Source: Perkinsus olseni
Lineage: Eukaryota > Perkinsozoa > Perkinsida > Perkinsidae
DNA: 59,998 nucleotides
Reading direction: 5' to 3'
NCBI GenBank assembly: GCA_013115135.1
Contig: JABANP010000316.1
Coordinates: 1 to 59,998 of the forward strand
Shown: in pieces, positions 1-59,998 of the stretch
Layout: each line of letters begins with the position of its first letter
Numbering within the stretch: position 1 is the stretch's first letter
Notes under the pieces: generated by a model
Databases searched by the model: none
What the model saw: the letters and a program-made list of their open reading frames with translations, nothing else
Told to the model about the DNA's origin: nothing
Position numbers and translations under genes: made by a program

Positions 1-167
1 CTGCTGCCATTTGGCAAGGAGGAGAGTTCGCATGGAAGGGTCATAGTAATTAACGTACAATTCAGTCAGGGTGTCGTTGAAGGCGTGCTCGAACCATTCG
101 GGAGTACGTTGAACTTGAAGAAGGGACTCAGCAGTGTTGACGAAGATCTCTTCGACTACCTCAGAAT
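1..167 (-). CDS. Exon of an unidentified gene, cut by the window edge
   Basis: A clean open frame on the minus strand reads SEVVEEIFVNTAESLLQVQ and continues through EWFEHAFNDTLTELYVNYYD to the window edge. It follows a good 3' splice site (TTTAG at 168-172 on the minus strand). Composition is that of a folded, acidic helical protein with no motif I recognise. Further upstream on the same strand (about 309-540) another open frame is Pro/Thr/Ser/Ala-rich (PATSSSATPLPIVEETARL) and looks like a linker exon. A third, Cys-rich stretch lies at 1255-1532. The three probably belong to one gene whose 3' end is outside the window, but I could not chain all phases. Function unknown. Confidence 0.5.
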
Positions 168-1254
168 CTAAACGAATTCACAAGGAGATAATAGGACTGA
201 GGCGAGCCTGTGACCCAACCATTCAACCTCAACCTCACATTGAGCTGGGAGAGAAAGCCGTCCAGACCTCGTGGATCATCAGTCCCCTTGAACTTGCTCT
301 CATGAGGTCAGCCTCCTTCCCTTGCATCTTTGCGAGGCATCCCCTCATGAGTGCTGGGTCTCAAAGGGGAAGGGGTGGCCTCGAAGGCGTCTGCTGTATC
401 GCTGGGGGCCTTGGGGAGCCTTGCAGTCTCCTCGACAATCGGCAGGGGAGTCGCCGAACTCGAAGTTGCAGGCTTCTGCTTGAGAGTTCTTTCTCGGACG
501 GATTAAGGGTTGCTCCTGGTCGCTTCTAGAGTCAACCCAACACCTTGGTGATGTAGCTCGTGGTAGTGATGATAACAAAGGGATCAACAAAGGTATTGCA
601 GCAATCTACCTTGTACTTGCGTGCTACAGCTAATGTAAAATGCTGTGAAGAATCACAAGGTAACAGTTGGTACCATACTAAGTCCGCGTACAGCAACAGA
701 GCAACCTTTGAAATTAGAACCACGATGCAGAGGCTCTTATGAAGTGCTGTCCGAAATCCGTCCTGAGTACGTTCCGTATCCGAAGACTGGGCTCTACTTC
801 GCCTCCTATCGACGTCAAAGCAAGATCGTCTGAAAGCTTACCCAATATCTCAACTTATTTCAGCATTTCTGATATCAGTCTCATTTCGCTTTGCTACGAC
901 TCATTGCTACCAGCATTATTCATACCAGCTAGCTACTAGCAATATTTGCTTCTCACTTTTGATGCCTGCATCTACAAGGCTGTTGTTGGCTTTAGGGGAG
1001 GGGGACGTGTAAGGAATCTCCCTATCTCCCGCTCCGTTGTCTGTATATTGCGCCGACGCCCATAAGCGTGATCGATACCCTGCATTATAGCCTATAGTAG
1101 ATCCTAAGCGCAGCACACCTACATTTACGCCCCTGTCGCGTTGCTAGTATGGACGGAACCCTAACAATATGGTCTAGCGCCTCAACGTGGCGTGGGGGTG
1201 ATACTCATTCGGAGTATGCGAAGCTAGACCGACTATACCGAACTCGACGATCAC

Positions 1255-1532
1255 CCAACGGGTGGTGACTGACAAGGAAGCTTCATCAGAGACGGACTGC
1301 ATGGCGAGGCCTCTGCGGCAACACGGGAATGCTCGATACGGCAAACAGCACAGCGTTTGAAACAACAGCAGTTTGAGCAGATGTCGAAGTGCTTGGATTG
1401 GATTGGACCGAAAAGGCGTTTGCAGCGGGGAGAATGAACTGTGGCAGGAGTGTGAGGTTCGTCTTCTGCCTTCAGTGGCTTCTGCTTCAGCCAACTCGAG
1501 GCGACTCTTTCGCGCTCAACGCGCCCGGACAC
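1255..1532 (-). CDS. Possible cysteine-rich (zinc-binding-like) exon of the same gene
   Basis: The minus-strand frame contains CKRLFGP...HFDICSNCCCFKRCAVCR, eight cysteines plus a histidine within about 30 residues, reminiscent of a zinc-binding finger. I cannot assign it to RING, FYVE or PHD because the spacing fits none of them well. No start codon or unambiguous splice sites are visible. It lies upstream of the exon at 1-167 in the direction of transcription, so it may be an earlier exon of that gene. It could also be a chance frame; the opposite strand is open here as well. Confidence 0.25.
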
Positions 1533-1992
1533 CAGCCGAGTTCGGCCTACAAGGTCGCCCAGAACAGCTGACCAAGACGTTATTCATACACTCCGTCGAA
1601 GCCCTCTATCCCCTCCTCATCAGCACTCTCCCCATTCGATCATCACACTGCCCCCAGTTGGTGTTGGTAGGCCCTACTCCACCACAGGAGGGTTCCACGA
1701 CATCGAGTCCGGGGCTTTCTATGCTCCAGAGGTCCCAGTGGGAGTGCCTTGACAGCAGCTCGGGGAAGTGACGATCATGATCCTGCCCTGATGTGCCCGT
1801 TGATGACTGTTGTGCGTGTATGGCAAGAAGGGCGATCACACACCCACACCAGGCCTCGCACAGGGTCAGCTACCAGCTAGGCCTGGTCCTCGCACCTAGT
1901 GCTCCCAGCAGGCCTACCGACCTGACTGTATCAAACTCAAAACACTCTCCTGTCTTCGTGAAGCGACCCGCAATGGTATCAGCATCGAATTC

Positions 1993-3556
1993 ATATCATC
2001 TGTCCACGAACTCAGCGACCAGCGCTCTGAACTCTTCTCGAGCCCGAGTGTACGCATCCTCACAGCTCAGCATCACACCACCGCTTCCATCATGCTGTGC
2101 ACGCCCGGTTGCGTCACCACGAGAACTCGAGTCTTGCGACAACGCTCTTCTCCTCGATACCGGTCCCGAGAAGGACCTCCGTCGACTCGCCATGCCGAGC
2201 GGTGCATCCTGTAGATCCACTTGTACAGCACAGTCGATCATCTCAGGAGTAACCTGCACACCACTATCAACCGCGCTGACTTCCACTGCTGCCGGTGAGG
2301 CCGTTGAGGGACTATCATCTCGTGGCAGCCGGCTTTTCTCGACAGTCTGTGGAGCATCTTCGAACTCTATCAAGTTCATGAGTGACATCGGTCTCTCAAC
2401 CTCCTCATCCGCACTCAAAGCCAGCGAGTCCATCGACCCAGCCCGAGGCTGCTGCGAGGGTTCGCGTGGAGTTAAATCAAAGCTGATACTCGCTACCGCA
2501 GCTGACTCCAATACCGACGGAACCCTCCGCTCACCCATCCGTGGGCTACCCAACAGATCGATCGACGGGACAACACTCTCAACTTCTGGTGACGGCCTTG
2601 CCGTCGAGGCACATTCAGGCAACGACGACGACTGCCGAGCCGATGATGTGAACGTAGACGACGACGATGAAGAAGTCAGCACCAGTGAGTCCTCCAGTCT
2701 GTCATGTCTACGCAGAAGTCGTCTCACAAGGCGGCTCGGCGACATCGACGCTTTGTGCGTTGAGGCCGTCGGTGCTTCCACTCTCCCCAGCCGCTTCCTG
2801 ATTCGCTCCAGCACTCTCTCCGCACCACCCGCATCATCATCATCTTCTATCACCGTATCAACAGAGTCGAATACTATCCCTAGGCCCTTACGCCTAGCCC
2901 GCCACCGATCCAGGATATCATCATCGCCCTCTTCCACAGAACCCTCCCGTCCATCACCACCATCACGATCTTCCCGCAACTGTCGTACCAGAGACGAGAT
3001 CTCACTACTAACTTCCACCTCGCCGTTGTCTGCTGATGACCGTTCCGCTTCTTCCGGCTCAGGCGCGCTCGCTTGCACTTTCAGAGTCGATTCCGCGACA
3101 GACGGCCTTGAAGGTGATACACTCCGGTCGATAAAAGCCTGCTTGGCGTGTTCCTCGGGCATGATATGCTGAACCCGGTGCTCAACTATCTTCCCTTCCA
3201 GTGCACTCCAAAACCGTTCCGTCGGGTCCTTCGTCGAACCCTCAGCCTCCCGGGTGAATCTCGGTGACTTCGCCGCCCTTGTCTGTGGGGGCGTCCTGCT
3301 CCTCGATCGACCCCCCACCAGCCCGTCTCCGCAGACGACAAGCTTAACGTCATGAGACTTGCCAGACCCTCGCCGTCCAACACCGTACTTCTTCTCGACC
3401 GATTCCCTCAGCTCGTTAGCTCGGTCCAGACTCTCCCTAAGGGACTGTCGTCGGCGGGATCGGTTACCCTGAGAACAAGCGGATCTTCGCCGCTGAGGCC
3501 TGGCAGCAAGCTCTCACCTTGGACGCAGGCCCAGCCTTAGCCGCAGCGACGGCCAT
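1993..3556 (-). CDS. Two-exon gene, 504-residue serine/acid-rich protein of unknown function
   Basis: The ATG is at 3554-3556. Exon 1 is 3518-3556 (MAVAAAKAGPASK). A 49-bp intron (3469-3517, GTGAGA...TTCTCAG) follows, then exon 2 is 1993-3468, ending in TGA; the phases fit exactly. The protein starts with a basic, SR-like helix (GNRSRRRQSLRESLDRANEL), then a short conserved-looking block (VGRRGSGKSHDVKLVVCGDG). A long low-complexity body rich in Ser, Asp, Glu and Arg follows, with R(K)RLGR-type basic patches and a C-terminal helix ending EEFRALVAEFVDR. No catalytic motif is visible. The composition suggests a nuclear or cytoskeletal scaffold, which is inference. The plus strand also has a long frame here (about 1793-3172), but it lacks a coherent start and has the composition of an antisense shadow. 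Confidence 0.7.
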
Positions 3557-4184
3557 CAGTAAATAAATGATACTTAAAGAAGGATTGCTCGGATTCCACC
3601 CGGCCACAACATCAAGCGCCTCAGGAAAAAGGTAGAGCGTTGAGGTCGACACACCGACTGAGAAGCTCTACTCTTCGTGCACTCCTCGTCATCAACTCCT
3701 TAGACGATAACAACAGCGCACAGTAGACCATGCCAAGGCCAGTTTATCGTTATCATAACAATGGACTGGCCAGACACTAACTCCATACCAATAGGTGGCA
3801 CAATTCATAGAGAACTAATCCCCCTCAGATGATACATCGATGGTAATAGCCCAACTAAGCCGTTCTGTCTGCGGTGGACTTTAAACTCACAAACACACAC
3901 ATCGAGAAGATTGAACTTCACGTCTCACTTCTGCGTAATCACCTACTCACCGTCTCCCAACCACACTCGAGCCAACCCTCGGCTAAAGTACAGCTGTCTT
4001 TTCTCTCGATAACCCAGTCCAACTCTTTCGTTTTATACCAACTTCTCCTAGTCCATACCACACCACCCACAAATCATGATTAACACACTCACTCAACGCC
4101 ACAAAAGTATCTCTCCACATCGTGTGTGACGAGGTGCGACATCGACGAACACTGAGCAGCCACTACAAACATGCCAACCAACCA
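3557..4184. other. Intergenic spacer between the 504-residue gene and the TPR gene
   Basis: About 630 bp with no credible gene. It should contain the 3' end of the TPR transcript and the promoter or trans-splice region of the 504-residue gene, both on the minus strand. I see no hairpin, tRNA or repeat. Confidence 0.5.
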
Positions 4185-7100
4185 TCACAGATCATCATCA
4201 TCATCGTCATCGTCGTCATCAACCTCAGCCACCAGCTCATTATACTTGGCCACCCCACGATCCAAACTCGGCACCGCCGAAGCCTTGGCATCCCTATAGG
4301 GCATCTGGTCCTGAGAGCGAGGCAATAGCCAGCTACATCGTGAACAGCTCGATCAAGACCCCATCAGAACAAATCATAACATCAACTTCAACTAGGTCGG
4401 ACCACGGCAAGCACACCGCTGATCTCATCCGATCTAAGCGTGATTGTGTTGGTAGAGATTTCTCATCACACCTAGCTCTAGTAATACTCTTTCCTATGGT
4501 AAGGTTTGGTATCACTGAAGTGAAGTAATGGTATAGCGAAGTTTCGATCTAATAAGAACCCTAAGTGTCGAGTTCTAGTCACCGCAGTAGGACACGCCCA
4601 ATTTTCTAAGACCCGAATCGGAAGATCCTCGAGGAGGGTTTCTTGCATCGCTCCAACAAGAAACGATCGAGTGATGCAACAGGTTACATTCCTACAAATA
4701 ATAACACCCCAGTCTTCTCCAAACTTTCCGGCCATTTTCGGCGAAGAAAACAAAAAACGCGTTTTTTGCATACAACACGCGTTCATTCCGCAAAGAGATT
4801 ATCAAACTGACCTCGTATCCCGCAGGCCCCAACGTGACCGCCTCGTAGTCGGCTATCTTCTTGTAGTTCACCACAAATCGCATGTCGTTGGGCTCCAGTT
4901 CCCGAGCGGCTTCGAAGTCCTCGGCCGCCTCGTCGAACATCTTCAGCGCTTTGAAACTAAACGCCCTCCGGAACATCGCCCGCGCGTTCAACGGCTGCCA
5001 TCGGAGGACCTGAAAATAACACATCACTAGGCGGAGCGAAGCAACAAAGAGTCGAGCACGGGCACCTCACAGCGGCCCTGCGAACGAGATTCATAGCGCA
5101 GCTCTCGCCGCCGCTAGCTTACAAGTAAATTCTCTATAACAGGATTTCTATCAGAATATATCCATTTCTTGAGGAATTTCAAGTGTGCAAGATTCCAACA
5201 CCCCTACTCCCTCAGTTATGCTTCGAACAAGTGCCAGTTTCCTCCGCTTACCTCACTGAAATGTCTGAGGGCCTTCTCATGCTCACCACACATCTGCAAG
5301 GCCTTCGCCTTCTCGTGGACGTAATGAGGCTTCGGTGGCCCCTCACTCGGCAGACACTTCATCGCTTCCGTAAAAGCGTGTAAGGCTCGCTGCGGCCGAG
5401 TCCCAACGTTCGCCTGAGATCGATCATAATATTCGTCCTAGACCAAAAGCAATCCGGTGAAAATAAGAGCCCCGCGGGAAAGAGAACTCGAAAAAATGAC
5501 GTTATGCTAAGAATAGTACTCCTGAAGGCGTTTCTGCTGAAGGTCGCTACCAACAGCACACCGCTCGAAAATCCAATTTCCGAACATCACCAAACCGAGG
5601 GAGGATATTCTCGCAAGCGAGCGCAGTGTCAAGAACATGCGCCTCCGGTGAAATACCACAACTCGCGCAACTGTTCTAAATATCTCTCGAGTAGAACTAG
5701 TAACAGCTTCCCTCCAACTTACCTCACAGAGCCCGAGGTGGTAATAGAGATCTGCCATCGACGCTTCCGGTGGCGGGGTCCGAGTGCACCGCCTTCCGCA
5801 AGTCTTTGATGGCCTCCTCGAACCGCTGCTGTACGAAACGGGCGACACCTACGTTGGTCAAAAGCATCCCGAATTTCGTGGCGCGCGGTCACGACCCTCC
5901 CTCTCACCACGACGGTAGTAAAGACAATTGCCTCGGCTCTCTCTACCACCAATCGAAATCGCCTTGGACAAGTCATCGTCCGCACGGGTGAAGAGACCGA
6001 ACTCTAAGGAAACACTGGGCACGATTACACAGGTACTGCAGTACTGTTCCTCCTGAACAAAGCGAAGTTGGGGTGAAATCTTGCAATCTTGCTCACTTAC
6101 CAGATTTCTCAACGGCAGCTGACAAGTCAGATATCGCCTCGGGAAGGTTGCCCAGATATTTCCAACACATACCCCTCTCATTGAGCACTGCCGCTGTGTC
6201 CTTCGGCGACAACTTCAACGACCTAACGCATGCGTACATGCCAGATCAGTGAGGATTTGGTGATGGTGTGGTATGATACCACACCATCCCCAAATGCTCA
6301 CCAACTGACCCAGGCTAAGGCAGGCTTACTCATGCAAGTCCGCCAGAGCTTCTTCGTATCTTTTGAGCTTCGACCTCACCACACCTCGATTAAAAAGATA
6401 CTCCGCTATCGCTCCGTCTAGCGCATCCTTCAACTCTGGCACTTCTTCTCCTCTCGCCGATTCCACCACTTCTATCGCCCTATCTAGATAACCCAAAGAT
6501 TCTCCCAGCCTGCGCACAAACAAATCATGAGGAATCTTTCCAGTGCGGGAGTGACGCTGTCGAGTTTCACCTGTCCATGTCACGGAAAATCAGGCCTCGG
6601 GTCTCATAGACTTGCCCCAGCATTCGCTTGTCAGCGATCGCCTCGAAACGGTCGTCCATCAAGCAGGCCAGAGAATCCTCGAATTTACCACTTCTACGAT
6701 ACCTAGCAAGTTAAGGTGACCTTTTACAAAGTCAAGAGATACGCAGAGTCGACCAAGAAAAACTCAAAATAAAAAACTCAGCGTATTTTGGATCTTTCTT
6801 GCGAGAATTCGACGGGAAAATTTTGCAGCCTACACTCCGCTAGGCTCGTTCTGTTGCGTTCATAGCAAACAAGATACCCATGAACCCCATCACAGTCAAA
6901 CCGATATTCATAAAACTGTGAGTAGGCTAAAACGACGATTGGTTTCGCAACACGAGTAAAAATCTCCCTCGGCTCCGAAATTTCTGAGAAAATTCCGGAA
7001 AATTTCTCAACCCTCTCGAGCACTCACATCATGCCAAGATGCAACTCCGCGGCCAAGTAGGTATCATCTTTCTCCAAAGCGCGTTGGAAGCTCTCAATGG

Positions 7101-10100
7101 CCTCCTCGGTCCTGCCAGCCTTCTCGTGCGCCAACCCCTTATAGTGGCTGTACCTGCCAGAAATAAAACGTGTCCCTAGATCTGGTAAATCAACATCAAC
7201 CCGAACACTATCATCATCGAGACGAAAGGTGAGTCGTGCAAAGTGAACTTTGCAAGCTACAGAAAAACCTTTCCACACTTTCAGCTTTTGTGTGTACTTT
7301 TTTTTCTTTACTCTCCGTTTTTCCGTACTTTTTTTCCGATTTTTTTTCTTCTCTTCTCTTCACTTTTCCAACATACTACTTAAACTTCACTTCCTCCCGC
7401 AATACTCGTCTACATTTTCCAGTTTGATGCAAAGTGGTTTCACGAGTACAATTAGTCTCTGCTAGTGAAGCTGTCCGCTAGTATTTTCAGAATGCTAATC
7501 ACGCTCACGCCCCCGCAACAGTCCTGCTCTAGACAACGCTCATGATACCTCTACCATTCCGAAAAGCATACAATCCGAGCACAAACTGGCGAATGAAGTG
7601 CGTACGTCTACGCCGTGTCCTCCTCATTTCCAACCCTCACTGCTGACGCGCTCAGTCAAAGAAAGCCACAACCAGCCTGGTCAACTCAGCCTCGTATCCT
7701 CATTCAATTGACTTCTAGCAATCAAGCAGTGACCAACAGTCTCAGGACCGCACAGTCCCAAAACGATCTACATTGCACAGTCACGCCGAAAAAGGTTAGT
7801 CTCTAGAAAATTCGGGCTCTCCTTCAGGCGAACTCACCAGAAAATTCGAGAGAATTCAAAATTTTTACTCACTAAAATTCAGGCGAACTTACTCGGCATT
7901 TTTCGGATCAATCGCCATCGCCTTGTCATAGTCCTCGATTGCTTTCTCGTACTCTTCCAGTAAACAGTATGTGTTCCCCCTGAGCAAGACGAGGTTCACC
8001 CAACTTATCAGCCGAAATAATTTCGTGGCGCAGTGAAAAGTTCTCACCTGTTAAAATACGTGTTGTCCTCAGGCGAGTTCAATTGAAGGCTCGCCGTGTA
8101 GTCCTCCAGCGCCTTATCGTATTCCTTCAACTGATGCTGCACCAATCCCCGGTGGTTCAAGTACCTTTAAAACAAAATAATTTCGTGGCGCGCGACCTCC
8201 CGAGCCCAAGGACGGAAAACCGAAACTCCAATATGATGATGACGCCGAACAAACCGGAGAGTGTTCACAGAGCACAACAGAGAATAACCACCACACGACG
8301 CACCAACCAATGGACGAAGCCATCCTGGCCATAAATCGAACTATCACCGGGAAGCTGTCTAAAACGTGAACAACATGACGTGTAGTCGTAGCACTTCGCC
8401 TCAACATGCAATAACGCTCAAGTCAATACTCAAGTGACGACTGCTCTTAACGCCTAGCCAACGTTAAGCCAGTAATGTGTGATGCTATACATTAAAAAAT
8501 AGCGTTTCACAGAAGTCCACTGTCATCCATGTTTTCTCTGACTGCCCTCAGGCAGCTCACCTCGCCTTTCTGCCATCTTCCGCCGGTGTAGTGCAACCAA
8601 CCACCGCCTTCGTGAAAGCCCCCAACGCCCCTTTATAATCACGTGAAAGTAACTGAATACACGATACATAGAAACCCAGAGGCGTGTGACAAAAACCGTA
8701 GTTCGTTCAATCCGCGTCTATCCGTTTCGCGATAAACAGCCCCTCACCAGAGACAATCCAAGATGGTCGTGAGCATCAGTATCCGCCGAATTCAGCTCGA
8801 TCGCTTTATTCAAGTCATCAACACTTTGACCGATGTCCTGAAAAATCATCATCTTGCTCTCAAATTGAGAGCTTCGTGCAAAATGCCATTAACAATAAGC
8901 TTTGTGTTGATCATGTTAGTATTACACAAACCTGTCAATTTTCAGAATTAAGTTCCCATATTTCAAGTGAGACCAAGAGACTGATTTCAAATACACTTGA
9001 AGAGTTAACTCAAACAAGCCGGGGACGAAACTGTAATTGCAACTCTCTATCTTGCGAGAATTGCCTCGATATATTCCACAGATGTCCGCCGTCAGGTGTT
9101 ATCCCTACTTGACGGAGTTTGACTGGGGCCTGGATAGGTTGGAGGCCCGCACGCCCCTCTGAACCTCCTTGCCCGTAGTACCCATCATATGGGCCTCGAG
9201 TTGCTACTACACGGGCGTCAGGTGTTCGACCCATAAGCGTTGAGCTGATGATCATACATGGCTCACGCAGCCAACAGACTCATTCGGGAGTATCACCTTC
9301 ATACACAACTCTCCAATAGTCTATTGGAGAGTTGGCAATAGAGCAGGAGCAGGTGACCCCGTCAACCTGGACTCCACGCGCGGACGACGCTGCAGGTCAG
9401 CGGGACACCCAAGTGTGTCTGTCAAGGTCGACTCAACTCGCCACTGGCGAGCCGCCAGCACCGGTTAATGAACCCGCACCTGCCTCCAAGTTTCTATCGG
9501 CGCCATGCTCTGCTCCTTAGACAGAGTCCTGCAACACTCCTCCCACCCAACGAAGCGTTGAGGTTGTGAAGAACTTGCTGGTGACCCGATCTAGGGTGGG
9601 TCACCTAGATCGGGGGGTCTAGGGTCACCGCTCCCAGCACCTACAGTGCCCTCTTCGACCTCTCAGGACATCCATCCTGGGTCGGGTGTCTTCAAGGCAA
9701 CCTCGGAGTCAGGGCAATGGGAACACCGACCGCGACGTACACCCCAGCGAGGGAGTTCCGTGTCTGGTCAATGACCGAGAACGAGGCGCGCACTCAACAA
9801 AAAGCAAGCGATCGCCGTACGCCTGGAGAAGAGTGGTCTACATCGGGCTCGCTCAAGAGACCAAGCAGCAGATATCTGACTCGCTCCGAGTACGTCTCGT
9901 TTCGCACTAGGATGCTTTTGAGCGCATCGGCCACCCCACGCCTTAGCAGGCCGGCCACAATTGTGGTTGACACCAGCGGCACCCTTACAGGGTTGGTTAT
10001 CAGTGGCTCCGGTGCTTCCAGTGGACTCATAGTTACCATGCCTTGATCCTGTGCCCTATATACCTTAGCTGTCACCCAGCTTTCGCCGATGGCCATAGAC

Positions 10101-11938
10101 CTCAGGGCCGAGAGGGATCATGTCGGCCCAGCTTCTAATCATACTTCGACAGTTAGCCCGGACGAGCTGGTGACGATACAGTAATGACATTCCTCTATGC
10201 TAGGAGAAATGATTCGAGATTTTCCGCACATATTCACCTTCAGGTGTTGTACTCACTAAATATGCGTTGAAGAAATGTAAGATCGGAAGAGTGGCCAAGA
10301 TCTCCTCACCTTGTTATGGCGATGGCATATACCCCTACATAGATACGCCCTGAAGGGGTTAGCGCACTCTTTCGATAGGGCCGTAGTAATATCCTGAGCT
10401 GCAGCCGAATAATCGCCAACTTCGAAATGTACCTGCAAACGTGAAAGACATCCGGGTGAATCCGAATGAACAGTCAACATGGCCGAGTTCTTTTTCCACC
10501 CTTGAAAGAGGCGAGCAAATCGATCACGCGATCGATTAGAAGAGAATCATGTGGAAATTTTATCATGCACTGACCTAGCACAGCATTCAACAATAAAACC
10601 AGCTGTGAATTGAGTCAGTTCGACGAACAACAAGATTTCACTGGTCAATTCCAATATCTAGATATGTGTTCGCATTCCAATATCACACCACACCAAACGC
10701 AACTCCTGTTCCCCCGTAGTACCATAGCCCTCTCAAATATATATCGTCCACCCCCTTTCTCGTGCCGTACCGCTTCAGTATAATCTTTCAAGCAATCAGC
10801 AACTCTACCAAGTCTGAGTGGAGACGAAACATGAGACTCCTGCTGTTTTCACTCATCGCCGTGAATATAACGATCATAAGCGAACCAAAATCCCTTCTTT
10901 CCCTAGAATCGCATCTCTGCCAGCTTTTTTGGGGTTTTATGGCAGTGAAATTTCTCCGGCCCTTTCTCTTTATTTTTCGGGCCGGAAATTACTCACTTTT
11001 TGAAACATTCAGCCCGGCATCCGTAGTGCTTCGCAGCAGTAGGTTCCAATCGAATCGTCATAGAGTAGTCGAATAGCGCCCTGAAAAAAACGGCAATTTC
11101 GCGGCGCGGAAATCAGACGATCTACAGATCAGACGGACAGAAATCTACAACGATTCTACTCAATGATCCCGTTCATTCTCATAACAAGTGCGCGCGCCCA
11201 AATGATCGATTCCCAAGCAACGACCTCGACTCACCGTTGGAACATCCCATCGTGGGCAAAGGCCTTCCCTCGGAGTGAATAGAACGCTGCTTTATCCGGA
11301 GCAAGCGTGATGGCTTCAGTGAGCAACGCGATGCCCTGCTCCCGGTCGGCTGACGAGGTCGAAGATCTGATAGAAGAGAGGGAAATTGAAGTGATCGAAA
11401 TTTTCGATTCGAAACCATGCAATAAGACAACGTGTTGCTTCAACTTTCGTGCAACTCCAGAACCGCCTGTCTCGAAGAGGGAGAAAATCTCCCATTAAAA
11501 CGGCGACGAATCCCATCCCCACGATTTTACGACGGATGTTTTCCCGCGATCAAAAACAATATGCTACTGAATTGAGCTACACTGACTGAGCACCTATCGA
11601 CATCTACGTCGCTCGACCCTCGCCACATCGAGCGAGACCTTCCCACACCCCTAGTACTAACAGTGCACAACAATTCGACATCAATGTAACTTTCACATCT
11701 AACCAATTTTGCCATCGCCGACACAATATTCGGTGAAAATTTCCCGAGGAAAATTTCTCGAAAATTTAATTTTCATTGCCATCTGCGCACCGAACCTACT
11801 ACCCTTTCAACAACGGTGCTGCATTTTTGGCCAACTCCAAGGCCTTCTTGTAGTTCCGCTTGGACGTAGCGGGCATGGCACCACCCTGCTGCATGGCCGG
11901 CACTCCTGGACGATGAGAAGTTGAGGTTGAAGACGTTA
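4185..11938 (-). CDS. Multi-exon tetratricopeptide-repeat (TPR) protein, about 700 residues, acidic C-terminus
   Basis: Seventeen minus-strand exons: 11803-11938, 11235-11366, 10997-11080, 10310-10432, 8748-8837, 8561-8652, 8048-8164, 7893-7979, 7028-7153, 6571-6702, 6330-6509, 6101-6222, 5908-6003, 5723-5848, 5252-5413, 4812-5009, 4185-4310. Nearly all are bounded by GT...AG with compatible phases. The start MSRVTSSTSTSHRPGVPAM is at 11938 (an in-frame ATG also lies at 11968). TPR helices recur throughout, for example FNRGNTYCLLEEYEKAIEDY, YLNHRGLVQHQLKEYDKALE and YSHYKGLAHEKAGRTEEAIE, giving about 12-14 repeats. The last exon ends in a run of eight Asp and Leu. TPR arrays are protein-protein scaffolds; an acidic tail is common in co-chaperone or ciliary adaptors, but no partner can be named. 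Oddities: a one-base phase mismatch between exons 3 and 4 (a small exon may be missed), and a one-base frameshift inside exon 5723-5848. Intron 8838-10309 carries unrelated repeat-like DNA. Confidence 0.85.
5872..5887 (-). promoter_or_regulatory. Intronic motif GCGCGCCACGAAATT, one of several
   Basis: On the transcribed (minus) strand the motif CGCGCCACGAAATT lies inside the 59-bp intron 5849-5907, about 25 nt before its AG. Near-identical copies lie at 8019-8031, 8179-8194, 11095-11108 (one mismatch) and 12419-12434. A reverse-orientation copy is at 21280-21291. All lie in introns, 5-45 nt upstream of the 3' splice site. It could be a splicing signal or the end of a repeated intron-creating element. 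Confidence 0.6.
6262..6288. repeat. 27-bp perfect palindrome (13+1+13) in a TPR-gene intron
   Basis: The arms 6262-6274 and 6276-6288 are exact reverse complements around a single G at 6275. Centre plus second arm is 14 bp, matching the fixed-length rule of the 14-bp hairpin insertions elsewhere in the window. It lies in the intron 6223-6329. Confidence 0.85.
8838..10309. other. Long TPR-gene intron with decayed inserted DNA
   Basis: At 1.47 kb this intron is far longer than its neighbours (59-800 bp). From about 9080 to 10150 composition changes and minus-strand open stretches appear (9010-9255, 9794-10096) that do not continue the TPR frame. A 29-bp palindrome (9306-9334) and an 11-bp-arm inverted repeat (9587-9615) are present. 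I read it as an old mobile-element insertion of unknown type; a weak similarity to a gag-like region is not enough for a call. Confidence 0.4.
9306..9334. repeat. 29-bp perfect palindrome (14+1+14) in a TPR-gene intron
   Basis: Arms 9306-9319 and 9321-9334 pair perfectly around T9320. It is probably the same kind of event as 6262-6288, with one extra matching base by chance. Confidence 0.8.
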
Positions 11939-12288
11939 CCCGAGACATATTATACAAAAGTAACCTCAAAGATGCCATTCACCCGGACAGATACTCAACG
12001 CACGCCCCGCTTTCCCTCTACTATCTTGGCCGCAATGCTGCATGGGACGATACAATAATTATCTCCTCGTTAAAAAGAAAATCGATGGATTCGCCATCGC
12101 AAAACAAGTGACTTTCAATCACAGCTCACAGCGATGCTACTGTGTGTGAAACACATCTAACTGAAGGAAGACGAGTTCGGGAAGATTGTGGTATGACCCG
12201 TCCACAGCAGAATGACCAACACAACATCCAATTCAATGTTTAATAAAAGTACCGAAACGCAACCGACCACAACTCCCAACTTTCTCAC

Positions 12289-13845
12289 TGCTTTTGCGTC
12301 AGATTCACCCGGGCCTTCCTCAGCACGTCCTCGCCCCATCTTCCATCCCTCCTTCGAGACCCCATCAACAAACGCCTCCTCGCCCTTCTTAACTTGCTTT
12401 ACTGCACTCTCCGGGGCAATTTCGTGGCGCGCGACATCGTATTTTTCTCCTTTCTCCGACGGTAAACGGCTCGATTTGGTACTTTTGCAACATCACACTT
12501 CTCACTAGGAAGTCTCTGGCGATCGAAACGCCCTCGGCGACACTTTTCAATTTCTCCGAAGCCTCCTCTTTGCTCGCCAGCTGATCTGCCAAATCGCCCG
12601 CTTCGTTCATCTTGGTGGCGACGTCCACTATGCTGGCCGCGAAAACCTTTACGTGCCTAAGGGAAAAATTTCGACGAAAAATCCACAAATCCCAGAGGAA
12701 AAATCGCGATCATCATCTAATCATAAGAACACACGATACGTTTGAAATGGTAGGAAGGAGAAAAGGTACATGCACGTCGGGTACGACAATTTTTCAGCAT
12801 CGCCAGGCGACAGGTGTCGTCATTTACATGAGCATCGTAGCGGAACGCAACGATCGGCAACGTTGTGAAGAGCATCTCAGCACAAAGGAACGGAGCATAT
12901 TTTGGCCTGTAAAATTCGAGAAGCCCGGAGAGCTAGCGATAACCGAGAAGGAGTGCAGCGAACTCTGCACGGAAGATATGGCATGACGAGAATCACAATA
13001 TTGAAGTATTCCTCCCCAACGAATGCATATGGAATCGTTCGGAGCGATGAGAAGTACACTCATGATTTATTGCGAGGAGCCATCCAGTTGAAGCGAAATT
13101 GCGGTAAACAGCGTCGGGCTGATCATGCCAACCGTTTGCGTGATAAATGAATGGAAAAAAACAACGATGATGAAAACAACATCATTGCACCATACGATTC
13201 TGATAACAAAGGATCCACAGGAGAAACAGAAATACTCAACGCTTCTGGAAAGAAATAAAGATTACAGCGGAGCTCAGGGTCCTCGGTTAGTGACAGCGAC
13301 GCTTGAATTCAGTTCTACTATACAGAAAAGAACCGCATAAACTACACTAAAGTTGTCGATGACGTTAACCTTGTAAGAAGGAAGCTGAAACATTCTTTGA
13401 CGGAGTGCTGGCTAAGGACAGTGTGGGTGATACAAGACCTGTTCCCCTACGTTTACTCGGACATCCTCGATAACCTAGCGTGATTTATACTACAACATTA
13501 CTATAGCCGATCATTACAGCGCTTAAGTGCTAACCCTATTGACGGTCATTGTCAGCCGCTGACTTGCAACGGCGGCAATCATCCAATCTGCAGTTATTAC
13601 TTTTTCTCCGCGTCTTTAACATTCTGTTCCCTCTCCCTCCTGTTGTTTTCCAGCGACGCATACTTCAACAGGAGGTCGTGTTGAGCCTTCTTCAGTTTAT
13701 CCTCGTGTTTGGTAAGAGCTGCTTGAGCCTTGGCGAGGTTGGCGAAGGGAAGGGCACTTGCAGCGGCCTTGGGAGCGGCTGTAGCGAAGTAACGAGTAAT
13801 GAACGACGAGGTGCAGTTGGCAAGCATTGATAGGAAAACTGACAA
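12289..13845 (-). CDS. Mitochondrial GrpE-like nucleotide exchange factor (partial model)
   Basis: Exon 1 (13601-13845) starts MSVFLSMLANCTSSFITRYF, a plausible mitochondrial targeting sequence. It continues into a coiled coil with LKKAQHDLLLKYASLENNRR, then EREQNVKDAEKK. Exon 2 (12506-12656) continues in phase with HVKVFAASIVDVATKMNEAG and SVAEGVSIARDFL. This pattern (KD.LLR..AD.EN.R.R...E...A..., then FA..L..V.DN...A, then ..EGV....) is that of GrpE/Mge1, the exchange factor for mitochondrial Hsp70. Exon 3 (12289-12408, exactly 40 codons, phase 0) reads SAVKQVKKGEEAFVDGVSKEG. It does not show the usual GrpE beta-domain, so the 3' end is uncertain; another exon probably lies near 12000-12050. 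The gene sits directly upstream of the TPR gene on the same strand. Confidence 0.5.
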
Positions 13846-14458
13846 GAAAAAACCAGGTATTGACGGTCACGCATAAAGCACATTCAGCATGTTGAGGGAG
13901 CAGCATTGAATTGGAGCATGTTGAATTCCACACAATCGAGGCATGCTGTAGGAAGGGAGCAGCATTCAGGGTAAGAGAATATTCATGTATCTAGAGCTCA
14001 ATAGAGCTAGAAGGGAAAAGATAACGGCCATGCACTTCGCTACCAGTTGCAGCGACTGGGCTGCTTCATTAACGAGATATAATCGAAAACCGCCCTGGCA
14101 AAAGAACGGAACCTCCCATCACTCGCGAGTCCAAGATGTTTCTCAACCGTCTACTTCTACGTAATGGAGCTCCAAACAGCCGGGAATAACCCGCCAGATC
14201 GACATGGAAAGAAACGCGGCGAAGAGTGGTAGCGCATGGGCCATTAACCATGCAGTATAGCAGACGGAAGTCAAGGTGCAATAAAGAATTTCGATTCAAA
14301 ATTATACCGATAGCTTCGCTCCGCTCTGCAGGGCGCATGCGTGCCCTGCACGTCGTGCACGTCGGCTCCCTTGGGAGGGGAGAGTTCGACCGCTGAACGC
14401 TACGACTGCGAGTCTCAATCCTTGGTGCAGCGAAGATACGACATGCAGATGAATTTCA
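13846..14458. other. Intergenic spacer upstream of the GrpE-like gene
   Basis: No supported gene. Short minus-strand frames are open here but have no splice sites or motif. The region should hold the promoter or trans-splicing acceptor for the GrpE-like gene. Confidence 0.4.
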
Positions 14459-15052
14459 GAGTTCCAAGCAGAATTTTCAAGTAAGGAAAATTCTTCAGAG
14501 GAACTCGTTAACACTATTGCACTACGCATTACGATACTGCAATTTCAGAGCTGTTACGCGAGATGTGGTATCGTTTACGCGTTCGAACGCAGTCGCCACA
14601 TTATTATATGCTCGGGGCGATTTTCAACCTCGACAGTGAAATCTTGAGGTAAACTCATGTAAATAAAAAAGACTATTCCGAGTTCCAAGCAGAATTTTCA
14701 AGTAAGGAAAATTCTTCAGAGGAACTCGTTAACATTATTGCACTACGCATTACGATACTGCAATTTCAGAGCTGTTACGCGAGATGTGGTATCGTTTACG
14801 CGTTCGAACGCAGTCGCCACATTATTATATGCTCGGGGCGATTTTCGACCTCGACAGTGAAATCTTGAGGTAAACGCATGTAAATAAAAGAGACTATTCC
14901 GAGTTCCAAGCAGAATTTTCAAGTAAGGAAAATTCTTCAGAGGAGCTCGTTAACATCATTGCACTACGCATTACGATACTGCAATTTCAGAGCTGTTACG
15001 CGAGATGTGGTATTCTTCAGAAAAAGGAAAATTCTTCAGAGGAACTCGATAC
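14459..15052. repeat. 221-bp tandem repeat, about 2.6 copies, with internal hairpin
   Basis: Units start at 14459, 14680 and 14901 with GAGTTCCAAGCAGAATTTTC and are almost identical over 221 bp. The third breaks off at about 15013 and ends with a repeat of the hairpin's right half. The first ~50 bp of each unit is an inverted repeat (GAGTTCC...GGAACTC with AGAATTTTC/GAAAATTCT inside). The same hairpin occurs alone, in opposite orientation, at 18785-18834, so it has moved independently. The array fills the spacer between the GrpE-like and BRCT genes. Confidence 0.8.
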
Positions 15053-15279
15053 ACCAATGTTGATACGGGGCATTTTACTGCACTGCTGAAACTGTTCTGC
15101 ATGGTGTGGTACGGATTCTAAGCTAATGCACGAGCGGTGGATGATACCAGCCCCTCTCCTCAAGGAGGAGTTTATGAGCTTCGCCTTGGATGAGCTCCCC
15201 CAACTCTCTCCGGCTCCCTCAAAACGAAACTCCCACAATAATAAGGGTGAAATCAAACTTCATTTCAAATTGAGAAATG

Positions 15280-18200
15280 CTATCCACCAGTAGAAGCAGC
15301 ATCAATTCTTTCCTTCCGTCCTGTCGCCTTGCTCAGCTTAGCCTTCGTATCATTATCCCACGTAACACCGTCACAGGGGGCCTCTACTCTCCTCGGCGCC
15401 ATCGACTTCCGAGGGCTAGAAGAGGTGAAATCAGCAGGGAAAGCTTCAGGCGCCACAGCTCGTCCCTGTTGCCGACACTCCCTCAACCACTCAGGGCGGA
15501 CTTGAGGACATCTACATCCCGATTGAACTGACAGAAAACAGTGCAGAGAGACGTGACGAGTCGACCTACCCACAGAGGAGCGCTTCAGCTCCCCCAAAAG
15601 CACGGCCACTCGTGTCTGCAGACAGTCTGTCGGGACACGGTGGCCGGGCCACCCACTCGACCGTGCTGCACCAGTGGAATCGATGAGCGCATCCAACTCC
15701 GATAGATCCTCTCCATCGCCCTCAATGTATACCGTGAATCTGAGCCTCAACGCTGAAGAGATTATTAGGAAGACCAACCCACCCTCTGAGAGGAAGAATC
15801 TCAGATCCCCCGAGGGACTTTCGCTTCGGCTCTTGATGAAGCACCAGAGTGAAAGGCTGCTCAGACACCCTGAGAGGTACGGGCGTATCAGTTCGTATGG
15901 AGGCAATCAGGCAAGGCGATGAACGGAAACTTAGTGACGAAAACGACCGCACAAATTTGAACGAGATGTAGTGATAATATGACTAAAAAATAGATGATGA
16001 TGTAACGAGACACCAACATAAGGGTTTCGTGCGATGTACCATCATAGAAGAGCGTATCAAATACCAGGAAGAATGGTGTACTGTGAGTTCCCAAATACTA
16101 GTACTATTCACAGGGATGATAATACTTGTGCGTTGCATGCAACAGCAAAGCCGTGGCCACCTACCTTTCACCCTGTCTAAGGCACGCATAGAGCCACTCC
16201 GTAAAAACAATGATAGCCTTGCACTTCTTAGCCCAATTAATCAGATTCTGCCGTGTCGTGACTTGCGCGCTATCATAACAGATAATATGAGATATCCTGA
16301 TCCCCGGAGAGGAGTTCCGAACCTCCGCAGTAGTGTACCTGTGCGACCCATTTCGTGATCATCACGCATACGCGTATCTTACGCTCGACCACCCAGCGCT
16401 CTCACTAGGCGTTTCGTCTCTTCGAATATCTCCTTATTCTTGTCGGTTAACATAGCTGACACTCCTGTAAACCTACAAAAACGATATCATAAGTTCATTA
16501 CCGCCTAACTGAAGTGTCTCAGTTTTTCCCTACACTCCATTCTCAGCGCTATATTATCTGGTTTGAGAACTCGTTCGAACTAACTCCTTGCTAAATCAAT
16601 ATACGGCGGTACTAGACCACCTACACCGATTCTGGGCGTTGGACTCACACACACGGTCGTTCACCCAGTACGTCGTCCGTCACACCAACGCGGTACAGCA
16701 GAGGCAGACGATGGTAATGACGATACTTTACGGTTATCTCGGAAACCGTGAAGTATGCAATCAGTTTTTCCACTCATTCAGTAGCATCCGTTGCGATACT
16801 ACTGAATGACTGATTATCATAATTTATATGAAACGAATGAATCATCACCAAGATTCACGAAGGAAATTATCTCGGCAAATGTTCCATCCGGAAGTAGCAG
16901 CACGTAGTGAATTCATACCGTGGCAATGGCAGCCGAGAGCAGCAGGGCTTATACAGCACACTGGAGCTAACCGGAAGCAGGCTTTGACTCTCAGCGCAGC
17001 CGAGAACCTGAGCAAGCGACGAATACTGGCTGTATGCAGAAAGGGACCGACCCATCTAGCCGACACTTGAAGGCTCTCGGACGAGGCGTTGGGTGGTGCA
17101 GATGTGCCGTCTTCCAATACATACGCGAATACGTTGCCTGCAAGAACAACATGACTCCGCGATGAACAATTTCAGGCCCACGGCAATGTGAGATGAGCGA
17201 GAACTTTTGAAAGGATGCTAAGACGCTCTCCCAACAGGGGGACAGCACGCTTCAGCAATCGTCGCCAGAGCTTTGATCAGTGACCAGGGGTCGGTGTGCG
17301 TGGGCAAAGCCATCCGAAAGTTCTCATCGCTTCTTTTATAGTCGTTATAGTAGTGAAGAACGCACTAATTACTCAGGGTGATACATATCTGAACCCTCTG
17401 CTGCCCTTACACCGTTTGCGATATTCTGATTAAGCCCACTATCAGACTTAAAACCAACAACAACATATCAGAACAGCTTACTCGTTCCAAATCCCGTCAA
17501 AGCCTCAAGATTCGCTCCCATGATTCTTCAACTGCATCGCCACTGCACGCTCTTTGCCAGTATCAGTGAAGCCCAAGACAACCTAAAATATCTTTCACTT
17601 ACGTGAGAGGCAGGTTAACCTACTATGTTCTTTCCCGCAAAGATTCCACTCGGAGATCTCCCGCCATCCCTAGTCAGAGTCTCGTGCTGCGTCGCCGGCA
17701 GCGACGCCGAATCCAAACCCCATCCCCGCCGGAGTCCCCAACGCTCATCATACCCGCAGCCAGTGGCCCCCTACTCATCGTTCGATTGACCTAAATGGGA
17801 GAATGAGCGGCTTGGCCGGCACCAACCCTTACGATAGGATAGCTATACCGTAGGACTATGAGCTGTGCCAGGGCGAGCGACACCATTGAGCTACAAACTG
17901 TCTACCACTAGCCCATCGCTATCATATTATTATTCATTAACTACTCGTCTACCGCAGTCACCCTGGTTGCGCCCTAACCTCCTACCGTAGTGTGAGGGTA
18001 TATCTGTCCAGTTCTAGTTCGCTTCACTTGTCGTGGAGGGAGACCAGCCCCTCGCAATGAAGACTGACTGGCCATCGGAATCCCCGAACGACTGAGGAAA
18101 ATAAATACATATAATACCACCATACTTTCTGCTGGTTAGATGGAACTAGGATTAGCTGCTCAATCATATTTCCATTTTCCCGCCACTCTCAACGCCCCAC

Positions 18201-20820
18201 GGACCCACCTGTTCTGGGAAGGATCGACCGACGTCGAAGTTGCCATAGTTGCCGACCGTTTCAGACGTATTTTCACCGACCCAACTCGGTAAGCCAGTAT
18301 CTTCATCTTCGATAACAGCGATCACCAGCAGAGGTATCTTACATCGCAGTCTGTCCCTGACGGGCCAACCTCAGATACATGCTCCAACCAATCCGCGTGG
18401 ACTTTAAACGGCAGTAAATGGGAACTCGACGATGACGAAGTACCGGTCAATTCAGCCTTGGTCGCGCGCTGCAAAAAAGACAGAAGAGTGGAAGCTGCAG
18501 GTCATTGACCCTGTACCTTGACGATCTCATATTCTCGGGTTCGGTCGTTTGGGAAGAGGACTATATTTGCGATGGGTTCAGGGTGGTCGGGAGAAGTGGT
18601 TTCGAAAAGATCATCACAAGTAAGCATACCACAACTCCAACACAGCCTGCGGTATCTGATGGCCAAGACGCAGGTTCGAACCCCGCGCATGTCATTTCTA
18701 TGTGCATGCGTGCAAAACCCATACCACTCCTTCCGTAACACTCAAGAGATTCGATGGATAGGCAGTGTTGTTGACAATTGTAATTGAGTTCCTCTGAAGA
18801 ATTTTCCTTCATTGAAAATTCTGCTTGGAACTCGGAATGCTTTTTCTTACTTTTCATAACTTCCGTCCTTTTCTTTTTTGAGCGGCTCCAAACACACCAA
18901 CTGTCCGGCAAGGGGGCCCAACATCGGCAGACACGCTGAGTCCGGCACAACCTACCAGACTGATATCCGAAAGAAGTCCCACACACGTTCAGATCCCTCG
19001 AGTATATGCACGGGCGCGTCGATCTCAGTATTTTGCCTATTATTCTCCACAGTGCGGTTTCGTCAGAAACCACTCCCCTCATTCGATGGCTCTGGCCGCG
19101 AATCTTTTCGCGCCTACTTCGGACTTTTCGGTCGTTCCCTTGCCAGCTATCTACTGTAGCAATACCATGAATTGTCAGTATCAGTGGTAAGAAAGAAGCG
19201 CGAGAACTCTTGTCAAGAAATGAGTGAGCATCACACAGCCCACTTTGGTCTGCTTGAGTATCTCCCGCATAGACTGTGGCTTGAACTCGCCCTCTACAGG
19301 GACAGTGCGGCCTTCAGCAGAGCACTTCTCAATCCACGCAGTAGGAGCAACAATAACACCCCGTCTCGTAGCCTCCTAAACTAGTAAGCGTTGAGGAAAT
19401 TCGAGTGGCCACAAGTGATCCAAGAATACCTTACCTCCAAAGCAGTCTCGTTGAAGACATCATCGATGACGGCGACATCGCATTGCTCCAACCTCGACTC
19501 TACACTGGCCGCCCCGTTCGACATAGCAACACTCTTGAAACTAATAAATCTCCGACTCAACCACTGGACACATCGTAGCGATGAACTCACTGCGCTCGAA
19601 CTTCTGTGGACGTCCCCAAGAAGCAAAAGCGCATCCCTTGAAATACCTAAAAACGCGGGGCGATGCTTTACAGTCTTTATGTTCGACTGATGGAAGAATG
19701 GGAATCAACGTAGCAACACCATCCTCTCCTGCCCCTCAATGGTGAGGATGATTTTTCCCTCGCGCATTCCTCACGCGAGTGACCGATTTTTGCGAAAAAA
19801 ATTCCCGAAACTGCGAATAGAAAAAAGACAACAGCACTTGCACGTATTTCGTTTTCCCGTTAAGCGAAGGTTTTCCTCGTCAACGAACGATTTGTCTCTC
19901 AAAGGCCCCCTCTCACCTTCAACGCGAATTTACGCTCATCATGAGGACGAGCCTTGAGTTTCCAACACTCGTCGATGAAGGCCGGCCTGATTCCAACAAC
20001 CAAAGTGGACGATTTCATATGAATGGAAGTGACCTACAATTTCAACTCGGCCTTCAGGTCGTGAGCCGCCGCTCGGTACTTGGCGTTCTTTAGGTCAACA
20101 CTCCCACATATGAGGATATCCAACTAAATCGGTACCACACACTCGCCCGTAACCAATTAGGCTCGGCCGGGTGGCTCACAGAAGGACCGGAGACCGTAGA
20201 GACGCAGATTATCTCACCAAAGTGACCAGAATTCTCGACCAGCCTTTATCATCAATTTCGATGGTTAAAATCGCTCTCTCAATTGTTGCTAAACATTCCG
20301 ATAAATCGAGGTACGAACATTGTAATTGGAATTGGTTTCGCTAACGAGTAACCCAGTAAACAGAGTGCTCCAAATAAGCGTACTCCCAATACTTCTGATG
20401 AGGGCGAGGAGTTCGAATCCCGGCCTACATCCTCCGTGAGCTCTCGCCTATCATACCCTCCCATCCAGGGCAGCAACCGAGATATCTGCTCACGCTGAGG
20501 TAAAGGCAACCCCGTCGTGGAGACCTGACACACCAGTATCAGCACGACGATGATGGGAAGGTGTGGTACCAACCTTTTGCCCTTCTAAAATATCGTCGTA
20601 TATCACCGGTATGTCCGGCCGCGGGTCCGACGAGTTCGAAAGATACTGAATGAGATTTCCTCGATCTTTCCTTAACCCCTGAACTCACTTTCTCGTAGTA
20701 AGGTCGGCCCACAACTCTCCTTCCCTCACCCTTCATCGCCTCATCCACAGCCTGCTGGAACTGCTGTCCGCTGAACTTTTGGAAAACCCAAATTTTCGCG
20801 CTCTCAAATGAACACGTTTG
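15280..20820 (-). CDS. Intron-rich protein with several BRCT-like repeats
   Basis: Minus-strand exons with splice sites can be picked out at about 20689-20810 (AKIWVFQKFSGQQFQQAVDE, like the first strand and helix of a BRCT domain), 20574-20645, 20038-20087, 19917-19986 (PAFIDECWKLKARPHDERKF), 19435-19531 (CDVAVIDDVFNETALE) joined to about 19220-19375 (EATRRGVIVAPTAWIEKCSA), 18360-18465 (PFKVHADWLEHVSE), 17222-17345, 15590-15720 and 15280-15530 (CPQVRPEWLRECRQQGRAV). The recurrent (V)x(P/A)xWL/Ixx(C/H) signature is the C-terminal helix of BRCT domains, which bind phosphopeptides or DNA ends in DNA-damage signalling and replication. At least four such ends are visible, so a TopBP1/Rad4-like multi-BRCT protein is the nearest class. 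The region may hold more than one gene, and many exon ends are approximate. Confidence 0.5.
18785..18834. repeat. Dispersed hairpin related to the 221-bp repeat
   Basis: GAGTTCCTCTGAAGAATTTT followed by its imperfect inverted partner ending TTGGAACTC. It is the reverse-orientation copy of the hairpin that opens each unit at 14459, 14680 and 14901. It sits in an intron or spacer of the BRCT-like gene. The compact self-complementary form resembles a very small MITE. Confidence 0.65.
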
Positions 20821-21023
20821 ACGGCCGTCCACTTCTGCTGGCGGCGAGTACGAGAACCACACCATGCTCAACATGGCACAAAAACGAAAGAATAAGGCAG
20901 TAATTACGCCGATTACGCCAAGGTTGCCCATCTGGTGTCCCGCACCACTTGCTCTCTTGCAATTCCTCAACGCACTCCCACCAACCAATGACTAACACTA
21001 CTCACAACCGTCCAGGTAAAACT

Positions 21024-23908
21024 TCAATTATTTTTATCGTCTTCTGTGCTCTCAACTTTCCGACGTTTCCTCGCTGCTGCCAACCGCATCTTCATTGCTT
21101 CCCTACGTCCCACCGCCCGAGGGACTAAAATGGGCGAATTATTCCGAAATCGTCGGGAATTACCCCACAGTTGACCCTTACATTCCTCATCTCTCCTCAG
21201 TCGCGCCTGCGCCGCTTCAGCCTCGGCATGGAACGCATCAGCAGCCTCTCTGTCTTCTGGGTTATAGTTCCTGAAAATCCGCCACGAAATTCTTCATCAA
21301 TTTTTTTATCAATTTCTTCATTAATATTTTTATGCTCTGGCATCTTGCAGAATGAACTGTACGGATATTAATGGCAAAGATATCTTCATAACACTTCAAG
21401 ATGATACAGAAAGCGTCGTTGTATTCCCGTCCTGAGCTCCCTTACGCACAGCAATGATAAATTCCATCATTCCCCATGGTCAACCTAGGATACTCCCAGC
21501 ACTACCTCTCGAACACTTGACGTATCCCGCCGTCCATACCCTGCACCTCGGAAGTTTCAGCGGACTCAGGGACATTCGACGAAGACGACGATGGAGTCAA
21601 TCTGAGAGGATACGCCGCGCTGACAATCTATCTTTAGCATGAGTCGACCTAAGATACGCAATACCACCGGAATATCCCGTCATCAAAAACCAACGAGCGC
21701 CCCCGACAGGACGCCCCCGACATGACTCGACCCAGGACACTCCGACTGTAATCAACGACTCACTACGACAAAAGGCAGGATCTGTAGGTTGCACGCTTTA
21801 ACCTAAGATACCCCGAACCTCTCTTCCCCATTTATACCTCTCCGTCTCATTCTGCCATGCGTCCATTTGCCTAACTTTACTACCAAAATTCACCAATCTG
21901 CCGCCGTCGCCACCGAGATCGTCGTCATCACCGCCATTCGTGCCACCACCGCCCTCCGCCGCCGTCCGCATCAACTGCTCATAAATGGAGGCTTTCTCCT
22001 CGAGTTTCCTGAGCATCAACAGAAAACTCAAATTCCATAATATATTCATAATATATACAAATAATATTTACTCCTCCAATACATATTAATAATGATCCTA
22101 TCATGACTTTCTATCCTATCAAATGTAACATATAAATGATATCATATATCTATTATTGGTCCTATGTTTATTATATTAATAATATAGTCTTTATAACCTA
22201 ATGCACTTTATATATATTAATTTATTATAGCATTGGGCACTATATTATATTTACATATGATCTGGTTGGCGACCCACGAAGATCGGGAATTCCACAATCG
22301 TGTAAAGACATTAGAAAGACTCTCGGGCTGTTCATTCATGAGCAGGGACTCGGTGATAATAGAGGGGTAAGTCGATCCAGGCAAAAAAATCTACGACTGC
22401 TGTTCCTTAGCGAGCGGCAATTCAAAATCTAGTCCAGTTCTATAATCACGATTGATATTAATGCATATTGATTCCGAGAATTGTCATTTTAGATTGGGAA
22501 ATGAAGAGAAAGAGCCCCTCATAAGAGAGTTTGAATACCAATAAATCACATTATTACCACCGCCTCAACAAAGAGAAAACCAATTCCTTCTTCTCTACTC
22601 TACACCCATAGTCACGCAAGCTCAATTTTTTGGGCCCCGCGAAGTGCGCGGGAATCGCCATGTGATGCGCAGTATCATGAACACTCTGCGGCAATAAGGT
22701 CGGGCAAAACCCTCACACTGTGCCTCAAGGGAAACCGAGCATCTATCGAAAGAGTAAATTCCATTTGGACGTCAACCTGTTTGTAAGGAAATAACTCGCC
22801 CAAGATACGTCTCTTATCGCCAATCCACGCCGCCGTTTTCCCTCACTCATCCACACCAGAGCTGTTCTTCAGCGAAGTCTACGTGCTGCGGGTGACACCT
22901 TATTCACAAGCCTCAAAATTATTCATAAGAATTCTACCCTCACGCACAACGCCAGCTGGCCCCCTACTACTACTTTCTCACAGCTTCGCTCCGATCATCC
23001 TCATCGTCTTCGTCACTATCAGCATGCCTTTTGGACCGCGCTAACTTGGCCTCTCTCTTCAAAGGCCTGACTTTACCCTCCGGTTTTTTACGCTTCGCCG
23101 CGTCCGACTCGCCGTCGTCAATCATAGCCTGAAACACTGCCGCGATCGGAGATCGTATCGTTCAATTCTCCCTTGCGAGTGTGCAAAAAATTACATTTCC
23201 TTGGAAGCAAAACCATTCTGAGCCCATGCTCCATCGCACTGTCGAGCTTCACCACTCGAGCTCGAAGATTTCTCACTCAAGCGTCGTCGATACTACAAGA
23301 GTTAGGGCTAAGAGGTTAGAAAAACGGCGAAAATTTTGCCATTTTTTCTCGATTTTTTCTCGTCACCGACAATTGTGTGCATTGCTCAACCCTGCTCGAT
23401 CGAGGGCTACGGTTTGGCGCAGCTTCGAGTCGATGGAACTCCTCTGCCACGGCCCCTTCTTCGAAGGCCATACCGTTTTTACTATGTGCTATTACTTTAT
23501 GAGAAAATACATTGGTTCATCACAAAGATTTGTCTAGTGCTATCGCTCACACAAAGATCTTTCTTTTCTTTTGATCAACTTTTACCTTATTCGGGACGGC
23601 AAGCTCACCCATCCAAAGCGAGTCAAATACGACAGAAAAGCCAGCGCGCGACAGACTGACCGATTCGCAAAACCGTTTACAAAATTAATGACAGAAATGC
23701 ATGTCTGTGCTCCCTCATGACGCGTTCTTTCGCAATCCGCAGCGGAAACGATATTTCGTCGCCCCCCAGCGGAAGGAGAGTCGTCCCTCATCACTACTTT
23801 GAGCATATTGATATCCTGCTTAGCCGCTCCCCCGTAGGCTTTGGAGAGATCGACCCTCTCGGCCTTCTTGGGTATCAACGATGACTCGGTTAACCAGCCG
23901 AGAGACAT
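21024..23908 (-). CDS. CCDC174-like nuclear coiled-coil protein (partial exon model)
   Basis: Exons supported on the minus strand: 22982-23128 (AMIDDGESDAAKRKKPEGKV, ending in a DEDDEDDRSEA acidic run; 49 codons), 21812-22008 (KLEEKASIYEQLMRTA ... GGRLVNFGSKVRQMDAWQNE), 21506-21601, 21182-21270 (NYNPEDREAADAFHAEAEAA) and 21024-21124 (AVGRREAMKMRLAAARKRRK, then VESTEDDKNN and TGA). The last three junctions are in phase. A candidate first exon (MSLGWLTESSLIPKKAERVD) starts at 23908; other exons between 23130 and 23850 include EEGAVAEEFHRSKLRQ-type sequence. The L-E-E-K-A-x-x-Y-E block, the following acid stretch and L-V-x-F, and the basic C-terminal helix match the order in CCDC174, a nuclear splicing-associated protein. 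The N-terminal exon lies inside an inverted repeat whose other arm carries a second, broken copy. Confidence 0.5.
22045..22258. other. AT-rich island inside the CCDC174-like gene
   Basis: About 210 bp of strongly AT-rich DNA (many TATATA/TTATTA runs) with sharp edges, in a genome of roughly balanced composition. One minus-strand frame reads SLLICIGGVNIICIYYEY, which resembles a mitochondrial membrane protein, so a nuclear insertion of mitochondrial DNA is possible. The frame is short and interrupted. Confidence 0.4.
23343..23490. repeat. Exon-bearing repeat, copy 1
   Basis: About 148 bp beginning TTTTTTCTCGTCACCGACAA, repeated in the same orientation at 25979-26125. On the minus strand it encodes GMAFEEGAVAEEFHRSKLRQ-type sequence in copy 2. 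Copy 1 has one extra base at about 23430 that shifts this frame. It is probably an exon of the CCDC174-like gene, with the second copy displaced into the mosaic. Confidence 0.7.
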
Positions 23909-24382
23909 CGAAAAAGAAACTTGAAGGCGTCAACTGTGAAGTGTGGACCTAGAGGCAAGGTGGGCGATTTGATGTCTTGTTCTTAAGTAGTTGCTTTCCT
24001 TGGCGATTCTAGCTCAATAATTGCTGTAAAAGACTATAGAATCTTCAACCATCAATCATCGAGCGGCCATTACATAGCGGAGAATAAACCAGCAGCCTGG
24101 TACTTGCCAACGCAACAGCGGTTATTTGTACATTCAGCCATGGTAGAATTAATAGCGACGAGTCCAGCTTGGTTCGTTGTCGTATACCCACTGCTTGGCC
24201 TCCTTTCTATTTAGGAACCTCTGTTTTTTCAAACCGTCTCTGGAACTCTATCTCTTCCTTCGACTTTCGGCGTCTCCCCTCGTTTTGTCGTAGCGAAGAC
24301 GAGAGAGAGGAATGCGGCGAGTAGTAGAATACGCATTCATCGATGATAATCAGCTGGTCAGAATCTCGTTTCGGCTAAGCTG
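23496..24382 (-). repeat. Left arm of a ~0.89-kb inverted repeat
   Basis: This arm and 26446-27331 are reverse complements with scattered substitutions and small indels, separated by a 2.06-kb core. The arm carries the first exon of the CCDC174-like gene and a broken copy of a small secreted-protein gene (24149-24336). The inner border is marked by CGAAACGAGATTCTGACC next to different sequence on the two sides. Confidence 0.85.
24149..24336 (-). pseudogene. Broken copy of a small secreted basic protein gene
   Basis: The minus strand begins MRILLLAAFLSLVFATTKRG, a signal peptide followed by a dibasic site, and is nearly identical to the intact gene at 26492-26677. An extra A and an extra G after codon 18, and an extra G farther on, shift the frame so that the lysine/arginine-rich tail is lost. 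The stop region (CGCTATTAA) is still recognisable. Confidence 0.75.
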
Positions 24383-24450
24383 TCAGAGACGAGACACAGG
24401 CCAAGTGTCTGATCTTGCAATCTTGGCCATTTCCTCAACGCGATTTTATG

Positions 24451-24491
24451 AGACGGGACAGCACGTGAATGTGGTGTTGTGTCCCGTCTCC
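24451..24491. promoter_or_regulatory. Conserved hairpin about 75 bp upstream of a small secreted-protein gene
   Basis: The sequence begins GAGACGGGACAGCAC and ends GTGTTGTGTCCCGTCTC, an imperfect inverted repeat with arms of about 16 bp. It ends 75 bp before the ATG at 24567 and is repeated unchanged at 31322-31362 before the duplicate gene. It could be a regulatory site, a transcript structure, or a fossil of the duplication. Confidence 0.5.
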
Positions 24492-24566
24492 TGTTGAAAA
24501 GCACCAGCTTTATCGCTTGAAGGATTCAGCATCGATCATAGAGTTGCAGTTCATCATCGATCATTC

Positions 24567-24755
24567 ATGCGTATCCTGTCTCTCGTCGCCATCGTAGCCC
24601 TCGCTTTCGGGTCGGGGTCGAAGTCTTCCTCGAGAACTGGGCAAAGGAAGCGACAACAGTTGCGCAGAGAGAAGGAGTTTGACAGAAAGATGGAAATGAA
24701 AAGAGAACAAGACGCTAAAGTCAGGGTGCGTCTATCCGACGACGACTTCGACTAA
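24567..24755 (+). CDS. Small secreted basic protein, 62 residues (copy 1)
   Basis: The ATG at 24567 opens MRILSLVAIVALAFGSGSKS, a compact signal peptide. A tail dominated by Lys, Arg and Glu follows (TGQRKRQQLRREKEFDRKME), ending in an acidic SDDDFD before TAA. The family is not one I recognise. Together with the 61-residue gene at 26492 it shares a layout: short signal peptide, highly charged basic helix, no cysteines. Such proteins can be secreted effectors, nucleic-acid-binding or antimicrobial peptides; none of this is shown by sequence. The duplicate at 31438-31626 differs by one residue (Leu to Pro near the C-terminus), which favours a maintained frame. Confidence 0.6.
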   Translation: MRILSLVAIVALAFGSGSKSSSRTGQRKRQQLRREKEFDRKMEMKREQDAKVRVRLSDDDFD

Positions 24756-25902
24756 TTACACCGCCTTTTGTTTATCGTGAATTACCTAATCATGAATCAA
24801 TGCTGCGTGAATGTTGTTACGATGAAGCCTCTTTTGCGTTGTAGTCTTGCCGAGTGGAACTGTAATCGAGTTTAACTCTCCGCGTATAGAGTTCGTGCGG
24901 GTAGAGTTCTATTATATGCATCACTACTATCAAAATCGGCGACTATGGTCACCCAGAGCAGACAGAGGTTCTACCAAGGTTTTTTCTAGGGAGTCTATGC
25001 CAGCCTAGGTCAGTGTAGATTCTGATGAAGCACCATCTTCCATGTTCAGCAAGCGTGCGCTTTTTCAACCGATTCCACTGCTGTTTGAATGCTCGTTATT
25101 CCGAAAACGTTGAATGGGCGTCACTGATACAGTCCGGTCAAAAAATTGTCCAGAGCTGATCTAAATGATTTGAAGTATGAATACACAGGGGTTCAGAGTC
25201 CGGCGGAACTGTCAATAATACAGCCGACTCTGGCACACAACAGTAGGATCTGTGACCTAACTTCGGGCCCAAATGTCCCGTTTGCTAGCATTGTCTCCGG
25301 TGTGACGCTGGTGGTCTATATCGTTGTCTTCGAAGTCTCCCTCTATTATCGTCCCTTTGCACCACGGACTGTGGTCCACAATAGATGCTGTAGATGAGAA
25401 GTCGCGACCCTCATGTCCTTTACGCCAACCATCCGTCCGTGGTTTAATCCGGTTGTTCAGTTGCTGCGACTAGTGCGCAGGAGTGGCGCACAAGTTCATA
25501 CGTGCCAGTTGGCATGAACAACGTGACACGATCCATTATCGCGTATCGGTCCGGTACGGTACTAGCGGATAACAGGTCCACCTGGTAAGATAACTCCTAG
25601 CCTCTCATCGGTTCCAAGCGTCGAGTTGCCCCTCAGTGTCTGGCACGGGCTGAGGCATTCATTACTCATCATCAAAGGTGTCTTCGTTGCTGCTCTAAGA
25701 GTGGTTTTCGAGGGGTGGTTGCTCGGCGTCCCCGACCGACCTCCATCGCCAATGGAGTCTTCTGCTCAACGAGTCAGTGGGCAGATGACCTCATTGGTGA
25801 TGGTCTCCCGTCCGCAAACCAACCGTCACTGGGACGTAGTGTCTCGTCGTAGTCCATCTTAGCCTCCCCGAGGAGTTTTTATTGCCTATCCACCCATTCT
25901 CA

Positions 25903-25980
25903 ATGATGAATTTGTTCTCAACTCGCTGGCTGGTAGCCCTAGTCCCAGTTGTCATCATAACGGAGGCTAACATCATAACG
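25903..25980 (+). pseudogene. Truncated 5' end of the larger secreted-protein gene
   Basis: Encodes MMNLFSTRWLVALVPVVIIT and a few more residues, clearly the same signal peptide as the gene at 32773, then runs into unrelated repeat sequence at about 25977. Only the leader survives. Confidence 0.75.
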
Positions 25981-26125
25981 ATTTTTTCTCATCACCCGCA
26001 ATTAAGTGCATTGATGAACCCTGCTCGATCGAGGGCTACGGTTTGGCGCAGCTTCGAGCGATGGAACTCCTCTGCCACGGCCCCTTCTTCGAAGGCCATA
26101 CCGTTTTTACTATGTGCTTTTACTC
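25979..26125. repeat. Exon-bearing repeat, copy 2, fused to a truncated secreted-protein gene
   Basis: Direct copy of 23343-23490. Its left border (about 25977) interrupts a signal-peptide-encoding frame that is intact at 32773-33141, so this is a recombination junction. Confidence 0.7.
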
Positions 26126-26224
26126 GAGCGTAGCGAGGGACGTGGTCCCTCTGACTAAGAGCTAGAGAACCCCGGAGCGGAGCGACGGGTTCTGCTAGTT
26201 TAGTGAACGAGCGATACCGCGAAT

Positions 26225-26437
26225 TGACCATCTGATTTTGAATAAGAGGTTCTGAGTAAAAATCAAGCAAAAAATCGGCTTCTGATTTTTGAATCACGCT
26301 CGAGATTCAACTCAAGCTCGAAAGATTCTGATTTCGTACTCTGGAGTAAAAAATTACTGGATCACGACGTATCACTCACTGTGTGATTTTTTTCTCTGAG
26401 CAAAAAATCTGACTCACCCCTCGAATCAGTATCCGCA
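26225..26437. repeat. GATTTTTGAATC-rich degenerate array
   Basis: Short units such as GATTCTGA, TGAATC and GAGTAAAAAA recur without a fixed period. The array ends at GAATCAGTATCCGCATACGG, exactly as does the longer array at 30770-31245, so both lie at the same relative position before a secreted-protein gene. Confidence 0.6.
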
Positions 26438-26491
26438 TACGGCCCCAGCTTAGCCGAAACGAGATTCTGACCAGCTGATTATCATCGATAA

Positions 26492-26677
26492 ATGCGCGTT
26501 CTGCTACTCGCCGCTTTCCTCTCTCTTGTCTTCGCTACGACAAAGCGAGGGAGACGCCGAAAGTCGAAGGAAGAGATAGAGTTCCAGAGACGTTTGAAAA
26601 AACAGAGGTTCCTAAATAGAAAGGAGGCCAAGCAGTGGGTATACGACAACGAACCAAGCTGGACTCGTCGCTATTAA
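26492..26677 (+). CDS. Small secreted basic protein, 61 residues
   Basis: The ATG at 26492 opens MRVLLLAAFLSLVFATTKRG, a signal peptide ending at ATT/KR. Then come RRRKSKEEIEFQRRLKKQRF and a Trp/Tyr-containing C-terminus (WVYDNEPSWTRRY), TAA. It is strongly basic and has no cysteine. It lies within the right arm of the inverted repeat; the left-arm copy (24149-24336, opposite strand) is frameshifted. Leader and charge pattern resemble the 62-residue gene at 24567, suggesting one family. Function unknown. Confidence 0.6.
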   Translation: MRVLLLAAFLSLVFATTKRGRRRKSKEEIEFQRRLKKQRFLNRKEAKQWVYDNEPSWTRRY

Positions 26678-26918
26678 TTTTACCATGGCTGAATGTACAA
26701 ATAACTGCTGTTGCGTTGGCAAGTACCAGGCTGCTGGTTTACTCTCCGCTATGTAATGGCCGCTCGATGATTGATGGTTGAAGATTCTATAGTCTTTTAC
26801 AGCAATTATTGAGCTAGAATCTCCAAGGAAAGCAACTACTTAAGAACAAGACATCAAATCGCTCACCTCGCCTCTAGGTCCACACTTCACACTTTACGCC
26901 TTCAAGTTTCTTTTTTCG

Positions 26919-27113
26919 ATGTCTCTCGGCTGGTTAACCGAGTCATCGTTGATACCCAAGAAGGCCGAGAGGGTCGATCTCTCCAAAGCCTACGGGGGAG
27001 CGGCTAAGCAGGATATCAATATGCTCAGAGTAGTGATGAGGGACGCCTCTCCTTCCGCTGGGGGGGCGACAAAAAATCGTTTCCGCGGCGGATTGCGAAA
27101 GAACGCGTCATGA
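26919..27113 (+). pseudogene. Displaced copy of the CCDC174-like first exon
   Basis: Encodes MSLGWLTESSLIPKKAERVD and onward, nearly identical to the minus-strand exon starting at 23908, then changes frame after SPSAGG. The downstream exons of the gene are not present on this side. It is a by-product of the inverted duplication. Confidence 0.7.
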
Positions 27114-27331
27114 GGGAGCACAGGCATGCATTTCTGTCATCAATTTTGTAAACGGTTTTGCGAATCGGTCAGCCTGTCGCGCGCTGGCTTTTCTGTCGTA
27201 TTTTACTCGCTTTCGATGGGTGAGCTTGCCGTTTCGAATGAGATAAAAGTTGATTTAAAGAAAAGAAAGATTTTGTGTGAGCGATAAAACTAGACAAATC
27301 TTTGTGATGACCAATGTGTTTTTCTCATAAA

Positions 27332-28157
27332 GGAACAGCTAGGATCCATAAGGAGCTCACTTGTGCCTGCACTTCTCACAAGTGGGGGAAACAGTATCAA
27401 TCTAGCGTTATTTCGGACGTGTTCTATGGTTCGCTCACGCTCGGAGTATATGCAGCTTGTAAGAGAATCAAAAGTAGTGTACGTCCAAGGTAGTTGAGTA
27501 TTTGATAGAAGTTAGGTTAGCACAAGGGTCGTTACAGAGTAGCGAGGATAGGTTTCAGAAGTAGATAGTGCGTATGATGAAACGGGTACATAGAGATGGA
27601 GATCGGAGTCTCCAACCGAATCTCCAGTTGGGGGATGAATGTTGGTGTCGATGAAAAAAGAGATCTGGGAATGACTATAGTATAGATTCGACAGTCAACT
27701 TTCGTCTTTTTGAAGGCGAGCATTTAGAGTAGAGTAGTAGCAGGGGCAATGGTAGCACGTGTAGTAAAAGGCTGCGAGAGAAATGATGAGGTGAGGAGAA
27801 TGATTGGTACATCTGCAGTAGTAGGAGGTATGTAGAAGATTGTAGTACTTGAAGGCAGAATAACTGGATCAAAATCGAGAGGTGTAAGACATACTCGCCG
27901 GCTTTCCTGAAATAACTGGAGGAAGCGAAGGGTTTAGGTATCGATAAAAATTACCGCAATCGGTCGGATTGCCACATCATCATCATCGGATTTGGCCAAT
28001 AAGGCATATATACAACTTATATCATATGCGTCGGGGCCTCCTTACACGAGACTCATGAGAGTGTATCACAAGTCGTGATTTCATTAGAAAGAGATTGATA
28101 TCGGAGGCCGCAAAAATAGAGGCACTCAAAAAGAGAGATCGATAAAAGCCAGGGTCT
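27332..28157. other. Spacer without a supported gene
   Basis: A few short minus-strand frames are open (27532-27872) but have no start context, splice sites or similarity. I see no repeats. Confidence 0.4.
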
Positions 28158-28382
28158 AATGAATAAAAATGAAATGCGCTGGAGACGAATCAGGCTGAGC
28201 GAGTGTAAAATACTCCGTGAATCTACATTCAGACATCGCCCTTTCCGTTGCTTAAGTCCGAGGAAGTGGTGGAGGAAGTCCAAACCGCTTGGAGGAGCCA
28301 CATCGGAAGACCTCATGGAGCAGCTTATGCGCATCCAATGGAGTGATGGGCGATCTTACCTTGTGCATGTACACGGTAGGTA

Positions 28383-28408
28383 GCCCGCCCGTTGGGCGGG
28401 CTTTCTTC
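28383..28408 (+). other. GC-rich hairpin followed by T-rich tract (terminator-like)
   Basis: AGCCCGCCCGTTGGGCGGGC plus TTTCTT: a 9-bp perfect stem with a 3-base loop and a short U tract. It has the shape of a bacterial intrinsic terminator, in eukaryotic-looking DNA, and sits between two small plus-strand frames. Chance or a structural element are equally possible. Confidence 0.45.
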
Positions 28409-28437
28409 GCAGGGCCCCGCAAAGACCCCCTATCAGA

Positions 28438-28739
28438 TGTCGCAACAGCGCTATACCTTGCCTCTTAGCGATCTGTCCCATCACGTTGTGGTGACCACTT
28501 TCACGTCAGTACTTATGACTCGCCTCCAGATCCTACAAAATCTCTCTATTAGAGCTTACCAATCAGAGGAGTATGCTAAGCTAGCACTTAACGAGTTTGG
28601 CCGATCACCATATAGTGAAATTCCACCCGAAGTATCCCCAGGCCTTTTCTTGCGTTCAACCGTTGCAACTCCCGAGCTTGAAGCTCGGAGCCTAGTAGAC
28701 GTAATTCACACGATTCAGACTGGCCGGAGACATGTGTGA
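28438..28739 (+). CDS. Possible small protein, about 100 residues, unknown
   Basis: From ATG at 28438 the frame reads MSQQRYTLPLSDLSHHVVVT and onward, with a stretch YAKLALNEFGRSPYSEIPPE and end DVIHTIQTGRRHV. Composition is protein-like, but there is no motif, paralogue or splice evidence. It lies just after the GC hairpin. Confidence 0.25.
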
Positions 28740-30760
28740 TTCCACGTGAGCTTGTAGCAGGACGACTCTACCGGTTGTAAACTGCCATTTTGCCATCCGA
28801 TATAACAGCTCCGAGTCGGAGCCTCCGGCAGAGTGTAAATTACACTGCGTAACATATGCTACGCTGGCAGTGGTCGTCAGCGTCGCCGTCGATCACGACG
28901 GCCGCATTTGGATAGCCATGAAAGTATTACCAGTTCCACCCGAATTCAGATATCCTCCTCTCCCGGGCGGCCCTGATAGTGCCTGAAAATCCTGCTACCC
29001 TTCACTCAACGGGAATTGTGCTACGATATCTCAGACCTCCTGTCCAAACATGCATCACATGGACTTGCATCTGAGGTACTACTGCCAAGCTGTTACACTG
29101 CCAATACTATGAACAGCTGCCAACTGTTGCACTGCAATAGTGGGATCGAAGAACTGTTCTCTTTGGGCAACCAACCTGTCCCTCGAAGATGCCGTACCAA
29201 ACTCCCAGTTTGGACAGCTGTTCCGGATGAGAGATGACACTGATGATACACCCATGCACTTACCGCTTTGTAACTTCTATGTAGTTTACATCCGGAACCC
29301 GGATTCCGGGTGAAGGAAACTTTACTTACCGCGGGATCGGAGAGAATATAATTATGAACTTCGAGCACGGTACAGCGGAGATAGTTGCCGAAGCCGAAGC
29401 CGCATTCCGCCGATACTCAGTGTGGAGTCGACACTAACATCATGTTACTTGTGTGCCCAACAATGAAGCGTAAATTACAATGGGCGAACGACAGGAGAGG
29501 AAAGATTTCCCTAGTCCGACGATTGCACGATTGAAAGCGTGTACTACCAATGTCTGGGAAGAAAGTTCACATGCGTAGCTCGATCTCTTCACCTCTAGTC
29601 AAGGTATTCAACCGCCCACCCAGTTACTTCCTTCAACTTTTCCGGGAACGAACTCGCTCGACGAGCGACGCTCGTCTCCAAACTTGAGCCGCTCGACCGT
29701 GGGACCGTTGATTTGAAAGGAGCCGAACAAGAACAGGAAAAATGCCTACAATTAAAGAGCGAAATCGCGTAATAGCATCTCGTGACGTTGTAACACGGAG
29801 TAAATCGGCGCATGTTAGTAAGAAGCTGTATTTGTATTCGCATCTACCGTTAAGCGTAAGTCTTACTTCTCACTATAGGTGTAGAGGAGTTTAAGAGTAG
29901 GTTTAGTTCGTATGCTTGGGCAAACTCAATCAGCGGGAGAGATATGGTTCTGAACAGAAATAACATTTCGCGACGTTTTAACACCTGGTACATCGGCGCA
30001 CATCTGTGAGGGGCGATAACTATGTCCACATCACACCATACCGAACCTGGGAAGTGTCTACGCATAGTCCTGCTTTCCGGCAAGTACGGCAAACTCTATG
30101 CACAGAGACAAACGCGAACATGAAGAATCTGTTAGCGATGGAAGATATTGAGCAGCATAATCCTTTGTAAGAAAATTACTCGGACATTTTTTCTGTGACG
30201 GTTTAACCCAATTAATCAACGTAAATCGATCACACTATGAAAGATATATTACGAGGAGCAGGGAGAGTTTGGAACGTGTTTCCAAGTAATGCGGTAGCAG
30301 AAGTAAAGCTGTGTAATATGAAAAAAAACCGGGATCAAACTTCGAAAAATACGATGGGAATTCGATTCTTCGCGCACGATGTATGTTCTTCTATTATAAG
30401 TAGTAGAGATTGAATCACCCACTTGAGGCGGAATATGGGAAGTGGGTTAGCGCTCGCCGAAACGAGCGATCCAGCGACTTAGACAATTTCGTTGTTCATT
30501 GCCCAGAAATGTCGGACGGCGGAACGCCCTTGGGGCCTTCTTCCGCGAGTCACGATTTAATGCCTCAGGGAATTTGGTGTAGCGGATAACAACTTGGACC
30601 GTCATCCACTCCACCCAAGTTCAATTCTTGGAGCAACCATTACCGATGCCAAGCCAGTGCGGGGAAATTGCATGAATACTCAGCGTGGAGAATCTGACTC
30701 AGCCTTCGGTGCCGGGGGTCCGGACCCCCGGTACGAATCAAGCGAAATTAACGTGCAAAA
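28740..30760. other. 2-kb spacer without a supported gene
   Basis: Contains two small palindromic sites, at 28808-28827 and 29290-29310, of the 14-bp-insertion type, and a 20-bp palindrome at about 30710-30732. No coding region could be supported on either strand. Confidence 0.4.
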
Positions 30761-30769
30761 GTGGGGATA

Positions 30770-31245
30770 CTCAAGACGTGAGTATGATTCGGAATCACAC
30801 GCTGAGTAAAAATGTGATTCTGAATCTGCGGCGTTCTCGAGTTGAGTAAAATACTCACGAGTATGAGTTTTGAATCACAATCACGTTGAAAAAATCTAGG
30901 ATCATGATTCTTACTCACTGGGTTGAGTAAATACTCTGACTCATTGATTCAGAATCAGAATCAGCGGCTGAGTATGATTCTGAATCAGGAATCATGATTC
31001 TGAATCAGGAATCATGATTCTGAATCAAGAATCAGAATCAACGCTTGAGAAAAATCAGGAATCAGGAATCATACTCACGAATCCTGAATCTGAATCTGGA
31101 ATCAGTAATCATACTCACGAATCATGAATCTTACTCATGAATACGGAATCTGAATCAACACTTGCGAATCATGGTGTGAGTTGAATCAAAATCGGAAATC
31201 AGATAGTGAGTTGAATCAGTGCCTGTGATTCTCGAATCAGTATCC
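30770..31245. repeat. GAATC/GATTC-rich degenerate array
   Basis: About 475 bp in which GATTCTGAATCAGGAATCAT-like units recur in both orientations with short AT spacers. It is self-complementary at many registers, so single strands would fold extensively. It directly precedes the duplicated secreted-gene block. Confidence 0.8.
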
Positions 31246-31255
31246 GCATACGGCC

Positions 31256-32830
31256 CCTGTCAGAGACGAGGCCAAGTGTCTGATCTTGCAATCTTGGCCA
31301 TTTCCTCAGCGCGATTTTATGAGACGGGACAGCACGTGAATGTGGTGTTGTGTCCCGTCTCCTGTTGAAAAGCACCAGCTTTATCGCTTGAAGGATTCAG
31401 CATCGATCATAGAGTTGCAGTTCATCATCGATCATTCATGCGTATCCTGTCTCTCGTCGCCATCGTAGCCCTCGCTTTCGGGTCGGGGTCGAAGTCTTCC
31501 TCGAGAACTGGGCAAAGGAAGCGACAACAGTTGCGCAGAGAGAAGGAGTTTGACAGAAAGATGGAAATGAAAAGAGAACAAGACGCTAAAGTCAGGGTGC
31601 GTCCATCCGACGACGACTTCGACTAATTACACCGCCTTTTGTTTATCGTGAATTACCTAATCATGAATCAATGCTGCGTGAATGTTGTTACGATGAAGCC
31701 TCTTTTGCGTTGTAGTCTTGCCGAGTGGAACTGTAATCGAGTTTAACTCTCCGCGTATAGAGTTCGTGCGGGTAGAGTTCTATTATATGCATCACTACTA
31801 TCAAAATCGGCGACTATGGTCACCCAGAGCAGACAGAGGTTCCACCAAGTTTTTTCTAGGGAGTCTATGCCAGCCTAGGTCAGTGTAGATTCTGATGAGG
31901 CTCCATTTTCCATGTTCAGCAAGCGTGCGCTCTCGCAACCGATTCCACTGCTGTTTGAATGCTCGTTATTCCGAAAACGTTGAATGGGCGTCACTGATAC
32001 AGTCCGGTCAAAAAATTGTCCAGAGCTGATCTAAATGATTTGAAGTATGAATACACAGGGGTTCAGAGTCCGGCGGAACTGTCAATAATACAGCCGACTC
32101 TGGCACACAACAGTAGGATCTGTGACCTAACTTCGGGCCCAAATGTCCCGTTTGCTAGCATTGTCTCCGGTGTGACGCTGGTGGTCTATATCGTTGTCTT
32201 CGAAGTCTCCCTCTATTATCGTCCCTTTTCACCACGGACTGTGGTCCACAATAGATGCTGTAGATGAGAAGTCGCGACCCTCATGTCCTTTACGCCAACC
32301 ATCCGTCCGTGGTTTAATCCGGTTGTTCAATTGCTGCGACTAGTGCGCAGGAGTGGCGCACAAGTCCATACGTACCAGTTGGCATAAACAACGTGGCACG
32401 ATCCATCATCGCGTATCGGTCCTGTACGGTAATACCGGATAGCAGGTGAAACTGGTAAGATGATTCCTAGCCTCGCATCGGTTCCAAGCGTCGAGTTGCC
32501 CCTCAGTGTCTGGCACGGGCTGAGGCATTCATTACTCATCATCAAAGGTGTCTTCGTCGCTGCTCTAAGAGTGGTTTTTGAGGGGTGGTTGCTCGGCGTC
32601 CCCGACCGACCTCCATCGCCAATGGAGTCTTCTGCTCAACGAGTCAGTGGGCAGATGACCTCATTGGCGATGGTCTCCCGTCCGCAAACCAACCGTCACT
32701 GGGACGTAGTGTCTCGTCGTAGTCCATCTTAGTCTCCCCGAGGAGTTATTATTGCCTATCCACCCATTCTCAATGATGGATTTATCCTCAACTCGCTGGC
32801 TGGTAGCCCTAGTCCCAGTTGCCATCCTCA
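31256..32830 (+). repeat. 1.6-kb direct duplication, copy 2
   Basis: Near-identical to 24383-25976, in the same orientation, and continuous with the complete larger secreted-protein gene. This copy is therefore probably the original and copy 1 the derived one. Confidence 0.85.
31438..31626 (+). CDS. Small secreted basic protein, 62 residues (copy 2)
   Basis: Same protein as 24567-24755 except one Leu-to-Pro change near the C-terminus. The upstream 180 bp, including the 41-bp hairpin, are conserved too, so both copies could be expressed from the same kind of promoter. Confidence 0.6.
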   Translation: MRILSLVAIVALAFGSGSKSSSRTGQRKRQQLRREKEFDRKMEMKREQDAKVRVRPSDDDFD

Positions 32831-33601
32831 CGGAGGCTCAGCACTTCGGAACCTTCGTCCACGAGACTGCCTTCTACACTATGACTTACGATGTGGAGGA
32901 GAACTACGAGGTTACGTTCGGGTTCAATGTGACTGTCCAGCCAAGCGAGCTCTATCCTGATGCCGAATCAAGCTCTTTCGAGATCGGGCCCTTCTCTCTC
33001 AGAAGGGTACATCGGGATGCTTTCACTGTCGACTTTGAAGGGCAAGAAGACAGTCTCCGTAATTGGTATTTGTCGATGGAAAAGGCGTTAATAGCCGGGC
33101 GTCTTGTGACTCAGCCCAGTAGCCAATATCCTCCCTCTTGATATGAGTCTAGGGGATCTCACCACCATAACCTATAAGGACGCTGACACTCTCTCAACTA
33201 CTTTCCAGAAAGGGAAAATAAACTTCAGGAGAACCACGCACAGTCCGAGGCCGGGAAGGTTTTTGTATCAGGACTGTATGAATCCTCCTCTCCAGCTCAG
33301 TGTCGGAATAGAGTCTGAAAGCCACGTAGGCATCGCAGCAACATGTGGTTGGCGTTATACTCCCTACGTCCGCTTCAACCTCGAGCGTCGGTCCAGGACT
33401 CTGTACGATCACTACGATGTGGTGCCAGCTGGCGAGGTTACCTTGGAAGAGTTCCGCCAGATGGTGCGCTCCGCTTGTCCTACCAGATATGTGACTGATT
33501 TCGATCTTTTTTACATCATTGTTGCCACTGAAAGGGTCATATTGGTCGAGTTCGAAGGAGTTACACTCCCCCTAGTTCAGTCGACGACGTCTCCGTCCTG
33601 A
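32773..33601 (+). CDS. Larger secreted protein of unknown family, frame interrupted once
   Basis: ATG at 32773: MMDLSSTRWLVALVPVAILT is a signal peptide. The mature part begins AQHFGTFVHETAFYTMTYDV and is beta-rich. The first frame stops at 33139-33141. A second frame, shifted by one, starts immediately (33143) and reads SLGDLTTITYKDADTLSTTF to RSACPTRYVTDFDLFYII and ends at 33601. Both parts have the same composition, so I read one gene of about 275 residues with a one-base frameshift (natural or assembly error); a tiny intron is less likely. Three cysteines are visible in the second part. A truncated leader-only copy lies at 25903. A gene with similar layout, also frame-broken, is at 51230-51603. 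Confidence 0.5.
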
Positions 33602-33789
33602 GAGACGTGAAGCGTGACACCACCTTATCTTTGTACAAGGATTTCTTCATAGTCATTCTTTTGCGGTCGCAGTTCTTCCTCTCGGTCGAACTCATTTGTT
33701 AAGGCCCAACAGTTGAGCACAGTGACTGTGCCCTTGAATTTACCTTCCAGTCTCAAGGGCAACTGCAAGGCTTGCAATAGTACTGTGAT

Positions 33790-33924
33790 CGCGGCGTGTG
33801 TTCGCACACGAAGTGACTAGCACGCCACGGGAGCGCGCCCCCATATCTTTTGCGCCGTTTCATCACTCGTTGTCGCAGCATGATGTAGACGGCTGCAGCT
33901 CTCTACCATTATTTGTTTTTCGCA
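33790..33924 (+). repeat. Split direct repeat A1
   Basis: Begins CGCGGCGTGTGTTCGCACAC and ends TTTGTTTTTCGCA. Matches A2 (39079-39213) with a few substitutions. Confidence 0.85.
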
Positions 33925-35077
33925 TGATCAAGCCAGACGGCTCCCCCGCCTCCAGCTCAGCGAGCAGTGGATCCACCGGCTCGCCAATCGGACCTCTCAG
34001 GGTCACCCGTAAGTCGACCGCCGCGGAGGTCCTCCAGGCGCTGAAGCAGCTCACCTTCCTCGGCAGCATTACCGTGGACTCTTCCTTCGCCGACGTCGAC
34101 GGCGAGATGCTTCTACAAATGGGTTCACCCACCGCGCTCAAGGAGCTCGTGCCGACTATCCCACCGAGGGCCGCCGCCCTCCTAGCGGCCAAGATCAGAG
34201 CATGGGGAGAGCCCCCTTCGAGGGCTAGAAGCCGCTCCAGGTCACCACGGCGCGGCAGTTACGGCCACCTACCCCCCAGCCCCCTGGCGACGGAGCGGAG
34301 CCTACCCCCGACGCTGACTTGGGCAAGATCCTGACTCAGCTCCTGAACGCGGACACCAGCAAGGCCGAGAAGGGCTGGGACCAAAGACTGGCAACGGCGG
34401 TTCAGAACTTGCAAGAATCCTTCGGCTGCCCATCTGGAGACCTACTACCCCCAAGCGACGTACTCAAGGAGTTGTTCAAGGCTAAAGAAGACGGTAAGCC
34501 GGGCACTATACCCTTTCTACCACTACGCCGCTTCACTCCTATATCCATGACCGGTATGACGCTACCCGATAGCTACGCCTCGACGGTGTCTACCAGGGGC
34601 ATGTGCTTGGCAACTGCCTACACTCTCGCGGGCTTCTGGAAGCCAGCAGACGGCGCAAACTACTGCAATGCCCTGACCAAGCTGGCCGCGCAGCATAGCC
34701 CCACCCTATCGGCTAAGTATGACGCACTGGTGAGAGAGAAGTGGGCCGTCAAAAGTGTCACCAACAGCGACTTCGACATCTCTCACGAGACCTCCACTCT
34801 GGACCTCGAAGCTATGGTACTTCTACAGAACGACGCCAGCAAGGCGGGCAGAAGCCAAAGGTCTACAGCCAACTACTGCAACAACTTTAACAAGGGCCCG
34901 GGTGGTTGCACCAGGAAAAACTGTCCCTACTCCCACCGGTGCAGGATATGCCGTAACTCCAACCACGGCGCCGCTCAACACAAGGGGAAAGCCTCCCGCG
35001 AGGACGTGTCGCTCAACCCGAATCCGGCGAAGAAACCAACCTCTACCGCCCCCTCGACATCTAAGCCCCAACATTGA
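33924..35077 (+). CDS. YR-retroelement gag-like protein (SAM-like domain, CCCH/CCHH finger), frameshifted once
   Basis: ATG at 33924 (MIKPDGSPASSSASSGSTGS). Residues about 30-95 look like a SAM-type helical domain (TAAEVLQALKQLTFLGSITV, then DGEMLLQMGSPTALKELV). An Arg/Ser-rich patch follows. A one-base slip in the C-run near 34273 moves the frame to LGKILTQLLNADTSKAEKGW. The C-terminus carries clustered Cys/His: YCNNFNKGPGGCTRKNCPYS, then HRCRICRNSNHGAAQH, a nucleic-acid-binding finger pair as in DIRS-type gag proteins. It overlaps the RT frame start by four bases. Confidence 0.65.
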
Positions 35078-37158
35078 CGGTCATGCGGAGGCCCCGCATC
35101 ACCGACTCCCACATCTACTACGCCGAAGGCGAGCGTACCACCGGAACCCTGGTCCAGACACATCGACCAAGCCAAGCAGACGGCCCACCCCTTCGACGCC
35201 CCCTGGAGCCCTCGCTCACAAAGATCATCAAGGAGGCTAACGCCATCGGCGACTCCAAAGCCCTCAACGACTACCGCACAGAGAGGCTCAGATTCTGGGA
35301 GAGGCGGTCTACCTCTCCAGAGATCGAGGCGCTGAGAGCCGAGCTACTCCGGGACGCTGACGAAGCCACCCAGCACAGACTTAGGAAGGTAAACCTACCG
35401 CTGTTCTCTGAGATGCTCACTACTATAGGCCACTGCGACACCGCACTACCCCACGACCTTTGCGACGGCATGAGGATCACCGGTACCCTCACCACCAACG
35501 GCCTGTACGAGCCCAAGGACGCCGACCCGCCGGTAGACAAGGAGGCCGCCCTCGATAGCGCTTCCCAACAGCGCGCCGAGCTTGGGCACTACGATGGGAA
35601 CTCCGATCACGAGCTCGACGAGGCACTCTGGCAACAGGCCCTGGCCGAGACCACTACGAACCGACTACGAGGTCCCTTCACCGAGCAACAGCTCAACCAC
35701 AACCACAACGGGCGCTGGCTCTATTCCCCCAGGTTCCCCAAGCGCGAGAGCGACAAGATTCGGGGGATAGACGACATGAAGGCCTCGTCGGTGAACCTCC
35801 TCACGTCGGTCCCGGAGCTCATCCACTTGGATAATCTCGACAACCTCATCGCCGCCCTACAACTCTGCAAGGAGCACGACTCGCAGCATAAGCTGAGAAG
35901 ACACTACGTCATCGCGAAGGGCGACCACCGGCAGGCATACCGCCAGGTAGCAGTCCACGGCGACGACTACGACGTCCTCTACGTCCGCCTCCGCAACCCC
36001 AACACCGGCACTTGGAACTTCTTCCAACACCTCACCTTACCGTTCGGCAGCAAAGGCCAGCATGTTGCAGTACACCCGCCTGGCCAGAGCGCTCGTGGCC
36101 ATCATGCGGGCGGAGTTCAAGTGCCTGGCCTTCAGTTACGTGGACGACTACTTCTTCCTATGCGACAAGGGCCAGGCTGCTCTGTGCTACCAGATCTTCA
36201 TCAGACTGAACGAGCTTCTGGGCTTCGAGGTCAAGCGGGAGAAGTCGTCGAGCCCTCCGCCGAAGGCAAGCTTCTAGGTATACTGGTGAGGATTGACGAT
36301 GACTCCCATCACGCTCGACATCTGCCCGGACCGGGCCAAGCGGCTGACCAAAACCATCGACGACCACCTCCAGTCAGCGTCCATCACCCCTACCCAGGCC
36401 TCTAAGCTGGCGGGGAGACTATCCTTCGCAGCCACGAGCTTCCACAGCCGCTGCGGCCGGGCCTTCCTAAGAGCCCTATACCACAGGGCCAACGACACCA
36501 ACTACGGTCATCATGGTAATAACAACGACGAGGCCCTGGCAGCGCTCAGGTGGTTCAGGTGGGCCATTACGGCCTGCCCTAGCAAGATCGTGTACCTCCA
36601 CACCAACACCCCGCATGTCATCCTCTACACCGACGCCGAGTTCTCCTACACCGGCGACCCCCCAACCGCGAAGAGCGGCGGCATTGGAGCGGTTCTTGCG
36701 ATCCCCAACCACCAGCGCGTGTTATGCCTCTCCTGGCCACTCCCCGCGGACGTCTTCGACTTTCTGGAGCAACGGCAGACCGACATCCATCCATTGGAGG
36801 TCATGGCGATCCCAATCGCACTACACCACTGGCTTACCACTATGGTCCCTCTGCAGCTAAGCTGCAGCAGCTTCTACTTCGGCGAACCGGCGGCATCAAC
36901 ATCTCCCTCTACACGGACTCCACGGTCGCACAGGGGGCCCTCACCAAGGGATCTTCCCTCTGCAGGGACATCAACAACCTGGTAGCGGCCACATGGAAAC
37001 TCTGCGCCGAGAACAACGTGGGCCTCTGGATTAACCGGGTTACCTCCGAGGAAAACCCCGCCGACCTACTCAGCCGCCTGAGGACTGACACAATCCGAAG
37101 GCTGGGGTGGACGACAAGCAACATGGAGACCACTCCCCCCTGGCGCGAATGGCTATAG
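35074..37158 (+). CDS. YR-retroelement reverse transcriptase and RNase H, several frameshifts
   Basis: Starts MTVMRRPRITDSHIYYAEGE. RT motifs: KGDHRQAYRQVAVH, then FQHLTLPFGSK, and FSYVDDYFFLCDKGQAALCY with the YVDD catalytic pair. Then KREK and GKLLGILVRIDDD, the thumb entry. RNase H: VILYTDAEFSYTGD, then LEVMAIPIALHHWL, INISLYTDSTVAQGALTKGS and VTSEENPADLLSRL; the last is the typical DIRS-class ending. One-base frame changes occur at about 36055, 36250 and 36290, and a 14-bp hairpin insertion at 36859-36872 breaks the RNase H frame. Enough is intact to assign the family; not functional as assembled. Confidence 0.8.
36859..36872 (+). repeat. 14-bp hairpin insertion in the RNase H frame
   Basis: TGCAGCT is followed by A, AGCTGCA and GCAGCT. 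Deleting exactly these 14 bp joins TMVPLQ to the downstream LLRRTGG frame without a stop. Confidence 0.85.
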
Positions 37159-37293
37159 GAGCTCAAGTGAGCTACGGCACCCCCGCGAACGGGCACCGTC
37201 ACCCCAACAGTGGCCACCACTACCTTCGTTTCTAGCTAAGGCCGCCGCGCTTGCGCTAGGGAGGGCACGACGGGCCACCCGCGTCCCCCAACG

Positions 37294-38824
37294 GTGGTCA
37301 CCACCTGCTCCGGGTTACCCTTTGATGGCGGACACCGCCCGCGTAACTTGCTCTGCCCCGCTGCCTTACCTTTTCAGCTTTACGTTTTCCCGTCTCACTC
37401 AGGTCAGACCCCACATGACATCTCTCGCCATCTCGAGGCAAAGAGGATCCTACGGCATCTGAGGAGCGTCGAGAGCTCCACTTTCAAGACCTACTTGCAA
37501 GGCGCGAGACACTATGCCAGGTTCTGCGGGGCCTTGGGGGTGAGCGACTACTTCCCCCCTAAACCGCTCGTCTTGGCATGGTGGGCCATACGCTGCTTCC
37601 GGTGCCAAGGCAAGCGTGCCACGCTTAGCGTGGTATCCACTACGCCACGGTCAAGTCTATCGTCAAGCGCGCTGACCACACCTGGGAAGCCGCCACAAAG
37701 GCTCCCTGCGACAACGATACTCTCCTGGACGCCTTCAGGACGGCCCGGTTCGCCGTCGTCTGCCTAGCGGCCTACAGCTGCGCTCTCCGGGTACGGTCCG
37801 AACTGCTCATCCTGAACGACTCCGCTATCTCCTTCGACAAAGAGGGAGGTTTCACCATACACCTGAAGCGCAGGAAAAACATCCCGGAGCCCATGTTGGG
37901 AGCCGGAAGCACGCACTGAGTTATTGTTGATAGCCGTTCGAGTCCCATCTGTGGATGACTCAGAGTTACGCCCATTTTCAGTAACCATGACTAATCAACA
38001 CAATAACCAGTTCTTGTAACCAATGATCCTTACTGATAACCGAGTGATGTACACAGTGTAAACCCAATCGTATCCGAAGAGCAATAGATACCTCAGAGGA
38101 ATACACAGATAATAACCCAGCAAACACCACAGGAATAAGGCTTGCCAATAAGTCTTATAACTTCACCTACTTCTCAGTCTTATACAGACTTATAGAGCGT
38201 CTAGGCTACGCAGCTAACACATAAAGAGACAGACAAGATACTCAAAGACAATGACACAGATCAATATCAACGCAGATCAGTCCTCAGAATCGCCACAGAA
38301 TGACGCGCTCGCCACTTAATAGTCAAACTGCGCAAAGTCTCCCAACACCCACGGAGATACAACGGCCCTGTGTATGCCGAGTAGACCCGGAGTTCTGTGC
38401 CTCCCACCGACTCCGCTACCTACACGACCTTCTGACTGGCTCGCCGCCTCACACGGGCCCAACGGCGAGCAGTCCTCGGTTCGGGCGCTGGTTCCCAATG
38501 TCTCTCGAGCACTCCAACGGCGAGCTGCGAAGGACGCTAACACTCTGCGGCTATCCTGAGACGGAGGTCTCGGCCTACGCCTCCCACAGCCTGAGGAGGG
38601 GCTCTACTGAGGACCTAACCACCGGAGGCGGCCGGGCGACCCTAACCCAAGTACTGCGACATCAACAGGTCTGCAGCGGCAGCTACAAGCGCTGCATGGA
38701 CCTGCACAAGGCCGAGAACCTGGAATTCCTTCAGCTAATGGGGAACATCGTCGAATCGGACAAGGGCACAAATGCTACCAATGGGGCTGACCGCGGAGGG
38801 ATCCCGTCACACGGGCCTCTATAG
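37294..38824 (+). CDS. YR-retroelement tyrosine recombinase, interrupted
   Basis: N-terminal core-binding part: DISRHLEAKRILRHLRSVES, then STFKTYLQGARHYARFCGAL. Catalytic part: YSCALRVRSELLIL (first Arg), ASHSLRRGSTEDL (His-x-x-Arg), VLRHQQVCSGSYKRCM (second His and the nucleophile Tyr). All residues of the R...HxxR...H...Y signature are present. The frame is broken by a 14-bp hairpin insertion (37619-37632) and by a ~415-bp insert (37917-38333). The enzyme would join a circular cDNA to its target. Confidence 0.8.
37619..37632 (+). repeat. 14-bp hairpin insertion in the tyrosine-recombinase frame
   Basis: AAGCGTG is followed by C, CACGCTT and AGCGTG. Removing the 14 bp restores the frame from CQGKR into IHYATVKSIVKRADHTW. 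Confidence 0.85.
37917..38333. mobile_element. ~415-bp insert in the recombinase gene
   Basis: Sequence with no coding capacity separates LKRRKNIPEPMLGAGSTH from RPCVCRVDPEFCASHR, which should be adjacent in the recombinase. It begins TGAGTTATTG and ends near AATAGTCA, is A-rich, and contains GTTCGAGTCC, like a pol III B box. A 4-bp ACTG flanks it on both sides. It could be a solo LTR (TG...CA) or a SINE; the exact ends are uncertain. Confidence 0.5.
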
Positions 38825-39077
38825 GCTCCCTCTGCGGTTGTGCTCCTACCACACTTCCACTATCTCTCGACATCGTGCCCACGGCCTGCGCCATGGCAGT
38901 TGTATCGGCTGTCTCTGCTACCCTCGCATGCCAAGCCCAGGTCCGTGCGTCCGACTGAGACTATTTAGCAATCAATCGCTAGACTTCCCCCACGCTCCCA
39001 GCGTACGGGCTGAAGGTTTTCCCATGTATAATTACACTGTGTCGTGTTGGCGTCGCTCCAGTGGGGAATGTGTTAGT
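38814..39077 (+). repeat. Split direct repeat B1
   Basis: Begins GGCCTCTATAGGCTCCCTCT; matches B2 except that B2 has a 14-bp insertion. Confidence 0.85.
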
Positions 39078-39078
39078 T

Positions 39079-39213
39079 CGCGGCGTGTTGTCGCACACGA
39101 AGTGACTAGCACGCCACGGGAGCGCGCCTCCATATCTTTTGCGCCGTTTCATCACTCGTTGTCGCAGCATGTTGTAGACGGCTGCAGTTCTCTACCATTA
39201 TTTGTTTTTCGCA
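39079..39213 (+). repeat. Split direct repeat A2
   Basis: Second copy of A1, lying directly after B1, as expected when an element is copied from a circle. Confidence 0.85.
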
Positions 39214-39230
39214 CCCGCCCACACCGCCCT

Positions 39231-39508
39231 GGCCTCTATAGGCTCCCTCTGCGGTTGTGCTCCTACCACACTTCCACTATCTCTCGACATCGTGCCCACG
39301 GCCTGCGCCATGGCAGTTGTATCGGCTGTTTCTGCTACCCTCGTATGCCAAGCCCAGGTCCGTGCGTCCGACTGAGACTATTTAGCAATCAATCGCTAGA
39401 CTTCCCCCACGCTCCCAGCGTACGGGCTGAAGGTTTTCCCATGTATAATTACACTGTGTCGTGTTGGGCCAACACTGTTGGCGTCGCTCCAGTGGGGAAT
39501 GTGTTAGT
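39231..39508 (+). repeat. Split direct repeat B2
   Basis: Second copy of B1 and right end of the element. Carries the 14-bp insertion at 39468-39481. Confidence 0.85.
39468..39481 (+). repeat. 14-bp hairpin insertion in B2, absent from B1
   Basis: GTGTTGG is followed by G, CCAACAC and TGTTGG in B2; B1 (39047-39058) goes straight from GTGTTGG to CGTCG. Confidence 0.92.
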
Positions 39509-39906
39509 CGGACGTCCTATCAGTTAAGAGATAAATTCAAAGCCAACAAACAACTAATCAAAACGCAAACGCAACAAAACAGCAACTAAACAAGTAACTC
39601 GGCACCCATGCCCACATCCCCATCACTGCGCAGCCTGGGGAAAGTATTGACCCTCCCTACTTGCTCAAGATACTCGAACAAGGTCTTTTGGCCATCTGCA
39701 CACCAGGCTCGTTATTCGATGAGCGCTTGCCGCCGGAGGACAAGTCGACCGTGCCCTCCTGTCGAGTCCGGTAGGTGACCCCGTCGGCCAGGGGACCTCC
39801 ATCGCACCGTCGTCTCCAACTCGGCTAAGATGCTCACTTCCTTTCAGTCGCGGCAATCACCGTGCTCACGCGGTAGAGACCCGAGTTATCGCACCTGAGT
39901 TTGGCA

Positions 39907-39920
39907 TTGCCGAATCGGCA
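39907..39920. repeat. 14-bp hairpin insertion, copy 1 only
   Basis: TTTGGCA is followed by T, TGCCGAA and TCGGCA; copy 2 has TTCGGCAACAG (about 59661) without it. Confidence 0.85.
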
Positions 39921-39965
39921 ACAGCCTCGTGAGAGTAGTCCTGAAGGTGCTGCCTTCAGCAACGG

Positions 39966-39979
39966 GCCGTTGCCAACGG
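39966..39979. repeat. 14-bp hairpin insertion, copy 1 only
   Basis: GCAACGG is followed by G, CCGTTGC and CAACGG. Copy 2 (about 59690) lacks it, though the flanks have diverged. Confidence 0.8.
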
Positions 39980-40161
39980 CGCGACCTGTCGAGTAGCACC
40001 TGACCATCTCCTTCGAACCAGCCCATCAAGGGACCCTTCGTTACTAGACCCATGCTTTAGCTTCGGTTGCTAACCCGATCTCTCAAAAACTCTCGGCCAC
40101 TCTCGAGGGTAGTGGGGGGCCCAGACCATTGCGTTGCGAAATTTCATCATAGTACACGGAG

Positions 40162-40175
40162 ACTCCGTGACGGAG
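40162..40175. repeat. 14-bp hairpin insertion, copy 1 only
   Basis: CACGGAG is followed by A, CTCCGTG and ACGGAG, then TCGTGCAAC. Copy 2 (59888-59903) reads CACGGAGTCGTGCAAC. Confidence 0.92.
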
Positions 40176-40763
40176 TCGTGCAACAAGATGGTGCTGATTC
40201 CGATGTGAGGCTGATTCGGGAGTTGACTAGCTTAGTGATGGGTCGCGAGTTTCTGATGCCGACTTTGAAACTCCGAGTTTCGTGCAACGCGTTGCATCGC
40301 AGCAGACTGGTGCCAGGAGTTGGCTCATTGAGTTAGGCTTCAATCTCTTCTGCTCCGGCTGTCCAATCCAACAGGGTTAGAGAACCCAACAGCGAGGATT
40401 GAGGGAATATAACAAGCCTTAATTCAGCTAGGTCAGCCTCATCACGAGACGATCGTTTCATCATGCGGTGTGGCGGGCGCAGTGGCCCTAAAGATACGGA
40501 AATGGTATCAAATCATCATAGTGTGATCAAATGAATGGAATATATACAGTGTGCTGGACAGGCATCGGTATATCCACTGTGCCCACCCAAAGCATCGCTA
40601 ACTCGACGCTCCCGTCCCTTGGCTACAGAAAACCGGACCATTGAGCGACCATGTGTATCCCGGAGCAAACAACGTCCTACACAGCGGGCATGGCTTGCAG
40701 TGCAGCCATGACTACAGTCAACGTGATTAGCCAAGCCACCTCGCTCAATGGAACCTGCCCCCG

Positions 40764-40784
40764 GGTGGTACTACCACCGTGGTA
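40764..40784. repeat. 14-bp-type hairpin in a nested palindrome cluster
   Basis: GGTGGTA is followed by C, TACCACC and GTGGTA, then by two further overlapping palindromes up to 40815, as if the process had acted repeatedly on its own product. Confidence 0.75.
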
Positions 40785-41524
40785 GTCTACCACCCTCTAC
40801 CACTGGTAGAGGGTGGGAAAAAAAGAATCGGACAGTCTCAGATACAACTAACAATCGAATGAACATCATTCGATGAAGTGAATAGGTAACGTAACCGCGA
40901 CTCTTAGACCTAGTTAGTAAACAGGAATGCAGACGCATGCCGCATCATCATCATGATCACGATCACCATCATCTTCACCATCAATTATCAGCCTGCCCTT
41001 GCACACTTGCAATTCCTCCATTGCCCTCGCGCCGATCTTGAACTCTAAAGCAAGGGCCCTTGCTTTTTCATACTATCCCGAGTCCGAGGCATTTCTCGTA
41101 GGAGCGTCTTGAACACAAGGGAAGTCATCTTGGAGATTCCGAGTCGGAATCTGCAACCTGAGGAATCTAAGTCGTCACGGGGTCCTGCTCCTGGTGAGTC
41201 GCCAGCGAGCATCGGATGCTCGCTACCTCATCTACGACGATCCTTTCGCGAAGGACTCCTTTGGAAGGAGCACCGTTTCCAGCTACCGGAGCGTCAGCAT
41301 GGTCATGGACATCATCGGAAGTGACGTGTGATCTCTCAGATGTCGTTATACTGTAAATTTAGACCTTTAAATTTAAAATATTCAACGAAGATCGAAGATT
41401 CTTCATCGAAACTGAGTTTCTCGCAACAACCACCAGGCGTAGTATATGGTATACTGTATACCTAACATACCTTCCAAAGTCTCCCAATGGAAGACAAAAC
41501 ACAGGCTTCTTGCGCTCAAACGTG

Positions 41525-41625
41525 ATATAACCAATATATTATAGCCGGGTATGATATAACCGTAAGACCGTATTACCGTATAGCGTATAACCGTATATTA
41601 TTACCGTATTACCGTATTATAACGT
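41525..41625. repeat. Degenerate (TAT)AACCGTAT microrepeat
   Basis: About 100 bp in which ACCGTAT/ACCGTATT recurs at irregular spacing. Confidence 0.6.
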
Positions 41626-42508
41626 CTTCGATTCTTCCGAACCCGTTCTATTGCGGCCGCAGTATCGCCCAATTTGGGCGGCCCAAACAGTGTGGACGCT
41701 ATGTGTTTACCCACTGAACTTCAGTGACTGAAGCTCAACAACGAGTCGGTGTGCAGGTTTTATTAAGTGAACAAAACACCCAATATAGACCTGGTAACCG
41801 TACTATAGAAGTACGATAGTCGACGGACGTAACAGATCGTTATACAGTAATACAGCAACGACTAATACGTCAATGCAACTAGCGCTAGAGAGACAGCGGA
41901 ACCAAACACAAAGACAACAATAGCACAGTCGAATCTCATCATCTTACTGCCTTAGCGATTCTCTACTTCATTCCGAAACCGGCACATCGGGAGTTTTCCG
42001 GATTATCGCTCACACGATGTGAGTCACATCTACATCTGACAGATGTCATCTGTCTTAAATCCTCCATGGGACATGCTTAAGCTTAGCAGCTTGGAACCAA
42101 TAATTGTTTTACTTCAACTTCCATTCTCTCGCTATATCTAGAGCTTTGGAGAGCTTATGAGGTGACACCCAAGATGCTCCAAACATCTTCAAAGTCTTGT
42201 CCTTATTCTTGAACCTAGAGATTTCCCCTGCTGTGGCTGCGGCCACTTCATCCCTCACAAAATCAATTCTTCCTCGTTTGAGGGGAATACTGAGAGAAAG
42301 GCTTTCTCAGAGAGCTATTTTCCCAAGCTGCGTGGCTGCCAGAGACACTCTGTTACTCGCTTACTTTATCGGCTCGTTCGACTCAAATTCAATCGAGCCA
42401 ATTACAGCACAAGCTGATCTGTAGCTCCAATAGGCCGAGCCTGTGACGTATCCTGGTATCTGAGTGACCCAAGACGGTTGCAATGATGATACTTATATCG
42501 TCGTACTA

Positions 42509-43474
42509 CTATCGATCATTCTGCAATGACATTATCATAATCACAACCGAGCCCACGTGCGCGAAACTAGTCCTTACACCTTTCAGATAGGTCCAAATTT
42601 GCCAGGGATGAATTTCTTCCTCATCGTACACCATTGCTTCCTCGAAATCCCTCCGTAAAATCCAGGCTATGACTAGCGGAGCGAAGGTCTCAGGATGCTC
42701 GCTCATGAGCTTGTTCATGACTTTGATGTCAGGTATCTCTGTTAATGTTATTCCTGTTGTTTCCAGCTCCTTGAGAACCATCTTTCCCCATTGGATTATG
42801 GCCTCTTCACACGACTCGCCACCGCCGATCCTATTCAGTACTCCCGCTATCGGAAGGCTTCCAGGACTGGGGAACCACTGGAGATGGACCCTTTTGCTTT
42901 GCTCTTCCAACAACACCCATTCATCATCTTCGATTTCAAACGCGTTGGCGGCATCCTCTTGCTCATGGCTGCTCTTATTGCCGCTCAATCTATCGCAGTG
43001 AAACACTCATCCCCAAGGAGTAGCTCGATGAAGACCTACATGGTTTCTCCTAGAGTAGCATAGTCGATGACATACTTGCCCTTTTTCTTGTCAAATTTGC
43101 CAGCGACCGAAGCTTGCCACTACACGGAGCACTGTAGGAGTTCAAATTTTTATCTCGACCGCTTCCTTAAAGGAAGTTCCTCTCCCTCACCGGCTCTATA
43201 ATACTCTCCAGTTTGCTTGTGCGGAATCCTTTGAAGTCGCTGGTCTCGAGGACGCAGTCCGAATGACTTCTAATGTGGCGTTCATCGCCTGCCACAATAA
43301 CGACGAGTCCAAATAATATATGGCTATCTGCGCCAAGCCAGCTACGACATATCGACAGGGTTTGCCAGGCAGACGGCCCTCAGCCCTGACTGTGTGTGCT
43401 ACACTACCCACCAGTGCGTCTAGCCCTCGGTCTCGCGGCACGATGGTGAACGGCCTGTTGAATGAGTGAGGCAT
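42509..43474 (-). CDS. Two-exon protein of unknown function
   Basis: Exon 1 (43205-43474) starts MPHSFNRPFTIVPRDRGLDA and ends SAQANWR before GTATTA. Exon 2 (42509-42972, after ATAAG) continues in phase SSHEQEDAANAFEIEDDEWV, then VLNRIGGGESCEEAIIQWGK and HPETFAPLVIAWILRRDFEE, ending SLQNDR. Composition and codon pattern are protein-like and acidic. No domain recognised. It lies in mobile-rich DNA without obvious repeats of its own, so it could be a host gene or a transposon passenger. The splice is my proposal. Confidence 0.4.
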
Positions 43475-43654
43475 TTATTCGTGCGAAACTTGTGACTTCT
43501 CACCTTGAACAACCTCCCCTCGATTTGAGCGGCCGAGAAGAGGACGATTGCGACTTCGAAACAGGGCATTCCCTTCATCTCAACCTGAAATCATCACTAC
43601 TATTTTGGCTCATAGGCTCTCGCTTCTTCGAAGAGGGACCGCAGGCGGACTGTT

Positions 43655-44203
43655 TCACGGCCGGAAATGTGATTCTCGTGCACTGGAAATAGGTGAAGAT
43701 TTTGTGCGGCGCGATTTACGCAGCGCGGTAGAAATAGTATCTGTCACCAATAGCCCCGCTTTATGGGAATCATGATGCTCGAGCTGGTCCTGCATGAGAT
43801 TGAAGTGTGCGAAGTGAGTCGCTTCGTGACTGCCAAACCGTATAGTGGTCACTTCAAGTGACCACTGTATGGGTTGGCAGTGTCGGCATCGCAACTGTAC
43901 GACTGAAATCTGATTGAGTTGAAAGTAAGCGGAAGAGCCTTGTACAAATATGTGTTCCATGAGTTGCCGCTGCACAATGTGATCCCCACCCTCGCCCCTC
44001 GACAATAGCCTGTTCTCAGCAGGACTATACGCCGGGCCGCCCGGCCCGGGCGTGTTACTCCCGGTTATGCCTGCCAGGCAGGCGCTGAATGCTCCTAGGC
44101 CGAAATCGTGGACACCATGAGCTGTATTTCCACCGACTCGCGCACGAGGACGGCAGGTTGGACGGCGATACCCTGATTCCCTCTCGAGGAAACGAATCGG
44201 CAT
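43655..44203 (-). CDS. Possible protein-coding frame with embedded hairpins
   Basis: The 182-codon frame reads QGSSAYFQLNQISVVQLRCR, then SHEATHFAHFNLMQDQLEHH, plausible protein. Three palindromes (43842-43868, 44031-44051, 44066-44080) fall inside it and stay in frame, which is odd for a conserved gene. There is no start, splice or similarity evidence. Confidence 0.2.
   Translation of the reverse strand: MPIRFLERESGYRRPTCRPRARVGGNTAHGVHDFGLGAFSACLAGITGSNTPGPGGPAYSPAENRLLSRGEGGDHIVQRQLMEHIFVQGSSAYFQLNQISVVQLRCRHCQPIQWSLEVTTIRFGSHEATHFAHFNLMQDQLEHHDSHKAGLLVTDTISTALRKSRRTKSSPISSARESHFRP
43842..43868. repeat. Long-arm hairpin, 11-13-bp arms around one C
   Basis: ATAGTGGTCACTT / C / AAGTGACCACTGT, one mismatch in 13; farther out GCCAAACC and GGGTTGGC also nearly pair. 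Confidence 0.75.
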
Positions 44204-44208
44204 CCTCG

Positions 44209-44233
44209 GGACTCTCTCGAGTCGAGAGAGTCC
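44209..44233. repeat. 25-bp perfect palindrome, 12+1+12
   Basis: Arms 44209-44220 and 44222-44233 around G44221, followed by A as the 14-bp rule predicts. Confidence 0.8.
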
Positions 44234-44505
44234 AGTTAATCAATTTATATGGATACACTGTTATTCTTTCAGTACAGCCTGCGAATCACTTATATGGGGA
44301 TATACGGGTCCGTCGTTTCATCTGATATCATCGAGTGGCTGCCGCTGGGCGTTGCTATGCGCATGCGAGTCTGCTTAGTAAGCCGAGCGTATATTCGATA
44401 CTCGCTGCTGCTCGGTTCCGTAACGGAGGGTTACAGCGTCCGTATCGATCACAGGCAACCCGAACTATATTCATGGAGTTCAGCCCAATGGATACCATAG
44501 ATCAA

Positions 44506-44549
44506 CTCACAAGTTGTGAGTCACAACCCCAACACAGTGTTGGCAACAC
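44506..44549. repeat. Two adjacent 14-bp-type hairpins
   Basis: CTCACAA-G-TTGTGAG-TCACAA and CCAACAC-A-GTGTTGG-CAACAC, three bases apart. Confidence 0.8.
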
Positions 44550-45006
44550 TTTTGACTGAGTATTTGAGTAGTCCTCTGAGGACAACTCAGGACGCACGCC
44601 GCACACGAGTGACCGTGAACTGTAATATATGCTCCGCTCGCTTCGCTCGCTCCGCAAATTATTGTGAAATTTCAGTAAACTTTCAACCTACGTAGTAAAA
44701 TCATTTTACACTACCTAATGACGAGCGAAGGATCGATTCTGAGAATGGAGGGTGGGTTTACTAAAAACCCGTCCTGAAGAAAGAAACTGCAGCACTTGCT
44801 GCGAGAGCTTCTACGAGCTGCCACAAAATGAGGATTTTATCCTCGCTATGGCCGTCCTCGCGTGATCTGAGATCACTGATCTCGACTCATCATCGACAGA
44901 ACACTACCCCTGTGTGAATCCTGTCGAACAACATCTTCCACAAGTAGCTTCACTCAGAGCTATGGCAAGGGTCAACCTGTAATCCTGAGAACCATCGTAG
45001 CCGGGG

Positions 45007-45028
45007 AGTCAGAGTCTCTGACTCAGAG
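45007..45028. repeat. 14-bp-type hairpin
   Basis: AGTCAGAG is followed by T, CTCTGACT and CAGAG. Confidence 0.75.
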
Positions 45029-45241
45029 ACAGGAAGAAGCTCCTTGTGCAGGTGATGCCTTTCAGTGAAAGGCTTTCACAGTTAGAGGTGTCAGAAAGTC
45101 TATTGCTTCCGCAGAACCCTTTGCAGTGCGGACGGTAAACAGAACACTTTCGATCTCAGCACGGCTACGAAATTGACTTCCCTGAAAATTTTTCAGGAAT
45201 TTTTCAGTGAAAAACTCTCGATGCCGCCAAGCAACAATACA

Positions 45242-45313
45242 AGCTGGATGACGAGGTCGAACCGCCGACCTTCAATTTACAAGACTGACACTCTACCACT
45301 AAGCTAAACCGAC
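45242..45313 (-). tRNA. tRNA-Thr (UGU)-like gene, possibly decayed
   Basis: Minus strand, 72 nt. D arm GCTT-AGTGGTA-GAGT, anticodon arm TCAGT-CTTGTAA-ATTGA (five pairs, anticodon TGT), variable loop AGGTC, T arm GGCGG-TTCGACC-TCGTC. Boxes A and B are good. The acceptor stem GTCGGTT/ATCCAGC has two mismatches, so it may be a pseudogene. The LTR retrotransposon starts 14 bp upstream of its 5' end. Confidence 0.6.
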
Positions 45314-45331
45314 TTAAGGATATCGGTGCTG

Positions 45332-45345
45332 ACAGCACCGTGCTG
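45332..45345. repeat. 14-bp hairpin insertion in the 5' LTR, absent from the 3' LTR
   Basis: CGGTGCTG is followed by A, CAGCACCG and TGCTG, then TGATG. The 3' LTR reads TGCTGTGATG. Taking it out places the LTR end directly next to the target duplication. Confidence 0.92.
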
Positions 45346-45544
45346 TGATGCTGTTGCCTTCATTGCTGTGATGTCTCTGCCTTGAGTACTGTACAGTGTA
45401 ACTCCGTATTGCTATGTTTCTATAGGTCGCCAAGTTGATCTATTCCACCATAGCTATTTTGTTGCGGTGTACGCAAGTACAATTCTGCCTCTCGGCTTAC
45501 TCTGTGCTGTTGTGTTAAGCACAGTACCTAGGGCATCTGCAACA
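45341..45544 (+). repeat. 5' LTR
   Basis: 204 bp shared with the 3' LTR without a mismatch. The five bases of the true left end (45327-45331) are separated from the rest by the 14-bp insertion. Confidence 0.9.
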
Positions 45545-45546
45545 TC

Positions 45547-45560
45547 TGGTGCCCAGACCC
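45547..45560 (+). promoter_or_regulatory. Primer-binding site
   Basis: TGGTGCCCAGACCC, two bases after the 5' LTR, complementary to a tRNA 3' end (…GGGCACCA). The tRNA species cannot be named from here. Confidence 0.65.
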
Positions 45561-45580
45561 AGGACTTCAAGAACAGCGAG

Positions 45581-46423
45581 ATGCCCTTCAAACTTGAGAG
45601 CGTGCTCAACCCCTATGATGGTGTTGGCGATTTTGCCCTGTGGCTTCGGGATTTTGATACTGTGGCGTCGGCTTCTAGGTGGAATGCCAAGCAAAAAGAG
45701 GAATACATCGTCCTCTTCATGGTGGGTTCTGCTAAGGACGTCGCTAGACAAGCAGTTGATGAGGTAGACGAGGATGCCGAAGATGATGCCGCGTATGTGA
45801 ACGTGGTGAAAGCATGAGGGCAAGCATTTTCATTGAAGACCCATGAGGCTTGGAGGCTGCTCACTACAAGAACCTGGGATGTAGCCCGTGATACAGTGGA
45901 CGGTGTGATGGCCGAGTTCCGCCGCTACATCAAGGTCCTTGGTGTCATGACTCCTGTTCCGACGGAGATCATCCTGAGGGAGAGCCTTATGGCTTGTTTC
46001 CCTGAGGATGTCAGGCGATCCATTGAGGTATTCTACGAGGACGGAAAGGAGCTGAGTTTGGCCGACATTGTTGCCAAAGCCAGAACCTTGTTGAAAACTC
46101 ACCAACGTGCATCACCGTCTGTAGCTGCTGGTGTGGTGACAGGTGGCAAATATTGTTATAAATGTAAGCGTGTCGGTCATACTGCATCGGAATGCAGGCG
46201 AGTGGGTGATGGGAAGGGTCAACCCCCTCAGCAAGGACAAACTGGCAAGGGCAAGGGGCCTCGATGCTTTCGTTGTCATAAAGTAGGGCATATCGCCCGA
46301 GAGTGTCCGTCGAGGAAGCAGTCGTCCGTTGGAGCAGCAGGAGCAGCTGTCCAAGAACAATCTGATCTGGGTTTTCCGCCGGCAAGGCAACCTCAGGAGG
46401 GCGGGGTTTCCTTGCATATGTAA
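45581..46423 (+). CDS. Gag polyprotein with one in-frame stop
   Basis: First ATG after the LTR at 45581 (MPFKLESVLNPYDGVGDFAL). A capsid-like helical region includes KQKEEYIVLFMVGSAKDVAR and AWRLLTTRTWDVARDTVDGV. Two zinc knuckles, CYKCKRVGHTASEC and CFRCHKVGHIAREC, follow near the C-terminus. A TGA at 45815-45817 splits the frame after VVKA; the rest continues in the same frame. The end (SLHM, stop 46424) overlaps a -1 frame that leads into the protease. Confidence 0.75.
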
Positions 46424-46424
46424 A

Positions 46425-46818
46425 ACGTCCTCACCTACTCTGTAGATTTGGCCAAGAAGAGCACCAGGTCCCGGTCGATACTGGGTGTGACAGTAGCCTG
46501 ATAAGTGCACAGTTTGTTGAGAAGAAGGGTATCCCTGTGGAGACGTCTACGGGACCGGTATCTTTCCGACTTATGGATTCATCTGCCACTATGAAAAGCC
46601 ATGGCATTGTGAAGGTTGGCGTTGAATACCTGTCAGCAAATGGTTGGGTCCATGTCACACAAAACTTCCATGTTGTTAAGAACACTGCTCTCGGACCGGT
46701 GGTGCTGGGCAATGACTTTGCGGCTCTACATTGTCAGGGTATGACATGGGATGAGCACGGCCAGATCACTGTTGCTGCACGGGTGTGCGAGGAGAAGGTG
46801 AGGAGGTTGAGGAGGTGA
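46425..46818 (+). CDS. Retropepsin-type protease domain of pol
   Basis: Frame -1 relative to gag: VKRPHLLCRFGQEEHQVPVD then TGCDSSLISAQF, the DTG active site, and later LGPVVLGNDFAALH, the flap and C-terminal strand of an aspartic protease. It ends at 46818; the downstream frame is shifted by one. Confidence 0.7.
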
Positions 46819-47075
46819 AGACATATGGGCTACCTAATTTACCGGGCGTGAAGGTCTATGAATATGCCGATGGGAAGGTTGAGATTGTGAGCTCTGACTT
46901 CTACTTGTGACGGGAGCCCGGTGAGACACAGTTCACGTGCCGGTGGGTGTGGAGGAACGGTCATGCACCTGAACCATTTCACTCTGCTAACCGTGGTGAC
47001 TAGAACCCCAAGCTCACTGAGAAGGAGGAGAAGGAGTTAGCCGCTGAGGTTGAGAAGCTGATCCAGAACAGTTGG

Positions 47076-49796
47076 GTGAAGGAGTTCAATGATGAGGTCT
47101 ATAACATCATACCCTGGGTGTTAGTTCCACAACCCCATAAAAGCACAGCATTAAGGATGTGTCTTGATTCTCGACTCTTGAATAAGTACCTCGTCAACGA
47201 TCCGATCCGTGATATGGTGAACTGTGTCGACACTCTGCACAAGTGGCGATCCGTCACTAAAGGGTACACCTTGGATGTGACGAAGTGCTACTATACGGTG
47301 CGAATGTGCCCGTCTCTGTACAAGTACATGGTGGTGATGATAAACAGTGCACTGTATTGTATGACAGTGCTACCCTTTGGTGTCTGCTTTGCACCAAAGG
47401 CGGTCACTGCTGTGATCACCTTCTTACTCAAGGATGTTCCCTTTCCTACTTCGTCATTCATCGATGATGTAATCATCGAGGAGGAGAATGATGTGGAGGT
47501 TCCAGTGAACGAGTCGGGCCAGTTACAGTATGATCCGCCAGCTGTTGTTGCTGTGCGGGAGGCCTTGGCGAGGGGGAACATGTACTGTAAGCCAGCACAG
47601 ATCATTGGTGCGCCGCGCAGTAGGGTCCTTGGTCTTGATTTGCATATTCAGGATAGTGTGGTATGCTGGAGACGACGACAAGATCAGTCCCTGGATGTGG
47701 ATCTCTGTGGATCTCTGACTAAGCGCGATGTGGCTCGGTGGTGTGGCCGAGTGGTAGGTCATGTTCCTATCGCCGGTTGGCTTCGTCCTCATGTAGCATC
47801 TCTGCTGCGTGCAGTGAGCCGTACGCCATGGGACGAGGAACTGGACGACTTCCTGCTGGACTTGGTGCGGTACATCGTTGAGAAGTTGGAGGAGGTCGGT
47901 GATCCAGCACGAGGAGCATGGTTCTGTCCGAGTCCATTGTCGAGGGATCCTGAGGGCAACAAGCTTTATCACTGGCACATCTATTGTGATGCATCAAATG
48001 CTGCTATGGGTGCGGTCTTGGCCTATGGCCTTCCTGATGGCCCACTCACTGTGGTTCGTGATGCATCCTGGTTACTTGACCGTCGAGCTCTTCTCCGACA
48101 TGTGAATGTTAATGAACTTTGCGGTGCGGCTCGAGCTCTCGCGTGGGCAACCCCCTTCATTGGTGGACACGTCCATCTTCACGTTGACAATGAGTGTGTT
48201 AGGGCGTGGATTGAGAAGTTCATGCGAGGCGAGGCTGTCAAGAAGGGCGGTTTGTCAGCTACGGTGGTTGGTCGGAGACTCCAATCCATATATGACGTTG
48301 CTGAGACCTACGAGAGCTTCACTGTGCATCGTCTTGATACCTCAGCTAATCTAGCTGATCCACTGAGTAGAGTTGATGCTTCTTTCAGTAATCTTCTCAG
48401 CTACTGTGAGATAGGTGATGATGAGCAAATTGATGTTGAGAACGATCTGCTCACTGATGGTGCTGAAACTTCACCGGTTGGCTGTGCTGGTATAGCTACT
48501 AAGCTGGTTGGTGACGAGCTCATCCTCGACCTGGGAACAGTGGTTGAAGCTCAGTATGATGATGATATCCTCTTCAAAGTACGCCGTGCACTGAGAGAAG
48601 GCCGGTCCTTTCCTGAAGACGTTCCAGTTGATCTGCAACAAGTGGCCACAAGTTTCGAGATTGATGACGTCGATGTCCTAGTGCGGCGATACTACGCCGC
48701 CTATCAGGGAAAGGAGGTCGTGGTGCCAGTACTTCCTGGCCAGTTAGTCGCCGAGTTGGTTCACTCCGTGCATGGGTTACTATGCCATGCTGGCATGAGG
48801 CGTACATTGGAGGAAATCACTGGTATGGTCTGGTTCAGTAAGATCTGTGACATCGTCACTGAGATGCTACAAAGCTGTGATATCTGTGTTCGTAAGACGA
48901 AGCCCCTGTTGGTGAAACATGATGTTGGTCTCTTCTCTCCTAGTCTTTTGAGAGAGGCGACACCATGGTCTATAGTGTGTGCGGATATTGTCTATCTGCC
49001 ACCTGGGGTACCTTACCTGTCACAGCAGTGCGTGGTTCCTAAGTTTGCCTGCTTGTGCAAGATATCTGGTGAAGATGTTAAGTCTGTCGCAGTTGCTTTT
49101 GAACAAGTCTGGCAGGTTATCGGTAAGCGTCCGCAGTACCTGTTGACTGATAATGGTGCGGCCTTTCTGAGTTGTAACCTACCAAACGTTACCAGGCTGT
49201 TCACTGCGCCATATTCAAGTCCATCCAATGGTATGATAGAGTCACTGCATCGTACGGTGCGACTATGGATGCGCTCTTCAATGGCTGATGACGACAGCCT
49301 TTCGCCAGATAATGCTGTCAGCAAGGTGATGAAGGCCTACAATAGCACGGTCCACTCTGTTACACGTCGTATACCGGTAGAAGTATTCAAGCTGGATCCT
49401 ATTGGTGAGGCTTCCGATCGTGTGGAGTGGGAACGCCTGGTTAATAATGCTGTCAAGTTGGCTGAGGAGAAGCTGCAACGGTCTACGAAGCATGATTTAT
49501 TTCCAGGTGCAATTGTTCGCTTACGTGATGTTCATATTGCTTTGCGTAAGTCGGATCAGCCGCCTTATGCTGAGAAAAGGTGGCGTATTATAGGATTTCT
49601 TTCGAATAAAGGACTTGTTACCGATCGAGATTCTTCTGATTATGGCCTCTTCAGGAAAGCAAAAATTATATGTGAGAAAGAAATAAAAGTAGTTCATGTC
49701 TCACGTCTTATTCGTTGCTTTCCAGCTGAGGTTGATGTTGAAGATTTACGTAGAGCTATGCGTAGGCTCCAGAGGGACAGTTCATCAGTGCAGTGA
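47076..49796 (+). CDS. Pol: reverse transcriptase, RNase H and integrase (about 906 residues)
   Basis: RT: LVPQPHKSTALRMCLDSRLL, then YTLDVTKCYYTVRMC, LPFGVCFAPKAVTAVI and SSFIDDVIIEEE (the YxDD box as FIDD). RNase H: WHIYCDASNAAMGAVLAYGL, ELCGAARALAWA, LHVDNECVRAWI and RLDTSANLADPLSRVDA. Integrase: HSVHGLLCHAGMRRTLEEIT with CDICVRKT (HHCC finger), then SIVCADIVYL, LTDNGAAFLS and SPSNGMIESLHR (D,D,E). The frame extends upstream to about 47004, where TAG precedes it; another TGA lies at 46908-46910. The large intact frame suggests a young element. Confidence 0.9.
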   Translation: MKEFNDEVYNIIPWVLVPQPHKSTALRMCLDSRLLNKYLVNDPIRDMVNCVDTLHKWRSVTKGYTLDVTKCYYTVRMCPSLYKYMVVMINSALYCMTVLPFGVCFAPKAVTAVITFLLKDVPFPTSSFIDDVIIEEENDVEVPVNESGQLQYDPPAVVAVREALARGNMYCKPAQIIGAPRSRVLGLDLHIQDSVVCWRRRQDQSLDVDLCGSLTKRDVARWCGRVVGHVPIAGWLRPHVASLLRAVSRTPWDEELDDFLLDLVRYIVEKLEEVGDPARGAWFCPSPLSRDPEGNKLYHWHIYCDASNAAMGAVLAYGLPDGPLTVVRDASWLLDRRALLRHVNVNELCGAARALAWATPFIGGHVHLHVDNECVRAWIEKFMRGEAVKKGGLSATVVGRRLQSIYDVAETYESFTVHRLDTSANLADPLSRVDASFSNLLSYCEIGDDEQIDVENDLLTDGAETSPVGCAGIATKLVGDELILDLGTVVEAQYDDDILFKVRRALREGRSFPEDVPVDLQQVATSFEIDDVDVLVRRYYAAYQGKEVVVPVLPGQLVAELVHSVHGLLCHAGMRRTLEEITGMVWFSKICDIVTEMLQSCDICVRKTKPLLVKHDVGLFSPSLLREATPWSIVCADIVYLPPGVPYLSQQCVVPKFACLCKISGEDVKSVAVAFEQVWQVIGKRPQYLLTDNGAAFLSCNLPNVTRLFTAPYSSPSNGMIESLHRTVRLWMRSSMADDDSLSPDNAVSKVMKAYNSTVHSVTRRIPVEVFKLDPIGEASDRVEWERLVNNAVKLAEEKLQRSTKHDLFPGAIVRLRDVHIALRKSDQPPYAEKRWRIIGFLSNKGLVTDRDSSDYGLFRKAKIICEKEIKVVHVSRLIRCFPAEVDVEDLRRAMRRLQRDSSSVQ

Positions 49797-49883
49797 GTTA
49801 CTAGCACTGACGCATTTCTTTCGTTATTTCCCTCGGGCCTATTAGCTAGAATTTCATCACAGAATTTCGGCAAGGAGGGCGGA

Positions 49884-50087
49884 TGCTGTGATGCTGTTGC
49901 CTTCATTGCTGTGATGTCTCTGCCTTGAGTACTGTACAGTGTAACTCCGTATTGCTATGTTTCTATAGGTCGCCAAGTTGATCTATTCCACCATAGCTAT
50001 TTTGTTGCGGTGTACGCAAGTACAATTCTGCCTCTCGGCTTACTCTGTGCTGTTGTGTTAAGCACAGTACCTAGGGCATCTGCAACA
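49884..50087 (+). repeat. 3' LTR
   Basis: Identical to 45341-45544; preceded by a purine-rich tract and followed by the target duplication ATCGG. Confidence 0.92.
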
Positions 50088-50092
50088 ATCGG

Positions 50093-51196
50093 CAAGGCAA
50101 ACTATGTGTCCACCGGCACAGGAAATCTCCGATCTCGAATCAGCTGAGCCGGCTTGAGAAGCTTCCAAAAAGCAGAACTGCATGGGGCATGCTGTTGATT
50201 ATGTCAACATTATAAAGATTGTGAGGTATTGTTCTTGCGGTCGTAAGAGATGTTCCCCCATTCACTGGCGTCGAGTCAGAAGTGCCTGACGAAGTCCCTC
50301 CAGTTCTCCACAGAAATGACGACATTAATCTCAGATTCGTCAGAGTAGGATTACACGACAACAGGACGGCTCACGAACTGCAACATTGACTGACCCCGCC
50401 TCGGAATTCTCTTCAGTGACACGAGCGTGATCGTTAATGGCATTAACACGATATCAACTTAATGTCGAAACAAGGTTACCGTGTAGGAAGGCAACTATGA
50501 GCGGGGTGGAAGGGTGTTATATGAGAAAATGATGCAGCTTGGATGCATACGGCAAATACCATTTGCCAAATAGCAAGCGATGAATTCATGCTGAAGCATA
50601 TCGGGACAGGCCCAGTGCTGCACGCTGAGCGTGCGTATTTCCTTGCGCTAGCACGATTATATGGGTGACCCATATCATACATGCCGGTCGCATGGAAGCG
50701 TCTCCCTAGTGCACAAGCGGGCATGCTCAATGATACACATTGTGTATTACACAATATATCGGTTCAGGTATTCCGGTATGGGAAACGTCCACCCAATGTT
50801 TTGGGCGATTTCAGTCGATTCAATTCCCGTGACAGGAAAGGGCCGGGACACTGGGAATTTCTCAGTGGGAAATCTTGTAGACATTGACGGCCGGGGCGTC
50901 ACTGCCCGAGACCGCCGGGCTGAATCAACTTTCCATCGAGAGCCCAGGATAGATAAAGCTTCTCGACGCTCCGGCCTTCTCGGCCAGTATCCAAGCAAAT
51001 CCAAACCTCCGAGGTCCAACTCTGCATATGCCTACCCCAACCTGACGCTGCGCCCTCTCAAGACTCAGCACGCGCGAAATCGTGACATCCGGCGAGATTA
51101 TCGAGACACCATCCTAGCGTAGAGGAAGACTTGCGATCCGCCTGGGCCGATACATAAGGGCAAGATCTCATAAGCTTACGTAGCACAAGTTGCTCT
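50093..51196. other. Flank without a firmly supported gene
   Basis: A 153-codon plus-strand frame (50661-51122) and a minus-strand frame (50747-51019) overlap. The plus frame (VGNLVDIDGRGVTARDRRAE) is the more protein-like, but neither has a motif or splice support. Confidence 0.3.
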
Positions 51197-51229
51197 TTGC
51201 CGTATGCATTGAAGTTGTATCATCTCCTC

Positions 51230-51603
51230 ATGACCCATCCCACGCTGTTCATGCTCGTCTTTCTACTTATGGTGGCCAGCTTCGCCTTCCCTCCCAGTCA
51301 GCAGTACTTTACTTTGAATAATGTCTTCCTGAGTGCTTGGCAATTCAAACCGTATAACGCGGTTAATATTACCTTCACTATACAATTCCATGGTTATACT
51401 TTCGCCGTGTTGCCCGCGTGAAGGCGGGCCATCCTGATTCGCCCAGAATCGTTGGCGACTGTTATATTCAGCGCCGAGTTATTATCAATTATTATTCTTC
51501 ACGAATCATTCAAGAGATCATTCACTTTTTTCAAGATAAAGATTTTATCGCAAGTCAGGCCGGCAAAGCTCTTGAAGTCAACTTTTATCGGGTTGAGTTG
51601 TGA
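51230..51603 (+). pseudogene. Possible secreted-protein gene, frame broken once
   Basis: ATG at 51230: MTHPTLFMLVFLLMVASFAF is a strong signal peptide. Then QQYFTLNNVFLSAWQFKPYN, stopping at 51421. The next frame, shifted by one, begins at once: DSPRIVGDCYIQRRVIINYY to KALEVNFYRVEL. Layout (leader, beta-rich part, one-base frame change, second half) mirrors the gene at 32773-33601 but sequence similarity is not obvious. Confidence 0.35.
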
Positions 51604-51970
51604 ATCCAGGAGCAGCACGGGGCATTCCGGAGACTCCTTGGGTGTAATGTTTGCTTAGGCATGGTTTGACCTTCCAGTCTAATGGATACAAATATTGGTC
51701 TATAGTGTCTATCTCCGTAGCGCTCAGGGTGGTTTCAGCTCAAACCAAAATTCCCATATCGCAGGCGACGCGATCTCTACGGAATCCGTAGTACGGATAA
51801 CGAGCGTATAGCCTCCTATTGCTTAAGAGTCATCGACCAAAGGCTTTGGTTTAAAGCTGTATCATACAGCCTGTATGCTGCAACTTGCAACAATCTCAGT
51901 CCAACAGGGGCGGTAAGTGGATACTGAGGTAAGAGGTGATTCAGAGTCTGAGAGTCTGAAAAATTTTTTA

Positions 51971-52128
51971 AGTAATCGATACACTCCGTGTGTCGAAGGA
52001 AAATCCACGGTAGTCCGCCGCAGGAGACAATCGTGTGTATGCGTGCGGGGCGGTGTACGTCACCGAGCCGTTCATCGTGAGAGGTCAGCGTCTGGCACGG
52101 TAGTGCCGGGTGTCCTGTCGATGTTTTT
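51971..52128 (+). repeat. 158-bp direct repeat Q, copy 1
   Basis: AGTAATCGATACACTCCGTG to GATGTTTTT, identical to 57439-57596. It is preceded by GTCTGAAAAATTTTTT, which also borders the 67-bp palindrome. Confidence 0.9.
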
Positions 52129-52221
52129 GACCTACGTCGCTCCGGACACGAGCTCGGTTTGCAGCTCCCGCAAGGTTGAGTTCACCTTGCTCCGCCGCCC
52201 TCTCCTCCTTGGGGCTCTCCC

Positions 52222-52385
52222 TCACCTGCAGTCTCTCACGACTCTCGGGACTCTCACGCTCCCATTTGGCACACTCTGCCTCCCTCCTGCCGTGCTACCC
52301 GCATCACCTGCAGTCTCTCACGACTCTCGGGACTCTCACGCTCCCATTTGGCACACTCTGCCTCCCTCCTGCCGTGCTACCCGCC
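52222..52385. repeat. 82-bp tandem duplication
   Basis: TCACCTGCAGTCTCTCACGA at 52222 and 52304 starts two near-identical 82-bp units. Confidence 0.85.
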
Positions 52386-52412
52386 TCCCGCCTCCCGCCA
52401 GTGGCTCGGAGC

Positions 52413-52432
52413 CACTGGCAGCCAGTGACTGG
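52413..52432. repeat. 14-bp-type hairpin
   Basis: CACTGG is followed by CAG, CCAGTG and ACTGG (three-base centre). Confidence 0.75.
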
Positions 52433-52946
52433 CTCCCATGCACGCCCCCGTGCAGCACTTTACCCCCGGGTTACCACTTGACTCAACACAGGCGTTACGA
52501 AACTGTGCTTGTCTCCACTTCCTGGGGTCCACGTGCGCTCCTCTTCCCCCCGGGGGGGCCCGCGGGTTCTCTCCCCCTCTAGGCGTCACCGATGTACGCA
52601 CGCCGGGGGTACACACGCCACTTCTTCCCAGTGTGCCTCCCCAGCTTCGCCTCGGGACGGCTTGTCCGCTGGGTTTGCTTCTGAGGCTACTCGGGAGGAA
52701 CGGATCGCGATGTGTTTCACGGCAACGTATTCCCACAACCGCCCTGACTACGCCGTTCACGTCCGGCGAGCCGGCTGACTCCTTCAACTGCCGAGTTGGT
52801 GTCGGACACTCTGTTGTCGGGTGCGCTGTAGACTTTCTGCTCCCTTTTTCGTAGAAAGGGCGTCCTAGACAGTTTCTGTATCGCGCCGAGCTGGGCCTGC
52901 GACTCCCTTTGCGGTTGAGTCTCGCCTTGCTCCACTGCCTCCGTCA

Positions 52947-53268
52947 CTCCTTGCGCCTTGCCCAGGGGTCGTGCCTTGCACACTCCTTCTCCCCCTCGTG
53001 CCTTGCCAGTGGCACGCTGTCCCGTTCACGTGCCCCTCTGGCTCCCCTCGTTCTCGTGCGCGCCCCGTGCTCCTCTCCCCGGCGCGTGTCCCCTGGGCCA
53101 GGATCCCTGGCGCCTCCGCCCGTACTCGAGGCTGGGACCGCTCCTTGCGCCTTGCCTAGGGGTCGTGCCTTGCACACTACCCCGCTCCCTCGTGCTTTGC
53201 CAGTGGCCCGCTGCCACGTTCACGCGCCACTCTGGCTTCCCTCCCCCTCGTGCATGATCTGTGCTCTC
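52947..53268. repeat. Imperfect ~194-bp tandem duplication
   Basis: CTCCTTGCGCCTTGCC begins units at 52947 and 53141, with GGGGTCGTGCCTTGCACACT in both. Confidence 0.7.
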
Positions 53269-53269
53269 C

Positions 53270-56200
53270 TCCTCGCTGCTTGTTTCTTGGCGCCTCCGTC
53301 TGTACTCGACTCGACTAACTCGAGGCTTGGACCGCCGTCACGGCGGCGCCGTACCTCATGCTACGGGTCTCTGTGACTCGCCAGATCCCACCGTTCCCAG
53401 TGTTGTGCCAACACTCTCTGCACGTTGTGGGAACTTCCTTGGCGCCGTGTTATAGTCTGTTCTCCTGCAACTTCCCAGCTGACCACCACCTGTAGCGACA
53501 TGCCCGCCGGTTCTGTGCCTCAGGGGTGCACGACTGCTGATGGAACACAACCTTTTTTTTCCATCGCCGGCCTACACCCTCACCTCGGGAGGGTTTTGTC
53601 AGCCGGGTTCGCTTCCGACTCTGCCCTTGCGACGAACGTGCCGTCGTGGTCCACCGCGGTATCCTCCCTGTGGGCCACAGGCTGTGGCCCACAGGCTGTG
53701 CAAGGCTCCCACAGGCTGTGGGAGTCTTTCACACCTGGCAGACTACGCGGTTCACATCCACCATAGAAGCGGTTGACGTCGGCTGCGGCGCGCCCGCCGC
53801 CGCCTCCCTCTTCGCCCCGACGTTCCCGGCGGACGCTTCCCGCCTTCCGGACTTGCAGTTCCCGGGCTTCCTCGCTTAGCCTTGAGCGCCTTATCGGCTG
53901 CTCGGTTTCTCGGCGGGGGATCCCGACAAGCCGTGGTTCTCTCCTTCCCTGCTTACTCCACTGCTACACGTCTGCTTCGGCCTAGTTGCTCCCTGAGGGA
54001 AGTTCCCTCTTAGAGGGACTACTCCTTCCCGGGGCCCCCAGGCTCGGGGGTTCGTAGTACCACCTTAGTACCCGCCTGTACGCCTTTCGTGGCACATCCT
54101 TTCTCTCTTGCGGTCTTGAGTATCCCTTCGAGGGGGCTTCGGCCGCATTAGCTCCGCTTGTTACTCTACTCACGTACACCTTCGAGCGGCTTTGCCGCTA
54201 TCTTGTGCCAAGCTTCTTGTCCCCGTCCCCTCCCAGTGGGCTAGTGGGTAGCACCCTCTATCCGCTTCGTGTCTACTAGCTGGCCTGCTCCTCGGCTCCC
54301 CTTCGCCGTTACTGCTTCTGCGTCGCGATGAGTCTGCTTCCTTACCCTGGGGGGATCAGTACCTACCATCGTCCAGCTCGTACGCCATAATCCGGCTCTC
54401 TGTCTTGCATTTCTTCTGCTCTGGGACCGCCCAAGTGGTCACGTCACGGGCCTCACGTGGATCTGAGGTTCTCGAGGACCTGCCCCCTAGAGGTCTCGAG
54501 GCTCCTTTTGTCTTGCTCCTGTGACAGGCCGCCTCGCTCTCGTCGCGTACTCTTACTTCGGGCGGTCCGCCCGATCGAAACCCGGGTGGATCCGGGATCC
54601 ACACTAGGACATCTCCGAATTCACCGTTCCGCGTCGCGTCACGACGACCCGTGCACTGTACACCCTCTGCGCCTGGCAAGCATAACCCTAGTAGGGTTAC
54701 CCTACCCTTCTGCCGCATCGGCTGCACCAGCACATATCCGGCACTGAGTCCACGCTGTGCCTACCCCAGAGTTGGTCCCTGTGTGTTCCGCAGTGTGGAC
54801 AGCGCAGGTTTCCGCGATGGGCTGTTCGCTCGCTTCGAGTACCTGCGGAAGTCACTGCACACCGCGTCGGTCCTTTCCGCTCTACCCCAGTCCGTTGCCC
54901 GGCAGTGGTTCGGATCGCCTGACGCAATTGGCCCGGCCATGTTGGCCCCACTGCACCTTGCACGGGTCAGGGCTCCCAGATTCGGGATGACTCACTGCTC
55001 TGCACCATGGCACCTGGTTGGACGGCCTTCATCCTGCGCATGATGGCGTCCTGCTCAATGGAAGCTTCCACTGATAGTGTCCTGCTCTTGCAGACTAGCG
55101 GAACGGATTACTCATTCGCTCTCAGCCTCCGAGCCAGAGGTCGGCCCCCGCTGGGTTCCCGCCCGCCCGCGAGTCGAGAAGGCGGTCGAGGAGGTGAACT
55201 CCGGGAGTAACTCCAGGCTCCGCTGGCCTGTTCAGCCACCGCGGCTACTCTATCGTTTGTAGCACCTGCGCGGACTCATTCTCTCCTTACGTGACGCTAG
55301 TTGCGTCATGAGCTTCGGTGTCGTTATCGCCAGTGGCGACTCGCCACCATTTGTGTGTCCACTTCATCCGCGTGATTTGTGACAACTCCTTCGTCTCATA
55401 CCAAAGGCTGTGGTCCACAGCCACCATCTCTTTGTGTCACACAGTTCGTGGAGCTACGTGCCCGTTCACGACGCTTTGAGTCGTCTACTTCGCTCACTGG
55501 GATTTGTCCTCCACTCTGGTGACGCTTCCCGCGTGGACTCCGTTTCGTGCTCAGTGAGCACTGCTCACCCGACGGTACAGGGCGGGCAGATTACCGCTTG
55601 TGGGTACTGCACTGCCGCTACCCGAGCAGCCACCATTCTGCGGCGCAGAATCTGCGCTGCCAGTGCACCAACCCGGCATGCAGTTCATCCAGCATCAGGT
55701 GTCGCTCGGAGTCCGAGCCTCGGACGTGTCCGGATTCTGCTTCCTTCTCTCTACAACCTTCCGGCGGCTGGTGTCGCCTCACACGGGGGAGTTTCTCCTA
55801 CCCTCCTATCCGGCCACTGACTCGTGCTGCTTCGGCAGTAGGCACGGCCTTCACGAGGCCTTCCCGGAGATTCTTCCTCGGTGGGTGTCGGGGTTGTACT
55901 AGCACCTCGCGCATACGGCCTCCCGACCAGCTTCTCCTCGGGGCCCCCGAGTCGGAGGATATCACAGCTGCTGTGATTGCTGCAAACAGCGTCTCCGATC
56001 TCCTTCTACGTTCGTCTCAACCCACGCGGTGCTGCGCTTGAAAGCGTCGCAGATACACCGTATGCGCGACACCAGCAGCTGGCTCGCCCTGCGGCACAGC
56101 ACTCGGTAGGCACTCGTTAATCTCGCTAGTCAGCGGCTCCTCGTTCCCATCGTGAGCGGAGTCGCTTGCGTGACACCACGCAGCGACCATGCGGTGCTTT

Positions 56201-56686
56201 GTGCCGCAGTACTGCCAGGGCACCTCTGCGCTCGCCACCTGACTATGCTACAGCTCCGATTCTCGGCGCGACATTTGCATCAACGCGCAACCTCACCAGT
56301 GACTGACTGGAGCCCCCAGTCAGTGTCTCCTCCAGTCTGGGGGCGACCTTGATCCATCGCATTCCTGTGTATCCAGCAGCTTCGACACAGCTCTGCTTCA
56401 CCTCAGCCTCAGGCGGCGGGGTTGCCCCATTCGGTTAGTTTGGCCGTTAAACCGGCACGAGTCCTGCAACGTAGTGGCCCTACCCTGTAGGACCTACAGC
56501 AGGTGTGCTTCACCCCGTATGGAACTCGCGACGACGGGATTTCCATCACTCGCAGCATTTTCTGAGCATGCAGTGCTGAACCAGGCCACATTATGCCTTT
56601 TTTTAGTCGGAGCTCCGGGGCGTACCACAATGTCTTCACCATCATTTGGTCACGTCCCGTCATGTTCGTCCCCGCTCTATGTGCTT
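53270..56686. other. GC-rich repeat region without a supported gene
   Basis: Many open frames on both strands, as expected from GC-rich, C/T-biased sequence. 52650-52760 and 53580-53770 look like diverged copies of one another (GG(A/G)CGGCTTGTC..., then GACTACGC(C/G)GTTCAC). Several hairpins (55327-55346, 54588-54604, 56294-56320) are present. A Cys pattern on the minus strand near 54700-54800 (LRCPHCGTH) is too little to call. Confidence 0.4.
53681..53694. repeat. 14-bp-type hairpin
   Basis: GGCCACAG is followed by G, CTGTGGCC and CACAG. Confidence 0.8.
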
Positions 56687-57240
56687 TCATGCACACGATT
56701 GGGCAGTTGAGCTCGGTCTCGACTCGATCGTAACGTTGTTTGCCCGGCAGAAGTGCCTTCTCACCGGCTGTTCGATTCGCGACACGAGCTCTCTTCCCAT
56801 GGGTGGCGCGGCGGCTTCGAGTCCCTTCACCGTTGCTATTAGCATAGGGCTACTCGTGTTGATCTCATACCCCAGCAGCTCATGCGCCTTCTTCAACCCC
56901 ATCAAGTACGTCTTAGCGGTCCCAGCGTTTCCTATGCTAGTAATCCAGTCCTGCATCTCCTGAAGATTGGCTGGCATCGGTGCCCGCATCCTCTTGTCGG
57001 CTTTAGTCAACTCGACCGTGAACCTGATCCACGACCGCACCCCCACCGCATACGTCTTCGCCGTGGCTGGGCGGATGCTGCGCGCTGCGACCGCCCACGC
57101 ATCTTACTTCAACCGTGCCACATCTCCGTCGCCCTCTCCTTTCCACGGCGGCACCGTGGGTTTAGCCCGCGGTGTTTCTTTTTCTCCCCAGCCTTGCCAT
57201 TCTGCCAGTAACCAGCCAAGCGTCGGTGGCTCATTCATCT
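56687..57240 (-). pseudogene. Tyrosine-recombinase N-terminal fragment
   Basis: The minus strand reads SIRPATAKTYAVGVRSWIRF, then LQEMQDWITSIGNAGTAKTY and LMGLKKAHELLGYEINTSSP, a SAM-like core-binding domain as in phage-type or YR-retroelement recombinases. A stop interrupts it near 57100. The catalytic half is not recognisable downstream. Two further fragments of the same gene lie in the 57.33/57.62-kb repeats (MGKELKSRIDQPGRRLSYQA). Confidence 0.55.
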
Positions 57241-57333
57241 CAATCTAACCTCAACTGCACAGCAGCCTCTTCTGCTCCCTACTACGATGGGCATGGGAAG
57301 AGACCTCGTCGTCTCGAATCGATCTCAACGATG

Positions 57334-57428
57334 GGGGTCGCCTGGTAGGAGAGTCTCCTCCCCGGCTGATCGATTCGCGACTTGAGCTCTTTTCCCATTG
57401 TATGTTACGCAAGGTCGCGGACGAAGAG
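57334..57428 (-). repeat. 95-bp direct repeat P, copy 1
   Basis: GGTCGCCTGGTAGGAG to CGGACGAAGAG, repeated at 57622-57716. Encodes a recombinase fragment on the minus strand. Confidence 0.85.
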
Positions 57429-57438
57429 CCGGGATTTT

Positions 57439-57596
57439 AGTAATCGATACACTCCGTGTGTCGAAGGAAAATCCACGGTAGTCCGCCGCAGGAGACAATC
57501 GTGTGTATGCGTGCGGGGCGGTGTACGTCACCGAGCCGTTCATCGTGAGAGGTCAGCGTCTGGCACGGTAGTGCCGGGTGTCCTGTCGATGTTTTT
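57439..57596 (+). repeat. 158-bp direct repeat Q, copy 2
   Basis: Identical to 51971-52128; lies between the two P repeats (order P-Q-P). Confidence 0.9.
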
Positions 57597-57621
57597 ACCC
57601 ACCCGTCCCTCCCTCAATGGT

Positions 57622-57716
57622 GGGGTCGCCTGGTAGGAGTGTCTCCTCCCCGGCTGATCGATTCGCGACTTGAGCTCTTTTCCCATTGTATGTTACGCAA
57701 GGTCGCGGACGAAGAG
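57622..57716 (-). repeat. 95-bp direct repeat P, copy 2
   Basis: Nearly identical to 57334-57428; runs straight into the 67-bp palindrome. Confidence 0.85.
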
Positions 57717-57720
57717 TCTG

Positions 57721-57787
57721 AAAAATTTTTTATCTCTGAATTAAGAGTCTGAATTTCAGACTCTTAATTCAGAGATAAAAAATTTTT
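57721..57787. repeat. 67-bp perfect palindrome
   Basis: Arms 57721-57753 and 57755-57787 (33 bp each) are exact reverse complements around T57754. It is AT-rich and would extrude or fold as a single hairpin. Confidence 0.92.
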
Positions 57788-57980
57788 AGAATATCGAGAT
57801 GTTGGAACGGTGCGTGCCAATCAATGGTCTCGGGGCAGAGTGCAACTTGCACTGTGCAAGGACTCGGCGGTATTAATGGTACGGTTGCGCTCCCCAGTCG
57901 CCGCAGCCCAGTCTGGGCACGATGCCGGTAGGTCACCCAGCTAGCCACTCGCTCATCCGCAAGCTGACTGTCAGCCGCTG

Positions 57981-58400
57981 TCAGCTCTTGAGACGAATCC
58001 GGATATTGCTGCCTTGGGCTTGCATCTTCCTTGTCTTCTTCATACAGAATTCTGCGAAACCACTCATAAGATGTCCTCTTCCCGGTTTTCGTACATGCGT
58101 AGTGCTTGCATGGTAGACACGGATAGGTAGGATGGTAGACCCGGATGGTAGACCCAGACGATAGGTAGTCTCGGACTTGCCGGAAAGCAAAGCATATGCC
58201 GGTTCGATAAACTGGTTACCGATAGCACCAGTAACAGCTAAAGTCTGGGCGAGTCCATGCAGTATGATGAAGAAGGAAGAGTCAATGAAGAACGTTCCCG
58301 CCTCATCCCACCGGCGAATGCATTCGTCAGCAGTGAAAACAACCAAACCTTCGGCCTCATGATTGAACTGCACGAACCTCTCGTTGTCGAAGGTGTTACG
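57981..58400 (-). pseudogene. MULE-type transposase domain fragment
   Basis: The minus strand reads ADECIRRWDEAGTFFIDSSF, then TGAIGNQFIEPAYALLSGKS and ETTYRLGL. The order of an Asp-containing strand, a hydrophobic strand, G-N-x-x-x-P-x-Y-A-L-L-x-x-K and E-x-T-Y matches the MULE transposase catalytic core. The ends are undefined and no terminal inverted repeats were found, so it is probably a remnant. Confidence 0.55.
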
Positions 58401-58458
58401 ACCATACTACCCGATGTTCTGATGCGTCTGACGCCTACGGTTGAAGGACCTATTGGAC

Positions 58459-58472
58459 GGTCCAATTTGGAC
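58459..58472. repeat. 14-bp-type hairpin
   Basis: ATTGGAC is followed by G, GTCCAAT and TTGGAC. Confidence 0.8.
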
Positions 58473-59234
58473 CCGTTGAGAGGGCCTTCCATCGGGTCCT
58501 GGCCGGCCTGGCCGGCAGATTCCTCGACTCCAGTCTTTCCGTCCCGACGGCAATAGAGCACAGACAATGCACCTTAAAATATGAATTGAATTCGATAATA
58601 GCGAAGGTGATTTCAATATTCGTCACACTGTGACACCGGTGTTACAAGCTAATACCCCTTAGCGAAATTCACAACAGATCCTCGAGTCCTTCCAAAGGAC
58701 TCCTTCAGCGGCTGAAGTTCAGCCACCCCCCGACGCCTTCTCCTCCCAGGCTGGAAGACTCAGCGAGGACGTTCGAAAAAAATCCAACCGCGTGCGCTAC
58801 GGCCCTCGATATAGTATATCGGATATACACATGACACAACTGTCGAAGCTCGACAGAAGCATTTCAACGGAGACACTCATTGCATGAGAATCGCGATTCG
58901 CGAGAACACCAAGATGCCCGAATCTGCTCTCGCCAACTTCTAGGAGAGATCGGGCGGGGCATGGTCAACAACGATCTAACTTCCCGAAGGTGGGAATCCG
59001 CGCGGAAATCTCGTTAAGCGCTGGCCGAGACCTTGTCTCTGTCTTCCTTCGACTTCGCCTGGCGGAATTCGTCTAGCCATGGCCCATGGCCCATGGGCCT
59101 CGTGCTTCGCCTTCATCTCGTCGATATTCCTCTGTACAGACTGTGATTGGCCTAAATCAGCGTCGTCATCGCCATCATCTCCATCTTTTCTCAGACTTCG
59201 GCAGCTCTGCGCCTGGGTTGCTCGGCCATGATCC

Positions 59235-59248
59235 GGGATCATTGATCC
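59235..59248. repeat. 14-bp-type hairpin
   Basis: ATGATCC is followed by G, GGATCAT and TGATCC. Confidence 0.8.
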
Positions 59249-59763
59249 CAGGGATAAGATCGGATCCCAGGGATTCCCTGCTGCCGGCGCAGCAGTGCTG
59301 CGCCCCTGATCATTCGATGAGCGCTTGCCGCCGGAGGACACGTCGGCCGTGCTCTCCTGTCGAGCCCGGTAGGTGACCCCGTCGGCCAGGGCCCTCTATC
59401 GCATCGTCGTCTCCACTCGGCCAAGCTGCTCACTCCCTTTCAGTCGCGGCAAACACCGTGCTTGCGCGGCAGATCTCGTAACTTACGAACCTCATCCCGC
59501 TTACCTAGGTTTGGCAAGACTCTTATGGCCTGCCTCACGAGCTGCTTGCTTTGGGAGATATCACTCGCAAACATGCCGACGAGCGAGTTGTAGATCTTAC
59601 GTAAATGGGAGAGCGAACCCTCAATGTGACCCGAGTTATCGCACCTGAGTTCGGCAACAGCCTCGTGGGAGTAGTCCTGGAGGTGCTGCCGTCGGCAATG
59701 CCGCGAGCTGTCTAGTAGCACCTGAGCATCTCCTTCGAACCAGCTCATCAAGGGACCCTTCGT

Positions 59764-59777
59764 AACGAAGGCTTCGT
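59764..59777. repeat. 14-bp hairpin insertion, copy 2 only
   Basis: CCTTCGT is followed by A, ACGAAGG and CTTCGT; copy 1 (40035-40045) reads CCTTCGTTAC. Confidence 0.92.
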
Positions 59778-59910
59778 TACCGGAACCATGTTTTCAGCTT
59801 CGGTTGCTAACCCGAGGGTAACCCGTTTAGCTCTCGAGAGTAACGGGGCCCAGGCCTTGCCTTGCTCTCCGAAATTTCATTGTTGTACACGGAGTCGTGC
59901 AACAAGATGG

Positions 59911-59924
59911 TCACCATCTGATGG
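59911..59924. repeat. 14-bp hairpin insertion, copy 2 only
   Basis: AGATGG is followed by TCA, CCATCT and GATGG; copy 1 (about 40186) reads AAGATGGTGCTG. Confidence 0.92.
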
Positions 59925-59969
59925 TGTTGATTCTGATGTGGGGCTGATTCGGGACTAGCTTAGTGATGG

Positions 59970-59983
59970 TCCATCACTGATGG
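59970..59983. repeat. 14-bp hairpin insertion, copy 2 only
   Basis: AGTGATGG is followed by T, CCATCACT and GATGG; copy 1 (40231-40245) reads AGTGATGGGTCGCG. Confidence 0.92.
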
Positions 59984-59998
59984 ATCGCGAGTCTTCTG

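Follow-up and report, generated by a model that had tools for sequence, protein, structure and literature searches.

What kind of event writes inserts of constant length whose bases differ at every place? The question arises from a 59,998-nucleotide stretch of a Perkinsus olseni contig (JABANP010000316.1; hereafter the window), for which a first-pass annotation had described many copies of a word followed by its reverse complement and then by part of the word again, and had attributed them to a self-templated insertion process. The analysis presented here indicates that these 14-bp inserts are most probably excision scars of DNA transposons of the hAT family, in which hairpin-capped flanks would have been joined through the 8-nt target-site duplication.

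The inserts share a single form

The repeated construction is real and proved tighter than had been claimed. All exact cases have one form, namely bases 1-7 of an 8-bp target T, the reverse complement of T (T') and bases 2-8 of T, such that a scar occupies 22 bp where the empty site has 8 bp (+14). The window contains 35 perfect +14 copies (Table 1), 16 of which were absent from the earlier list. The 28 loci on that list comprise 19 perfect cases, six with one mismatch (28808, 29290, 39907, 41440, 42009 and 55333) and three longer one-base-centred palindromes (6262, 9306 and 44209), where 42009 and 44529 are classed from the lists of perfect and one-mismatch starts and each has a better or equal neighbour. 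Several of the decompositions reported earlier (1+7+6, 1+8+5 and 3+6+5) collapse into this one structure, having differed because of chance extension of the arms or a single substitution, while 1+12+1 and 1+13+0 are other, longer palindromes. The view that the insert is built from its own flank and is itself no mobile sequence holds; its bases differ by site and derive from the target. A 6-1-6'-1-6 core is found at 39 places in the window, and at 35 of these both outer bases are paired as well, leaving t8' and t1' as the centres. Across all 354,496 bases examined there are 109 perfect +14 scars, or 95 distinct ones because some loci overlap, and a rough extrapolation suggests a genome total of several thousand or more.

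Table 1. Scars of the +14 form, longer two-sided scars and one-base-centred palindromes in the window.
Feature	Position	Strand	T	Remark
+14, perfect	29654..29675	.	TCGCTCGT	
+14, perfect	36852..36873	.	TGCAGCTT	
+14, perfect	37612..37633	.	AAGCGTGG	
+14, perfect	39461..39482	.	GTGTTGGC	empty site in window paralogue 38814-39077
+14, perfect	39959..39980	.	GCAACGGC	
+14, perfect	40155..40176	.	CACGGAGT	single T in copy near 59890
+14, perfect	40764..40785	.	GGTGGTAG	
+14, perfect	41666..41687	.	CGCCCAAA	
+14, perfect	41712..41733	.	CACTGAAG	
+14, perfect	42032..42053	.	ACATCTGT	
+14, perfect	44031..44052	.	GCCGGGCG	
+14, perfect	44506..44527	.	CTCACAAC	
+14, perfect	44529..44550	.	CCAACACT	
+14, perfect	44862..44883	.	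GTGATCTC	
+14, perfect	45008..45029	.	GTCAGAGA	
+14, perfect	45058..45079	.	CCTTTCAC	
+14, perfect	45325..45346	.	GGTGCTGT	
+14, perfect	50733..50754	.	ATACACAA	
+14, perfect	51777..51798	.	CTACGGAT	
+14, perfect	51856..51877	.	GCTGTATG	
+14, perfect	52413..52434	.	CACTGGCT	
+14, perfect	53667..53688	.	CCTGTGGC	overlapped by one-mismatch scar at 53674
+14, perfect	54684..54705	.	AACCCTAC	
+14, perfect	55547..55568	.	GTGCTCAC	
+14, perfect	55636..55657	.	TTCTGCGC	
+14, perfect	55704..55725	.	GCTCGGAC	
+14, perfect	57839..57860	.	AGTGCAAG	
+14, perfect	58452..58473	.	ATTGGACC	
+14, perfect	58703..58724	.	CTTCAGCC	
+14, perfect	58807..58828	.	CGATATAC	
+14, perfect	59076..59097	.	GCCATGGG	
+14, perfect	59228..59249	.	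ATGATCCC	
+14, perfect	59757..59778	.	CCTTCGTT	
+14, perfect	59905..59926	.	AGATGGTG	single T in copy near 40180
+14, perfect	59963..59984	.	GTGATGGA	
+14, one mismatch	9437..9458	.		
+14, one mismatch	11394..11415	.		
+14, one mismatch	28808..28829	.		
+14, one mismatch	29290..29311	.		
+14, one mismatch	39900..39921	.		
+14, one mismatch	41249..41270	.		
+14, one mismatch	41441..41462	.		
+14, one mismatch	42009..42030	.		
+14, one mismatch	42294..42315	.		
+14, one mismatch	43162..43183	.		
+14, one mismatch	50552..50573	.		
+14, one mismatch	50851..50872	.		
+14, one mismatch	53303..53324	.		
+14, one mismatch	53332..53353	.		
+14, one mismatch	53674..53695	.		overlaps perfect scar at 53667
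+14, one mismatch	55326..55347	.		
+14, one mismatch	55400..55421	.		
+14, one mismatch	55937..55958	.		
+14, one mismatch	57740..57761	.		overlaps longer one-base-centred palindrome
Longer two-sided scar, arms 14/3	9313..9342	.	CCAATAGA	+22 bp if empty site = T; no empty copy seen
Longer two-sided scar, arms 7/13	40779..40810	.	GTGGTAGA	overlaps end of 40764 scar
Longer two-sided scar, arms 8/7	45182..45214	.	CTGAAAAA	
One-base-centred palindrome, arms 13	6262..6288	.		T resumes afterwards for 3 bases only
One-base-centred palindrome, arms 12	44209..44233	.		T resumes afterwards for 4 bases only

Target length and target consensus set the scars apart from chance

A set of 20 second-order shuffles, covering the whole 354,496 bases examined, contained no perfect +14 structure, compared with the 109 observed. 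When target length was varied from 4 to 12 in the window, the perfect cases numbered 29, 0, 1, 0, 35, 0, 0, 0 and 0, with shuffles giving 17 at length 4 (a mild excess of real over shuffled cases) and 0.9 at length 5, and no perfect case with a target of 7 or 9-12 bp was present in any record examined. The fixed measure proposed earlier exists, the measure being the 8-bp target and not 14 nt.

The targets themselves are not random. Among the 95 distinct scars T at t2 and A at t7 are enriched (chi2 17.3, 3 df), the flanks being flat, and the two occur together in 18 scars where 5.5 are expected. Genome-wide, the scar pattern for GT....AC targets had 454 matches, and those for the composition-matched TG....CA and AC....GT had 119 and 83; among the first 50 matches listed for each, 32, 5 and 14 respectively were perfect (24, 3 and 13 distinct). 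Scaled from these listed matches, there would be about 291, 12 and 23 perfect scars, making the GT..AC class approximately 12-25 times commoner than its two controls. The local sample of 95 includes 2, 1 and 1 scars of these classes, too few to show the genome-wide preference. This consensus fits the nTnnnnAn preference described for the hAT transposase Hermes (PMC6900584, PMC2803484) and differs from the nnnTAnnn reported for TcBuster (PMC3499496).

The same data bear on whether an inverted copy could have been written by replication template switching or fold-back synthesis. Four-point template switches produce an inverted copy followed by resumed direct copying, which the scars resemble. 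Short template-switch mutations, however, vary in length and lack a target consensus, whereas length 8 is the one target length to stand out in these data, and both a consensus and symmetric one-base centres are present; the single length and the consensus speak against this origin, which we consider very improbable.

Repeat copies reveal the empty sites

The first-pass annotation had named a 14-bp spike in indel lengths as a confirming observation, and the comparison of repeat copies shows one: 15 rows have 14-bp indels and none 13 or 15 bp. All 15, at least two of which duplicate a scar already counted, carry the reverse-complement-plus-repeat signature at up to two mismatches, nine of them perfectly. 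In the perfect rows the insert-free copies carry T once, and the window repeats at 40155 and 59905 each have a single T where the partner has an insert.

Scars also age. With a target of length 8 there are 109 perfect scars, 59 with one mismatch and 76 with two, while the same tally at length 9 gives 0, 4 and 6. Alignments of duplicate copies contain scars that are common to the duplicates and others that are private, the most scarred pair differing by 40 substitutions and six scars. The scars come from one assembly, which would be compatible with an assembly or sequencing artefact, but their decay, their distribution among duplicates and the target consensus followed genome-wide leave that explanation hardly credible.

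A different possibility is that a transposase, or a domesticated relative, acts on the bare 8-bp target, in which case the scar would be a lesion, either abortive or programmed, that may be directed at repeats. Consistent with this, the estimated scars far exceed the recognisable hAT genes, no occupied site (a transposon still sitting in one copy of a repeat whose other copy is scarred) was noticed in alignments of 51 records, and scars are clustered, with none in 12 of 20 chosen 10-kb stretches and 11 in one (L021). On the other hand, hAT hairpins form in the DNA next to a bound terminal inverted repeat, which a bare target lacks, a few cut-and-paste copies suffice for many scars, and clustering could reflect selection against +14 frameshifts in genes. 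Overall we regard such bare-target action as quite unlikely.

Longer relatives display both flank hairpins

Searching for identical T at both centres identified 106 distinct structures at length 8, of which 96 have the +14 spacing and 10 lie at +22 to +64, while lengths 6, 7, 9 and 10 gave 21, 5, 0 and 1, strewn over distances as long as 588 bases; with the distance capped at 60, the 20 shuffles together produced 1 at length 8. The ten longer double-palindrome scars display both flank hairpins around one T, with centres t8' and t1' as in the +14 class. In one pair of records (L039 and L038), one has an empty T=CCCGCGTA, and in the other the scar measures 64 bp and shows both palindromes, with arms of 15 and 17. 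The claim of a constant 14-bp insert consequently holds for scars of the T(1-7)-T'-T(2-8) form and fails for these ten, which would insert 22 to 64 bp, lengths that were compared with an empty copy in one of the ten (the +64 case) and otherwise presume that the empty site is T. Identical use of T and one-base centres in these longer relatives, together with the symmetry of the scars and the hAT target consensus, favour repair after transposon excision over the self-templated insertion first proposed.

One-base centres are also in excess among palindromes outside the 14 class: with arms of at least 10, 17 have such a centre, while centres of 0, 2, 3 and 4 bases number 4, 1, 3 and 1. At least 4 bases of T resume near the arm end in only 6 of 37 one-base-centred palindromes outside the class, and most of these are unexplained in detail.

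hAT elements are present and suggest a route to the scar

Features of hAT footprints found here include the 8-bp target duplication, centres complementary to its end bases, the nTnnnnAn consensus, and hAT transposases along with elements bearing terminal inverted repeats (TIRs). The genome has 21 matches to the hAT dimerisation domain and 6 to DUF4371, four of the latter above cut-off. Matching 8-bp duplications, GTCCGGAG and GTCTGATG, one of them without A7, border two elements whose TIR is TAGAGATGGGCA, either exactly or at 1 and 2 mismatches; matching duplications occur in only 3 of 10 terminal-repeat pair rows, which represent these two elements.

Duplications of 8 bp are known in several superfamilies, Merlin (8-9 bp) among them, and P and others also make them. 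Identical chemistry could be performed by a hairpin-forming transposase from outside hAT, for instance from Merlin, P, a MULE variant or an unknown superfamily that duplicates 8 bp, and remnants of Merlin have been reported from Perkinsus marinus (PMC8101967). The IS1595-type DDE domain of Merlin, PF12762, nevertheless has no match in the genome, hAT genes are present and the consensus is that of Hermes; we consider a non-hAT source unlikely.

Several observations count against, or sit awkwardly with, a hAT origin. No occupied site was noticed in the alignments, few terminal-repeat pairs have matching duplications, and the hAT elements found are few beside the thousands of estimated scars. The diverse, mostly short footprints described for hAT elements elsewhere (PMC5873905, PMC3499496) also contrast with the pattern here. 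Counts of the classical short hAT footprint classes are at or below expectation, and for GTCnnGAC targets genome-wide there are 25 perfect +14 scars (some of which may be copies of one repeat), no perfect short footprints and one plain double T. We nonetheless file the scars as a hAT variant because diverse short footprints are the usual outcome and not a chemical requirement.

Under hAT excision, the element would insert and duplicate 8 bp, and the excising transposase would later link t7 with t8' in the left flank, and the mirror-image bases in the right one, to form hairpins in which a single base, complementary to the end base of the duplication, stays unpaired. We infer that a nuclease would cut both hairpins open 8 nt or more away from the tip, exposing 3' overhangs that start with T' and T, and that these complementary 8-nt overhangs would anneal before flaps were trimmed and nicks sealed. 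The product would always be 7 + 8 + 7 = 22 bp replacing 8, the constant 14 arising because of duplication length alone. Where annealing failed, the opened palindromes might be joined otherwise, giving the longer scars (+22 to +64). More tentatively, and with slightly less than even confidence, we propose that both hairpins open at the outer edge of the duplication and anneal via its 8 nt in nearly every excision, each leaving an identical 14-bp frameshifting scar, a route not known to have been described elsewhere.

Comparison with known systems

Ac/Ds elements, whose excision footprints are known from yeast, Candida and plants, duplicate 8 bp of target. V(D)J coding joints gain palindromic additions (P nucleotides) by off-centre opening of hairpin-capped flanks; the scars would share these two features, but the joints are RAG-made, diverse and without an 8-bp duplication. 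Ascot-1 of Ascobolus, also hAT-type, leaves footprints with strongly biased palindromic additions and many distinct products at one site, in contrast to one product at many sites here. Mitochondrial double-hairpin elements, the comparison drawn in the first-pass annotation, likewise consist of two adjacent palindromes but are, as described, a mobile sequence, whereas the bases here vary by site and are target-derived.

In Candida, the inverted repeats of Ac/Ds footprints have as their centres the complements of the bases next to Ds, a geometry that the scars share, and the account given invokes hairpin opening followed by joining and discusses microhomology (PMC5873905). That study describes 28 different products in 128 colonies, while one product dominates here, and palindromes no longer than 3 nt in Candida but reaching 20 in S. 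cerevisiae, compared with the full 8-nt inverted target (PMC5873905). For TcBuster in human cells, hAT-type as well, small flank-complementary insertions are described and hairpins inferred, but with few inserted nucleotides, deletions and its own consensus (PMC3499496). Kat1 of Kluyveromyces lactis makes hAT-type hairpin-capped breaks on flanking DNA, yet is domesticated and performs a programmed switch at a single locus (PMC4763223). Flank hairpins are common to V(D)J recombination and hAT transposition (PMC6900584). What is new here is nearly a single product, without an excess of classical short hAT footprints.

Implications for mutation and genome history

Footprints of hAT excision are otherwise known as a messy spectrum, dozens or hundreds of them coming from reporter assays. 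The near-exclusive product seen here, whose sites are estimated to number several thousand or more, isolates the depth of hairpin opening before joining and provides natural data on it. If the scars do stem from hAT excision, a single repair outcome would be a notable source of mutation in this genome; since +14 shifts the reading frame, scars would be harmful to repeats and gene models, and to the transposons as well. If, in addition, nearly every excision takes the one route, excision would be a standing mutator of the genome's repeats, and thousands of past transposon visits could be read from the scars. Past DNA-transposon activity could be tested for cheaply in any genome by scanning for the 22-bp pattern, no transposon sequence being needed, and scar decay could date that activity.

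Introner elements of dinoflagellates, whose insert is spliced from transcripts and is described as having direct repeats of 3-5 nt (PMC7789003), were rejected as a match. The direct repeat of a scar measures 6 bp and flanks an 8-bp inverted core built from the target's own bases.

The scars have one form and one target length

The first-pass annotation had described, at 28 loci, a word followed by its reverse complement and a second copy of its end, with inserts of 14 bp. This construction is borne out, and the exact cases consist of positions 1-7 of an 8-bp target (T), the reverse complement of all eight bases of T (T') and positions 2-8 of T. Eight bp thus become 22, and the gain is 14 because each of the two junctions lacks one base of T. 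Nineteen of the 28 loci are perfect by this description and six carry one mismatch, while the other three proved to be other palindromes. Within the window, a six-base core with one-base gaps was found 39 times and the other gap combinations tried 0 to 2 times each; outer bases on both sides pair as well in 35 of the 39 cores. Sorted by target length, perfect structures in the window number 35 at 8 bp and one at 6 bp, with none at 5, 7 or 9-12 bp. Across 51 records (354,496 bases, loci partly overlapping) there are 109 perfect length-8 structures, 95 of them distinct, and 20 shuffles of all 354,496 bases gave none. About 0.35 Mb of the genome was analysed as full sequence, and the remainder through pattern and domain searches. 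The same construction on a 4-bp target shows a mild excess in the window (29 versus 17 in shuffles).

Scars are insertions relative to repeat copies

The annotation had also proposed an indel-length check, and the outcome agreed with it: all-versus-all alignment of the records returned 15 rows of 14 bp, at least two of which count a scar a second time, and none of 13 or 15 bp. Other indel lengths included 1 bp (88 rows), 6 bp (14), 7 bp (10) and 12 bp (5). Every one of the 15 rows of 14 bp bears the signature with at most two mismatches, and in the nine that are perfect the insert-free copy holds a single T. Several of the 6-, 7- and 12-bp gaps also score low mismatches because they are located in badly aligned scar regions of L038, which together with L039 forms a pair of duplicates. 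These two records are separated by six scars, five of +14 and one of +64, each private to one copy, and by 40 substitutions across three alignment blocks totalling 2,277 columns. They are the most scarred of the compared pairs; in many others at most one scar accompanies 3 to 147 substitutions.

Target preference, geometry and longer scars point to hAT transposons

Three lines of evidence, namely target preference, geometry and longer scars, point to hAT transposons as the origin of the scars. The target favours T at position 2, A at position 7 and G at position 1, with flat flanking positions, and the reported preference of Hermes is nTnnnnAn (PMC6900584, PMC2803484). Genome-wide, the scar pattern was matched 454 times for GT....AC targets, 119 times for TG....CA and 83 times for AC....GT. 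Among the first 50 matches listed for each, which stand in contig order and include repeat copies, 32, 5 and 14 are perfect (24, 3 and 13 distinct), and scaling from these gives estimates of about 291, 12 and 23 perfect scars, respectively. With regard to geometry, hAT excision is described as leaving hairpin-capped flanks (PMC6900584), and in Ac/Ds footprints the inverted repeats have the complement of the element-adjacent base at their centre (PMC5873905); both centres of the scars here are exactly such complements.

The genome contains 21 matches to the hAT dimerisation domain and six to DUF4371, four of the latter above cut-off. Two elements with the terminal inverted repeat TAGAGATGGGCA or a close variant and matching 8-bp duplications were found in 10 pair rows examined, and a family-blind search for terminal inverted repeats with 8-bp duplications yielded six candidates, one of which is a hAT element. 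Alignments of the 51 records paired no scarred copy with one that still carried a transposon. Fixed-length fold-back synthesis, an assembly artefact and Merlin were considered as origins and rejected. Among the titles and abstract openings listed by searches of open-licence papers, none described such scars or hAT excision in Perkinsus. One hAT transposase gene itself holds a scar (see table), which sits at a point of reading-frame change.

Hairpin opening could account for the constant 14

The constant gain may reflect how hairpins are opened and annealed. If both hairpins were opened at least 8 nt from the tip, 3' strands would be exposed, the left one starting with T' and the right one with T; these would be complementary across exactly the 8 duplicated bp, and annealing, trimming and sealing would produce the observed 22-bp sequence at any opening depth. 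Such an account would predict few short footprints, which matches what is seen. In the local data, short footprint classes are at or below expectation. Across the whole genome, GTCnnGAC targets gave 26 matches in the +14 form, of which 25 are perfect (backward control 0), one match, not perfect, in the short form (control 6), and five matches to a plain double T (one perfect; control 9).

Longer scars share the same target length. Paired one-base-centred palindromes sharing one T of length 8 occur 96 times at +14 spacing and ten times at +22 to +64. Within distances of up to 600, target lengths of 6, 7, 9 and 10 gave 21, 5, 0 and 1 such pairs, and 20 shuffles at length 8 gave a total of one over distances up to 60. 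A scar in L039 has two palindromes, with arms of 15 and 17, separated by 24 bases; its duplicate L038 holds the empty T. Two perfect one-base-centred palindromes reach arms of 23 bp, and only the one in record L021 has a recognisable second half; a test of one-sided palindromes for resumption with T found little.

Scars are numerous, clustered and of different ages

Structures with zero, one and two mismatches number 109, 59 and 76 at length 8 versus 0, 4 and 6 at length 9 (overlapping loci and frames included), and the scars therefore decay and have accumulated through time. Twenty 10-kb stretches of long contigs, which are chosen places rather than a random draw, contain 23 scars, with 12 stretches free of them and one holding 11; scaled to 61.5 Mb, this corresponds to about 7,000 scars. 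Dividing the GT....AC estimate of 291 by its local share of 2/95, a ratio of very few counts, would give about 14,000.

Of the perfect scars in the window, 16 lie within 36.0-45.4 kb and 18 within 50.7-60 kb, with none at 45.4-50.7 kb. The retrotransposon-like stretch here, which lacks perfect scars, is perhaps a young insertion. Elsewhere in the window one scar runs into another, as though an element had visited a scar left by a different one, and 10 bases separate a tRNA gene from a perfect scar.

Coordinates of features in the window and in other records of the genome
Feature	Record	Position	Strand	Details
Words shared by two segments	window	about 25360-25860 and 32230-32730		
tRNA-Thr gene	window	45241-45314	minus	
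Perfect scar beside tRNA-Thr	window	45325		
Retrotransposon-like frames	window	45833-49796		zinc-knuckle, DUF7047 and integrase zinc-binding matches; reverse transcriptase match weak, below cut-off
Two overlapping scars	window	53667-53695		
Perfect +14 scar in hAT transposase gene	L034	1352-1373		at overlap of DUF4371 and dimerisation open frames
Palindrome, 23-bp arms	L021	2779-2825		
Palindrome, 23-bp arms	L036	1270-1316		
Regularly spaced spliced-leader motifs	contig C268	207-236 kb		
Regularly spaced spliced-leader motifs	contigs C41, C270, C871			

Other repeated features

A genome-wide search with a spliced-leader sequence as pattern yielded 87 matches. Of these, 85 share one form, which equals PmaSL1 of Perkinsus marinus across the 21 bases searched (PMC3101222). 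On this ground a fungal origin was dropped and a Perkinsus-type protist is likely, but the genome, at 61.5 Mb, differs in size from the ~86 Mb stated for P. marinus in that paper. On four contigs the motifs are regularly spaced, either every 1.75 kb or so with the members of a pair 165 apart, or every 3.35-3.5 kb, and are probably tandem arrays. Within the window, the recurrence of common words 6,870 bp apart suggests a long direct duplication. Finally, 6-mers repeat at a spacing of 24 bases 672 times in the 51 records, versus about 120-140 at adjacent spacings, a large excess which suggests that one of the loci carries a tandem repeat of 24 bp.
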